64,000 bases of DNA from Arenicola marina (Eukaryota; Annelida; Polychaeta; Arenicolidae). How positions within the stretch are numbered: the stretch's first letter is position 1; every line of letters begins with the position of its first letter. Location: the NCBI GenBank assembly GCA_964019135.1, contig OZ025252.1:47032959-47096958 (forward strand), read 5' to 3'. The position numbers and the translations under genes were made by a program. Shown in pieces: positions 1 through 64,000 of this stretch. Under the pieces are notes generated by a model. That model ran no database searches. It worked only from the letters and a program-made list of their open reading frames with translations, and had not been told where the DNA came from.

Positions 1-412
1 ATTTCGCGTTGGTGAAGTCGAAATTACGTGATCGGAAGTCGAAATTTCGTGATCGGAAGTCCATATTTCGTGAGCGGAAGTCGAAATATTGCGTTTATGA
101 AGTCGAAATTGCTCGTTGGTGAAGTCGCAATTTCGCTTTGGTGAAGGCGAAATTTCATAATTAGAAGTGCATATTTCGTGACCGGAAGTCGCAATTTCGC
201 GTTCATGCAGTTGAAATTTGCGTTCATGAAGTCGAAATTTCGCGTTCATGAACACGAAATTTCGCGTTCAAGAACTCCAAATTTTGCGTTGATGAATTTC
301 GACTTACGGTCACGAAATTCCGCCTTCACCAGCGCGAATTTTCGGGTTCCGATCACGAAATTTCGACTTCACCAACGCGAAATTTCAACTTCGGAAAGTG
401 TTGTGACATGGC
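1..412. repeat. Degenerate 21-22 bp minisatellite that reverses orientation
   Basis: Tandem units of about 21-22 bp, roughly ttcgYgttcatgaagtcgaa followed by at, run from the window edge. From about position 295 the units appear as reverse complement (for example ttcgacttcaccaacgcgaa at about 360-385), so the array contains a head-to-head switch. Open frames here are by-products of the repeat. The array continues off the left edge. Confidence 0.75.
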
Positions 413-980
413 CCTAATACGCGGCCGTAATCTTGTGAGTTGCCTTGTTCGACTGGAGTAGAGAATTCAGTATTCTGTCCGCGCATAAACGAATAGACCT
501 ACAGCCACTAAACTACTTGAGTCGATTGGTGCAGTTGGAGAATATCCCCCGATACATAAGGCACCAGTCCTTAAGTTGACAAGTTGCTTGACCTTTGACG
601 TTGGCGTTAGAAATAAAAACTGAAATACAACGCATGAGCTGCAGACCAGTAGACAATGTAGAGGAGAACGTCAAGCGTACCTTGAGAAGGGAGACGAAAA
701 TCTGGGGATAAGTGCAACTGGAATATATATAGCGAGTGCCGACTATGTACATGCATTACTGACAGAGTATAGGCCGAAATGTCAGCGCGCGGTGAGTCAT
801 TTGGGTTATCGAAGGTCTATAATGGGATCGGCCATGTTATTTTGTTTTGTTTTTTTGCTTGCAAAGCACTGGTCTGATTTGAATGGTATTTGGCACGCAT
901 GATGTCAGTAATATTGGCACATATTCCACCACATATAGGTGATCTACATGTATTCATGTAGTCACAGCGATTTTTTTTTT
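413..980. other. No gene seen
   Basis: Single-copy-looking sequence with only short spurious reading frames. I see no splice-flanked domain, RNA gene or clear repeat. Confidence 0.5.
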
Positions 981-984
981 CATT

Positions 985-2090
985 TTTATTCGGGTCAAAT
1001 TTAACCAATCCAATAGCTCGAAAACTATAAATGTGAGGTGAAATCTGAGACCACATTTTTCTGTGCCTCTCTCAGAAGAATACTTTGAGACAAACCGCGG
1101 ATCTCTAGCCAATATTAAAGGAGCTACAAAGAAAAACATGATGCGTGACCTTGACCTTGTTGTGACCATAACCTTGGATGCGTGACCTCGGTGAATATAG
1201 TCATTCGCGTCCAAATACTAATGTCATCTAATACGCAAGGCACCGTTTGTCTGACTTGTCCCCATCACGGAGAAATGGAGGGTTTTTTTCCCGCCAAAAT
1301 TCTCTCATAGGATGCCATGTTAAAGTTTGGGATTTTTTGCACAAACACTATACGGGCGATTTGCTACATTTTCAAGACCGTATTCAAGGTACCCTCAAAC
1401 CCAATACTTGAAATACTCTGCAGTGTGATTACATGTAATTAATGTGAACGCTATAGCTATTTTTTCGACTTTTGGTCCTATCTCCCAATGGCTAAGCGAA
1501 TGTCACTTCGGTTCATTTTTGACCATCGAATAACTCGAAAACTATTAACGAGACCTGTGACCTTGTCTTTTGATCTACATGGCCCATCTTCGAACTTAGC
1601 ATTACACTGGGCTGTGGCATTATTTCTGCAGAAGGAAAACTTCCGTATCTTGTAATTGAAAAAAAACAATTGCAAATTCTCAACAGCCCGTAGCGCGAAA
1701 AAGTTTCATCCTACGTCAAATTTGATGCAAGTAACGCGAAAGATTTTGAGTATTTTGACACTAATTGCGGATCTCTAGCTGTAATATTAAGAGACCTAGG
1801 GCGCAAAATGTGTTTTCGACGTATGACGTCACCGGGACGTTGACGTTTGAGGTACGTTGCCCATCTACGAACTTGACCTGATGACGGTCTGTCGGAATGT
1901 TTTGGTAAACGGGGAAAATCGGTATCTTTAGGCATCCGACAGATATGGCGCGACAAGACAAACAGACAGACAGACAAACCGAACACACTGACATAAGACG
2001 AAAATCGTAGATTTTCCTCTTAACAAATAGATTAACAGACAAACCGAACACACCGACATAAGACGAAACGATTTTCGTCGTAAAAACCTG
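985..2090. repeat. Diverged dispersed-repeat copies with an (AGAC)-rich end
   Basis: Two stretches (about 1000-1160 and 1500-1840) share the phrases 'aactcgaaaactat' and 'gcggatctctagc' in the same order. The right end holds a short AGAC-rich tract (about 1955-1980), then the phrase 'agacaaaccgaacacac' plus 'tgacataagacgaaa', repeated once about 64 bp later. This looks like an old dispersed element with an internal duplication. No coding capacity is visible. Confidence 0.45.
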
Positions 2091-2099
2091 GTACCGCCA

Positions 2100-4040
2100 T
2101 TCGTCCTAGTTGCTGAGCGACGTTGTAGTCGAGGAACTAGGCCGCTATCCTTGGTGGCATGATCGGTGAGGTATGCTCAACAGAAGCTGGTACCTGCGCT
2201 AGACGTTGGGCCGCCGAACCAGGATCCACACACTAGCAGCCACTTCGCCAAGTGGCTTCGCGAATTGCCCGGGGGGCGGGTGGAGGGAGGCACTATTATA
2301 CAAATATGGTGGTGGTGGTGGGGGGTGGGGAGTTCTGCGGCTGCCCCTTGATAGCTGAGAGAGCAGACATTTGTAATGAAAAAGATACCCCTTGAGCGCG
2401 AATATTTCAAAACGCCCGGACAGTGGGGGGGGGGGGGGGTGAGGGGGCTCTAGAAATGTATTTTGGTAAAGCGGGTTTTCTATGCGGGAAAGGAAATTAA
2501 ACCGAGAGTGTGTGTTATATTATATATTATTATCATGTGCAAGAGGAATTAATATAGGCCTTGCCTGTTTTCCGATTGTGAAATAAAAATATGTTTAAAC
2601 CAAACCGAGAGAGTTTGCTGTGAAACGAAGCATAAACCTAGCGGGTCTGCATGAAACTGCGACATGGAGTGATCATCGGTAAAAATTCCCCTTGGTATAT
2701 AGCGATTTTCTTTTTTAAAACGCCCCTTTGGATCAAATTTTGTCGATTTGCGATTCATCTACGTTCCGTAAGCAACCAAAGAAACTCTAGCGAATGTTAC
2801 GGGAATGTTCCATGTTTGCCCGAAATATCTTTTGGGTAAACACTGGAGAGAACTCTAGTATTGACCATAGTATGTTGCTTTTGCTTTGCGTCAAGATGCT
2901 AATAAAGAAAGATACAAGCATCTACATTGAATTTTTCAAACTTAGAATGACAAGATATAGACCCTAGTAGGTTTTCTTCCATACTAGGACGGTTTTTAGG
3001 GCCAGATTTGAGTCATATAGGATAGGATCCAAGATGAAAAGTGTCGTCTCATCTGGTATATCTGATACGTTTCGACACATATTATTTTATGACTGAAAAA
3101 CATAACCTTAGTTTGCAAATACTAAGAGAAATTCGAAATTAGGACCATTGTTTTCTTAGTAGACTGACAACAAATCTTCTCCTTTTAGCAGTTGAAGCAG
3201 CGAAATACTGGTGCTGCCCCGAAAATAACACGCGCCGAAAGTTTACATTTAACAGTGTTTTTGCCCATATGCAGATATCTGTTTGAATATTCACAAGAAA
3301 CTGCATAATCATAACCAACCGGGTGTGAATTACAAAAACGCGTCTAATGTGTCGTATGGGTTTTTCCCTGCCATAGGACTTAATAATCATCATGCATCGC
3401 ACGTCTGCGCGCGGTATCTATGGTTACGTGCAATCGTTCCTTATATGGAATAGCCAGGCCAGGACAATGGTGATCCATTTGTCGCAGAAATGTAAACATC
3501 GCTGATATTTCTCCCAACAAAACATATCGGACGATATAAGGAGTAATAATATAAGGATTTTATAGTTAAAAATGCCAGGATCGGAGCACGTGCACAAGCA
3601 TATTACACATATTACATATATACGGGAGTTAAAACCCATGAGAATTATGAAGACCTATAGCTCGGGACCGGAGGGCAGTATACACCAGCCCCAGCATGCA
3701 CGTCCGATAGCCCTCAGCGGCCATAAGAGAGGGGGAAGGTGGGGAGACGCACAGCAGAGGTTCAAGGCTATAAGTGGCTATACGTCAGAGGATTATTATC
3801 TGAATACGCCGTAAACGGCGCACCGTAGAGATAATCGCGGAATTTCTCACTTACAGCCATTTCAAAGCCATTTCTAGTTTATGAGCAGGACGGTCTTTCT
3901 CAGCCTTATTTAAGCTTCTGTGCGCATAGGCGATTACTCTTTGCGTCCCTTCAACTTCTTGATAGAGAATCGCTCCTAGCCCGTCCAAACACTAGCATCA
4001 GTGTGCAACACAAAGGATTTCTTATAATCAGCGAACGCAA
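2100..4040. other. No gene seen; simple-sequence patches
   Basis: Contains a GGT-rich patch (2305-2330), a G run (2425-2440) and a TAT-rich patch (2515-2535). Around 2775-2830 the phrase 'acgggaatgttcc' resembles the repeats at 35.8-36.0 kb. No supported gene. Confidence 0.45.
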
Positions 4041-4049
4041 GTGTAGGTG

Positions 4050-6452
4050 CTTCAGTCAAACATTTTATCAGTTTTTCAAAGCTAACTGGTGTTCTTCACC
4101 CCAGTGAAACGATGTGCTAGTCGTTTTCTTTCTAGTCTTTTTAGTATGAGCACCTGCAGTGAGCTGATGAAGAGGCCTGGTGATTTTCGAAAAATCACGA
4201 ACGAAACGTCGATAATAGCCAACAAAGTCCAAGAAACTTTGCACTTCATGTAGCGAACTTGGTACATGCCACTGTCGAACGGCTGGTATCTTTTCAGGAT
4301 CTGTCTGGACGCCGTCTTGTGGAACGATATGACCAAGACACTTTATCGACTTCTGAAAGAATTTGCACTTTGAGGGTTTCAACTTCAGACCAACTTATTG
4401 CACCTTGCCAAAGACGGACTTGGTAAAAAGGGTATCTACCCTTCTGACTTCCGTTTCATCCAAGTTGTCAACGTGGCTTCGATCAAGCTTTGCTAAAAAG
4501 TCACTATCTGGGTTTATGTCACTATGTCCGTCAAGTCCCATAGCAGCAAAAAATGCTTCGCCTGGGTTCACAGACGAATTCATGTATCTTGGCAGAGTTA
4601 CATCAATTCTCTCTAAGTCACATAGTACAGTACGAGGTGGTATTATCACTGCTTTTGTCAAAAAGTTAATCAACGATACTCGATGGGCAGACTTAGAGTG
4701 TTAGACTCTTAGTACAGAGGGAGTCAGTCTGATTCCACCAAGAAGCATATTGTGACGGGATTCCTCAGTCAAGACTGTCAATCTCATAGACGCATTCAGT
4801 CCTGTATGTCCATGTATCACAAGTTTCTCTTTAGGCTGAATAGTAATTGCCTTCGTCGCTTTCACATCTGCTAGATTAGATCTTTGAGACAGTCGGTCAA
4901 AGGCTATCAATGCCTTGAATGCCTGTTCCCAATTCGTTGCTACTGAACTCGTCGATCCACACTGTCCTGGCAATATGTGAAGTAGGTTGGTACCAATTAG
5001 AACAGGCACCCTGGCATGGTAGCTTGTATGCGGTACTACCAGCAAAAGACCGTCAGTATCTGTCTTCAAGTCTAGTCAGTTGCGTTTCGACATAACCAAG
5101 ATATTCCAGTTTGTGGCCTCCGACACCTTCCACTGAAATTAATTCATGCAAGGGACGGATATCTAACCCCAGATCCCTTGTAAGCGAAGAGTAAATGGTG
5201 TTAACCATGGATCCGGTGTCTAGTAACGCCATTATAGCTTTGTCCTTAACCACAACGGGTATCTCATTCGTTTTCCCAATCAATTGGTTAGTGACCAAAG
5301 GGCTTTGCTTTTTCCCACTGGACAGCCCACATCCAATGGTACTTAGTAGTTTAAATGACACTCAGATTTCCTGTGGCCTTTCTGGTGACATTGATAACAT
5401 TCACCTTGGAACTCTGTTCTATTGAAGTTCCTTTGTTGATTAGATGGGGTTTTTATGGAAAGGTTTCTTATTTGCACCTCCTTCGACAGCAGAGAGTCGT
5501 GCATCCATCTGGGACCGAAGCGAAAGCACTTTATCCAGTTTCTTTGATTGTTGAGTAGAAACCTCAGTCACTTGATGTGAAGTTGTTTTAGTTACTTCCA
5601 TTTCAGCCACCCTTGCCGATGTTATTATCTGATCATAGGGGGCGTTCCCATCCATCAAGTGGCGAAGAGCCGATTTCATCCTATCCTCACGAAGTCCCGA
5701 CCAAAACTCGGAAAGACCGACGCTTCTCTAGAACGAACCTGGGAAACAAGGTGTTTTAGACGACAAGCCCAAGTGGTGACAGATTCACCGGGTTTCGGAC
5801 GAGCACTCCAGCATTGTTCAAGCAAATTCTTCAATGGCAACACATTCCCAGACATTGTCCATTTTTTAATGAGATTCGTGACAGTGATATTTTAACCCAT
5901 ATGGAGCATCGCCTCAGCTGCCATTCTTTTCAATGACTTCCTGATGGCCAACAAAACCTCAACATCTCTAAATCCACTAGATTGCAGTGACATCACTTCT
6001 TGTCGCCAAATTTCATACAACGCTTCTCCTTTACCCCCATCACCAGAGAAGTTTGATGACAAGCGCAGAGTAGAGTGAGGGTGTGCTCCAACTGCAGGAT
6101 TGACTGCGGTGCCGCAGCTTGTGTGTATGGAGGGGATGGTGAACTCTCAACTTTCCTAACATCACTCACAGATGATCTCATTATTGAAGCCATATACTCC
6201 TGATCCTGCACAGACAACTTCTGCCACAGATTCGTTATCTGTTATAGAGGCTGACCCTGAACAGTCTGACTGTTCCTGTTTCCACAGACGACAAATTTTC
6301 ATCTCTGCATCGACATCTAACTTGCTGATATCCAGCTCAAAATTGCTGAGAGAAGAATCTTGCAAAGCAGCCATGATATTACCAGCTTGTTTGGCCGAAA
6401 TGAACAACAAATAAACAGAATGACTGTGAAACCGCAGCCATTCTGCAGTCAC
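4050..6452 (-). mobile_element. Ty3/gypsy LTR retrotransposon relic (gag-protease-RT)
   Basis: Read on the minus strand from right to left. A gag-like N-terminal segment begins near 6377 and its frame is broken by about 6170. A CCHC zinc knuckle with C-x2-C-x4-H-x4-C spacing is encoded at 5358-5399. A retroviral-type aspartic protease has the active-site residues DTGS at 5209-5220. A linker follows, then the last part of a gypsy reverse transcriptase at 4068-4382, ending in a GYYRRFVRDFSKI-type motif. The catalytic YxDD part of RT, RNase H and integrase are absent, and gag and pol are spread over several frames with stops, so this is a truncated, inactive copy. I could not define LTRs; the AT-rich sequence to the right could include one. 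Confidence 0.8.
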
Positions 6453-8570
6453 ATTACAATCAGTTAATAGCTAACGAAGTTCAGCTTCATGTGAATGATC
6501 AACATTTTTCCGCGATAGACACCGCTGAGCAAATTTCATTTCTAAGAACTTTAAACGATTGCGCCCTAAGTAATTAAAAGATCCAGATTAAAGCCCATCC
6601 GGATTAGCGTACGCAAAAATCGACACAATCTAATCAACAAATTCAAGCACACAAATCACAAGTATCCAGTCTAAAGTACTGGTCAAAGCACTATAAATAG
6701 GTTCACTCGAAAAAGTCAATCCTAAGTATGCACACAGATATATGTCAATGACAACGACAGAATACAAGGAAGAAGAAGACAAGCCAATCACCTAATAATC
6801 AAACAGGATATACCCTACAAAAAAACTATCAATGAAGAAATACTAAAGGCCAAATGTACTCAAGGTACAATTAAAAATTCAAATTACTTCGAAAGTGGAA
6901 AAGGTTCCTAAAAATCTAATTCCTAAGCAAAACACATAAATTGAAGTTTTGAGTGTGTCACCACATTGGCAAAAAAACAAGTAATCAGCATATGACACTA
7001 CTAAACAAGTTATGAAGCGACTATCATCTTTCAACATTAAACAAATATTTAACTATTTAGTTATATTCAAAAAATTAAAATCATACTTGTAGATAATAAT
7101 TAGATAATTAGATATAGATAATTATTGTTAATACAGTATTCAATAATCTAACTAATACCAATTTTAGAATTCATTAATTTTATTAAATAATAATCTAATT
7201 ACTTTATCCTATAATTTATACCAGATATCAGTATTAGTTGCTTAAACTAAGAGTAATTATCGTATCTAATCTTATATATCAAATAGGCTTGATTATATTT
7301 AATCTTAATTAAATAAATCTAGTTAATATAATATTATAACTTTGTGATATCCTTGCAAGCAAAACAGAGCTTCAAGACGTTAAACTTAAAAATCATAACC
7401 AATTTGAGATTTCTGGATTCTAAGTGATGTCGAGAATCAAAAAATTCTAAAAATTCAATAATATTCTTTGACGATTAAGAAGTCTTACGAATAAATAATT
7501 AGTCAAATTCAGAAACTTATTTTGTATGATATGAAATAGACTATCCAAATATTTCGATTCTTATTGTACACAGTAAAGATTATAGAGATTCAATATTCAC
7601 AATTAATTGTCGAATACGAGGTTGTACTAAGTTGTATTCCTATATAATACTGCAGTCATGCAATGAATTCTATGTGATAGTCAATAACAGGCTTACATAG
7701 TAAGATTATTTGTTAGCAGGGTTCGTACAGATTCAAAGTATAAAGACAGATGTGTCAATCGTATCTCAAAAAGAAAAAATGCAGTACTTATAACTATCAA
7801 AGCACTTATCTAAATATGGATGTAATCAAAGTTTGACACTTACTATGATCCAGATGAACAATCATTTATGTTGCATCATCTTTGGGCACAACACATAAAG
7901 TTATAGTCCAGATATACACGTGAAGTCCAGCCAAATCAGCTGATCACTGTCAAGCCTCATCCCAGTTTGACAACTCCTCTTCAAGTCAGTGTGACGCACG
8001 TTTTTTTTAGTCAGTTTAATAGGAGAAGTCTATGGTGAAGGCCTGGGATGCGCCGCGACGAGCTCAATAAGAACAGGTTATATGATTCAACGGTTGCCTG
8101 GGAGCCTCAACACCCAGTTCGACGCCTTGTATTCGCAAAACTAATGGCTGAATCTCCAAATCAATCACATACCTGCCTTCTACGAACATTTGTGAAACAT
8201 TTACAACTACTTTCGAAGCAAGACCTACCACTAGTCAGTGTTACAAGGCAACTTTCGTTCATCCCTGAACATGCTGGCTCCACCTGTCCTCTCTGATATC
8301 AAGCGCCGCGATTCAATTGATGTTCAGCTCCTTCTAAATCATATGACAGTTCAATAATTATTAGAAATTTCCGAATAATCTAGTAAATCAAGTTTCTTTT
8401 AACAATCTTGATTTTTAGCAGGGGTCCTTGGAACAATGTTAGTTTCTCTCAAACAGGATGAAGCAGGATGATACAAAAATGTGTCACAGAGATAAAAACC
8501 GTGCTCCAAACTCAAACACCTTCTCGTGCAAGCGGATCTTACTTTGACTTCAACTTTGCAGGCTCGGTCC
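6453..8570. other. Very AT-rich intergenic stretch
   Basis: About 6.8-7.8 kb is extremely AT-rich with dense TAAT/ATTA motifs and no supported reading frame. It lies between the right end of the gypsy relic and the first exon of the receptor gene, so it may hold retrotransposon leader or LTR sequence and the receptor promoter. No individual promoter element can be called with confidence. Confidence 0.4.
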
Positions 8571-8578
8571 TCGGTGCA

Positions 8579-8654
8579 ATGGCGGCCATGTTGCCCCTGA
8601 TGGTACTGCTCCTGCTGCAAGCCGTTCCGAGTACCGCCACGACAGACATTTCTG
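8579..8654 (+). CDS. Receptor exon 1: start codon and signal peptide
   Basis: The chosen ATG (8579) has G at +4 and opens a short N-region, a run of Met/Leu/Val, then Ala-Val-Pro-Ser-Thr-Ala, a classic signal peptide. An upstream in-frame ATG at 8468 would bury the signal peptide about 37 residues in, so it is less likely. Donor gtaagt; intron phase 1. The exon probably extends upstream as 5'UTR. Confidence 0.75.
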
Positions 8655-11600
8655 GTAAGTATCCCGGACAAATATCCACATTACAAAGTAGCATATCCAT
8701 AACTGACATCGACTTTTGCATGAGATGACATAATTAATACTGATGCACATAAAAAGATAAGAAAGCGTTGTATATGTTTCCACACTGAACTTTCAATAAA
8801 AAGTTCTAGTTGTGGGATTATTGGCCGAGCTGGTCACTTAATTTCGCCTTTAATTGTTCCCGAAGATTCCATTCGCCTCGTGGACGGAGTTCCCGGTCGG
8901 AGCGGTCGTCTAGAGATCCTCTATGATGGCAAGTGGGGGACAGTCTGTGACGACGGATTCGACATCAATAATGCCACGTAAGCCACACAGTACATTAGCA
9001 CACCCACGGCTTCAACGTAAAGTGGTGCTGTAGCCTTGCTTCCATCCTTTTTAAATGCCTTTCACGACAGTTGAAGTATATTTTACAATATAATGTTCTG
9101 TTATCTGAATCAAGAGATGGTGAAACATTTCTCTGGGTGACAGCTTGTTATTAACAAACGTCTAGAGACAATTAAATATGGTAAATCTGCTTGTTGATAA
9201 TTGGTCTATTCCACGATGAGTTGCACTACGTTTCCTCGAGTAACCGCTTCGTGATCACAACTTTGAATCTCACTCCACCTCTAGTTATCGTTCGCACGAT
9301 TTATCCGGACACTTTTGAAAGTCCATACAACACACACCCATCGGAAGTTAAAATGGGGGACTCCCTGTTGTGGTGCTTAGCATGAAGCACAGCAGATGCA
9401 GCTCAACTTTGCTACTGGAGGGTCAGTGGAAGAGAGGAGGGGAATAAAAACTGTAACGTGGTAGTTCTCTCTTACTGGCCTGAAACATTACTATGACTAC
9501 TAATGTATCTTGCTTTGTATTTCGTAATTGATGGATGTTTGTCTTCTCTTAGGTAAAAGAAAGTACCGGGGGCTGCAGTGTGATATAAAAATAAAACTCC
9601 GTTGGTATAAATCTATTTGCCGTTAATCGTTCTATTTAAAAAGAAAGCATTATCGAAAAAATCGCACATCAACAGTATAAACTACAGATTTTCGCCCATC
9701 AGGCGGGTGTCGAAATGTTCCGAACACCTGACCTGAGTTAGCCAATCACACGCAAGGCGTTGGCGTCACTGACGACTACCTTCTGCGGAACCAAAACTTT
9801 GTTTACATGCGAGCCGAGCGTCTTTGGAGCAAGCTGTCGGCCTAACACCTCTCATGAATAGTGACAAGCGAATTTGACTCATAAAATTGAAACATCGATG
9901 CATTTAGAATAAAATGGTGTACTGTTCAGCTGTTGGCTGTAACAATTCAAGTGCAAAAAAAGGACGGCAAGAACAGGATATCTTTTTACCGCTGTTCGCT
10001 AGGCGACCAGCAGCTTTTGCGGCAATGGCTACGCAAGATTGCTCGTGTGAGTTTTAAACCCACCAAATGTTCAAGGGTATGCTCCAACCACTATGAGAAT
10101 AAATGCTTCGAGTCGACAAGCTGCTAGCTTCACGTACCACTCCACCCCCTACCCTTTCCCACCACCCCCAAAGGCCGCCACCCCACCGATCCTAGCCCAT
10201 ACGGCCGTTCTATAGTACGGCAGTCCTGTCCATACACTCTTCAGTGACGGTGAGTTTCTAAGACAGCAGCTGTATCAAGTTACACCATCAACTGCCGCTC
10301 CCGTGGGGGGAGTGGGGGCACTACATATAGTTAGGTATATACAAGATTCAAGATTTTTTTTCAAGATTCAATCTCATTTATTCCGTCAAAGCAAACATTT
10401 CATTTGGTACATTATAGAAAAAAAAGAAAAAAAAAAGAATGCTCGACGCAGGAGACTCTGATTAAGGTAAGAACCGCTAGCATCAGAGCCACCTATATTT
10501 GTGGTAAACAGAATATTATATGATGGTAAGTAATGGAAACCGAACAGAACAGAACAGACACAGAACTAAACGTTTCCAACAACAAACAATATGTGTCATA
10601 AATATGGGATAAATGAAATATAGATTAAAACGCAATTGAATGTAAGCGCTTCAATCCAGTTATTTTAATTTAATTTGATTTAGTTTAATTTAAGTTAATT
10701 TAATTTAAGGGCCAACCATGGGAGAGGCACTACTTTACCTTTGAGATGAATAGCAATTTTGTACAGTGCAATGCTCGGAATAATTACTTATGGTATCATC
10801 TTTTAAATACTTGGAAAATCCTATCAGGCTGTGTGTATTGATTTTATCTAAGATACTTGCGGGCTCTGTGTTCACAGTTTCAATTAGGGAGTGTTTAATG
10901 CATTTTGTGGCATAGTCGTGGTGTGCTCTATTGGTACGGACCAGTGCCTTATGTCTGGTGTTGTATGCGTGTATCTCGTATGCATGTGTTATGGAAATCT
11001 GCGAAAAATACGTGGGAAGATTATTATTCTTTAATTTGTGATAGAACTTTAGTATTTGCAAACGGTGAATGTCATCTAACTTTAGTAGGTTTAGCTGTTT
11101 GAAAAGGGGTTCACTGTGATCCTTGAATCTACTTAGACTTATTATTCTCACTGCTCTTTTTTGCAATTGATAGATTCGCTCCCCACAGTATCCCCAAGCC
11201 AGTATACCATAGTTTATATGCGGAAGAATTAGAGTATTATATATCGTTAAGAGGGCATGTTTTGGCAGAGAATACTTCAGTCTATTCATGATTCCCAGAG
11301 TCTTGGAAATTTTAGTGGAGATTCTACCAATGTGACTTTGCCATTTCATATGCTTAGTAATTTGTAGACCCAACATGCTAAATTCATCCACGCATTCAAC
11401 TTGGACATTATTAATAAAAAGATTTGGCAATGGAAATTTCTTATCAGGTAAGTGAAAGACCATAAATTTGCTCTTACTAGGGTTTAACGACAGTTTATTG
11501 GCATTTAACCAGTGGCTTATCTTATTAAGTTCCTTATGACGTACTGAAGGATGTGGATTGGTCTGTTCTTACTGGGCTCAAAGTGCCTAACAATATGTAC

Positions 11601-14600
11601 AATGTAGTACATATGTGCCGCTCAAATGACGCCGCCCAAATGACCCCTTTTTGTCACCTTTTTTCTCTCAATCTCCAAAGCAGAAATCAATAATTTCTCT
11701 CCATACGCCCATCTTTTTTTTTCAAACTTGCAGTTCTTGACTATATAGTCTAATTGATATCGAAAGTGTTCAAATAAGTGTTCAAATACTCTCGCTCTCC
11801 AAATCCTCTATGCGGCATGGGAGCACACCCCCACCACCGTAGTAATGTAGTAATTTAATCTACCACCCAACTTGCCATAGGCACTCGCCTCAGCGCACTG
11901 ATTATGACGTCACCGGCGATGAAGCGACTAGTAGGTTTAGACGATTACTACTGCCGGCAGCTGTAATTTTGAAGCGGTGTAATTACCGAATTACATCGCG
12001 TTAGAGTGTTTACGCGCATGGAACTTCCGGATGTTTACAATATGGCGGAGCAAGAACAAATTTTTCCAACTGATGATGTAACCGGGTACCAGTTTGAACC
12101 CGTAAGGGACGAAGATGGCGGATTAGACATTGTTTATACAGGTCGTTGAAGCATCGCGTTGTCAGTGAAGCCGTGTGGCATTAGAAGGGTGGGGGGGGGG
12201 GGGTGGTGCGGTTCGGTTCGGAAAGCGGCAGTCGATGGTGTAACTTGATACAACTGCTCTCTTAGAAACTTGCTCTCACTGAAGGGTGTATGGACAGGAC
12301 GGCCATATTACCAGAAAGGCCGTATGGGTGGGTGGGGTGGCGGTCTATAGGTGGTGGGGAGGTGTGGAGGGAGGAGAGGTGCGTGTGATTGGCTAACTCT
12401 GGTCATGTGTTCACAACATGTCGACACCCGGCTGACGGGTAAAAATCAGTATTTTGTGCTGTTGATGATAAATGCAATTTGATTTTATAACAACTTGAGT
12501 GTAATTTTTATATCACATTGCAGCTGCCCGGCATTTTCTTTTAAAGGCAGTGTCCCCCACCATTTCCGCCTCGTTCCCACAACTTATTCTCATCTACCGC
12601 TTTGTTATTCAACGGTTTAGTTTAAGCTGTTAACGTTCACGTTTAGTGGGTACTACTTAAAACTGTTTAAGGGTCATTGTGGACTGTCAATACCCATCGG
12701 TCTCTGGTGTGTAAATTATTTTATCTCTGGCGCCTTAATTGCAGTCTGATATGCCATCTCCTTGGCTACCCGGACGGCGGGATACCGTACTGCTGTGCCA
12801 CCTTCGGCCCTGGCACCGGCCCTATCATCTCCAACCAAATAGACTGTCCCCCGGGCACCACGGACTACAATGAGTGTTCCATAAATGAAGTGGAACGCAA
12901 TAACTGCAGCCACAGTAATGATGTAGGCGTCAGCTGTGGGCCGCGAATCGATCCAGGTATGGATGGGCAGGCTATTCGACTCCAAAGAGTACGCCCCTCT
13001 CGATTCTGGCTTTTAATTTTGGCCTATTGAATTGGGGGGCGAGGATCACGGCCTTGATTCCATAAATTTAAAGCAAATATCAGAGAGGGAGCTACATTCG
13101 GAGATGATGAATGCGTTATTCACCTGGGCCCGTATTTTGGCCAAAACTTTAATTCTAACTGTTATCTATGTTTGCAAACGCGTATTCTGCATACATCTGA
13201 AGCTACGATCTCACTTGACAGCCACTAGAAACCTTTTAGGAGACTTAAGTTTTGATGTTTGACAAGATGGACCTCGTTCAGTCATGTTCGCGTCGCAGGC
13301 GCAAGCGTGATGCCAGATTTAACGTTAAACGTACCAGTCAGATTGAACTCGCGTGAACCCGCTTGAATTAAGGGGCAAAATAGAAACATCCGTGAGAAAT
13401 AGATTTAGATTGCGTCCCATTAGCAGGGGCGGAACTAGGAATTTGGAAATGGTGAGGGGAGGGCTTGGGCGCTCCAGCTCCGCTCTCTATAAAATTGCGA
13501 CTGTGGGGGAGGGGGGGAGTACGCTTCAGATGGCTTTGATGTTGTGGGGGAATGCGCCCTTTTTCCTGAAAAAGGGTCATTAAGACATTTCGTCTTGATC
13601 ATCCATTTGCCTGGTGGTGGGTTAAATCTCCCACAACCCCCCCCCCCCCACCCGCTGGATTCATTGGGTTAGAGCTACAACAAGCCACTTTGCGATGTAC
13701 TTTGTCGTGAAGCCCGACGTTTACAGTGAATCCTGATTTCCATGGGGGGGGGGCGTTGCAAACCCTCCTAATCCTCGGCCCCCGCCCGCCGCTAGACCCG
13801 CCCCTGATTCGGCCTATGCTCAAGCTTATTCCAGGTTTTGATCGTACCGTTTGCAGGCAAAAGGCGCAGAGTCGGTGGGGCTCTACCCACGGACGGATCC
13901 AGTTCGGTTGAGTGGTCCCGGGGGTCCCGGGGTCTTCTGTTTTTGCGGAAGAATTCCATTTTTCAATTTCAAATTTTCATCGTGGACCCCCCACCCCCAT
14001 CCCACCCTCTCATCGTCAACTAATTTGAATTGGTTGAGCCCCACCCGTCCCAATTTTGTCCCCCCCCCCCTTCCCCTGTGTCATCAATCGCAAGTTTGCT
14101 GTGGACCTCTCCGTTTAAAAATTCCTGGATCCACGCTTGCTGCCCGCTACCTGGCGACGTTAAGCTTTTTCTGTGTGTCTACTTCTGTCACCAGAGGATG
14201 ACACTCAACATCCTGACAATCTGCTGGTTGCGACAGGATTTGTCTGCTAAAGTACATTATTACCTTCATCATTAAAGAGTTCCAAAATGATGCGTCATTA
14301 TCCGGTAGCCGTCAGATGGCAGCACAACTCAAGGTCTAATTTGGTCGCCACGCTTGGCAAAGCGATGCGCTTCCGAGATTGAGTTGCGGAGAGAGTAAAA
14401 ACTCAGATGAGATGGATCTTAAGTTGTTTATAGAATCTGATACAGTTTTAAATCTTAGCTTACCCAGAAAATTAAGATAAAGTGTAAAATGGAACATAAC
14501 TTTAAGAAGTTTACAGAATACGGGTCTTGGAAATAACTTTTGACTTAGTCAAGTGTCCTGCGTAATCACAGATTATAGTAAATGTCCATAGCTGCCTGCT

Positions 14601-17600
14601 CCCATCGCCACGTACGCTAGGGGCACGGCGTCATCCCTCGCCACTGTAAAGTGACCAACCTGGCCTAACTATTGTGGCGATATAAAGGTCATGTATGTAT
14701 GTAGTCCCATATGTTGCTCTGCACAACAGTCTCATGCCCTTATGTAGAAAATGAGGGTGTAAGATTTATTTTTGTGGGCGACTAAGTGTTGTTAACGGCA
14801 CGATCCATCCAACCCTTTTCATTTTGTACTCTGATACCTAAACTTCATATTTACCACAAAACCCGCATGCATATGAACTAACAAAGTATCGCATTACTAT
14901 CAAGTCGATTGTAACTAGACTTCCTTTTTGTTTATTGCGCCATTTCGTCTTTGGTCATTCTCCACCAGCGGCTTTCGCCAGGTGGCGTTTCGCTTATTGC
15001 GTGTCATTGGCTGGGTGTATGAAGCGCCACCAAGCGAATGGTGTGGTTTTAACGACATGCACGCATGCACAGTTTCTCCAGTGGGTGGGCAAGGCGGCGG
15101 ACAGAACTGAGTTGTCTGCTGCTTCGAAAAGTCAACAGACGACATCGTCGTAATCACGGAGACCAACTAAAATAACAAGATACGTTCTAAGATACCTACT
15201 TTTAGAAACTATTGCCATACCCCAAAACGTTCTCGCCATCAGCGCCGCTTCTCGCCACGCGTGTTTGTAAAATGCAGGATTTGATGGACCGGTTTCCCAA
15301 CAACGTCACATGGGGCTAGTATGGATATACCTTCTTTTCAGAACCCATTCGCCTGGTCGACGGCGTTTACGGTCGGAGCGGTCGTCTCGAGATCTTCCAT
15401 AACAACCAGTGGGGCACAGTCTGTGACGACAACTTTGGCACAACCGAGGCCAGGTAATCTTTTTCACAGTAATTAGGCTAAACAATATTTTTTCCGAACG
15501 GATATAAAATTGGGTATTATTTATAAAAGACCAATAGGCCAACATCTAACGTCTACCACACATATTTGTATCGATAGGTACGTAAACGAGTCGCATTGGT
15601 TAAAGGGAATAGACGATTTCCATGGCGCGTATGACATCTAACTGTGAAAATTCAAGTTAAGGTGTTGGGTCGCTTGGTTGGGACCCAAACCGGGATGAGT
15701 GACTTAACATTGTGAATAACCAGTTGGGATGTATTTGGTCCGTGCAGAAAATATATAAAAAGAAAAGCTAATGTAAATGGACCTCGTACTTGCTCAGTCT
15801 GTCTATGAATAACTCACTGATTTCTACATCAACAACCGTTAGTGGATTTTTGTAATATGTAAGAAATATTCCATCACGCAATATTTATATATCTATCTTG
15901 GTGACAAGTCTAGCACTTCCCATGCAGTTAAATGTCGTTTATATTAGAATCTTGCAACGTTCCTCGACGTGGTTTTCAGCGCTGTGTGTCGACAGTTGGG
16001 CTACCCAGAGGGCGGTGTGGCAGCGTGTTGCGCAACTTTCGGCGAAGGCAATGGCACTATCTGGGCGGCCGACATAGACTGTTCTCCCGGAGCGTCCAGC
16101 CTGAGCCAGTGCGTATTCCCAGGTTGGGGCACTCACAGCTGTTTACACAAGGAAGACGTCGGTGTCAGCTGCGGACAGGACTCTACAGAAGGTAATGGAA
16201 TTTGAATATCCCGCCAAGCCCTGTAACATGGCCCGCCGTCTTGTGGGATGATGAATTCGCGAGTAATGGAACGGTGTATTAAACTCCGTTGGTGGGGGGG
16301 GGGGGCGATATCCAGCCATCTGGCAGCAGACATCCTCAAACACACATATAATAAATCAGCTCATTTACACAAATCGCTCAAGTTAAACTCATCATGACAA
16401 AAATCCCAGAGAGAATAACTCACTAAAATACTACATATAAGCTTACCTCTTTCACTCATGATAATAACACTATATATCTTCTTTTTTATTCTTGTGATAC
16501 AGGTTCAGTTCGCCTGGCAGACGGTGAGCCTGGTCGGAGCGGGCGTCTCGAGATCTACCATGACGACCATTGGGGCACTGTCTGTGATGATGGCTTCGGA
16601 TTAAGTGAAGCCAAGTAATTACATGAACGAATACATATCTAACTCTAAATCTAACTAAAATATCTAACTTCTGTTGTTACAATACAAAGCGACCAATGGT
16701 TTGGAGATATCAGTGATCTGTTATTAACATATTGCATTATTATTATTTTTACATGTTCCATGTGTTAGTTATTTGAATATCCCACCACACATGTCATTCA
16801 TTTACACAGACTGGACTTGTCAACCGTGATAACAGTTTAGCGCCCTGACACTATATCTGTTTCATTCTCAAATGAACGTCTTTATTTTGTGGCATTGTTT
16901 CATGATATTGAGTGTTTTTTTTTCAGTGTTACATGTCTTCAGCTTGGCTTCCAAGAAGGTCGCCACGTAAGCTGCTGTGCCCTATTTGGCCAGGGTTCCG
17001 ACCCCATCTGGTTGAATAACGTGGACTGTCCTCCGGAAGCCACGGACCTCAATCAGTGTTCTCACTCTGGGTGGGGCAAACACACCTGTAGTCACTACAA
17101 TGACGTGGGTGTCACCTGTGGCCCGCTCATCCCGGACGGTAGGCGTTGCACGTATAGTACTAATCTCCACGTATTTCCCCAATCGTATGTATGTGATACT
17201 TTTGCTAGCTGGTTAGCAGCTGGGACAAGGTAACAATTATAGTATCACGATATCATGATACCACAAATGAATTTGATGTATGTATGTACGTATGCCATTC
17301 AAACCCCTGCACTTGTGTTGTATTAACTGTTGGTACATTATATTTGACATTTCCAATAAGGAATGCTCCGACTTGTTGATGGCGTTTCGAGCCACAGCGG
17401 CCGCGTGGAGATATTCCATGACAACAAATGGGGAACCATCTGCGACTTCAACTCCAACTCGGATACAGCCAAGTATGTTTCGTGTTTAACTGCAACGAAA
17501 AACTACACGAATAAAACATTTAAATAATTAAACATTTAAATATTAAACAATCTGCTTGGCCTTAAGCGAAAGAGTCGCTGGATTTTAGTTTTGTAGATAT

Positions 17601-20600
17601 GATGTCCGCAAAACTGGCGTATATTATTTTATTATATGACATATATAATAGACGCGAGTCCTTTTTTGCAAGCAATATGTGACAGACACTTTAACTATGA
17701 CTACCGGTTTTAATACCAATTTCCGGTACTTTATTTCAGTGCAATATGCCGGCAACTAGGTTACCCCGAAGGCGGAACGTCATACTACTTCGGGCGAGGG
17801 TCTGGTCGGATATGGGCTGCCGGTGTGGACTGTCCTTCTGGGGCCAATGACTTAAATGGATGCAGGTTCTCCGGATGGGGCGTTCACAACTGCGGTGATA
17901 ACGTTCTGGGCGTCCTCTGCGGCTCTGGGCTGCTGGAAGGTAACCCCTATCACGCATTGATAGTTTCACAGTCGTCATGGGAACGTCAAATGGGTTATTT
18001 TGCGACACTGACATGCTCTGTGACGTCTATGTGATGAACTATCTTCTTCGGTTTAAAACATCATAGTTACCCCATTGCTGTTTTGAATGCCGAATCTAGT
18101 TTCTCAACAGTGTACTATATTGTCTCACACATTGTGTTTCGTGTTAGGATCCATTCGCCTGGTAGACGGATTTCCAGGCCGCACGGGTCGGCTTGAGATC
18201 TGGCATGACGACAAATGGGGCACTGTATGTGACGATGAATTCGATTCAAGGAATGCCAAGTAAGTATCTATCTCACATGGCCTAATTATAAGACTGCGTA
18301 ACACAAATCTGAATACGACATGACGGTTATATCCCTGAACAAATAAAGCATTTGATTAGTTACACAACAGTGGCGACCGGGTGAGATAAATTAGAGGAAC
18401 TTCGTGATACTGTAAATAATACCTTCCTTCCGCAAATGTTCACTTGCCAACATCATAATTTCCTTTCTGAGGCAATCTATTTTTCCTAGATTATCCTAAG
18501 TAATCTTGCACATGAAGCTCCATTGACCACAAACATCAGCCATTAAACAGACTAAAAGAAGAAGGGTGCACACAACGTTGCCTAGCAATGGTTGCCATTG
18601 GATGCAATTGAGACAATGGAGACAGTAGACGTCATAACAGGCATGTGCTCCTTCTTTTAGCTTATTATGAGGCAGACAGTTGTGGTCAATGGAGGTTCAT
18701 TATGTGCAAGAATACTTTGGATAATATAGGACGAATAGATTGCCACAGAAAGGAAAGTATGATTGAATTATCTGGGTCTCTGGGTCTTGCAGCCTGTCTG
18801 TAACTTTCCGAAACGTCAAATGACTGACGGCGTGGTGACGTTTCGGGACGATAACCCCGTCTATATTGCATGTACATAGTCGCAGTCGGTACTAACATGT
18901 TCAAGTTGCACCTAACCCCCCCCTCCTATTTTCGTCTTTCTCAAGCTCGGCTTGTCAATTTCGTTCGTTTTTACATATGCTCCTGAACATTATCAAAGCA
19001 GAATTTTCCCTTTTTCTATTTTCTGTTTCGCAAAAGGTAAAGCAGAAAAGGGATTCGGCAATTCCTTTTCCCATTACCGTTTTGAAACATGAAAAAGCAA
19101 AGAAAGGTAAACGTTGTCAGAAACCGTTTGCCCTTTTCGAAAGGACCAAAACGAAAATAGGTAACATTTGCGCGATACTTTTTACCCTTTTATAGAGTAC
19201 AAAAGGGAAATAGGTAACACTCGCGCGATACCGTTTTACCGTGTTCGCGAACTTCAAAACGAAAATGAATAAAACTCGAGCCAGTCTGTTTCGTGCTCTG
19301 GGCTAACGGAAATAGGTAATACGCGCGCGATACCGTTTTATCCTTTGCTCGAACTTCAAAACGAAAATGAGTAACGCTCGGGCGAATTTGTTTCTAGCTG
19401 GCTATGGCTCCGCGGCCCTTATGAAAATATACCATGGTTTACCATGGTAAACCATGGTAAACCATGATATACCATAGTATACCATAATATACCATGGTAC
19501 AGCATGATAAACGATGGTATAACCATGGTAAATCATGATATACTATGGTATACCATGGTACAGCATGATAAACCATGGTATACCATGGTAATCGATGGTA
19601 TTACCATGCTAAATCATGATATACCATGGCATAGCATGGTATACCACGGTACAGCATGATGAACCATGGTATACCATGGTAAACGATGGTATTACCATGG
19701 TAAATCATAATATACCATGGTACATCATGATAAACCATGGTATACCATGGTACTGCATGATAAACCATGGTATACCATGGTACTGCATGATAAACCATGG
19801 TATACCATGGTAAACATTGGTATTACCATGGTAAATCATGATATACCATGGTACATCATGATAAACCATGGTATACCATTGTTAACGATGGTATTACCTG
19901 AAAACCATGGTATATCATGGTTTACCATAAAATATTATGGTGTATCATGGCATATCATGGTATACCATGCTAATACCATGCTTTATCATGCTGTACGTAC
20001 CACAATGTATCATGGTTATGCCATGGTATTACTTGGGTATATCTGGTATAGCATGGTATATCTTTTGTATATCATGATATATCTGTGGTATATCATGATA
20101 CTATGGTAATATCCTGGCACCATGGTAATATCATGGTATTACTTAGCCCCAAGTCGCCCAATTCAAGGAATAGGGCCACAAGTCCCTCCATGCTAATTTC
20201 TGACATGAAATATAAAACTTATGGCGGGAGGTTCTCATTAATGGCAAGAGCTTGCTATAATAGTACACTACCTGTTTGTCCAGTAAGTTTAAACTAATTC
20301 ATGATCTGAAGGTATAGAATATGCAATTTTTAATCTTGAGCTGGTCTGATTTAGCAGAACGGAAGTCATACCTCATTTTGAACCCAAGGTTCTAAACACC
20401 GAAACTGTGTTGCACACTTGACAAGTACAGAATGTGTGGAATATTACGTCAGCACCCAAATTTCACAGAGGGGGTGAACTACCACTGTGAAAGATAATCA
20501 AACAAAAGAGTTGACTGAAAATTGTACAGATATATTGAAGAGTGAAGTTTTCTTTGTTTTTCTGACCAGGGAATTTAAGGCCCACCACACCACATGAAGA

Positions 20601-23600
20601 TGGTGTGGCTACTTCCGTATTTTTCGGTGTTTGGTAATTCATGATGGCCGCGCGAGAGCGGGAAAAACTTCAGCAAAACGTGACAAAAAGGAGAAATTAG
20701 GGGGCTATATCAGCAAGGTATGCATCTTGAGTACCAGAATTAGATGAAGTTAGTTTTTAAGAAGCAATGTAATAAATTTGAATGCTGTAGCTTCTAACGA
20801 GAGTCAGTCGCCAACTTTTTTTTTAAATGTGCCCAAAATTTACATGGTCGGCAACGTGACTGTTTTCCCTAGAAAACGTCACACGGGACTAGGTATTACT
20901 CTGATATATCATTATATATAATTATACCATGGTAATATCATGATATTACTGTGGTATATCATTCTACCACGCTCCCATGCAATCATGGTGCATATATTAC
21001 CATGAAATATTATGCCAAATCATTGTACCACCAGAGTTATACCATGGTATATCAGCAGAGTATTCAATGGTATATCCTTCTCAGTTGAGACATATAACTA
21101 AGACTCAACTAAAAACTGACTATGCAGTGAAATTTTGTGTAATCCATCAGCTAGTTATTATTTTGTTTAAAATTCGGACTTTAAATATTCTAGCAGCTAA
21201 AATCTAGTTGGAAACTGGCATTTAGACTTCTGGACTATCGAACTTAGACGTACATTGCTGGGTTTTGGGGGAGTTTTCCACCGCCAAAATCAGCTCGGGG
21301 CCTTTTACCGCTAAATTCCGCTCGGTCGCTGATAGCGGGCGGGGGGGGGAGGACTGTGGGTTAATTTATAGAGAGGGTATACATATCCCGCGGAAAATAA
21401 TAAACCGAGCGGGCCCGGTCCAAGGAAGAAAAATTCCCCTGCCGAGCGGACATTTTCGCGTTTTAAGCCGCTTAAACGTTTAGGCCGTTTTCCGGGGGGA
21501 AATGCCCCTTACGAGCGTATTTTGGCGGCTTTACCGCCACCCCCCCACCCCCCCCCCCGTCCCGCGGCGCAAACCCAATAGTGTACTAAGTGGCAGATGT
21601 ATAAGAGGCAGATTGCGCTGCCGCCTAGCGGAGATGCGCAGTGGAGATCGCAAGGCACATGCGCGAAGTTTTAAAAATATTGCGGGAAAGGCGAGCGGAG
21701 TACGGCATGTATACGATTACTATTAGCTTATATTCACGAATATTTGCTTGTGGATATCGATGAAAGGTATGTATTTATAAATACTATACTGTATAGCACC
21801 TGAAGACACCAAGGTTTTAGCGTGACACCATAACATTAGGACAAAAGGAGCCTTTCTAAATTGAAATTTGTTTACACTATACAGTACTTATATAGTTATA
21901 GGCCTGCAGACTACAGCCTTGTCACCCCCCATATCTGTTGATCTGCTGGGTGAAATGGCGAACACGTACCGGATGGAGTGGAGGGGATAAGCCTGCCCCC
22001 CCCCCCACCCCCCCCCCCCCAAATCTGTTGATCTGCTGGGTGAAATGGCGAACACGTACCGGATGGAGTGGAGGGGATAATCCTGCCCCCCCCCCCTCTC
22101 TCTCTCGATCTAGAGCCTGGGGCCAGTTTCATGAAACGGTTGTCTGTTCTTATGTATATGAAGTCCAGTTCCTCTCGTTAACATAATCGTTAACGTACCA
22201 TTGTATTATACCATGGTAAATTACCATCGCCAAAACACCATGGTATACCAATTGTATAATACCATGGTATATTACCGTGGTAAATTACCATCGCCAAAAC
22301 ACCATGGTATACCATGGTATAATACCATGGTGAAATACCATGGTATACCATGGTGTTTTGGCGATGGTATTTTACCATGGTAATTTACCATGGTATTATA
22401 CCATGGTAAAAAACCTTCGCCAAAGCACCATGGTATACCATGGTAAAATACCTTCGCCAAAACACCATGGTATTTACCATGGTATACCATGGTATATTTT
22501 CATAAGGGCGGGCTATGGCTCCGGGCTATGGGTCCGGGCTCAGGCTCCGGGCTATGGCTCTCGGTGCCGAGCTATGGCTCTCGGTGCCAGGCTATGCCTC
22601 CGGGTTATGGCTCTCGGTGCCAGGCTATGGCTCTCGGTGCCGGGCTATGGCTCTTGGTGCCGGTATATGGCTCAGGGCTATGGCTTTGTGCGTCGGGCTA
22701 TGGCTCTGTGCGCGGGCTATGGCACAGTGCGCTGGACTATGGCTCCGTGCACTGAGCTGATATTAAGAACGTCAGAGCCAGACTGTGAGGGTAAGATCTC
22801 GGGGGCCAGATCGCAACAACGCCAGGCCGAGATCGCGAGGGTGAAATTGCGAGATCAGGAGAATGCGAGAATGCAAAGGCAAGATCAATCTCGTGTTCTA
22901 GCCTTCGCGATCTCACCCTCGCTTTTTCGCGATCTCGCATTCTGGCCCTCGCGTTATCGCCCTCGCGTTCTCGATTTAGGCGCGGTGCACATAGTCATAG
23001 CCACAGTCCAGGGCACGGAGCCATAGCCCGCACACGAAGCCATAACCGGACGCCCAGAGCAATAGCCCGGAACCATAGCCCGGCACCGAGAGCCATAGCC
23101 CGACGCCCAGAACCATAGCCGGGAAACCAGAGCCATAGCCTGACACCCGAAGCCATAGCTCGAAGCCATAGCCCGGCACCAAGAGCCATAGCCCGACGCC
23201 CAGAGCCATAGCCTGTCGCTCAGAGCCATAGCCCGAAGCCTGAACACGGGGCCACAGCCCGAAGCCTGAGCACGGCGCCATAGCCCGAAGCCATAACCCG
23301 AAGCTCGAAGCCATAGTCAAGCGTCGGAAATCCCAGAGACCGGATTCATAGCCCAAAGCCCGGAGCCATATCCCGGAGCCTGAGCCCGGTGCCATAGCTC
23401 GGGGTCCGAAACCATAATCTGAGGTTGGGAAGCCCAAAAACCGGAGCCATAGCCCGGCACCGAGAGCCATAGCCCGGAGACATAGCCCGACGCCCGGAGC
23501 CATGACCTAGAGCCATGACCCGGAGCCATAGGCCGAAGCCTGAGCCCGGAGCCATAGCCCGCAGCCTGAGCAAACGGTTTCCGATGACTTTTACCTTTTT

Positions 23601-26600
23601 CATTTTTCAAAACAGTAATGGGAAAAATAATTGCCGAAACCCTTTTCTGCTTTGCATTTTGTCAAACAGAAAATTGGAAAAGGGAAAATTCCGCTTTTAT
23701 AATGTTCAGAGGCAAAAGGAAAAACGAATAAACTTTATGTTGGTTGTATGTACCTATGTGACGGAATTTCGTTAATATGCAGCAAATGGATGAAATATTT
23801 GCCAAGTAACACATGATCTGAGAGATGAATTTGAAGCGTCGATTTCACACGTTACACGTTAGCGATAAAGGATTAAGCTAAAGAACGAGTATTTGAGGGG
23901 ACTACGATCAATCTCAATACGACCCTAGCTCATCAAGATTATTCAAACAAAGTCAGTTTATTTAATTATCATAATGTTATATGCTTTACATTGCGTTATA
24001 TTGTTCTAATTAGACTGGATGCTGTCGATTAATTTTTCCTCAATATAATTTCCATAGAAACATTCTGGCGTCCCCGCCTTCTTGCAAACACATCGCAGAA
24101 ATGGCGATATTTGTCTATTTAATCATTTAATCATCACATTAAATCATGCATAACGTTATTCGGCAGTACTGCGTGTCGGCAGCTAGGCTTCCCAAATGGT
24201 GGCGTGCAGTACTGCTGCGCCACGTACGGACAAGGCTCTGGTCCCATCTGGGCTGACGATGTGAGCTGCCCTGAAGGGGCTGCCAATCTTACAGAGTGCT
24301 CATTCAGGGGTTGGGGTGTCCACGACTGTGTTCACTCAGAGGACGTGGGTCTCGTCTGCGACCCTCAGCCTCTAGACGGTAAGCACACAATTATGTATTT
24401 GTGTGCGATGTGGCATATGTGGTGAGATGCAATAATATGTGAGGATGCCATATACGATCGTGAAAAGAAGGTAGGTGTATTGTTTCTGGCAATTGCCAAT
24501 GTATCTTATATATGACCTCGTCTTAATATTTTATGCCACCAGCGTTATATAAATATGTTCTAACAAACTCATCCAAAGCGTGTGATACTCAAAAACAAAC
24601 GTAGGATTCCTCCGGTCTTTAATGACCGAGCTCAATTAATATATAGTATAGCCTAGACGAAATTATAGTTATTATGCAAATCATCGCCACTATAAATATT
24701 GCTATTACTAGGACCCATTCGCCTGGCGGACGGCATTCCCCATCGGAGCGGTCGTCTGGAGGTCTTCCATAACAACGAGTGGGGCACAGTGTGTGGCAAT
24801 CACTTCTCATTGCTGCATGCCGGGTAAGTCCAAGTTGCCTATGAAGCTTGCACGGAATGATGCGCAGCTTGTATTTGCCCCTGGCATAACCGTTCGATGC
24901 GAAAAAAGATAATAATCCACCTTTAATCCCCAAATAAATCATTGAAACACGTAACAATGTGAATTTTGGTTTTTAGTGTCATGATTTTAGAATCATGACT
25001 GGTTAAAAATTGGGTAAATGTAACTGTCGTATAAGGAAACTATAACATTTTATGCATCTAGCTCCCCTAAGCATTATTGTATAGCCGGTTAACCATGTAC
25101 CAATCATTTAACAAAATATACCTCTTGTAAAAATTTGTGCAGTCTTATTATATGACTTCGTTAAATCGTTCCCTTGAATACCCCATAAGATAACGCAATT
25201 ATTGTGATAAAGCGAGTGCTCTGCAGCTATGTGCACATATTGTGGCAATATAAGTGATAATGTCATCTCCTTGCAGTGTGGTATGTCAGCAATTGGGTCT
25301 TGTCGCTGTGGCGTCGGTTCATTACAACGCCACGTTTGGAGAGGGAAACGGAACCATCTGGGCTGACCGCATCGAGTGTCCGTCATACGCCTCAAACCTC
25401 AGCGAATGCTCCTTCCTGGGGTGGGGCCTCAATAATTGTACCCATGAAGACGATGTGGGCGTTACTTGCCAGGTTTTAGAAGGTAAATTTCACAAAAGGA
25501 CCACGGAATAAAATTGAAAGCCACTGGTGCTGCTTGAAAACTCATCAGCCTCGAACGACATACTAAAAAGTTGAAACATTAGCTTCTTATGTAATTTTTC
25601 CCACCTGCACCGTCGGCGCTGCTGATAGTATAAATCAACGCTAATCGTGTGTCCATGTCTGCCAAGGACCCATTCGTCTCGCGGACGGAGTTCCTGGTCG
25701 AACCGGCCGCCTCGAGATCTTCCATGACAACCAATGGGGGACGGTTTGTGACGATGGCTTTTCCAGAGATGAAGCAAAGTGAGCTCTTTCATTTATATGT
25801 TCAATGCCAATGAAAAGGGACAATCATGGTCTTAGAATGAAAACATTTGGGTTTGTGCTTCTGTGACATAATTTTCCCCGTCCTTGAGATTCAACTAGAA
25901 TGCTATAAAAATGCCTACTAAGTGGGCGTTATAAATGGACAGGTTAGCTGATACACACCTGATAATAATATAAGCTGAGGTTGTATTGTGCCGGATCTGT
26001 TATTTGATGTAAAAAATGTGGTTAGTGAACGGTGGATATATAATAAAATTGTTTTCAACACTGAATTGACGGAAGGGCTTATAATTTATAAATTGACACA
26101 ACTACACGTCTGTTTTGCATAATTACACATGATGTATGGAGGTTTTGTTTTCCAATATGTTTAATAATAATTAAACAAAAATTAATACCAGATGTTAATT
26201 GTAGGAGTAAATAGAATTGGTTGTTTTGATGTGTCACCAAGTGTTTAGCGTTTAACAGAAGCCAGTACTATTGCACACCTTGGCAGTCGATTTAAGATAA
26301 GTATACCGAACTAAAATCTTGACGTCACTACTTTTTTCTTCAATTTCCCGATGTGATCATGCTTCCAATGTGATATTACAATCTATATTACAGCACGGTG
26401 TGTCGCCAGCTGGGGTTCCCCGGGGGCGGAGAGGCCTACAGCTCAGTCCATTTCGGCCAGGGTTCAGGTCCCATCTGGGCTGACAACGTCAACTGTCCGA
26501 CTGGGGCGACCAACCTCACTGAGTGCTCGTTCCTTGGTTGGGGAGTCCACAACTGTATACATTATGAGGATGTGGGCGTCAGCTGTCTGGATGGTGGAAC

Positions 26601-29600
26601 TGTCGCCACCCGGCCGGTGACCACCACAAGCACCACAACGACGGACATCAATCCGATGGGCACCACAACGATGGCCACTACAACAATGGACACCACAACA
26701 ATAGACACTACAACAATGGACATCACTCTGATGGTAACCACAACAATGGTCACCACAGCAATGGACACCACAACAATGGACATCACTCCAAAAGTCACCA
26801 CAACTATGGACACCACCACGATGGACACCACAACCATGGACACCACAATGATGGACATCACTCCAATGGTCACCACAACAATGGACACCACAACAATGAA
26901 CATCACTCCAAAAGTCACCACAACTATGGACACCACAACTATGGAAATCACAAGTATGGACACCACCACGATGATCACCACAACGATGGACGGCACAACG
27001 ATGGACACCGCAACAATGGACACCACAACAATGGACACCACAACAATGGACACCACAACGAAGGACACCACCACGATGGACACCGCAACGATGGACACCA
27101 CAACAATGGACACCGCAGCGATGGACACCACAACGATGGACACCGCAACAATGGACACCACAACGATGGACACCACAACAGTGGACCCCCCCACGATGGT
27201 CACCACAACAATGGACACCAAAACGACGGACACCACCACGATGGACACCGCAACAACGGACACCACAACGATGGACACCACCACGATGGACACCACCACG
27301 ATGGACACCACCACGATGGACACCGCAACAATAGACATCACCACGATGGACACCACAACAATGGACACCGCAGCGATGGACACCACAACGATGGACACCG
27401 CAACAATGGACACCACAACGATGGACACCACAACAGTGGACCCCCCCACGATGGTCACCACAACAATGGACACCAAAACGACGGACACCACCACGATGGA
27501 CACCGCAACAACGGACACGACAACGATGGACACCACCACGATGGACACCACCACGATGGACACCACCACGATGGACACCGCAACAATAGACATCACCACG
27601 ATGGACATCACTCCAAAAGTCACCACAACTATGGACACCACCACGATGGACACCACAACCATGGACACCACAATGATGGACATCACTCCAATGGTCACCA
27701 CAACAATGGACACCACAACCATGGACACCACAAAAATGGACACCACAACGAAGGACACCACCACGATGGACACCGCAACAATGGACACCACAACGATGGA
27801 CACCGCAGCGATGGACACCACAACGATGGACACCGCAACAATGGACACCACAACGATGGACACCACAACAATGGACCCCCCCACGATGGTCACCACAACA
27901 ATGGACACCACAACGACGGACACCACCACGATGGACACCGCAACAACGGACACCACCACGATGGACACCACCACGATGGACACCACCACGATGGACACCA
28001 CCACGATGGACACCGCAACAATAGACATCACCACGATGGACACCGCAACAATGGACACCACAACAATGGACACCACCACGATGGACACCGCAACAATAGA
28101 CATCACCACGATGGACACCACAACCATGGACACCACAACGATGGACATCACTCCAATATTCGCCACAACGATGGAGACCACAACAATGGACATCACTCCA
28201 ATGGTCACCACAACAATGGACATCACAACAATAGACACCACAACGATGGACATTACTCGAATGGTCACCACAACGATGGACACCACAACGATGGACATTA
28301 CTTCAATGGTCACCACAACGATGGAGACCACAACAATGGACATCGTTCCAATGGTCACCACAACAATGGACACCACAACGGCTTTTCCCGGTCAGTTACT
28401 TACTCAGTGAGATTAATATGTTATGAAGCAGGAAGAACGTTGACTTAAGGTATTGATGCGTTACTCTTGAAGTGGATTCATTTCACTCTGAATGAACAGG
28501 TGGTGTTTCTTCTTATTAATTAGTAAACACGCTCCTTAAATACATCATCAATATTTAGCGTTTTTTTAGTGTCATATGCCAAATGAATGCTTTCAGATTA
28601 CACCACAAATTCTCCCATTGGTAGGTACCACAATTTACTTAATAAATTGTTCAAATATCACTGACGTTGGTTACTCTGACTTGCAATCAAATCACAGTTG
28701 ATAACACGACTATTGATATTGTTTGAGTGACCTTACGAATGCAGATAAGAAATATTTGTTCCTCTATTGATTTCCATAAGCCTTACATGAACGCGAAGTG
28801 ACCGAAAATACATTTCATTTAAATTAATTAATTAATGTGTTAAAAATGTGTGTGCTTACGGGAATAATGATATCGTGTTTGTTGCATATAATGTTGCAGC
28901 AAACTGTTGTCCGACGCCTACTTATCTACCGAAGGTATAATTGCTTAACCTCACAACACATCCTTTCCATCCAATGTGCCAAAATTCAAAGTGATTATAC
29001 CGCCACTCCAGGATAAATTATCAACCATCTACGTCTCACAAGAGTACGCAGGGGTTAAGTTCCCAACCAATGCTGCAAAAGGAATGTCCCATTGTTTTCT
29101 ATTGGCGCTCCTTCCAACCAGTCCAAATATGAGCAAATACCGTATCACTGCTTCTCTGTCCAGTTATACTAACGAAAGCACCAATGTTTAATTGCAGATA
29201 CATCCATGTGTGGCAACGGAATATGCGATCACATCTGTAACAGCACCAACTCCGACTACACGTGTTCGTGTTACCATGGTTACATCCTGGAGATAAACAG
29301 TGCGACTTGTCGGGGTAACTTTCAGTTCTACCTGCGCTAATTACCAACGCTAGAGTGCGTGATGCTGTCCTGTCACGCAACATGCCGTGATGCGGAGTTG
29401 TAGAGGAGTCTTAACATCATAAGCTATGGCGTCGCGCAGTTGGTAACCAAACTGATATGCAGATCAACAGGTTAAGAGTACCAACCATCGCTCCTGGGAT
29501 CTGGAGCAATTCTACTCCAACCACATGTCATTGTTCTGCTAGATAGCTTTGCCTATTTTAGTTTCTATTTGCGCAAAAGCGTTTCATTTCATTTACTCTA

Positions 29601-32600
29601 CGGAAGCCTCCCTGTCAATGTCACGTAACGTGTGTGACTCATGTCAAGTGAATTTGGAATCACTTAAAATCTCACTTCTTGTATCCAGGTCCGTGTCCAG
29701 CCGGGACGTCCGTCACGGGAGACACGTGCTTCCCTTGCCCACACGGACAATACCAACAGTATCGAGAGAAGCTTCAATGTGACTCTTGTCCCAAAGGCTA
29801 CAACACGTCAGACACCGGCTCCACGTCATCCAGCCAGTGCAGGAGTGAGAATACTGTAACCTGTGTCTTACCGTAAATAGCAGTATGGAAGCCGTGGCGT
29901 ATTCGGGATGGGGGGAGCAGATTATCTCATTCACTCCCCGCCCCACAAGATGAAATAATGTCACCCCCCTTCACGACGATCCGTTACCTGCCTGCCCCTC
30001 CTTCCCCATGCTGCCTCCGATTGTCAGTTTATTTCAACCTACACCCCCCCCCCCCCCTGCCCTAAGCCGCGGGATCCGCGTATGACAAGTATGTCTTGGT
30101 AAATAGAACGTCTAATGATACAGACAGATTATACAGCGGAAATATCAGCATATTCAGGAATGTCCTTCCTATATGATTAATACCTGAATATGATTGATCT
30201 ACACATCGTCAATTGTATCCAAACATCATTGTTTGGCAGCTCTCTGTGACTTGGCCTTCGGTGAGTGTGAGAACGGAGGGCGGTGTGTGGACGATGGAGG
30301 ACGACCCTCGTGTGACTGCGGAGAGACCGGATTCACTGGAAAGACGTGCGTCACAGGTAGGCAGATCTACTCCATAAACACTTTCCACGGGTTGCTTTAC
30401 CGTATGCAGTGGCGACACGCAGCCATTGGTAGCGATAGTTGTCATATCACCGGGGACGCGACAGCTTGAGGCATATATGACCCTTCGCCTCGACAATACA
30501 TTCAGTATGAACAATGTATTCCCATGTCGTGGGTGGAATCGACACAGTCAAGTCATTCTTACAATAGTACGGTAAATCACGTAACCTATCACCATTTACA
30601 TCCAATCTGGCATATCCAGGGCGGCTTACTCAGAATCTCTATGCCGGATTTGACAACGGGTTGCGGCCCTGACCCACAAACGGGATATCGTCTGTAATGC
30701 GCATGCGTTGTGGAAATGCTCTCTTCTATCCCTAAAAGATGCTATGATTGTCTTTTAATTGGGTACACGATGGTGTATCTTCCACGGGTGTTTTTTTCCT
30801 CTTAATTAAATGATCTCTTTAAACTAGAACAGAGGAACACACATGCCTTCATTTCTGTCCGAAACCTTAGCGATATTCTTCCCTTATGATTTTAGAAGTA
30901 GATTTCGCTTTTCATTTCCCCGTATTTATTTTGCGTTATGTAACATTGAATATGATCACGGATCACATGGTTATGTTTGCATTTTTATTAGCAGCATATA
31001 ATACTGACATATGTCCCATTTATTGCCAAGAGGAAAGTGTACACTGATGAACTTTGTTCTTCAGATATCGACGAGTGTTTACCCAAGCCTTGTCAACATG
31101 GCGGACAGTGCACCAACACCCCTGGCGGGTATGAGTGCCAATGTCTAAAGGAAGCAGGCAACACCTATGCTGGTGCTACCTGCTCTAACGGTAAGACTGT
31201 TATTGTGTTAGAAAGCATAATATCGAAAGGTATAGTTTTGGGGGTGTATTTTTTCACTCATTAATTATTTAAATATTCCATCAACACCATAAGTATTAAC
31301 AAATGTACCCTTTTGTGCGGTAAATAGGCCACTAATAACGCATGCTTCTGTGATTGAGCATGAGGCACTCATGGCCCTTCGCTTCGAATACATGTGATGT
31401 GTGTTTCCATGCCTTTAATGTGTTTAATAAATGAGTCTACACATTCAAGTCATTCCTACAATGGTACGTTAAGCATGAAGCGAAATCCAGTAATATGACA
31501 TCATCGTAATCACGAAACCTTTACATCCAAACTGGCATATCCAGGCCGGCCTACTACGGAATCTCTATGCCGGATTTGACAACGGGTTGCGGCCCTGACC
31601 CACAAGCAGAATATCGTCTGTAATGCGCATGCATTGTGGAACTGCTTTCTCGTGTCCCTAATAGATATTATGATTGAAACTTAAACCGACGCTTCCCGCA
31701 TCCTGCAACAAAGCCAGGAAAAGACTTGGCGAAGAGGCTGGTGGGAGACCAAATTTGGGTAGCTGGAGTCAGTTTTCCGACAATCTCGCAAAAAATCTTG
31801 GTTGGTTGATGGAGGGTGGGAGAACCCAAACAATGGGTCTCCACGCCGAGGATAGCGTACATTTAACATTGAAAATGAGTATCCGCGCTTATCACCATTA
31901 CAGCGCAGAGGCCACGTAGAGGACCTGCATTATTGCATACCATTAATAAGAACCTTGTGGGTGAAGATTGCGCCGGCAACTTGCCAGAACGTGAATTATG
32001 TAATACAGACCTGAAGTTATGTACTACAAGTGTTTATATCTCTCGAAACACCACCACTACGAAAACCCCTATCACAGCGACTTGAATATGAAGTCAAAAC
32101 ACTGCCAATATAACAAAGCAAGCGAAAGCTCGCATAGAATCATGAGTGGCAAACATTTCCAAATCATATGGAAATACCAAATAACAAAAATACCATTTAG
32201 TGCAAATATCAAATAATAGAAACATAGCTTAGTGGAAATATTACTTATCATCTAACTTCTATAGACGTAACCTACCATTTGAGGAAAATGCCACCTAGTC
32301 AAGGTACATATTAATCGATATCCCACTTACTGAAAATATGCCTCATATATGGACATCTGTCGCCTCTGCGTTTCTATTCATAAATATATACAGTCAGACC
32401 CCGTTTATCCGACACCCGTTAATCTGGAAACCCCGCTATCCGACACAATGCGTCCTGTAACGGATTTTCACAATGCTAATTGCCCCCGTTAATCCGACAT
32501 TTGCTTTCCAACATGGACACGGCTTTTGTGCGACTAAAGTGCCAATTTCTCTCGTTTATCCGACCAATTGGCCATGAAGCCGGGCCCCGCCGTGTTAATT

Positions 32601-35600
32601 GGCTTTCGCTCCATTCTTTCGTTGTGATACGTGGCCGGTGGACTGTTAACAAACAACGGACACTGATGGTTATTGCTTTCAAGCGTCGACACCTGAAGGT
32701 GTCATTCTTTGTCCCAGCTGATTTTAAGTACTCATCCGGGTGGTTCAATCGCTTCAAGATACGCCTCGCCATCAATTCCCCAAGCACGGTGAAGCTAGAA
32801 GCTTCCAGGTTGTGTGTCAAACACCTGAACCATATGGCAGCTTTGCTCAAACTTACAGAACTATTCTTCCTATGCCCGTGTGCAATGTATTTTGTATAAT
32901 TTCTTAAAATTGGTTACCGTTGCCTCGAACGCACAATGGGTCATTGCACAATGGGTCATTGCCGAAGTGTCAAGTAAGTCCCCCCCCCCCCCCCCTCTGG
33001 GATTTCTGAATGCGTCAATTCGACATACTCGTCATACGACACAAATTCGGGTGTAACCGAATGTGTCGGATTAACGGGGTCTGACTGTATATGTGTTTCT
33101 CAATACTGTAGTGGTGAACAGGGAGCCGGAAGCATTAGATGTAACGCCCCTCTTCGGGCCGGTGGCGGGCGGAACAAATATTACCGTTCTTGGTAATAAC
33201 TTCGATGCTGGGTTTCAGCCTATGCGCTTGCGCCTGCAAGGCGACAAGTACGCGTGCCCAGTCTGGCAAAGGTGAGTTCCAGCACAAAGGTTTCCGGGCA
33301 AAGATGCATGTGTGTTATCATCTAAACGTGTCAGGTTTGATGGGAAGCCTCCGAAAGGTTAATTTATTAAAAAAGTGGATACGCAAGAAATGTCATTAAG
33401 CGTAGTAACTCTTCCATCGGGACTATCTGCAGTAGAATATATTTATTGTACTAGAAACATTGATCTGACACCAATATTGAGTCTTACATGCAGAATGGCA
33501 TCCCCGCCATCTTTCATAATTACCGATGCGCACAATTTTCCGCCAGCGCTAATATAAACAGACCTGCAATACATTGATACATATCTCTCCGTGATGTATG
33601 ACGTTGTTTTTGTGTCACACGAAGCAATGGGACGTATCTCGTGGCGACAACACCGCGCGGAGAGGACTTGGACGTTGGCGTGCCGCTATCCATTGAGGTT
33701 GTCTTCGAGGGGGGTCTGACAATCTCCACCCGGAAGTCATTCGAGTACCGCGCCAACCCGGAGATCACAGCGTTGTACCCAAACAACACCCTTCTCGAGT
33801 GAGTGGACCTGTCTTTATCCTGCTTCTGGCATTCGATGCCCGTTAGACACCAATGATTTATATGATTAAGATATAGTAGGTTTTAGGCTATGTATTAATA
33901 TAGTTTATAATATATGTAATATACTTAAATCTATATAAGAAAGTTAATGTGTATGAAATATCAAAACAGGCGCACCTAGTAGACAACAACGCCGTAATTA
34001 TCAGCGTTATTGAGGCACATGAAGTGCCATGCGGCTAGATGCCACCTTACGAATGATGGTGGATATAAGTGCAACAAGAAATCACTGACATCAATAATAT
34101 GTGATTGCCAAAATTGCATTTTAACGATAATAGCTTTAGCACAATCATATCAACTTCATTTAACTGCTTGACACAGGGGCGGTTCCACCTTAACGGTCGA
34201 TGGCCAGGGACTGATGTCTGTGGACACTCCATATCTAGAAATTACGATGGAAATAAATACAACTATTCATGAGACCTTCAACGTTATTGTTGAAACAATC
34301 AGGAAATACTTCAGGGAGGTGAGATCGAGTGCTGAGCCACCGAGATCATTCACCCACATTTCTACCGTTATCACCATGGTTACGGATGTAAGCGTGAATC
34401 ACATATAGTTCTGACAGTTTTTATTATAATTGCTATGACTGGTCTTGAATAGATATGCATGTGATTACTGCAAATCGTTTTAGATACATTATTGATAAAA
34501 AATCGTATTGTTATTAGTTTCAAATAATGTATGTGAATCATTTTTATTATTAGCTTATGACTACTATGAATAGTTATTATATTTAACCTTCTCCACAGAG
34601 ATGTTTTGTCCTAACCAACGAGAGGGCCGAGTGTCTCACTCCGACAGTTGTGATACCGGACAGCTTTAACGCATCAGACGAACAGTCAACGCTGGCTCTG
34701 TATGCTGGTTTCATACTTGACGGGTATGAGAAATACCGAAATCTGCAAAACACCTCCCTGGAGTCGAGCCGAACGTTGGGATATGTCCCGGTACACAACA
34801 TGACGCCGCGGACGGAAGTTTTTGTCTACAAAGGCCAGCCCCTGATTCTACGGGTAAGTGTCAGATTTATTGACTTGAGTATCGGACGCTTTAACCAGTA
34901 TAGGTCATATTGCGACAACGGGAAGGGTCAAGGAAGGGAGGAGCCATGTCACCATAGTAACCGACCTATTCTTTGAGAAGGAAGACATGGGACATTTATC
35001 TTGGGCAAACGGCAGCATCGGTACAGGTGGGAGTCTAACCGCTTGCACCTTGCCCATCACAGAACACACGACAATAGCCCCACGCGCTACTTACAAAGGC
35101 AAGGGGCGACCCCGAGTCTCCCTTTAGCCATTGGCGAGTAGTCGTTGCATCCTCCAATGCACAGTTTGCATCGCGCGTTTTTCCAGGTAACAAAATAATA
35201 TTCTCCGAACATTCTCCGAATATTCCACCAATGTTATTGACATATTACCAAAAAACATTCCGGGAATGTTTTTCAGGAAAGTTTTCTTAGTATTCAGGGA
35301 ATGCTTTTTGCGAATACTACAAGCGAATCTTTCCAGGACATTAAACGAACATGATGGTGTACTCACAGAAATGAAGCAGAAAACCGTGAAACATTTTTAA
35401 CGTCTTCATTATTAGACCGCGTGGTTGACATGTCAATGCGCCAATATCCTCCGGGAGCCAGCGCCGCACAAGTTTTGGATATGCCAAAAAAAATGTACTA
35501 ATGTGCATCACAACTGATGGGTGGATCCAAGAGGGGCAGGTCCGGAATCCCTGGACCCCCCCCCCCCCACCCCTCTCTCTCTCGCTCTCTTTTGAGGAAG

Positions 35601-37519
35601 AACACTATCTGAGGCGTGGACGCCCGCGGTCGCAATTTCTGGTGGACCCTCGTTCGCAATTTTGTTCAGAGACCCAGCCCGCCCCCCTCATGTCGCAAGT
35701 TTCAATGCATAATAACGTAACAACATTTACTTTGTGCAAGCGTACCATTCGCAAAACCTCCTCGTAATTCATTCGTAACGTAACACGGAAAGAAAAACTG
35801 AGCGAACATTACGGGAATGTGGGTCCGTAATATTCTGCGAATACTACGGGAATGTTCGCCCGTAATATTCTGCGAATATTACGGGCATGTTCGTCCGTAG
35901 CATAACACAGAAAGAACATTCTGCTAATATTACGGGAATGTTCGTCCGTAACATAACATGGAAATAACATTGAGCGAATAATACGCGAATGTTCCGTGTT
36001 TGCTGGGATATTTGCTCATTATTGATAAAATCTTCATGTACTTATGTAGTCTGCAAATATGTATGATAAATTAAAAATATATGCGTCTTAATAAGTTATC
36101 TCTAAGATGTACTAATGGTGTATGGGGATGTCACGTCATATAGATCAGTGCGTCACAGTTCCATGCGGCCGGGATTGCCATGCATATACCCAGCTTGCTA
36201 TATCTCATATCTCAAATGTCTCCGCGTACATACCATGCAGGGTGCTCGCATCGACCCGGACGCGGAATATTCAGTGCTGATTGGCCAAGGCGACTGTTTA
36301 ATCACAGAGAAGACTTCTACGTCAATCCACTGTGATGTGCCGCAGGAGGCACCCCAAAGACTCCCTTTCAGCATGAGCAAGCACCACACGATAACGGTAA
36401 GAGAATCAGAGTTATTAATGTTATCAGAGTTATTACGTGTTCCGGATCAGAAATAAGAGACACGTTTGTGTATACATACCAATGTAGAAACTATTGGATT
36501 TAACAGGCGGAGAAGATATCTGTTCACATAAATATAGACAAATAACCCTTTCTGTACGTGTTATGTCATAATGCCTCATGCTGAATTTCATAGTGTCAAT
36601 GTACGTGTTATTAATTTAATGGCCGGCCTAGCCGTCTAGTTGCCTAGCTGATTGATATATACTTATATGGTGTAAAGAAGGCGAGTGGATCACAAAGTGC
36701 GGGACGGCTTCTAAGCGCTAAACATTTTACTACTAACGTTTTTGCGAATTAAACCAAAGCAGCAAGGAGATGTTAACGCTCAGCACATATGTGAGGTAAA
36801 CTGGAACATAAATTTATCTCGTAATAATAGTAATAGCGCCAGTTTTGCAAGGCGTTAGACAGTTAATTGGCCCTTCGTCAAGCTGAAGCAGCCCTTCGTT
36901 TTCATTAATGAAAATTGACGGACTGCTACAGCTTGAATTCGGGCCAGTGAAGTTGCCTAACGCCCGGCTAACTCGCGTTATTGCTATATTATGCGATTTT
37001 TGTGATATTGCCGCGACATAATATTTTGCATTTTCCTCCTCGATATTGTCATTATATAATAATGTTATGATTGTTATTACGCATTGTCATATATGCATTT
37101 TTTTGACATGAATATTATGTCTGCAATATCACTAAGCAATGATTAATTAATTGCAGCTAAACATTTTACGGAGTGTCAACTACACGATGGGAGAGGTGCA
37201 GTACCCCCCTGAGGAAGGCCTACTGATCGGTCTCCTTGTGGCGGCGGCCGTCATCGTGACCCTCGCTATAGTTGTCACGGTGGTCATAGTCGCCACTAGG
37301 AAGAAAAAGGTAGCGCAGAGGAAAACCGCGAAACCTATGGAAGAATGGATCGTGTTGCCAGCGCTACCCTCAGGCATCGCAGACAGCGCCAGCAGAGATG
37401 ACCCTGTCCCGATGCAGATTGACTACATTAGCTTGCAGCGGGAACGTGCTGGAGGCTTACGGCTGCAGCGGCATCTCCAGGCAATGCAGCAGGACTGGTC
37501 GTGGAAAGCCACCTCGTGA
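8579..37519 (+). CDS. Multi-domain SRCR-mucin-EGF-IPT type I transmembrane receptor (25 coding exons)
   Basis: I assembled this gene from splice sites and reading frame. The 25 exons total 5877 nt, all junction phases agree, and the product is 1958 residues. Approximate layout: signal peptide 1-22; SRCR domains 1-7 at 26-133, 134-241, 242-349, 350-453, 454-561, 562-667 and 668-770; Thr-rich stalk 771-1370; EGF 1371-1409; GCC2/GCC3-like module 1410-1461; EGF 1462-1500; calcium-binding-type EGF 1501-1542; IPT/TIG region 1543-1838; transmembrane helix 1860-1884; basic stop-transfer; tail to 1958. SRCR, EGF and IPT are established extracellular interaction modules; IPT repeats next to the membrane are typical of plexins and MET, but no Sema, PSI, kinase or GAP domain is present. 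The likely role is a cell-surface recognition or adhesion receptor, and the tail motif I-x-Y-x-x-L suggests inhibitory-type signalling or endocytic sorting (inference). A database might label it DMBT1-like, but no CUB or ZP domain is present. Untranslated exons are unknown. Confidence 0.85.
8866..8977 (+). CDS. Receptor exon 2: SRCR1, first half
   Basis: 112 nt, phase 1 to phase 2. Encodes the SRCR start IRLVDG...GRLEI, then WGTVCDDGF with the first conserved Cys and the Asp pair that binds divalent metal in other SRCR domains. Acceptor ag at 8864-8865, donor gtaagc. Confidence 0.88.
9914..10114 (+). pseudogene. THAP zinc-finger domain, frameshifted
   Basis: ATG at 9914 opens [11 protein letters not shown] (THAP C-x4-C start). 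After a run of seven A the matching sequence continues one frame over: [17 protein letters not shown], then [20 protein letters not shown], giving the conserved Trp and the C-x2-H pair of THAP. One frameshift is needed, so as it stands the domain is broken. No transposase catalytic part follows. Confidence 0.65.
10345..11537 (-). mobile_element. CR1-like (Jockey superfamily) LINE fragment, RT C-terminus
   Basis: A minus-strand frame of 242 codons (10735-11463) encodes the thumb and C-terminal part of a LINE reverse transcriptase, with [14 protein letters not shown] and [13 protein letters not shown] landmarks. The 3' end, towards 10345, finishes in copies of an AATCTTG-type microsatellite. 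It is 5'-truncated inside RT. It differs clearly from the two CR1 copies further right, so it is a separate subfamily. It interrupts the P-like element. Confidence 0.8.
12042..12149 (+). CDS. Short ORF in the P-like element, YQFEP motif
   Basis: 36 codons beginning [20 protein letters not shown] and ending in TGA. The 'Y-x-F-E-P' start resembles small invertebrate proteins annotated as P2X7-tail-like, which are often multicopy; that link is from memory and weak. It may be the first exon of an element-borne or captured gene. Confidence 0.3.
   Translation: MAEQEQIFPTDDVTGYQFEPVRDEDGGLDIVYTGR
12745..12956 (+). CDS. Receptor exon 3: SRCR1, second half
   Basis: 212 nt, phase 2 to 1. Contains [12 protein letters not shown], the vicinal pair YCCATFG, a DC/EC/NC cysteine series and DVGVSC. 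The usual GWG turn before the NC cysteine is replaced by an Asn/Glu-rich stretch, so this repeat is diverged. It is separated from exon 2 by 3.8 kb of intron holding a transposon. Confidence 0.88.
12957..13420. other. Receptor intron, no further feature
   Basis: Intron sequence after SRCR1. No domain-bearing frame seen. Confidence 0.5.
13424..13806. mobile_element. MITE-like element with CAGGGGCGG termini
   Basis: Begins CAGGGGCGGAACTAG and ends with the inverse of CAGGGGCGGGTCTAG. The interior is rich in G and C runs with no coding frame. Terminal inverted repeats plus small size suggest a non-autonomous DNA element; a target duplication is not clear. Confidence 0.5.
13893..14140. repeat. 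Second GGATCC-bounded MITE-like repeat
   Basis: Starts near 'gacggatccag' and ends near 'cctggatcc', with C-rich interior tracts, similar in style to the element at 13424-13806 and to the sequence at about 35510-35700. Boundaries are approximate. Confidence 0.35.
14141..15330. other. Receptor intron, no further feature
   Basis: No supported exon or RNA. Short open frames near 14915-15166 have no recognisable domain. Confidence 0.45.
15342..15453 (+). CDS. Receptor exon 4: SRCR2, first half
   Basis: 112 nt, phase 1 to 2. Encodes [17 protein letters not shown] and [14 protein letters not shown]. Acceptor ttttcag, donor gtaatc. Confidence 0.9.
15980..16191 (+). CDS. Receptor exon 5: SRCR2, second half
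   Basis: 212 nt, phase 2 to 1. Encodes [12 protein letters not shown], a vicinal Cys pair in [25 protein letters not shown] and EDVGVSC. This is the most canonical of the seven copies. Confidence 0.92.
16503..16614 (+). CDS. Receptor exon 6: SRCR3, first half
   Basis: 112 nt, phase 1 to 2. Encodes [17 protein letters not shown] and [14 protein letters not shown]. Acceptor gatacag, donor gtaatt. Confidence 0.9.
16927..17138 (+). CDS. Receptor exon 7: SRCR3, second half
   Basis: 212 nt, phase 2 to 1. Encodes [10 protein letters not shown], the pair [24 protein letters not shown] and NDVGVTC. Acceptor follows a long T tract; donor gtaggc. Confidence 0.9.
17361..17472 (+). CDS. Receptor exon 8: SRCR4, first half
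   Basis: 112 nt, phase 1 to 2. Encodes [19 protein letters not shown] and [14 protein letters not shown]. The second acidic residue after the first Cys is replaced by Phe, so metal binding at this copy is doubtful. Donor gtatgt. Confidence 0.88.
17740..17939 (+). CDS. Receptor exon 9: SRCR4, second half (shortened)
   Basis: 200 nt instead of 212, phase 2 to 1. Encodes [12 protein letters not shown], then [12 protein letters not shown] where other copies have CCATFG, so the vicinal Cys pair is missing. The H-x-EDVGV segment is reduced to GDNVLGVLC. It keeps the six-cysteine group A pattern. Confidence 0.88.
18148..18259 (+). CDS. Receptor exon 10: SRCR5, first half
   Basis: 112 nt, phase 1 to 2. 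Encodes [19 protein letters not shown] and [14 protein letters not shown]. Acceptor gtgttag, donor gtaagt. The next intron is 5.9 kb and carries the nested foldback structure. Confidence 0.9.
18505..18710. mobile_element. Hairpin MITE in receptor intron
   Basis: Begins CTTGCACATgaagctccattg and ends with its inverse (caatggaggttcattATGTGCAAG). The arms also share 'ctaaaagaag' near the middle. The 206-bp near-palindrome could fold end to end. No coding capacity. Confidence 0.65.
19131..19405. repeat. Left-arm tandem repeat of the foldback
   Basis: About four diverged units, each with a phrase close to aaataggtaacactcgcgcg and then ataccgttttacc. It lies between the outer inverted repeat and the TACCATGGTA block. 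Confidence 0.55.
19415..20150. repeat. TACCATGGTA palindromic satellite, first array
   Basis: Long run of variants of the 10-bp palindrome TACCATGGTA with spacers such as aatcatgata and cagcatgataaa. Each unit is self-complementary. The array starts at an edge gcccttatgaaaatataccatgg that reappears inverted at about 22487-22510. Confidence 0.9.
20151..20880. other. Non-repetitive sequence inside the palindromic block
   Basis: No gene. Contains a small hairpin around 20582-20612 (ccaccacaccacatgaagat, then ggtgtgg). Confidence 0.45.
20885..21080. repeat. TACCATGGTA satellite, degenerate second patch
   Basis: Diverged units such as ataccatggtaatatcatga and ccatggtatatc, apparently an older or decayed piece of the same array. 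Confidence 0.65.
21260..21576. mobile_element. MITE-like inverted-repeat element
   Basis: The left end has gggttttggggg and CCGCCAAAAT; the right end has ATTTTGGCGG and finally cgcaaaccc in inverse order. 'ccgctcgg' also recurs inverted. About 317 bp, no coding frame. Confidence 0.5.
21931..22095. repeat. 90-bp tandem duplication with C runs
   Basis: Two near-identical copies beginning 'atctgttgatctgctgggtg', starting at about 21932 and 22022, each followed by a run of C. A simple tandem duplication. Confidence 0.85.
22190..22510. repeat. TACCATGGTA satellite, third array
   Basis: Palindromic units alternate with 'ccatcgccaaaacacc' or its inverse. The array ends with atattttcataagggc, the inverse of the left boundary of the first array. 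Confidence 0.88.
22505..23560. repeat. GGCTATGGCTC minisatellite in inverted halves
   Basis: The forward half (22505-22760) has units gggctatggctctcggtgcc. The inverted half (22990-23560) has gccatagcccggcaccgaga-type units. Between them the 22780-22985 spacer is itself roughly palindromic (gatcgcgagggtgaaa against accctcgcgatctc-like phrases). The frames that run through are repeat artefacts. Confidence 0.85.
23729..24166. other. Receptor intron, no further feature
   Basis: Nothing recognisable between the foldback end and exon 11. Confidence 0.5.
24167..24378 (+). CDS. Receptor exon 11: SRCR5, second half
   Basis: 212 nt, phase 2 to 1. Encodes [12 protein letters not shown], the pair [25 protein letters not shown] and EDVGLVC. 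Acceptor cggcag, donor gtaagc. Confidence 0.9.
24712..24823 (+). CDS. Receptor exon 12: SRCR6, first half
   Basis: 112 nt, phase 1 to 2. Encodes [17 protein letters not shown] and [14 protein letters not shown]. The Asp pair after the Cys is Gly-Asn here, an apparent loss of the metal site. Confidence 0.88.
25277..25482 (+). CDS. Receptor exon 13: SRCR6, second half
   Basis: 206 nt, phase 2 to 1. Encodes [21 protein letters not shown] (no vicinal Cys pair), [17 protein letters not shown] and DDVGVTC. Acceptor ttgcag, donor gtaaat. Confidence 0.9.
25667..25778 (+). CDS. Receptor exon 14: SRCR7, first half
   Basis: 112 nt, phase 1 to 2. Encodes [19 protein letters not shown] and [14 protein letters not shown]. 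Acceptor gccaag, donor gtgagc. Confidence 0.9.
26394..28390 (+). CDS. Receptor exon 15: SRCR7 second half plus Thr-rich mucin-like stalk
   Basis: 1997 nt, phase 2 to 1. About the first 200 nt encode [21 protein letters not shown] (no vicinal Cys pair), [17 protein letters not shown] and EDVGVSC. The remaining approximately 1.8 kb is a coding minisatellite of 15 bp (Thr-Thr-Thr-Met-Asp and variants such as TAMD, ITPMV, DPPTMV). It gives roughly 600 residues dominated by Thr, without Cys: a likely O-glycosylated, extended stalk. The frame stays open across the array and the splice phase fits the next exon, which argues for real coding sequence. Unit number is likely variable between alleles. 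Confidence 0.88.
26630..28385 (+). repeat. 15-bp in-frame minisatellite with higher-order duplications
   Basis: The unit is close to accacaacgatggac. A marker variant encoding V/M-D-P-P-T-M-V recurs at 27181, 27436 and 27871; the spacings are 255 and 435 bp, that is 17 and 29 units, which shows segmental duplication inside the array in multiples of the unit. The opposite strand is also open as a Val/Ile/Ser-rich frame simply because the period is a multiple of three. Confidence 0.9.
28391..29197. other. Receptor intron, no supported exon
   Basis: A short candidate at 28900-28934 (after gcag, encoding [10 protein letters not shown]) would break the reading phase and was not included. Confidence 0.5.
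29198..29314 (+). CDS. Receptor exon 16: EGF-like domain 1
   Basis: 117 nt, phase 1 to 1. Six cysteines in EGF order: [11 protein letters not shown], then YTCSCYHGY and ATC. Acceptor attgcag, donor gtaact. It joins the stalk exon directly in frame. Confidence 0.85.
29689..29844 (+). CDS. Receptor exon 17: GCC2/GCC3 (ephrin-receptor-like) Cys-rich module
   Basis: 156 nt, phase 1 to 1. [20 protein letters not shown] followed by [17 protein letters not shown] and a final SQC match the GCC2/GCC3 pattern, which is often found beside EGF domains, for example in SCUBE proteins. The exact donor (gtgaga) was chosen to keep phase 1. Confidence 0.82.
30240..30356 (+). CDS. Receptor exon 18: EGF-like domain 2
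   Basis: 117 nt, phase 1 to 1. [14 protein letters not shown], then [15 protein letters not shown]: six cysteines with the G-F/Y-x-G-x-x-C ending of classic EGF domains. Acceptor ttggcag, donor gtaggc. Confidence 0.9.
30464..30760 (+). repeat. Dispersed repeat, copy 1
   Basis: Shares a long colinear match with 31355-31680: tcaagtcattcYtacaat, tggcatatccagg, then 'ctatgccggatttgacaacg' and 'ctgtaatgcgcatgc'. The copies occupy neighbouring introns either side of exon 19. No coding frame. Confidence 0.75.
31065..31190 (+). CDS. Receptor exon 19: calcium-binding-type EGF domain
   Basis: 126 nt, phase 1 to 1. Starts [16 protein letters not shown], the D-x-D/N-E-C calcium-binding start, followed by YECQC and ATC. 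Acceptor cttcag, donor gtaaga. Confidence 0.9.
31355..31680 (+). repeat. Dispersed repeat, copy 2
   Basis: Second copy of the repeat at 30464-30760, in the following intron and the same orientation, with moderate divergence and an insertion near the middle. Confidence 0.75.
31681..32385. other. Receptor intron, no further feature
   Basis: No exon or RNA recognised. Confidence 0.45.
32391..33087 (+). mobile_element. Non-autonomous pogo/Tigger-type (Tc1/mariner superfamily) element
   Basis: Flanked by TA on both sides. The left end CAGTCAGACCCCGTTTATCC and the right end, inverted, CAGTCAGACCCCGTTAATCC are near-perfect terminal inverted repeats that continue into CGACAC. At about 32700-32790 one frame keeps a CENP-B-type helix-turn-helix piece ([20 protein letters not shown]). 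The DDE catalytic part is missing, so this is an internally deleted copy about 700 bp long. Confidence 0.82.
33112..33271 (+). CDS. Receptor exon 20: IPT/TIG fold 1, first part
   Basis: 160 nt, phase 1 to 2. [20 protein letters not shown] is the IPT/TIG signature (P-x-x-G-P-x-x-G-G-T). The acceptor lies about 25 bp past the right end of a pogo/Tigger-type element, so that insertion just missed the splice site. Confidence 0.85.
33625..33798 (+). CDS. Receptor exon 21: IPT fold 1 end and IPT fold 2 start
   Basis: 174 nt, phase 2 to 2. [14 protein letters not shown] closes the first IPT fold (strand ending in T-P-x-G), followed by [20 protein letters not shown], which opens the next fold (Y-x-x-P-x-I). 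Acceptor cacgaag, donor gtgagt. Confidence 0.82.
33799..34176. other. Receptor intron, no further feature
   Basis: AT-rich intron without recognisable elements. Confidence 0.5.
34177..34318 (+). CDS. Receptor exon 22: IPT fold 2, middle
   Basis: 142 nt, phase 2 to 0. [20 protein letters not shown] matches the plexin/MET second IPT (G-G-x-x-L-T-V-x-G-x-x-L). The rest ([19 protein letters not shown]) is less typical. Donor gtgaga. Confidence 0.78.
34599..34853 (+). CDS. Receptor exon 23: IPT fold 2 end and linker
   Basis: 255 nt, phase 0 to 0. Two Cys in [18 protein letters not shown] resemble the plexin IPT core, followed by a 60-residue segment ending [13 protein letters not shown], which resembles the start of the last plexin-type IPT. 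Acceptor ctccacag, donor gtaagt. Confidence 0.8.
35180..36005. repeat. Repeats with AACATTCC / GGAATGTT palindromic core
   Basis: Two patches (35200-35350 and 35785-36005) contain repeated phrases such as tacgggaatgttcgtccgta and gtaatattctgcgaatatta, spaced roughly every 40-55 bp and self-complementary. The right end gttccgtgtttgctggga resembles 2800-2820. Between them, 35510-35700 is a C-run-rich MITE-like stretch beginning gtggatccaagaggggcag. Confidence 0.6.
36241..36396 (+). CDS. Receptor exon 24: plexin-type IPT fold 3
   Basis: 156 nt, phase 0 to 0. [20 protein letters not shown], then IHCDVP, matches the membrane-proximal plexin pattern Y-x-V-x-I-G-x-x-x-C-x-I ... C-x-x-P. Acceptor catgcag, donor gtaaga. 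Confidence 0.8.
36831..36982. mobile_element. Near-perfect hairpin (about 150 bp)
   Basis: Arms: 'aaggcgttagacagttaatt' on the left against the inverse 'cagtgaagttgcctaacgcc' on the right, with agctgaagcag/ctgctacagct closer in and a centre ttttcattaatgaaaa. Probably a foldback MITE. Confidence 0.7.
37157..37519 (+). CDS. Receptor exon 25: transmembrane helix, cytoplasmic tail, stop
   Basis: 363 nt including TGA, phase 0. [13 protein letters not shown] leads into a 25-residue hydrophobic helix ([19 protein letters not shown] and on), then [10 protein letters not shown] as stop-transfer. The tail has WIVLPA and IDYISLQRE. The motif I-D-Y-I-S-L (37418-37435, Tyr 1928) fits both the ITIM consensus and a Y-x-x-hydrophobic sorting signal. 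The same landmarks recur in the paralogous exon at 50.2-50.6 kb, which supports this as the real terminal exon. Confidence 0.9.
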   Translation, partial: LNILRSVNYTMGEVQYPPEEGLLIGLLVAAAVIVTLAIVVTVVIVATRKKKVAQRKTAKPMEEWIVLPALPSGIADSASRDDPVPMQIDYISLQRERAGGLRLQRHLQAMQQDWSWKATS

Positions 37520-37833
37520 CATGTGAGCGAAACAATCTGATATTTGCTGCATTGAAGCGTCAATCATCCAGGGATCTGCATCATTCATGCCGCAATCGTT
37601 TAGAGACATGCGCAACTGATTCAAGATTCGTTTATTTGACCAATTATGACGTAAATACAAACGAGAAGTGAAACAAATAGTGTCGACTTGGCCGGGAGAC
37701 TCCAACTAAGACGTTAAAGGTCGCTGGCGCTAGAGCCACGCAACATTGTGATTTTTAAAGTTATACAGTTACACATAAACAACCAAAAGATAACAGTAAT
37801 ATATATACACTAATATTTTAGGTATTCAATTCA

Positions 37834-37839
37834 AATAAA
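37834..37839 (+). terminator. Possible polyadenylation signal for the receptor gene
   Basis: AATAAA about 315 nt after the stop codon. It lies inside the 3' part of an inserted CR1-like LINE, so if used it would be element-derived. No closer AATAAA follows the stop. Confidence 0.25.
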
Positions 37840-38540
37840 AACACACCTCATATGAACAGCTTCAATATATGTACTTAAGTTATTCAGACAATTAATTGAC
37901 GGCAAATATAACAATGTTCGATGTGACACTCGAAATCATTGTTAATTATTAAATTATCCTTAACATATCTTGCAAATGCAGGTAAACTATGCGTATATAT
38001 TTTGTTAAGAATAAGTGTTGAAGTTTCATTTACAACTTTAACGAGGCTATGTCGAATACAGTTAGTTGCAAAGTCGTGGAATACCATAGTGGTAGACAAT
38101 CGGGAATTGAATCTCGTCTTGTGGTGATGAATTTGATGGCTACGAACAGCCGGTAACTGTGAGAAATAAAATGATAATGTATCATGCTTGAGCATGTAAT
38201 AAAACTTTAGGGTTTGCAATATGCGCATATCATCCAATTTTAACAATTTCAGTTCTTTAAATATCGGTTCTGTGTGGGCGTTAAATCGACTTAATATTTA
38301 ATATTAATTAATAAATATTAATACTAATAATATTAATTAATATTTCTGACAGCCCTTTTTTGCAGTCTGGAGATACGTTCAGCCTCATACCCCAATATAA
38401 GGATGCCATAATTTAGATGGGGTGATATCAGGGTGTTATAAATTGTGCGTAAAATATGCCGAGGAGGGGTCCATTTCAATTTATTTAGAATCCCAGCAAC
38501 TTTAGAGATTTTATTCGCGATCTTATCAACATGTTTATTC

Positions 38541-38863
38541 CATGTTTGCCAAGGACGATACCACACATGTCAAAACTGTCAACGCACTCTATTTGCGTAT
38601 TGTTTATAAACAAAGATGGAACATTAACAGATTTCTGTTGTGTATGAAAGATCATGAAATTGGATTTTGCCGCGTTCAGGGCAAGTTTGTTTGCATAAAG
38701 CCACTCACTAATTTTAACCAGTTCGCAATTAATTACAAGGCTGGACTCATTAGGGACAGGAGTCATAGTACTTAACAGCGTGGTATCATCTGCATATATA
38801 ATAAATTTGAAAATATCGCTAGCTGAGGATATATCATTTATATAGATAATAAAAAGTATCCAG
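38541..38863. repeat. Approximately 317-bp direct duplication, left copy
   Basis: This stretch of CR1 copy B recurs almost base for base at 42209-42525. The copies meet the L1/Tx1-like insertion exactly at its two ends. I noticed one mismatch (ccaagg against tcaagg near the start). Confidence 0.9.
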
Positions 38864-41800
38864 CCGGGCTACCGTACAGACCACTCTTTAGTAACGCTTA
38901 AAATTAATTTTAAGCCAATTACAAGAGGAAAAGGATTGTGGAAGTTTAATACTTCATTGCTGCATGATCCGGTATATGTAACTCTTGTAAAAGAATGTAT
39001 TCGTGATTTAGAACTGCAATATGGTGTAAATCATAATTCGGAAAACTTAGTTGAAGATAAAATTAACGATCAACTATTTTGGGAAATGATAAAATTAGAA
39101 ATAAGGGGGAAAACGATAAGCTATAGTGTGTATAAAAAGAGACAGTATCGAAAGGAGGAAGAAAAAACTGAACAACGCCTTGCGGAATTAGAACGGGACT
39201 CAGAGTACAATCCTACTATTACAGATGAAATAACAACTTTAAAGGATAAACTACAAGAACTTAGACTGCCTCAAGCACGAGGAGCTTTGTTAAGAGCAAG
39301 GGCAAAATACTATGAAGAGGGGGAGAAACCCACTCGATATTTTTGTAGCTTGGAAAAGAAAAACTATATTAGCAAACAAATTAATAGACTTTTAGTAGAC
39401 GGTAAAGAAATTGAAGAACAAGACGAAATTCTTAAGGAACAAATGAAATTTTATAAAAATCTCTATGCAGAGCAGAATAAACACGGAGGCAACTATGAAA
39501 TGTTTCTGAATCCAGGACATATAATACAATTAAATGTCCCTGAGGTTGAAGAATGTGAAGCCTCACTTAATCTTAATGAGTTGTTGCTAGTTCTCAAAAA
39601 TATGAAGAATAATAAATCACCCGGAAATGACGGTTTTTCATGCAGACTTCTATAAGTTTTTTTGGAAAGACTTAGGGCGTTATCTTTTGCGTAGCCTTTT
39701 ATATGCAATAAAATTTAAATCACTATCAGTTACACAAAGTCAGGGTGTAATAACCTGCATTCCGAAAGGTGATAAGAAAAGAGAAATTTTGAAGAATTGG
39801 AGACCAATAACTGTTAAATGCAGATTATAAACTGTTGTCAGGTGTCTTTGCAAGACGTTTAAAAGCCTCACTGTCCAGAGTAATAAGTAAAGATCAAAAA
39901 GGTTTTTTGAAGGGCCGATACATTGGAGAAAATAATCGATTGATTTATGATATCATGCACTATCTTATCCAACAAAATAAAACTGGAACATTGCTTCTTT
40001 TGGATTTCGAAAAGGCCTTTGATACTCTTAGTTGGAAATATATTACTTATGTGCTCCACAGTTATAATTTTGGTAGTCAATTTATACAAAATGTCAATTT
40101 ATTATATAAAGGAGCAAGCTCCTGTGTTATTAATAATGGACACTGCTCACAATATTTTAGTATGGGAAGAGGATGCAGACAGGGAGACCCTCTGTCCCCT
40201 TCTATGTTTATTTTAGCCATAGAACCGCTGGCAATGGCAATAAAAAGTGATCCCGACATTAAGGGCATTGTGATTGGTGGACGGGAGTACAAAATAGGGC
40301 AATATGCCGACGATACTTTTATGTTTCTTGATGATTCGGAAGGTTCCCTCAGAAGAACATTTTATGTGTTAAGGGAGTTTGGAATTTGTTCCGGACTATG
40401 TATAAATGTTGAGAAGACAAAAGGGATCCAACTTGGCTGCAAAGTAAACAGTCCGTGTATAATATGCCCTGATATTGCGATAACCTGGGAAGATGAATTT
40501 AAATTGCTTGGCATAGTATTCTCAACGAAAATGGAACAGATCGAATCTATCAATTATGGAAAAAAACTACAAGAGGTACAGAATATATTGAATGTTTATA
40601 GAAAACGAAAGCTGTCGTTACGTGGAAAAATCACTGTTGTAAAAACTATGGCAATACCTAAGTTAACTGACATCATGTCGGTCTTACCGTCCCCGGGAAA
40701 ATGTGTTATAGACAAATTAAATGGTATGATACGAGATTTTATTTGGAATTCTGGTACGGCCAAAGTGGCTTTAAAGCAATTGGTTCAGTCAGAATCCGAC
40801 AGTGGGCTCAATCTGACTCACATTCCGACTCTCTGCCAGTCGCTAAAGATAACCTGGATCAAGCGGCTTATAACCTCAACTGGGGCATGGCAGGACCTTT
40901 TTGCTGGTACTATATGTAGAAATATAAAGTTATGCTGGGAACTTGACCCGTCTTCCTTGCAGTACTTGTCAAAATCTATCAGTAACCCTTTTTGGCGCGA
41001 TGTATTTGACGCATGGCGGTCATATGCTATACATGCAAAAATGGAAGATGTTAGAAGTTATCCTCTGTGGAATACATATTTCTTGACTGACAAAAATCTT
41101 TCGTCTAGAAAAAATGAATTCATATCTAAAGGTGTTGTTTATTATAATGATGTTATTGATACCAATGGGACGCCACTGGGTTGGCAAGACTTTTGTAATA
41201 TTTATGAAATAAGTATTAACTTTCTAGACTTTTTTTACTCTTATTCACTCAATTCCGAGAGCATGGAAATGTGAAAGTGAGCGACTTGGTACCAAACTTG
41301 TAAGTGTGGTAGCACCAGGGCTATGTGTTTTGTCGAGCAATGACAACGTATGTAACGCAGTATATAAGTTTTTAGTTAAGAAACTGCTATCATCGGGAAA
41401 GCATGAACTTAAATGGTCAGTCTCACTAAATATCAATTTCTCGGAAAACGAATGGAAACAGATTTATTTGCTTGCAAAAACGACAACAGTCGACGAACGG
41501 TTAAGAAGTTTTCAATATAAAGTTATTTGCCAATTTATAACAACCAACGTGTTTTTAAAACGATGTAAAATAAAGAGTGAGGACACCTGTACCTTTTGTA
41601 AAGCCGCGTCTGAGTCAATCGAGCATCTGTTTTACCATTGTCCCATTGTTAGTCAATTTTGGAATTCTTTTGTTAATTGGGTCGAAGGTAACTCAAATAT
41701 AGAGATCAGCTAAAGTTTCTCACTCTCGGTTGTTTTGTTCGGCATAAAGAACTCAGAAAACGACCGTTTATTAAACCATCTTATACTACTGGCTAAGAAA

Positions 41801-42208
41801 TATATTTTTTCGTGCAAGTGTAGAGAGGTTTCTCCTTGTATGCGGGATATCCCAAGATTAATAAAATATTACTATCAAATCGAAAAACATATAGTAGACC
41901 ATAACGAACATTTTAGTAAAACCTTATTTGTAAACAAATGGAATTGTATAATTTCAGCTTTTTGAACTACCTCTGTTTATATACCATTGGCATTTTGAAT
42001 GCTTTCAAAACTACCAGCTCTTGCTTTTTGTATTGTACTTTTCTAGTATTGGATCTTTTTGTAGGGTATCTTTCTTGTATTGTATTCTTCTTGTGTTTGA
42101 TGATCAGATGTATGAAAATGACATTATATCCTTGTATTTTATGTAATGTGACACAAAACTGCTATTTTTGGAAATAAATAATTATAAAAAAAAATAAATA
42201 AATAAAAA
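38864..42208 (+). mobile_element. L1/Tx1-like non-LTR retrotransposon, 5'-truncated
   Basis: Begins within the C-terminal end of the endonuclease (TDHSLVTLKINFKP-like) and runs to an A-rich tail of (AAATA)-like repeats at 42175-42208. RT coding is split: 38936-39655, 39627-39830 and 39835-41274, with the catalytic GQYADDTFMF motif at about 40300-40323, then a C-terminal zinc-binding motif C-x2-C...H...C in 41306-41713. At least three frameshifts or stops make it inactive. It is inserted in CR1 copy B and flanked by an unusually long direct duplication. Confidence 0.88.
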
Positions 42209-42525
42209 ATGTTTGTCAAGGACGATACCACACATGTCAAAACTGTCAACGCACTCTATTTGCGTATTGTTTATAAACAAAGATGGAACATTAACAGATT
42301 TCTGTTGTGTATGAAAGATCATGAAATTGGATTTTGCCGCGTTCAGGGCAAGTTTGTTTGCATAAAGCCACTCACTAATTTTAACCAGTTCGCAATTAAT
42401 TACAAGGCTGGACTCATTAGGGACAGGAGTCATAGTACTTAACAGCGTGGTATCATCTGCATATATAATAAATTTGAAAATATCGCTAGCTGAGGATATA
42501 TCATTTATATAGATAATAAAAAGTA
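42209..42525. repeat. Approximately 317-bp direct duplication, right copy
   Basis: Partner of 38541-38863. Its sequence continues without a break into the rest of CR1 copy B, as expected for a target duplication or a local rearrangement at insertion. Confidence 0.9.
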
Positions 42526-44645
42526 GAGGACCAAGAAAAGACCCTTGGGGAATCCCTGTTGCTATATCAGACATATTTGATTGAGCATTTTCGATTTGAA
42601 CATATTGCTTACGATTCGTCAGGTAACTTTTTAGTACTTCAAGAGAACTACCTGATATCCCACAATGCGATAATTTAGATATAAGGACATTGTGATTTAT
42701 GGTGTCAAACGCCTTAGACAGATCTAAAAATATACTAACAGGAACATGTCCCTTATCCATTAATTGTAATATTCGGTCAACGAGTTCCATCACAGCTAGA
42801 TCTGTTGAATGGTGTTGGTGAAACCCATAATGACTGTTATTTAATAATTTGCTTCGTACGAAATAATCATAAAGCTGGTCGGCGATAACTTTCTCTAGTA
42901 CCTTAGAAAAAGCTGGAAGAATAGATATAGGACGATCATTCTCAATCAAACCTTCATTCCCCTTTTTATAAACTGGTACCACCTTTGCGATATTTAACTT
43001 ATCTGGAAACAAACCGGTTGACAGACACTGATTTATGATTATGGTAAGGGCTCACCTCATATTTTTATTCCTTCAATAATCTTACACTAAGGCTGTCGTG
43101 ACCAGAGCTTGATTCAGGTTTCAGAGCGTCAATTATCTTTTCGTTACAGTCACAGTTAATAGTGTTGAAGTGAAACTTATTAATAGGGGGATCTTTTAAG
43201 TATTTTTTAAATGACATATCGGAATTCTTGCTTAGCTCTTTTACAGTACTTGGACCAATCTCGGAGAAATAGGAGTTTTCAACCAGCCGGCCGTTGATAA
43301 TGAATTTATCAGGAAATTGTTTTTTACTTTTGCATTTACTTAAGATATCTTTAATAGCATTTCAGGTTTGTTTCATATCACCTTTGCATTAATCAAAGCA
43401 CAATTGGAAGTACTGTTTCTTGGCGAGGCTAATGCTTCGCCTAATTATTCTGTTATAAGTGCGTAAATTCTTTTTTTTCCTGTCATATTCAAATGAGTCA
43501 GGCGGGGTGGCTTTGAGTTGCCAGTAGAGTTTGTCCCGATTGGAAATAGATTTCAATATACCGTTTGTAATCCACATGGACTTTTTATGCTTGTGCTTAC
43601 GAAATCTACTCAATTTTAATGGGAGACATTTATGTTTAGCTTTTAAGAGCCATGTTTCCAGAACATCATAGTTACCATTTGGGTTGGCAAGTGGGCCCAT
43701 GTCCATATGATTACACACATCGACAGATTGCAATTCCTCTATAAATCGTGCTTTTGAATCATTGTCAAGTGTTACCAATTTTGGCTGCGTAACTTTCACC
43801 TGATTATACTTAAACGACATAAAATATGGCATATGATCTGAGAGTACCGTGACAATGATACCAGCCTTCGAGTGCAACATCTTTGGAGAAAGCTTGCTTG
43901 TCAATCAACGTAGCTCTATATCTCGATAATCTTGTGGGGAATGTGATTTTGGGAATAAAGCTGCGCGCCATTACAGTGTCAAGAAAGTCGCTGATCCCTG
44001 TTTTCTCATTAATCCTGAGAAGGTCGATGTTAAAATCACCAGCTATTATCACTTCCCCATTGAGATTATCCAGATGACAGAGAACTCCTTTAAATTCTTC
44101 AGTAAACGTGTGATAATTTGCTACCAATTCACAAGGGGGTCTATATATATTACCAATTATAACGCTCTTTTTCATAAAATCACAAGATACCTCAATAAAT
44201 TGACATTCCCATGCAGATATTGTATCATGAGGGAATAAATATTTGTAGGTATAGTCATCTCGCAGATAAATTAATAGACCACCATGTTCACTACAAATTG
44301 TACCTTGTGACAATGTGCGAACCCCGCTTAGCTGAAATTGAGATAGATCGGAGTCTGCAGAGAGCCAACTTTCCTGAATTCATATTGCGCTTATTTCAAC
44401 ACCTGTATGACACAATTCTTCCACAAATATTTTGAGTTCGTCAAATTTGGCCGACAGCGACCCACAATTCAAACTAATAACAACACAAGTATCGGTACCA
44501 GCCATTTGCTTTGCCGATTCTTCATTATCAAAATAAGGAGACGGCTGGATAAATTCTGGTTCTCTAATTTCACTGTCCACTATGTCGCCTTATTGCGTAA
44601 TATTTAAAATTTCTGTTAACGAATTTCTGCAAGAACCCCCATATA
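42526..44645 (-). mobile_element. CR1-like LINE copy B, 5' half (endonuclease and RT)
   Basis: Minus-strand segments: RT with IFLDLSKAFDTINH, GIPQGSFLGPLLF and YADDTTLLS (42182-43012, including the duplicated stretch); a linker at 43389-43904; and an APE-type endonuclease (GNIYRPP, IIAGDFNIDLL) in 43810-44580. A stop codon replaces a Cys codon in the endonuclease near 44380; copy C has the Cys. The 5' end of homology with copy C is near 44645. Decayed, not active. Confidence 0.88.
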
Positions 44646-45970
44646 ATCTCAGAGTGCCTTCTTCTATATTGTTATAGCTTACGCCTGACATAACTTCTCG
44701 TTGATAACATTAATATGAGCCATGATGTTGTTGTTGTACTCGTGGTGTACAATAGAATAGATAAAGTGATACCTAACAGACAATAACACAAGGTAAACCA
44801 AAGGCTAGAAACAAAACATAACTTATACACAGTATCTCGCGTGTTAGTGCCCAGGTCTCTGGGCAATTTAACGCGAAGATCCAAAACGTGACGGACAGTT
44901 TGAAGTGTTAAATGACATTAAATCAAAGCGCTACCAAGTACAAATTAACACCGAGCGGAACTACGATTTCAGTACTAAACGCGCACCTGCGTCACCGTCA
45001 CAAAACATGAGTTAAAGTCTCATTGGAAAACGTGACACGTGAACGACTCATGACTGCTGGTTACCTCAACGCAATTACCTCACACCTTAGCCATTAGCCG
45101 CGGTCAAGACCACGAGGGCTAAGGCAGTAAACAGCTCACACGCTCAATTTGTGGGGCGCGCAGCAGGCTATCCAGGCCACACACTGCTGAATTAATCAGA
45201 GCAAGCCTCCCGTGGTGGGACATGGCCGAGATCGAGAGAAACAGACGGTTGTTCACAATTTATGTAATACGAACACTTCGCTGCAATTGAAACACTCGTG
45301 AGACCGGTTTACTGCACTTGGCCTACATTTAACCTATACCTCAAGGGTTTCATGCAAGGTGATTCAATACCACTAGCAATGTTGCGTTTGGACACTTGTG
45401 TCACAAGACTTAGTGGCTTGTTAATTACACATTCAAGGAAATACATCAAGGTCAGTCAAAACTGGTCGACATATTGACTCAGGACAGAAAAAACATTCGG
45501 CCACATTATTAACTCTCTGGCAAGTGAGTCGGGGCCTAGATTGGTGAGCTTACAGGGAAACCGTCGTACAGCATACGGTATTGACGACTAGAATGGAAAC
45601 AAATGTATAATAATTAAATAAATAAATAATGTCTCCAAACACTAGCAGTTCCAAAACAAGAAGAGAAACAAACTCTCGGTTCCGTACACATTACCACAAG
45701 CCACACGTTTCAATTCTTCATAAAAATAGAAGATCGCAGTGCATTGAAAGGGCATAGAGGCGAGGGTTGGAGCAGAGGGGGCGAGCCAGCGTAGCTTTAT
45801 GTTAAGGGTGGAGGGGGGCGGGGGTAGATACCATACTTCTTTGAATTTTGCATACCATTCGCCATCGCGCCTTTGTACGTTCACACTAAACGTTTGCATA
45901 ATTACAACTTGGGATTATTATATAACAGTATAACCGTCCACAATGCATGTATAGATATATAGGAATACCT
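44646..45970. other. No gene seen
   Basis: Intergenic. Contains G- and C-rich patches (45775-45830) and an (ATAA) patch (45610-45630). Confidence 0.5.
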
Positions 45971-45973
45971 GCC

Positions 45974-46302
45974 TCACACCAGTGTCTCTATTGCTGACTC
46001 GATGAGCCGGAAGCCGTCTTGTCCCAGCTGAGCTTCACGGCCGGACACCGTCAGGAATATAGCCCTGTTGTCCAGGTTTTGACGTCTCATCAAGTAACGA
46101 ACGTGTCGCCCAGCTCCGTGCGCGCCATCGTCCTGCCAGCCTTCAATCCATTTGTCTGGTGCGTGTTGATCGCTGAACCGGAATACAGCAATCACATGGC
46201 ACGCCTCTTGTCGTCGGGATCCAGCAGCAGAGATGTGTAGGCCTTCCGGACGTCCCCGATGCTCTTAGTTGCCACCTGTGCGGGAGTGATGGAAGCACCC
46301 AT
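45974..46302 (-). pseudogene. Unrecognised small protein ORF with one frameshift
   Basis: ATG at 46302 opens MGASITPAQVATKSIGDVRK and runs to DPDDKRRA before a TGA. Shifting one frame there continues as VIAVFRFSDQHAPDKWIEGW to a stop at 45974, so the two parts together would be about 110 residues with balanced, protein-like composition. The N-terminus M-G-A-S-I-T fits an N-myristoylation signal. I do not recognise the family. It could be a pseudogene, a two-exon gene whose intron I cannot place, or a sequence error. Confidence 0.4.
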
Positions 46303-46334
46303 GGAGGAGACCGTACGACCCTGCTTGCAACTGA

Positions 46335-47210
46335 CTGATTAATTACCTGCGTAATTAATGCATTATCCAGGGACCTGAGTAATCCAAGCTTCAATCACCC
46401 AAAGACCTGCATAAGTCAGACGTCAACCTTGTATGGACCTGCACAACTGATGCCCTAATCGTCCAGGGGCCCGCACAATTCCGGCTCCAATCATCCATGG
46501 ACCTCAATAATTCAAGCTTCAGTCATTCAAAGACCTGCATAATTCAGGCCTTGATCATTATGGGATCTGCATAATTCATGCATCAAGCATCCAGGGACCT
46601 GCATATAATTCAGGCATTAATCATTCAGGATCTGCATAATTCTGACCAAGCATCCCGGGCTCTGCATAATTTAGGCTACAGTCATTCACGAATCTGCATA
46701 GGCCTTAATGATCGAGGGATCTGCATAATTCAGATTTCAATCAACCATGCACCAGTTATGCATCACTCCAAGGACCTGCTTAATTCAGGCATTAATCATC
46801 ATGGGATCTGCATAATTCTAGCTTTCAATCATCCACGAATCTGCACAATTCATGCATTAATCACCCAAGGACCGGCATAGTTCGGGCTTTAATCATCAAG
46901 GGATCTGCACAATGCAGGATTCAATCACCCATGGCTCTGCAAAAGTCATGTATCAATCATAATTCAGGCATTAATCATCCAGAATCTGCACAATTCTGAC
47001 TTCAGCCATCAAACGATATACACAATTGAGGCATCAATCCTCTCGGGACCTGCATAATTCAGGCTTTAATCATCCAGGGATCTACATAATTCAGAATTCC
47101 ATTATCCAAAGACTGGCCCAATTCAGGCTTCAATCATCCAGTGATTTGCATAATTCAGGTTTCAATCATTCGGTGATTTGCATAACTCAGGCTTCAATCA
47201 TCTATTGACT
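46335..47210. repeat. About 32-bp minisatellite array
   Basis: Around 25 diverged units close to tcaatcatccagggatctgc followed by ataattcaggc. One unit of the same sequence occurs at 37560-37592, in the 3'UTR of the receptor gene. Confidence 0.85.
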
Positions 47211-47215
47211 TGCAA

Positions 47216-48770
47216 CTGCTGTGAGTGTTGTAAACATCGTAGAGAAATTACCATGACGTACAGATTACAAGTGGGCATATGTACATATGTCAATTGCGAT
47301 CATTGTAATATACTTTGCAGTGATTACAGGGTATGTACATCCGTTCCCCACAAATTGAAGGAAATCTCGGACATGACGGCTGCACATAGACTGAATACGT
47401 ATTATAGGTATAACAGATATAAAGGTCACGAGATATAGAAAAGTGATCAAATATAAAATGCATGCTTGAACTGCGACTGGGCATGGACCAATGCTGATTG
47501 TACTGGAACAAGATCCGAACTGAAGTGATATCAAAATGAAGTTTTGTTCATTGGATTTAATGCATACGGTACGGCTTATAAGGTATGGCATTTCATGCCC
47601 CTCACCAGTCTCTCTACAAATGCCTTGACTTGTTGTCGGCCGATTATCGGGTTCTTGCGAAACGTTTATTTCGAATTTGAACAGTTTTTATTCAACCAAT
47701 GAAACGCTCTTATCGGGCATAATAAGGTTTCATTTATCTCGCTCACAGCTGATTGCAGAAACACTTCATCAGATAACATTGATCAGATGCAGGTAATTTT
47801 TTTTTTTAAAGACACAAGTAACGTAAATTAGCATCCACCAAATGACGAAACGTGTTTCTAGTTACCTCCCATTCGGGATTGTATTGCACATGAATAGTGA
47901 ATAAATTCAAAATAATCGTTAATAAGGAATCGTTTTTTCTTACCTTGCGGTGGCGGGAATTCAACAATGAAATAAGCTCGAAAACACGTTGTGTTGTACG
48001 CGGAATGTGACATCTGACATTATTGAAAGGCTTCGTGCATGTTGCGACATGGTACCATAATCTGCACCTAGCTAATGTAGATCGCCAAAGTATATTGGAC
48101 GTCTACTACGTATCTACTTTACACTTAAGCGGCAATCACTGAAAATGCTGCTGACAAGATTCTGAAGAGAAATTGTTTAATCAATTTGCCAGTTTAATTA
48201 TCGGGTTAGTCTGTCGGGAGTGCACAGGAGAAAATACATGACATGTAACTAGTGTACCTAGGAATACATGAATAACAAACATACCTGCAATAGATCCATT
48301 AGATACTTGCTACATTCCGATGAAATCATAAACACTTGGCAGTTTTGGCCTATATCGAGACTGATTAAAGATTAGCATTATGGACTCACTGCAGATCAAA
48401 GACCCATCAACATATTTGCCTGCGTATTAAAGAAATATTTCGGTACATTAAAAAAGAATTATTCGTGCAAAAAGCCTTAGCAATTGATTATCTTCCGTTT
48501 CTAGAGAGGAGATAAGGATATTAGAAGATGGTTCTGGGGTATCCGTTTTTTTTCATTTATTATTTATTTTTCGCAATTTATTGTGATACCAAATATAACC
48601 TTTGCATTCTTTAATATATAAAACATTGACATACAACAAATATATAAAACATACCACTAGGCATAATATGTATTTTACACCGAACACATAGCGCATAGCA
48701 TGACTCGAATAACATGCCATACAAAAGAGTTAAAGCATCCCGAATAAGCCTCAGCAGGAATGCCTTACTA
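47216..48770. other. No gene seen
   Basis: AT-rich intergenic sequence. Spurious short frames only. Confidence 0.5.
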
Positions 48771-48779
48771 AAAAAATCA

Positions 48780-50155
48780 ATACACGTCGGGAGCCACGTG
48801 TATTGTCCGATATATCTTATTTGACCCCAGACATATTGAGAACCACGTGTCTAGACTGTGAGAAACATTTTCTTACTCAACAACAATGAGTCACCTCTAC
48901 AAGTTAAAATATAGTACTAGCACATTGAGAGTCACATGTCCCGGCAGACATGTCTCACTAAACGATAACACATTGGGAGACCCATGTCTTGGCAAACGGC
49001 AATCTCACTCAACAAGAAACGCACGTTGAGAGCCACATGTCTTGGCTCGCTTGTCTTACTCAACCATAAACACGCATTGAGAACCACGTGTCTCGACTGA
49101 CATGCCTTGGGATGCTCGTCAATCCCACATGAATCCCTTTGTCATTAAGTATATATAGCATATATATTAATTATATCATTGCAATATTTCCTTTACATTG
49201 AATCCCACATCTAAGAATGCATCCGCTTCGAAAATTAAACACATTAAGAGCTATGTATCTCAGCTGACATATCTTAGTTGGCCAAGTATTCAGGGCCACG
49301 TATCTCACTCAACGATAAAGATGCATTGTGTTGTGTGTCTCAGGTGACATATCGTACTGCAATGTACAAACTATTGAGATCATCATGTATCGGCCGGCGT
49401 GTCTCAATGAACAATAAACACACATTAAGAGCCACGTGTCTCGGCTGGCGTGTCTCAATGAGCAATAAACACACATCGAGAGCCACGTGGCTCGGCTGGC
49501 GTGTCTCAATGAACAATAAACACACATTGAGAGCCACGTGGCTCGGCTGGCGTCCCTAACTAAACAATAAACACACATCAAGAGCCACGTGGCTCGGCTG
49601 GCGTGTCTCAATGAACAATAAACACACATTGAGAGCCACGTGGCTCGGCTGGCGTCTCTCACTCAACAATAAACACACATCGAGAGCCACGTGGCTCGGC
49701 TGGCGTGTCTCAATAAACAATAAACACACATTGAGAGCCACGTGGCTCGGCTGGCGTCCCTAACTAAACAATAAACACACATCGAGAGCCACGTGGCTCG
49801 GCTGGCGTGTCTCAATGAACAATAAACACACATTGAGAGCCACGTGGCTCGGCTGGCGTCCCTAACTAAACAATAAACACACATCGAGAGCCACGTGGCT
49901 CGGCTGGCGTGTCTCAATGAACAATAAACACACATTGAGAGCCACGTGGCTCGGCTGGCGTCCCTAACTAAACAATAAACACACATCGAGAGCCACGTGG
50001 CTCGGCTGGCGTGTCTCAATGAACAATAAACACACATTGAGAGCCACGTGGCTCGGCTGGCGTCTCTCACTCAACAATAAACACACATCGAGAGCCACGT
50101 GGCTCGGCTGGCGTCTCTCACTCAACAATAAACACACATCGATAGCCACGTGTCT
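48780..50155. repeat. 51-bp minisatellite with 102-bp higher-order unit
   Basis: From about 49390 the unit agccacgtggctcggctggc (51 bp in all) repeats with exact spacing, for example at 49481 and 49532. Alternate units differ (gtgtctcaatgaac against cgtccctaactaaac), giving a 102-bp dimer. Left of 49390 the same motif persists in decayed form to about 48780. Since 51 is divisible by three, all frames look open, which is an artefact. Confidence 0.9.
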
Positions 50156-50209
50156 CGCGCAACATGCCTTGTGTCGCGCGTCACAATCTTTATTGACCCC
50201 CTTCGTCCT

Positions 50210-50621
50210 TTAGTTCGTATTCATTTCATTGCGGTTGGAGCTGTAAAGTAGCCGATTGCCCTGCAGTCCCTGACCACTTCGCCGCTTCCAGCCTCGGTGC
50301 TCTCTCTGTAAGCGAATGTAGTCGACTTGTTCCGCTCCCGCGTATCAACGTCCTTCTCAGAGTGCATGCTTCCATCCAAGCTGTGATCAGAAGGCGGGGC
50401 CGGCAGTACGACCCAGTCATCCGTGTTGGAGGGAGACTGTGTCCCAACACGCCCAGCCGGTCCTTGTTCCTCTTCCTCCTGTTCCCGACCACCACCACGG
50501 CCGCGATGATGGCGATGACCAAGATGGCGGCCGCTGCCACAGGCACACCGATCACCAAGCCAAGCTTGCTAGGATATTCCAAGTATCCCATGGTGTAGTT
50601 AACCGGCTGCGCAATGCGCAG
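50210..50621 (-). pseudogene. Paralogue of the receptor terminal exon (TM and tail), frameshifted
   Basis: After a ttattgtag acceptor the minus strand encodes VNYTMGYLEYPSKLGLVIG, then a hydrophobic helix and NRRKRNKDR. This matches exon 25 of the receptor ([10 protein letters not shown], helix, RKKKVAQRK). The tail landmarks are present but in other frames: DWVVLPAP at 50394-50418 and VDYIRLQRE near 50300-50326. Two frameshifts relative to exon 25 are therefore needed. No upstream IPT or EGF exon of this paralogue is visible on the minus strand to the right, so it is a detached, probably dead exon. Confidence 0.75.
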
Positions 50622-51204
50622 CTACAATAATCGAAATGAAATGAGTGTCAATGATCTGATAGACATAGGTTAATTATGCCAGCAATATCTCAATACATTA
50701 ATAAAAGTTCAATGGTGAACGAGTGTGCTAATGACCGCAGAATGAAAGAGTTGATATAATATAATTATCCAAAAAGTTACATTTGGAACAAGCGTTAATC
50801 GAAATAAGCATATCACTATTGTTATTGTCGACCCGTGGTGTGTCGCTGTCGGCCCTTGGTGTGTCACTGTCGGCCTGCCTTATGCTACATTTTAGATCTT
50901 CTCTTACACTTGCTGTCTGACACATTACAGATCGATGACATCGAATCCTCGATTTTTTAATGGTATGCGAGAAAGGTACATATCCTGTCGACTTGCAGAG
51001 TCGCAGTCACATGCCGTCCTTGGCAGTCAAGGTCACGCAGGATCCAAGTGAGGCACCAAACAATGGAGGCCTTTAATACGTTACAATATACGGAAATGTG
51101 TAACATTCGAATCCGACTAGCCGCACCTTCCCATTGACTTGAAATTACCTTATGCCAAAGATTGTCATACAAATTATGCCCATGCATGTTAGCTGGTGTT
51201 GCAG
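50622..51204. other. No gene seen
   Basis: No supported feature; a short triplicated phrase (cgacccgtggtgtgtcgctg and variants) lies at 50828-50875. Confidence 0.45.
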
Positions 51205-51297
51205 ACGGACCGTGTGGCAGCATGCCATGCATGAACGGTGGTAGCTGTATCCCATGGAGCGACGAGTTTACATGCTGCTGCACTAGTGCGTTCACGG
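51205..51297 (+). pseudogene. Isolated EGF-like exon fragment
   Basis: After a gttgcag acceptor, in phase 1, the frame reads DGPCGSMPCMNGGSCIPWSD followed by EFTCCC: the first five EGF cysteines. The closing G-x-x-C part is absent. It lies on the opposite strand from the nearby receptor-like exon, so the two are not one gene in the present arrangement. Confidence 0.5.
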
Positions 51298-51674
51298 TAG
51301 ATGCTGCCAGGAATATATTAAGTACTGCCATCGTAATAACCTATAGCTCCAGGCGTCAGCAGACCCGGCAATGGCCAATGGTTTTAATTATACCATTGGT
51401 AAAACAAGTTACGTGTCATGAAAAAAGCAACCACAGCGGTGATGTCACCGCTTGGGTTGAGTTTAGCAGTGAGTTAGTCAGTAAGCGGGGTTGCGGGAGG
51501 ACGGGTTTCTGGCTAGTAAGCTAGGAGGGGAGTAGATCTTTATTAATCGGATACACCGCCCTGCGGAGCAAGGGGCTGTCAAACAGTTAACAAACTTCTG
51601 TCAGATAAGTTACAAACTGTTTAACGGAGTTGGTAACTTGTTTTAATTCAGTTTAAGGGTTTTAATAAATCGTC

Positions 51675-53055
51675 GAGATGCTTAAGTTAGAAATAAGGGG
51701 GAAATCCATTAGTTACAGTAGCTACAAGAGTAAAGCTAACAGGACGAAGGAACGTAAAATTGAGCATAGTATAAATGAGCTAGACGATTCTAAAGAAAAA
51801 GGTGCATCGCTTCAAAACAGATTAGAAAAGTTAAAAACGGAACTGGAGCAACTTAGGATGCCGCGAATGAAAGGAGTTTCTATTAGATCAAAAGCGCAGT
51901 ACTACGAGGAAGGAGAAAAGCCAAGTCAATATTTTTGTAATCTAGAGAAACGAAACTATTTAAATAAGCCTATACATAGATTGAAGGTTGAAGGAAAAGA
52001 AGTGGTGGACCAGAAAGAAATACTCTGCGAACAACAGAAGTACTACGAAACATTGTATACGAATAATAACCATCCTGACGCGACGTACTACATGACGGCG
52101 TTTCTGAACTCAAAAATTACGAAACTTAGTATGGAGCAGAGAGAAACATGCGAAGGTGACATTACAATGTGTGAAATGGCTGAGGTTGTTAAGAACATGA
52201 AAAATGGTAAGTCCCCTGGTAGCGACGGTGTTCCAATTGAATTTTACAAATTTTTCTAGAAGGAGATGAGCCCGTATTTGTTAAGGAGCATCCAACACGC
52301 GTATAAAGTAAACGGTCTCTCGATAACACAAAACCAAGGGGTAATAACCTGCCTGCCAAAGGGGGATAAGCCTAGAGAATTAATGAAAAACTGGCGCCCG
52401 ATTTCTCTGTTAAACACGGATTATAAAATATTATCTGGGGTTTTAGCATCTAGAATGAAGAAGGTATTGCCCGATGTTATCAGTTCAGACCAGAAGTAAT
52501 TTTTAAAAGATCGGTACATTGGTGAAAACACGAGGTTAGTTTTTGATATTATGCACTACTTGATTTAAAATGAGAAAACGGGAACTTTGTTACTTATAGA
52601 TTTCGAAAAAGCATTTGATACATTGAGCTGGAATTATATACATAAGGTCTTAGATACATACGGTTTTGGTGAACATTTTGTAAAATGGATACAAATATTG
52701 TATCAGGATGCCTGCAGTTGTGTTATAAACAATGGTGTTTTCTCCAAGTTTTTTCAATTGGGGCGCGGGTGTAGACAGGGAGATCCACTGTCACCATACT
52801 TATTTATTTTGTGTATTGAACCACTGGCTACATTTATCAAAAACGGCAAATCGATTAAGGGTATTCGGATCTTGGACCAAGAGTTTAAAATAGGACAATA
52901 CGCAGATGATACTTTTATGTTGATGGATGCTTGATGGAAGCGAAGAGTCTATTAGAAATGCGCTAAGGGTTCTGGAAATGTTTAAATTTTGTTCGGGTTT
53001 GAAAGTAAATGTTGACAAAACTAAAGCTGTTCGTTTAGGTAAGAGGGCTAAGGAG
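51675..53055 (+). mobile_element. L1/Tx1-like LINE copy 2, truncated and decayed
   Basis: Starts at LEIRGKSISYSSYK and follows the element at 38864-42208 residue for residue through KSPGSDGVPIEF, NWRPIS, DFEKAFDTLSW, GCRQGDPLSPYLF and GQYADDTFM. Several in-frame stops (for example near 52258, 52497 and 52566) and a frameshift near 52932 break it. It ends near 53055, before the C-terminal zinc motif, against the zinc-finger pseudogene. Confidence 0.85.
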
Positions 53056-53059
53056 CACG

Positions 53060-54518
53060 CTTCCAAATGAGGGAGATCGTCCATGTCCACACCTTGGAAT
53101 CTTTCTCTATTGGGGGCATCATGGAAGACATCATGTTCCTAGTTATATGCACACCACTCTTGCAAAAGAGTGATGGCACTGTCTTCCAGACTGTCTTTCG
53201 TACCCCTAAAATACGCGAGACAACGGAAAAAACATAATATGTCGCGATGTATTCAATGCGACGCGTTTCTCTGGAATGTGATCAGGTGTATCTTGTCTAA
53301 TAAATAGGCTGGGAGTTCCACCTCTCTCTCGCCCATGGTGTAACTTGTTCTGGTGACGTCATATTGGAGGTTAGACAGAAACGATAGTTGCCATTTGGTG
53401 TTGGGGCGCTCGTTGCCGATTCGCTCGTTGACATCTGGTCTATCCAATCGTTTCTTGATGCGATTCATATCTGATGGCCGACTGATGATGAGGGGTTTGT
53501 CAAACAGCTAATGTTCTGATGGGGATAAAAATATCTCACTTCTTCCCCGTTGTAGACAAAACTTCCCAGGCGTCACATTCACTTTAAACGCGTTCCCTTC
53601 CTGCTCCACAATGGTCCGGAGGCGGTTCATCATGTCAATTGGTTGCTTAGGGTTAACGGGAAAGTTATATCGACCTGTTAACTTCCCCGGACGAGTCTGA
53701 TGCCCGCCCAAGACGACACGCGAATGCTTCGTATACGCCGCGTGCACGGATGCATCCACTCGACCATCTTGTCCCAGCCATGGTTCGTTGCCAGTGAGAA
53801 ATAGTTGGGCGTGGGGCACGCCGGCTCCTGTTTGGTGATTCTCCTGTCTGTGATGATAAAACTCACGCCAGCTGTTGTATTCTTGATTACATTCTCGGCA
53901 TCGCACCTTCTTCGTCACTGGTATATGCCTCTCCTGGCATTTGTGATGTGGCAACTCACGTCCAGTGCAGAACGTACGTTTACATTGCCCACATGTCTTC
54001 TGACGTGCGTGCATAGTCATATGTCTCTGATAGTTCCGTGTCCCATTAATCACCTTGTCACATTGTGGACATTGATACTGTGTCTCTTCATGCGTCTTCA
54101 TATGCCTTGTGAGACATAACTTGTTGCCGAATATTACATAGCACTTGAGACATACGTAACTACGATGCTTTTTCTCGTGGGTCCGTAACGCCTGCTCGGT
54201 TGACAAAGTGGCGTCACATTGCAGGCATACCAGTGACAGGGGATCGCGATGTCTTCTTTAGTGACGTCGTTTCTGCGCTGGCGTCTTGAAGGGGCACTGA
54301 CATATACGGCAAGCGTACACAGGACCTAATCCAACATCGTGCACCTGTATGTGGGCTGCTAGGTTAGTGTCATTACAACACTGCAGTGAACACTGTTGAC
54401 ATCTGAAGCTATCCATTCCGTTGTCGTGGTCGATATGATTCCAACGCCGGTAGATCATACATTTTATAGCAGAATTCTCCCCATCCCTCCTCTCGTCTGA
54501 TTGGGTAAAACTATTCAT
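53060..54518 (-). pseudogene. C2H2 zinc-finger protein of mobile-element type, multiply broken
   Basis: Minus strand. 54258-54518 and 53508-54206 carry at least five C-x2-C...H-x3-5-H fingers, then a conserved region with LTGRYNFPVNPKQPIDMMNR and FKVNVTPGKF. After frameshifts it continues as EVRYFYPHQN, LIISRPSDMNRIKKRL (53253-53468), and, through two in-frame stops, CFFRCLAYFRGTKDSLE and FQGVDMDDLPHLE to about 53060. The pattern zinc fingers, then CLFRCLA-type motif, then F-x-G-V-x-x-D-D-L-P-x-L-E resembles N-termini of metazoan multicopy proteins that carry a family B DNA polymerase in Polinton-like elements (recalled, unconfirmed). No polymerase domain remains here. Confidence 0.5.
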
Positions 54519-56990
54519 TACCTCTCAAAACATTCTCAATCATACCCCTCATTCCCCCGCTGGCTCACAAACATGCAACACCTTCTACGTCCGCGGCACC
54601 GCCACCCTGACATAGTTTCTGAAAATAGAGCATAGAGACATCACCGCTCAGATATCCCCCTCTACGTTCCACCTACCCTGTTTTATCCAAACACGTCAGT
54701 GCTAAAATAATAACCCCTCCACCCTCTTCCTTTGCTTTCAACATTGAGGTCATTGCTAATAACAGTGCATAGGCACCCCAACTCCCTCGATCATCCACCT
54801 GCTCTCCTCGTCGCGTCATCACTAAAAATAGAGCATGCGTTCATATCCCCTCAATCCTACCCTACAAACTCCAACGAGCGTGGTCCCCGAGAAACGCTTA
54901 GTCATAAGTCGAACGAGCCGTACTAGTCACTTCCCCTTGCATATATATATATACATTTAAAAATAATAACCACAACCTGATGACTACCTTTGAGAAAACA
55001 TGTAAACACCAGACATCCTCCGACAAGTAATACATTTAAAATTCTGTTTCCACCTCTCACGTAACTTTCACGAAAGAAAAATATATATATATCGGCTGGA
55101 TCTAAAATATTCCGAATATTACTCGAAAATCAGTGTAATTAATGTCTTAGGTCTATGAATAATCCAACATCAAGCAATCTACTACAAAAACTACACAAAA
55201 TAAACTATACTCTCCCGATGGCCGCCATTTGGGTTGAACTTTGCCCACCAACATCACATCCCCACCCTCTATGACCTTCGGTCTCCTGTACAAACAAAAC
55301 AAGACAAGTCTGAACCCGCTCAGTGGTGACGAGTGGACTGGGCCTCGCGTATGGGGGTGAGGGGAGGGAGGTACATCAGTCACTCATGGCTGGGGGTAGA
55401 CAGGGGTGACCTGACATGCTCTGTATAAGCATCCGCGTTTGTAGCCGCTGTGAAGGGGCAGCCGTGTAAGAAAGGGTTGGGACGGGATGGGGTGAGAAAG
55501 GGGTATCGGGTTGGAGGGCGGGAGACTATTTTGACTACATACGTGTTTTAACTGCTGCAGTTATCCGGCGATGAGACACCTATGACGTCAATTCGTGATT
55601 GTGAAATAGCGTTCACCGTCTGTATGGTTGGGTAGGAGAGGTCGGGATTAGGTGGGGGGTCCGTAAGTGTACCGTAATATCGGGAGTTGGGCGCCGGAGG
55701 GGGGTGGGGGAGGGGGGAGGGCGTGAAAAGGGAACGGTGGGGGGTAGGATAATTTGCATGGTGCAGGGGGGGGGGCATAGTGGGAGGGGGGGGGAGTGTA
55801 ACCTTTGCCTGCAAGGTAGCAGTGGGAGACCGGCGCGCCGCGCATGAGCGCGTGCTACAGCGTTACCCCCAAAAACGTTAGCCCCTGAATTTCGCGAATT
55901 TAATCGGGGTCGCTTCTGCTACTCCTGTACATATTTTTTCGGGGTCACTGAACTCAAAAGAAAATAATTATTGAATATCATGTTGCACTGATGATTTTTA
56001 TGTTGATGTATACGTTTTGGGGAATAAAGAAGTGCTAAGTTGTGTAAGTTGGGGCAACGCATCTGCCATTTTTACAAGATGGCGGATATGGCCTGTAACA
56101 GTACACAACAGCTCCAAAACGAAGTGGGATCACTCTGTTTAAGTCTATGTATTGGTTTTCGGGGTCCAAGAATTCAACAACTTGTCTTCACGAGCAAGGC
56201 GTCTTTAGTTTGCCATAATGGCGGCTATTTCAACTATAATACACAATATCTGGAAATCTAAAAAGTGCAGGGCCGTCATCGTGAGGGTCACCATATATAC
56301 TGTGGTCCCAGATCTACAAACAATATGCTACAGATTTCGAGATCTAGGATCAGTTCGCTCATATCTCGTAGCTTTTGCTCGCAAAAATGTCATATTCGCG
56401 GGGACCATGCTTCGCATGAAAGACATCGGTAAAGGCGCTGGGCATGACAATTAACAAAAAACATTCCTGCGTGTACGTGTTCAGGATGGAGAGCCATCTC
56501 TTTTCAAAGGCTTTCATTGCGTGTCGAGTTCGCACCGGAAACATGAAAGACTTTCTCTCTCTTTGAGAATCATCCGCGTCCGCCATCACCACGAGTAAAT
56601 GTCATGGGGTGACCCGTAGAACGCCATCCCAGCCAATTGGAGAAACTCCCTGGCGACAAGGCACAACCTTCTGAGTGAGAAGGTTTATGCTATAGATACA
56701 GGCTTTAGGCTACAGATAAACAAGTCATCCATAATGATTTATATGGCATATTTTGAAACTGAAGAGCTATGGATAGACATCAAAATAACAGTTTTATCCT
56801 TGTCAGTTTACAAGATACTATGGGAATGGCCGCCATGGTCGTCAGGTGTCAAATCTGATTTGACACTATGGCTCAATTTGATTAGCCATGAATTTCGAAC
56901 ATGTGTGCCAAATTCATGCTTTTACCACAACATGCACGATTGTTTCGTATATGCGCGGGTCTATCAGCTATTATACGGTATGCCGACTCC
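54519..56990. other. No gene seen; G-rich tract
   Basis: 54.5-55.4 kb has dispersed AT repeats. 55640-55800 is G-rich with long G runs. No domain-bearing frame. Confidence 0.45.
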
Positions 56991-57004
56991 TGGTGTATTT
57001 GATG

Positions 57005-57540
57005 GTAAACGTCGTCTTCAGAGACGCCATATGACGAGGGGGCTAAGTGTGCGTCAACGTCATCGTCAACGAAGCGCCTGCTTGATGTTCACGAAGACAT
57101 AATAAATAAAAGGTACGAAACTACAGTTAATATTGCTTCAAGAAAAACGCTCTTGGCTTCAAACTGGATGTTCATTTAAGCTCCGCCTACAGTTCAGACG
57201 TTACGCGTCGTCTTCAGAGACACCTATGGCGAGGGGGCTAAGTGTGCTTCAACGTCATAGCTAACGTGCTCCTACGAAAGGTTAGGCCTGCTTGATGTTC
57301 AGCTAATTTGGCAATAGCTACCATCACCCATAAGTTTACGAGTTTACACATGAGTTCATAAGTAGGTATATTTAACAAAATGGAAGCCATCGCGAATATT
57401 GTCATGATCGTCAAATGACGCCATGTGAAGTCACGAAGACATAATATATAAAAGGTACGAAGGTACCGTTAATATTGCTTCACGAGAAGCGCTCTTGGCT
57501 TAAAACAGGTTGTTCATTTAAGCTACGCCTGCAGTGCCCA
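57005..57540 (+). repeat. Direct repeat, two colinear copies
   Basis: 'cgtcgtcttcagagac', 'gagggggctaagtgtg' and 'cacgaagacataataaataa' or close forms occur in order in copy 1 (57010-57190) and again in copy 2 (57205-57540, with about 150 bp extra inside). The shared ends include 'gttcatttaagct' followed by 'cgcct'. Confidence 0.65.
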
Positions 57541-58207
57541 CACTGCCTGTCGAAGGCAGTATTTAGCCAAAATTGCCCCCAAAAGGCCCTTTAGCCGAAA
57601 TTGGCCCTGACGACTCGTAGCGTCGCCATTTTTTACAAGACACGCGTTTTGAAACAAAGTCGATTTTTGTCATCATCAGTGTCCCACTGAGTTCTTGTTT
57701 TTATTGCAGTTTGAATCATACATACGTAACATGCATACAAGCAACCATAGCATACATGAAGTACATACATAGCCAGAGTCGAGAATAAATGAGTATGCGT
57801 ATCAAACGCTGGACTTGACTTTGAATCACTCAGTAGCGTGTGGAGTTCAGCCCCACGGCGTAAGCAATTGATCTGCGCCGCTGGGCGAGCAAACCTGTAC
57901 GTGGCATTAATCTCCCAGGAATGATGCAGTAGTAGTCTGGTCGTCAAGCGACGTAACACAATCTATAGGTCAGCTTATCAACTTCCCCGTTATCCCACCA
58001 GTTCTATAACTGTAATTAGGCTAGGTAACGTTGCGCGCAGGATCTATATGAAGCCATAAAATAAGTGTTATCCTGCCACTCATGCCGTGTGCAACTGACG
58101 CAGACAACTAAATACCTCAGTCGATATTTCCTCTGGCTCTATGGTTCGTTTCATGACTTACTAATTACCATTCGACCTTCAACAATGTACTCGATCTCCC
58201 GGCCGAG

Positions 58208-58440
58208 GGCCCGGCGCGATAGCTCAGTGGGCTGGAGCGCTCGCATTGAGAATTCTGTCCACCTGAGAGCTTAACGGGCACGCGGATCGGTGGTTTGAGC
58301 CCTGCTGTGGCCATGACTGTTTTGTGGAAATGGACATGGCTCCACTCTCCCTTCCTTTTACCATTGATGCGATATGACCAAAAGTGGTCGCTCTGCTCAC
58401 TGGCTTGAACTCAACGAAAAGCACTCAGCCATGAGAATGA
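58208..58440 (+). mobile_element. tRNA-derived SINE (probable)
   Basis: The sequence cgcgatagctcagtgggc resembles a pol III A box, and ggtttgagccctgctg, about 70 bp on, resembles a B box and T arm. The spacing is too long for an ordinary tRNA except one with a long variable arm, and a non-tRNA body follows to about 58440. A diverged serine-type tRNA gene is the alternative. Confidence 0.5.
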
Positions 58441-60149
58441 TACACGCCCTCGACAACAGATGCCTACGCAGAGCATCAAAGCTCACCTGTCAATCTTGTG
58501 ACATCATTGGGGAATTTCTAACTAACGCTCAGGCAATGCTCCGAGAAATAAACCCGCCGGACCTCACTTGTTCTACTTTGACGAACGCGTTTATTGTGAT
58601 ATCGTGGAATAAAAAATGTAAACTCCCATTAAAACAAATTGTTATTTGTTTATTTTCGATAAATAAAGTTAACTCTGAGCTAAAATCGTGGCACGAACAC
58701 TTTAATGCGTCCTGCATAACCAACCTACCATCATCAGATAGAGACACGGTTCGTCTTTAATTCGATTAAAGGGAAAGCCAAGACCAACGATGAATGACTT
58801 TTTGTTGAAACTATGAAACCAACGAATTTTATCCCCAGAAGGACATGTTGTTTATTAATCTGATAACGGAGTAGTCATCAATTGAACACTAACCACTGGC
58901 CCAGTCATAGAGGTAGCGTATTGCAGCTGATAATGTCGTCACGGCAGCGGTCCGATATTTCCCACCTCACCCGCCCGCTATTGTAGCCCGTCACCAGGCC
59001 TACAGTATTTGATGAGTTCAAACATATTTCATGGGGCCCGTCAATCGTATTAGTTGCCAGGGCTTTAGGATATATGGTTTATGTTAGCACATGTAATTAA
59101 ATTAAATTCCTTCAGTATTTTATAATTATAGTACTGACAATTCTATATTTTGTGGACATGGTACAGTAAATTTCAAGTAAAATACCATGATACATGTATA
59201 TACTTCTAAGGTGTATGATGTTTAATTTTATATTCCAAACTTGTGAAATTATATGTAATGTATAAAGTTGGCAAAGTTGATATCTTCAAGGCAATGTAAT
59301 TGTTCAGACAACCGTGAGAACAGAATTTCTCTTTTGAAAGGTAACGTCGTAATAGACCCCCAGAATGCCCCTTTTTCTGCCCCCGGATTCTGCATGTGCT
59401 CGCGCTCTTTCTCTGCTTGAACAGGGTAATGGTTGTGCTGTTGTCTTTTCCTGGAGATCTTATCTATATGGCTTTTCATTTTCCGCCTGGCAATAACCGC
59501 CGTGGGATTCGATGTCGCGCATTTGCATGCATTTATGACGGTTGACCCAGTTCGCAAATTTCTGGGATATCGCAGTAGAATTTCGCAACAATATATCAGA
59601 CTCAAAATCCCGTTGCTTTTACCTTCTTACTGATGTTGTGGGTTAGTGTTGTACGTAATGCATATTATCATTTTTTGTAACAGCTGTCTTCATACAGTTA
59701 ATACAAATTAATGTTATAGTTGGTAACATTTGTTTGGATTGTATAATGTTCCTTTTATTTTTCGGTCTCGTCGGCTGAAGTAGAAAAAACAGAGTTGCGG
59801 ATGTACTTATACATCGTTCAAAAGCCAGCCTCTGGGTGAATTATTTCGTGAACCTTAATATCAGAAATCCATAAGAGACTAAATATTGAAGCAATCTGGG
59901 TGGCTATGCAAAATATATGGCTCAGTTTGTCACGTATTAGTCACGAAATCTGACCAAACAGGGACATCCACTCTGAACGATCAAAGCCGTCATTTTCGCG
60001 CCATGTGACGTAGATGCAGATTCCGGTGTTATTGTTGATCACGCTAATTATAAGCAGGTGAAGGCTTTATGTGGATTTTTAGATAAATTGACATTTTTGA
60101 GTAAGGAGGCAACTATTGTAGGTGTTCGATGTATTGAATTCGTAATATC
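58441..60149. other. No gene seen
   Basis: A 128-codon frame at 58374-58760 shows no recognisable domain. Otherwise AT-rich intergenic sequence. Confidence 0.45.
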
Positions 60150-63003
60150 TGGAAAAGTCTCGTATTGTGGTGATGAATTTGATGGCTATGAACAATCGAA
60201 AACTGTGAGAAGTAAAATGGTAATGTATCATGCTTGAGCTTGTAATAAAACTTTAGGGTTTGCAATATGCGCATATCATCCAACTTTAACAATTTTACTT
60301 CTTTAAATATCGGTTCTGTGTGGGCGTTAAATTATTATTTCTGACAGCCCTTTTCTGCAGTCTGGAGATACGTTCAGCCTTATACCCCCATATTAAGATG
60401 CCATAATTTAGATGGGGTGATATTAGGGTGTTATAAATTGTGCGTAAAATATGCCGAGGAGGGGTCCATTTCAATTTATTTAGAATCCCAGTAACTTTAG
60501 AGATTTTATTCGCAATCTTATCAACATGTTTATTCCATTTCATGTGTTTGTGACGATACCAAGCATATCAAAACTGTCAACGCACTCTATTTGCGTATTG
60601 TTTATAAACCAAGAGGCAACATTAACAGATTTTTGTTGTGTATGAAAGATCATGAACTTGAATTGTGCCGTGTTCATGGCAAGTTTGTTTGCATAAAGCC
60701 ACTCACTAATTTTAACCAATTCACAATTTATTACGAGGCTGGACTCATTAGGGACAGTAGTCATAGTACTTAACAGCGTGGCATCATCCGCATATATAAA
60801 ATATATGAGAATCTATCATTTATATAGATAATAAAAAGTAGGAGACCAAGAATAGATCCTTCGGGATTCCCTGTTGCTATACCAGACATATCAGATTGAG
60901 TATTTTTGATTTAAACACTGCTTACGATTCGTCACCCAATTTTTTAGTAATTCAAGGGAATTACTGGATACCCAATAATGAGATAATTTAGATATAAAGA
61001 CATTGTGATTTATGGTGCCAAACGCCTTGGACAGATCTAAAAATATACTAACAGTAATATGTTTCTTATCCATTAATATTAATATTCGGTCCCTGAGTTC
61101 CATCACAGCTAGATCTGTTGAATGGTGTTGGCGAAACCCATATTGACTGTTATTTAATGATTTGCTTCGTACCAAATAATCATAAAGCTGGTCGGCGATA
61201 AGTTTTTCTAGTACCACAGAAAAAGCTGGAAGAATAGATATAGGACGATAATTCTCAATTAAAACCTTCATGCCCCTTTTTATAAACTGGTACTACCTTT
61301 GCGATTTTTGACTTATCTAGAAAAACAAACCGGTTGACAGACACTGATTTATGATTATGGTAAGGGCTTCGCTAACCTCATATTTTATTTCCTTCAATAA
61401 TCTTACACTAAGGTTGTCGGGACCAGAGCTTGATTTATGTTCCAGAGCGTCAATTATCTTTTCGGTACAGTCACAGTTAATAGTGTTGAAGTGAAACTTA
61501 TTAATAGGGGGGTCTTTTAAGTATTTTTTAAATGACATATCGGAATTCTTGCTTAGCATTTTTACGGTACTTGGACCAATATCGGAGAAATAGGAGTTAA
61601 ACTTATTTGCTAGTAATAGTCGATTTTCAACCAACTGGCCGTTGATAGTGAATTTGTCAGGAAATATGTTTTTACTTTTGCATTTACTTAAGATATCTTT
61701 AATTGCATTCCAGGTTTGTTTCACCTTTACATTTAATTGGAAAGCGCAATTGGAAGTATTGTTTCTTGGCGAGGCTAATGCTTCGCCTAATTATTCTGTT
61801 ATAAGTGCGTAAATAAATTTTTTGCCTGTCATATTCAAATGAGTCAGGCGGGGTGGCTTTGAGTTGCCTGTAGAGTTTATCCCAATTGGAAATAGATTTC
61901 CATATACCGTTTGTAATCCACATGGACGTGTTTTGCTTGTGCTTGAAATCTAATCAATTTTAATGGGAGACATTTATTTTTAGCTTTTAATGGCCATGTT
62001 TCCAGAACACGATAGCTGCCATTTGGGCTGGCAAGTGGGTCCATGTCCATATGATTACACACATCGACAGATTGCAATTCCTCTATAAATCGTGCTTTTG
62101 AATCTTTGTCAAGCGTTCTGATAGCTATCAATTTTGGCTGCGTACCTTTCACCTGATTAAACTTAAAAGATATAAAATATTGCATATGGTCTGAGAATGC
62201 CGTGACAATGATACCAGCCTTCGAGTGCAACATCTTTGGAGAAAACTTGCAGAAAAAATGGTCAATCAACGTAGCTCTATATCTCGATAGTCTTGTGGGG
62301 AAAGTGATTTTGGGAATAAAGCTGCGAGCCAATACATTTCCAAGAAAGTCGCTGGTCACGATTTTCTAATTAATCCTGAGAAGGTCGATGTTAAAATCAC
62401 CAGCTATTATCACTTCCCCATTGAGATTATCTAGATGACAGAGAACTTCTTTAAATTCTTCAGTAAACGTGTGATAATTTGCTACCAATTCACAAGGGGG
62501 TCTATATATATTACCAATTATAACGCTCTTTTTCATAAAATCACAAGATACCTCAATAAATTGACATTCCCATGCAGATGTTGTATCATGAGGGAATAAA
62601 TATTTATAGGTATAGGCATCTCGCAGATAAATTAATAGACCACCATGTTCACTACAGATTTTACCTTGTGAAAATGTGCGAAACCCGCTTAACTGAAATT
62701 GAGATAGATCGGAGTTTGCAGAGAGCCAACTTTCCTCAATACATATTGCGCTAATTTCAACACCTGTATGACACAATTCTTCCACAAATATTTTGAGTTC
62801 GTCAAATTTGGCCGAAAGCGACGCACACTTCAAACTAATAACAACAAACGTATCAGTACCAGCCATTTGCTTTGCCGATTCTTCATTGTCAAAATAAGGA
62901 GACGGCTGGATAAATTCTGGTTCTCCAATTTCACTGTCCACTATGTCGCTATATTGCGCAATATCTAAAATTTTCTGTTAATGAATTTCTGCAAGAACCC
63001 CCA
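60150..63003 (-). mobile_element. CR1-like LINE copy C, near complete but decayed
   Basis: Same subfamily as copy B. On the minus strand: APE endonuclease (62366-62941, ending GEVIIAGDFNIDLL), linker (61877-62359 and 61699-61923), RT start (61317-61724), fingers and palm (60891-61271, IFLDLSKAF and RQHHSTDLAVMEL), and the thumb/C-terminus (60295-60764). The catalytic palm stretch around 60790-60900 is damaged and the 3' end is lost near 60150. Several frameshifts. The 5' limit is near 63003, where it stops matching copy B. Confidence 0.85.
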
Positions 63004-64000
63004 TATGAGATTAAGACTAGAGCGATTAAGAACAGTTTAGATTCAGTTATATTAAGACTAGAGATCTTAAGAACAGTTTAGCAGCCCTATCTGTTCGGTT
63101 CCCCGTTCGACATTCCTGGTTGCTACGCAACAAGGCCACTTCAGTGCACTCGGATTCGTATTGAAAAGACACTGTATAACGGTCCATATAATCGCTTTAT
63201 AACAAGTTATAATTGGTACACATCTAGAACCAAGTCATGTATTCTGTACAACATATATCCCTGAATCAGATTTGTAACATATCTAGACAAAATAGACACC
63301 AGAACGATCATTATTTCCGCACTGAAGAACAGCAGCAAACCGAGGATTTGGACGCTTTCTTGCCATGGGCAACCTTGTGACAGACATTAGACGTTCGCCG
63401 GTTGGCTATCTGTTATCTGTACAAAGTTGATTTTGGGTTTTTTGTGGACCTATGATAAACTGTTGAAAATTATGCAGCTATAAGTTCCCACTCGCGAGCT
63501 AGAACTAGCCGAAACACGCGCCTGCTAGATTTTCCCCTGGAACGGTCTATTGAGCTGATTGCTCTTATCGTTTAGCCAGGGAAGGTGAGGGGACATCCGC
63601 CATGATCAGAAATATATCAATATTCATGTTTAAATATATTGGCACTAAATATATAATTGGACTTTATTCTAATTCGCAAATAATCAGTTGATCAAATCAA
63701 AATGAATTAGTAAAAAATGTCCAGATTTATACTTGGTCTGGAGACTAAAGATTCATTAAAACTCCGTATGGTCGCTTTCATGAGAGCCACTGGGATTCTC
63801 ATTTGTAATGTAGCTTTCTATTTAATTGAAAGCTGTGGGTATCGACAATATGATAGCATCTACAAACGTGTTCAAAAAAACTAAGAACAGCAGTCATCCA
63901 TATCCTTAAATAGTCAGTTATCTTTTAATCAGATAATTATAAGTCATGCAATTTATTACGGGAGTTCATAAATATAAGAGTAATAAGTAAGTAATTTGTT
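63004..64000. other. No gene seen
   Basis: Just left of 63085 the phrases 'attaagactagag' and 'ttaagaacagttta' are each doubled. Nothing else recognised up to the window end. Confidence 0.5.

What the first reader, a model, noticed from the sequence alone, without database searches (positions are those of the whole stretch)
8579..37519. Receptor with an apparently new domain order: 7 SRCR, mucin stalk, EGF/GCC2-GCC3, plexin-like IPT, TM, short tail
The sequence directly shows 25 exons whose phases agree throughout and sum to a whole number of codons, ending in a transmembrane helix. SRCR proteins are known with CUB/ZP, collagen or protease partners; membrane-proximal IPT sets are known in plexins and MET family receptors. 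I know of no described family that joins SRCR repeats, a Thr stalk, EGF modules and an IPT set without Sema/PSI. A role in recognition or innate immunity is inference.
Basis: partly seen in the sequence, partly recalled or inferred. Interest (0 to 1): 0.88.

Follow-up and report, generated by a model that had tools for sequence, protein, structure and literature searches.

The report
Scavenger receptor with plexin-like membrane stalk
An animal gene appears to encode a cell-surface receptor that joins seven scavenger-receptor domains, a mucin-like stalk and EGF modules to the membrane-proximal end of a plexin-type receptor, a combination not found in the searches made here; no transcript was available to prove that it is one gene.

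Summary
The rebuilt chain has 25 exons (8579-37519, + strand), all introns GT-AG, phases agreeing, 1958 residues plus stop: signal peptide, 7 SRCR, Thr-rich stalk, EGF, GCC2/GCC3, two EGF, three IPT, TM, short tail. The IPT part aligns collinearly with the last three plexin IPT domains and, in two plexins, on through the TM helix. Pfam found no Sema, PSI, Ras-GAP or kinase in the two parts scanned. The stalk varies mostly synonymously in the frame that continues SRCR7. A frame-broken copy of the last exon at 50621-50261 (minus) keeps the tail motifs with dN/dS about 0.2, so a relative existed. Of 188 proteins returned by three searches, none has both SRCR and TIG, but one list showed only 120 of 3391 hits. 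Weak link: no transcript crosses stalk to EGF, and a poor rival first exon exists at 28846. I read one receptor gene: a new domain order within a superfamily known for shuffling. Ligand binding and tail function are inferred.

The parts
8579..8654 (+). Exon 1: start codon and signal peptide
8866..8977 (+). Exon 2: SRCR1 first half
12745..12956 (+). Exon 3: SRCR1 second half
15342..15453 (+). Exon 4: SRCR2 first half
15980..16191 (+). Exon 5: SRCR2 second half
16503..16614 (+). Exon 6: SRCR3 first half
16927..17138 (+). Exon 7: SRCR3 second half
17361..17472 (+). Exon 8: SRCR4 first half (metal-site aspartate pair is DF)
17740..17939 (+). Exon 9: SRCR4 second half
18148..18259 (+). Exon 10: SRCR5 first half
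24167..24378 (+). Exon 11: SRCR5 second half
24712..24823 (+). Exon 12: SRCR6 first half (metal-site aspartate pair is GN)
25277..25482 (+). Exon 13: SRCR6 second half
25667..25778 (+). Exon 14: SRCR7 first half
26394..28390 (+). Exon 15: SRCR7 second half and the Thr-rich stalk (597 aa, 296 Thr; tandem array 26631-28380 of 15-nt units)
29198..29314 (+). Exon 16: EGF-like module 1
   Evidence: (FXa_inhibition, cEGF)
29689..29844 (+). Exon 17: GCC2/GCC3 (Ephrin_rec_like) module
   Evidence: PF07699, 1.8e-7
30240..30356 (+). Exon 18: EGF module 2
31065..31190 (+). Exon 19: EGF module 3 (EGF_CA-like)
33112..33271 (+). Exon 20: start of first IPT (aligns with plexin IPT4 by my numbering)
33625..33798 (+). 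Exon 21: rest of first IPT, start of second
34177..34318 (+). Exon 22: second IPT
34599..34853 (+). Exon 23: end of second IPT, start of third
36241..36396 (+). Exon 24: third IPT
37157..37519 (+). Exon 25: juxtamembrane strand, TM helix and 74-residue tail with IDYISL, stop codon
37834..37839 (+). Candidate polyadenylation signal AATAAA
   Evidence: sequence
50261..50621 (-). Frame-broken second copy of exon 25: juxtamembrane strand with TM, and two tail motifs, in three different frames

Best explanation
One gene encodes a large type I membrane receptor. Seven SRCR domains at the tip bind polyanionic or microbial ligands through bridging metal ions; most binding is expected in SRCR2, 5 and 7, which keep the aspartate pair and the glutamate. 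The Thr stalk, probably O-glycosylated, and the EGF/GCC modules hold this head away from the cell. The membrane-proximal piece is a captured plexin ectodomain end (IPT4-6, juxtamembrane strand, TM) that links head to membrane without Sema ring or Ras-GAP. The short tail carries one tyrosine motif, IDYISL, which fits both a YxxPhi endocytic signal and an ITIM, so the likely output is ligand-driven uptake and/or inhibitory phosphatase recruitment. Shown: an open, phase-consistent exon chain, domain identities, plexin homology through TM, constraint on the tail exon and, moderately, on the stalk frame. Inferred: single transcript, ligand class, glycosylation, tail function.
For: Exon chain with consistent phases; donors at or above the 90th percentile of 3571 GTs. 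Pfam domains. Plexin-A1 is the best PDB match of the IPT part, E 5.5e-12; two plexins, P0060 (unnamed source) and P0063 (Condylostylus plexin-A4), align with query residues 5-361 and 7-361 of 416, through the TM. Stalk: 81 of 163 single codon changes synonymous in frame (0.50, sites 0.22), against 0.17 and 0.22 in the other two frames (sites 0.24 and 0.16). No in-phase TM exon (19-residue mean above 1.6) directly after the stalk and no ATG exon with a GTRAG donor that could start exons 16-25. Metal-site aspartate pair kept in 5 of 7 SRCR; in DMBT1 SRCR8, D1019A and D1020A abolish binding (PMC7043408, passages). Second copy of exon 25: dN 0.36, dS 1.81 over 81 codons, tail motifs kept.
Against: No transcript. 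The stalk-to-EGF donor is CCG|GTCAGT (97th percentile, but C at +3), and an AATAAA at 28641 could end a shorter mRNA. A weak ATG exon at 28846 could start exons 16-25. The stalk units are not independent: two third positions carry most of the synonymous changes, so the frame test is weaker than its counts. An ITIM-like motif arises in 4.1% of shuffled tails, and 10 of 45 SRCR proteins with a C-terminal TM have one under a looser pattern, so the motif alone proves little.
Confidence: 0.72

Rival explanations
1. Two neighbouring genes: a secreted SRCR-mucin protein (exons 1-15) ending shortly after the stalk, and a separate EGF/IPT/TM receptor (exons 16-25) with its own first exon.
For: AATAAA at 28641, about 250 bases after the stalk. 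An ATG exon at 28846 or 28867 with a moderately hydrophobic start could join exon 16 in phase through a donor at 28991 (94th percentile) or 28976 (59th).
Against: Its hydrophobic stretch is weaker than exon 1's (2.34 against 2.92) and is followed by four arginines; no candidate with a GTRAG donor exists there. Exons 16-25 otherwise have no start, and exon 15 has an in-phase donor at the 97th percentile.
Confidence: 0.15
2. One gene with two products: a soluble SRCR-mucin form (intron retention or polyadenylation after the stalk) and the full membrane receptor.
For: Read-through after 28390 meets a stop after six codons, and an AATAAA follows at 28641. Another GT at 28407 would shift the frame and stop within exon 16 (frames; donor at 86th percentile).
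Against: Only sequence signals; such hexamers are common in AT-rich introns (not measured here).
Confidence: 0.35
3. The plexin-like end is only structural: the protein is an anchored mucin-like adhesin or scavenger, and the tail does nothing.
For: The 74-residue tail has no Pfam match. ITIM-like motifs occur in 10 of 45 TM-bearing SRCR proteins, so one is not remarkable.
Against: The motifs [11 protein letters not shown] and [10 protein letters not shown] have counterparts (7 of 11 and 8 of 10 residues identical) in a second copy whose overall dN/dS is about 0.2.
Confidence: 0.3
4. The locus is a pseudogene or assembly chimera.
For: Transposon ORFs lie on both sides, and the second copy of exon 25 is broken.
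Against: No stop or frameshift in 25 exons; in the five SRCR exon pairs computed, dN is 0.16-0.46 against dS 1.2-1.8, though dS is near saturation.
Confidence: 0.06

Closest known systems
DMBT1/SALSA-like multi-SRCR proteins
   Same: Tandem SRCR domains; many of the 120 listed hits of the SRCR part bear this name, at 32-45% identity; metal-site aspartate pair kept in 5 of 7 domains here.
   Different: No CUB or ZP in the parts scanned; adds stalk, EGF/GCC and plexin-like IPT end.
CD163 (M130), CD5L and CD6
   Same: CD163 gives the best PDB matches of SRCR7 (E about 1e-159, summed over its repeats); CD5L and CD6 are also matched. CD163 is a type I receptor with many SRCR and a short tail (recalled).
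   Different: No EGF, GCC or IPT in those proteins (recalled).
Plexins
   Same: Last three IPT, juxtamembrane strand and TM align collinearly.
   Different: No Sema, PSI or Ras-GAP in the parts scanned.
MET and Met-LP receptor tyrosine kinases
   Same: Reuse of a plexin ectodomain on another receptor (PMC6374515, passages); MET matched.
   Different: Those keep Sema and PSI and carry a kinase (same passages); none was found here.

Membership tests
SRCR superfamily | At least one SRCR domain | tested here: met
   Seven stretches of PF00530, E 2.4e-174
Group A SRCR (definition recalled: six Cys, two exons per domain) | Each domain encoded by two exons | tested here: met
   7 of 7 split as 112 nt plus 200-212 nt, the last second half fused to the stalk
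Group A SRCR (definition recalled: six Cys, two exons per domain) | Six cysteines | tested here: inconclusive
   Six in SRCR4, 6, 7; eight in SRCR1, 2, 3, 5, which carry an extra CC pair
DMBT1 | CUB and ZP domains after the SRCR set (recalled) | tested here: not met
   Neither among Pfam matches of the two parts scanned (780 and 588 aa; the stalk was left out)
Plexin | Last three IPT, juxtamembrane strand and TM | tested here: met
   Collinear alignment
Plexin | N-terminal Sema and PSI domains | tested here: not met
   No match in the two parts scanned; introns were not scanned with a Sema model
Plexin | Cytoplasmic Ras-GAP | tested here: not met
   74-residue tail without Pfam match, then a stop
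MET / Met-LP | Cytoplasmic tyrosine kinase | tested here: not met
   No kinase match
ITIM receptors | Tyrosine motif phosphorylated and bound by SH2 phosphatases | not testable with these tools
   Only the motif IDYISL was seen, and VDYIRL in the broken second copy

The most novel reading that the evidence does not exclude
A third class of receptor built on the plexin ectodomain, beside plexins and MET/Met-LP: the membrane-proximal half was cut away from Sema and joined to a scavenger-receptor head and a tyrosine-motif tail, founding a small gene family (at least two members at this locus once) that turns pattern recognition into uptake or inhibition.
Probability: 0.35. Interest if true: 0.68.

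Novelty: new variant of a known kind. Interest (0 to 1): 0.52.

Why it matters
Plexin ectodomains are described on plexins and on MET-type kinases (PMC6374515, passages); that survey collected Sema-containing proteins, so Sema-less forms would have escaped it. A Sema-free plexin end under a scavenger-receptor head would show that the last IPT domains and TM are a portable membrane connector, and would give a case to test how innate receptors are assembled by exon shuffling.

Tried and rejected
Own-genome search did not complete, so relatives in the same genome could not be counted. The organism was not identified: the SRCR hits come from many phyla at similar identity, best single-domain identity 57% within the 188 proteins held. 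One search was dominated by EGF proteins and said little about the IPT part; one search asked for the IPT-TM region alone, in the length window of the full protein (0.55-1.75 times 1958 aa), so shorter IPT-TM relatives were not searched for on their own. A hit of the exon-25 model in a Patiria SRCR protein (P0107, E 3.3e-5 in a 188-protein set) lay in hydrophobic TM stretches only. No Rfam or tRNA match. Further SRCR, EGF, IPT or TM exons on both strands were sought; only the exon-25 copy and one EGF-like piece came up. The models contained the chain's own exons, so their matches to the chain are by construction. Papers: PMC10855680, PMC6374515, PMC7043408 and PMC2575513 were seen as passages. 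Of 15 papers listed (23 found), 10 held both 'SRCR' and 'TIG'; 8 of these were opened for passages: in 7 the word is a journal DOI, in PMC7663992 it is in a legend on thrombospondin-repeat proteins. PMC6716108 (IPTG only) and PMC12849515 were also checked. The other papers were seen as listings; the searches found none.

Full report
OBSERVATION. Splice sites read from the sequence by eye give 25 exons from 8579 to 37519 on the + strand. All 24 introns are GT-AG, phases agree, the coding length is 5877 nt, and the only stop is the last codon. The donors lie at the 90th to 100th percentile of 3571 GT dinucleotides on that strand, by a table of recalled frequencies; the weakest is exon 17 (90th) and the stalk exon's is at the 97th. 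Pfam finds SRCR (7 stretches), TIG (3), EGF (2) and Ephrin_rec_like, i.e. GCC2/GCC3. The scan covered 780 aa before and 588 aa after the stalk; most of the 597-residue stalk (296 Thr) was not sent. The most hydrophobic window is the TM (residues 1865-1883), the next well-separated one the signal peptide. An AATAAA lies at 37834.

IS THE STALK TRANSLATED? The array shows 0% indels against its 30-, 45- or 75-nt period and long ORFs run through it in all + frames, so openness proves little. In the frame that continues SRCR7, 81 of 163 single codon changes from the consensus unit are synonymous (0.50; 0.22 of sites). In the other frames it is 28 of 167 (0.17; sites 0.24) and 36 of 162 (0.22; sites 0.16). 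The 116 units are not independent and two third positions carry most of the excess, so this is moderate support.

ONE GENE OR TWO? After the stalk there is no in-phase TM exon before exon 16 (19-residue mean above 1.6). With GTRAG donors there is no ATG exon of 45 bases or more able to start exons 16-25. With any GT donor, one stretch appears: ATG at 28846 or 28867, donors at 28976 or 28991 (59th and 94th percentile), hydrophobicity 2.34 against 2.92 for exon 1. An AATAAA at 28641 precedes it. A two-gene reading is possible but weaker; a soluble form beside the full receptor is also possible.

THE PLEXIN PART. The best PDB match of residues 1543-1958 is plexin-A1 (E 5.5e-12), followed by MET and plexin-A4 and -A2. 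The long alignment covers the last three IPT domains of the ectodomain, which I number IPT4-6 by the order PSI-IPT x3 then IPT x3 (PMC6374515, passages); a short second alignment puts the start of the query on the preceding IPT. Against two plexins of the protein database the alignment runs from query residue 5 or 7 to 361 of 416, so it includes the juxtamembrane strand and TM. The region search gave 9 hits at E up to 0.01: six with plexin domains, one MET-like kinase and two others (P0062, P0067), none with SRCR. The parts scanned have no Sema, PSI, Ras-GAP or kinase. Introns were not scanned with a Sema model.

THE SRCR PART. Each domain is split into a 112-nt exon and a 200-212-nt exon; SRCR7's second half is fused to the stalk. 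Four domains (1, 2, 3, 5) have an added CC pair, three have six cysteines. The motif GR[LV]E[IV]xxxxxW is in 7 of 7. The aspartate pair that I place on D1019/D1020 of DMBT1 SRCR8 is kept in SRCR1, 2, 3, 5, 7 and lost in 4 and 6; the position of E1086 is E in 2, 5, 7, N in 1, 3 and 4, D in 6 (placement by motif and alignment of the seven domains, SRCR4 being uncertain). In DMBT1, D1019A and D1020A abolish binding to all three ligands tested (PMC7043408, passages).

THE TAIL AND THE SECOND COPY. On the minus strand at 50621-50261 lies a second copy of exon 25, beginning after a TAG. Its juxtamembrane/TM part, the DDWVVLPAPPS piece and the QVDYIRLQRE piece are in three different frames. Over 81 codons, each piece in its own frame, dN is 0.36 and dS 1.81, so both copies were constrained for long before the frame broke (inference). 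No other exon of that gene was found in the window except perhaps an EGF-like piece on the opposite strand. The tail motif IDYISL fits ITIM and YxxPhi patterns (recalled). Controls: 4.1% of shuffled tails contain an ITIM pattern, and among 120 SRCR proteins 45 have a C-terminal TM and 10 of those an ITIM-like motif by a looser pattern. The motif is a lead and not a result.

NOVELTY. Searches returned 59, 9 and 120 proteins. By the precomputed Pfam lists, read by eye, none of these 188 has both PF00530 and PF01833, and my IPT model (built from this protein and two plexins) hit 10 of 188, none of them among the 120 SRCR proteins. Limits: one search listed 120 of 3391 hits and scored 7940 candidates; one search scored 7988; candidate lengths were 0.55 to 1.75 times the query. 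Paper searches for SRCR with 'IPT domain', SRCR with 'TIG domain' and 'scavenger receptor cysteine-rich' with plexin and 'domain shuffling' found 0 papers in the held library. A looser search (SRCR, TIG, EGF, lancelet; any three) found 23 papers and listed 15; 8 of the 10 listed ones with both SRCR and TIG were opened at those words and none joins the two domains there. In PMC10855680, which surveys SRCR proteins in 29 species, the main text has no 'TIG' or 'IPT' (supplements not seen). [quoted passage not shown] its table of combinations not seen). So the exact order may sit in an unseen supplement.

VERDICT. An open gene model with a domain order not found here, most simply a receptor made by exon shuffling. 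New variant of a known kind.

Noticed in passing
50261-50621 (minus): Frame-broken second copy of the TM and tail exon, with the tail motifs kept; other exons of that gene were not found in the window.
   Followed up: yes
51213-51296 (+): EGF-like fragment (E 4.5e-4 to a home-made EGF model) close to the second copy but on the other strand; no Pfam match for its ORF.
   Followed up: partly
49390-50157: Tandem array of a 51-base unit, 15 copies at 90% match, close to the second copy.
   Followed up: no
39811-41271 (+), 42185-43051 (-), 62369-62977 (-): Reverse transcriptase ORFs (the first two, PF00078) and a weak endonuclease match below Pfam's cut-off (the third); probably LINEs.
   Followed up: partly
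5056-5361 (-): Retropepsin-like ORF (PF13650), probably part of an LTR retrotransposon; a nearby ORF at 4398-4700 has no Pfam match.
   Followed up: partly
53511-54257 (-): C2H2 zinc-finger ORF of 249 aa.
   Followed up: partly
exons 3, 5, 7, 11 (12745-24378): Vicinal CC pair added to SRCR1, 2, 3 and 5; similar CC pairs occur many times in one Holothuria and one Diadema SRCR protein (P0102, P0145) and once in two Lytechinus proteins, out of 188 scanned.
   Followed up: partly
19428-20139: Long degenerate array of a near-palindromic TATACCATGG unit inside intron 10.
   Followed up: no
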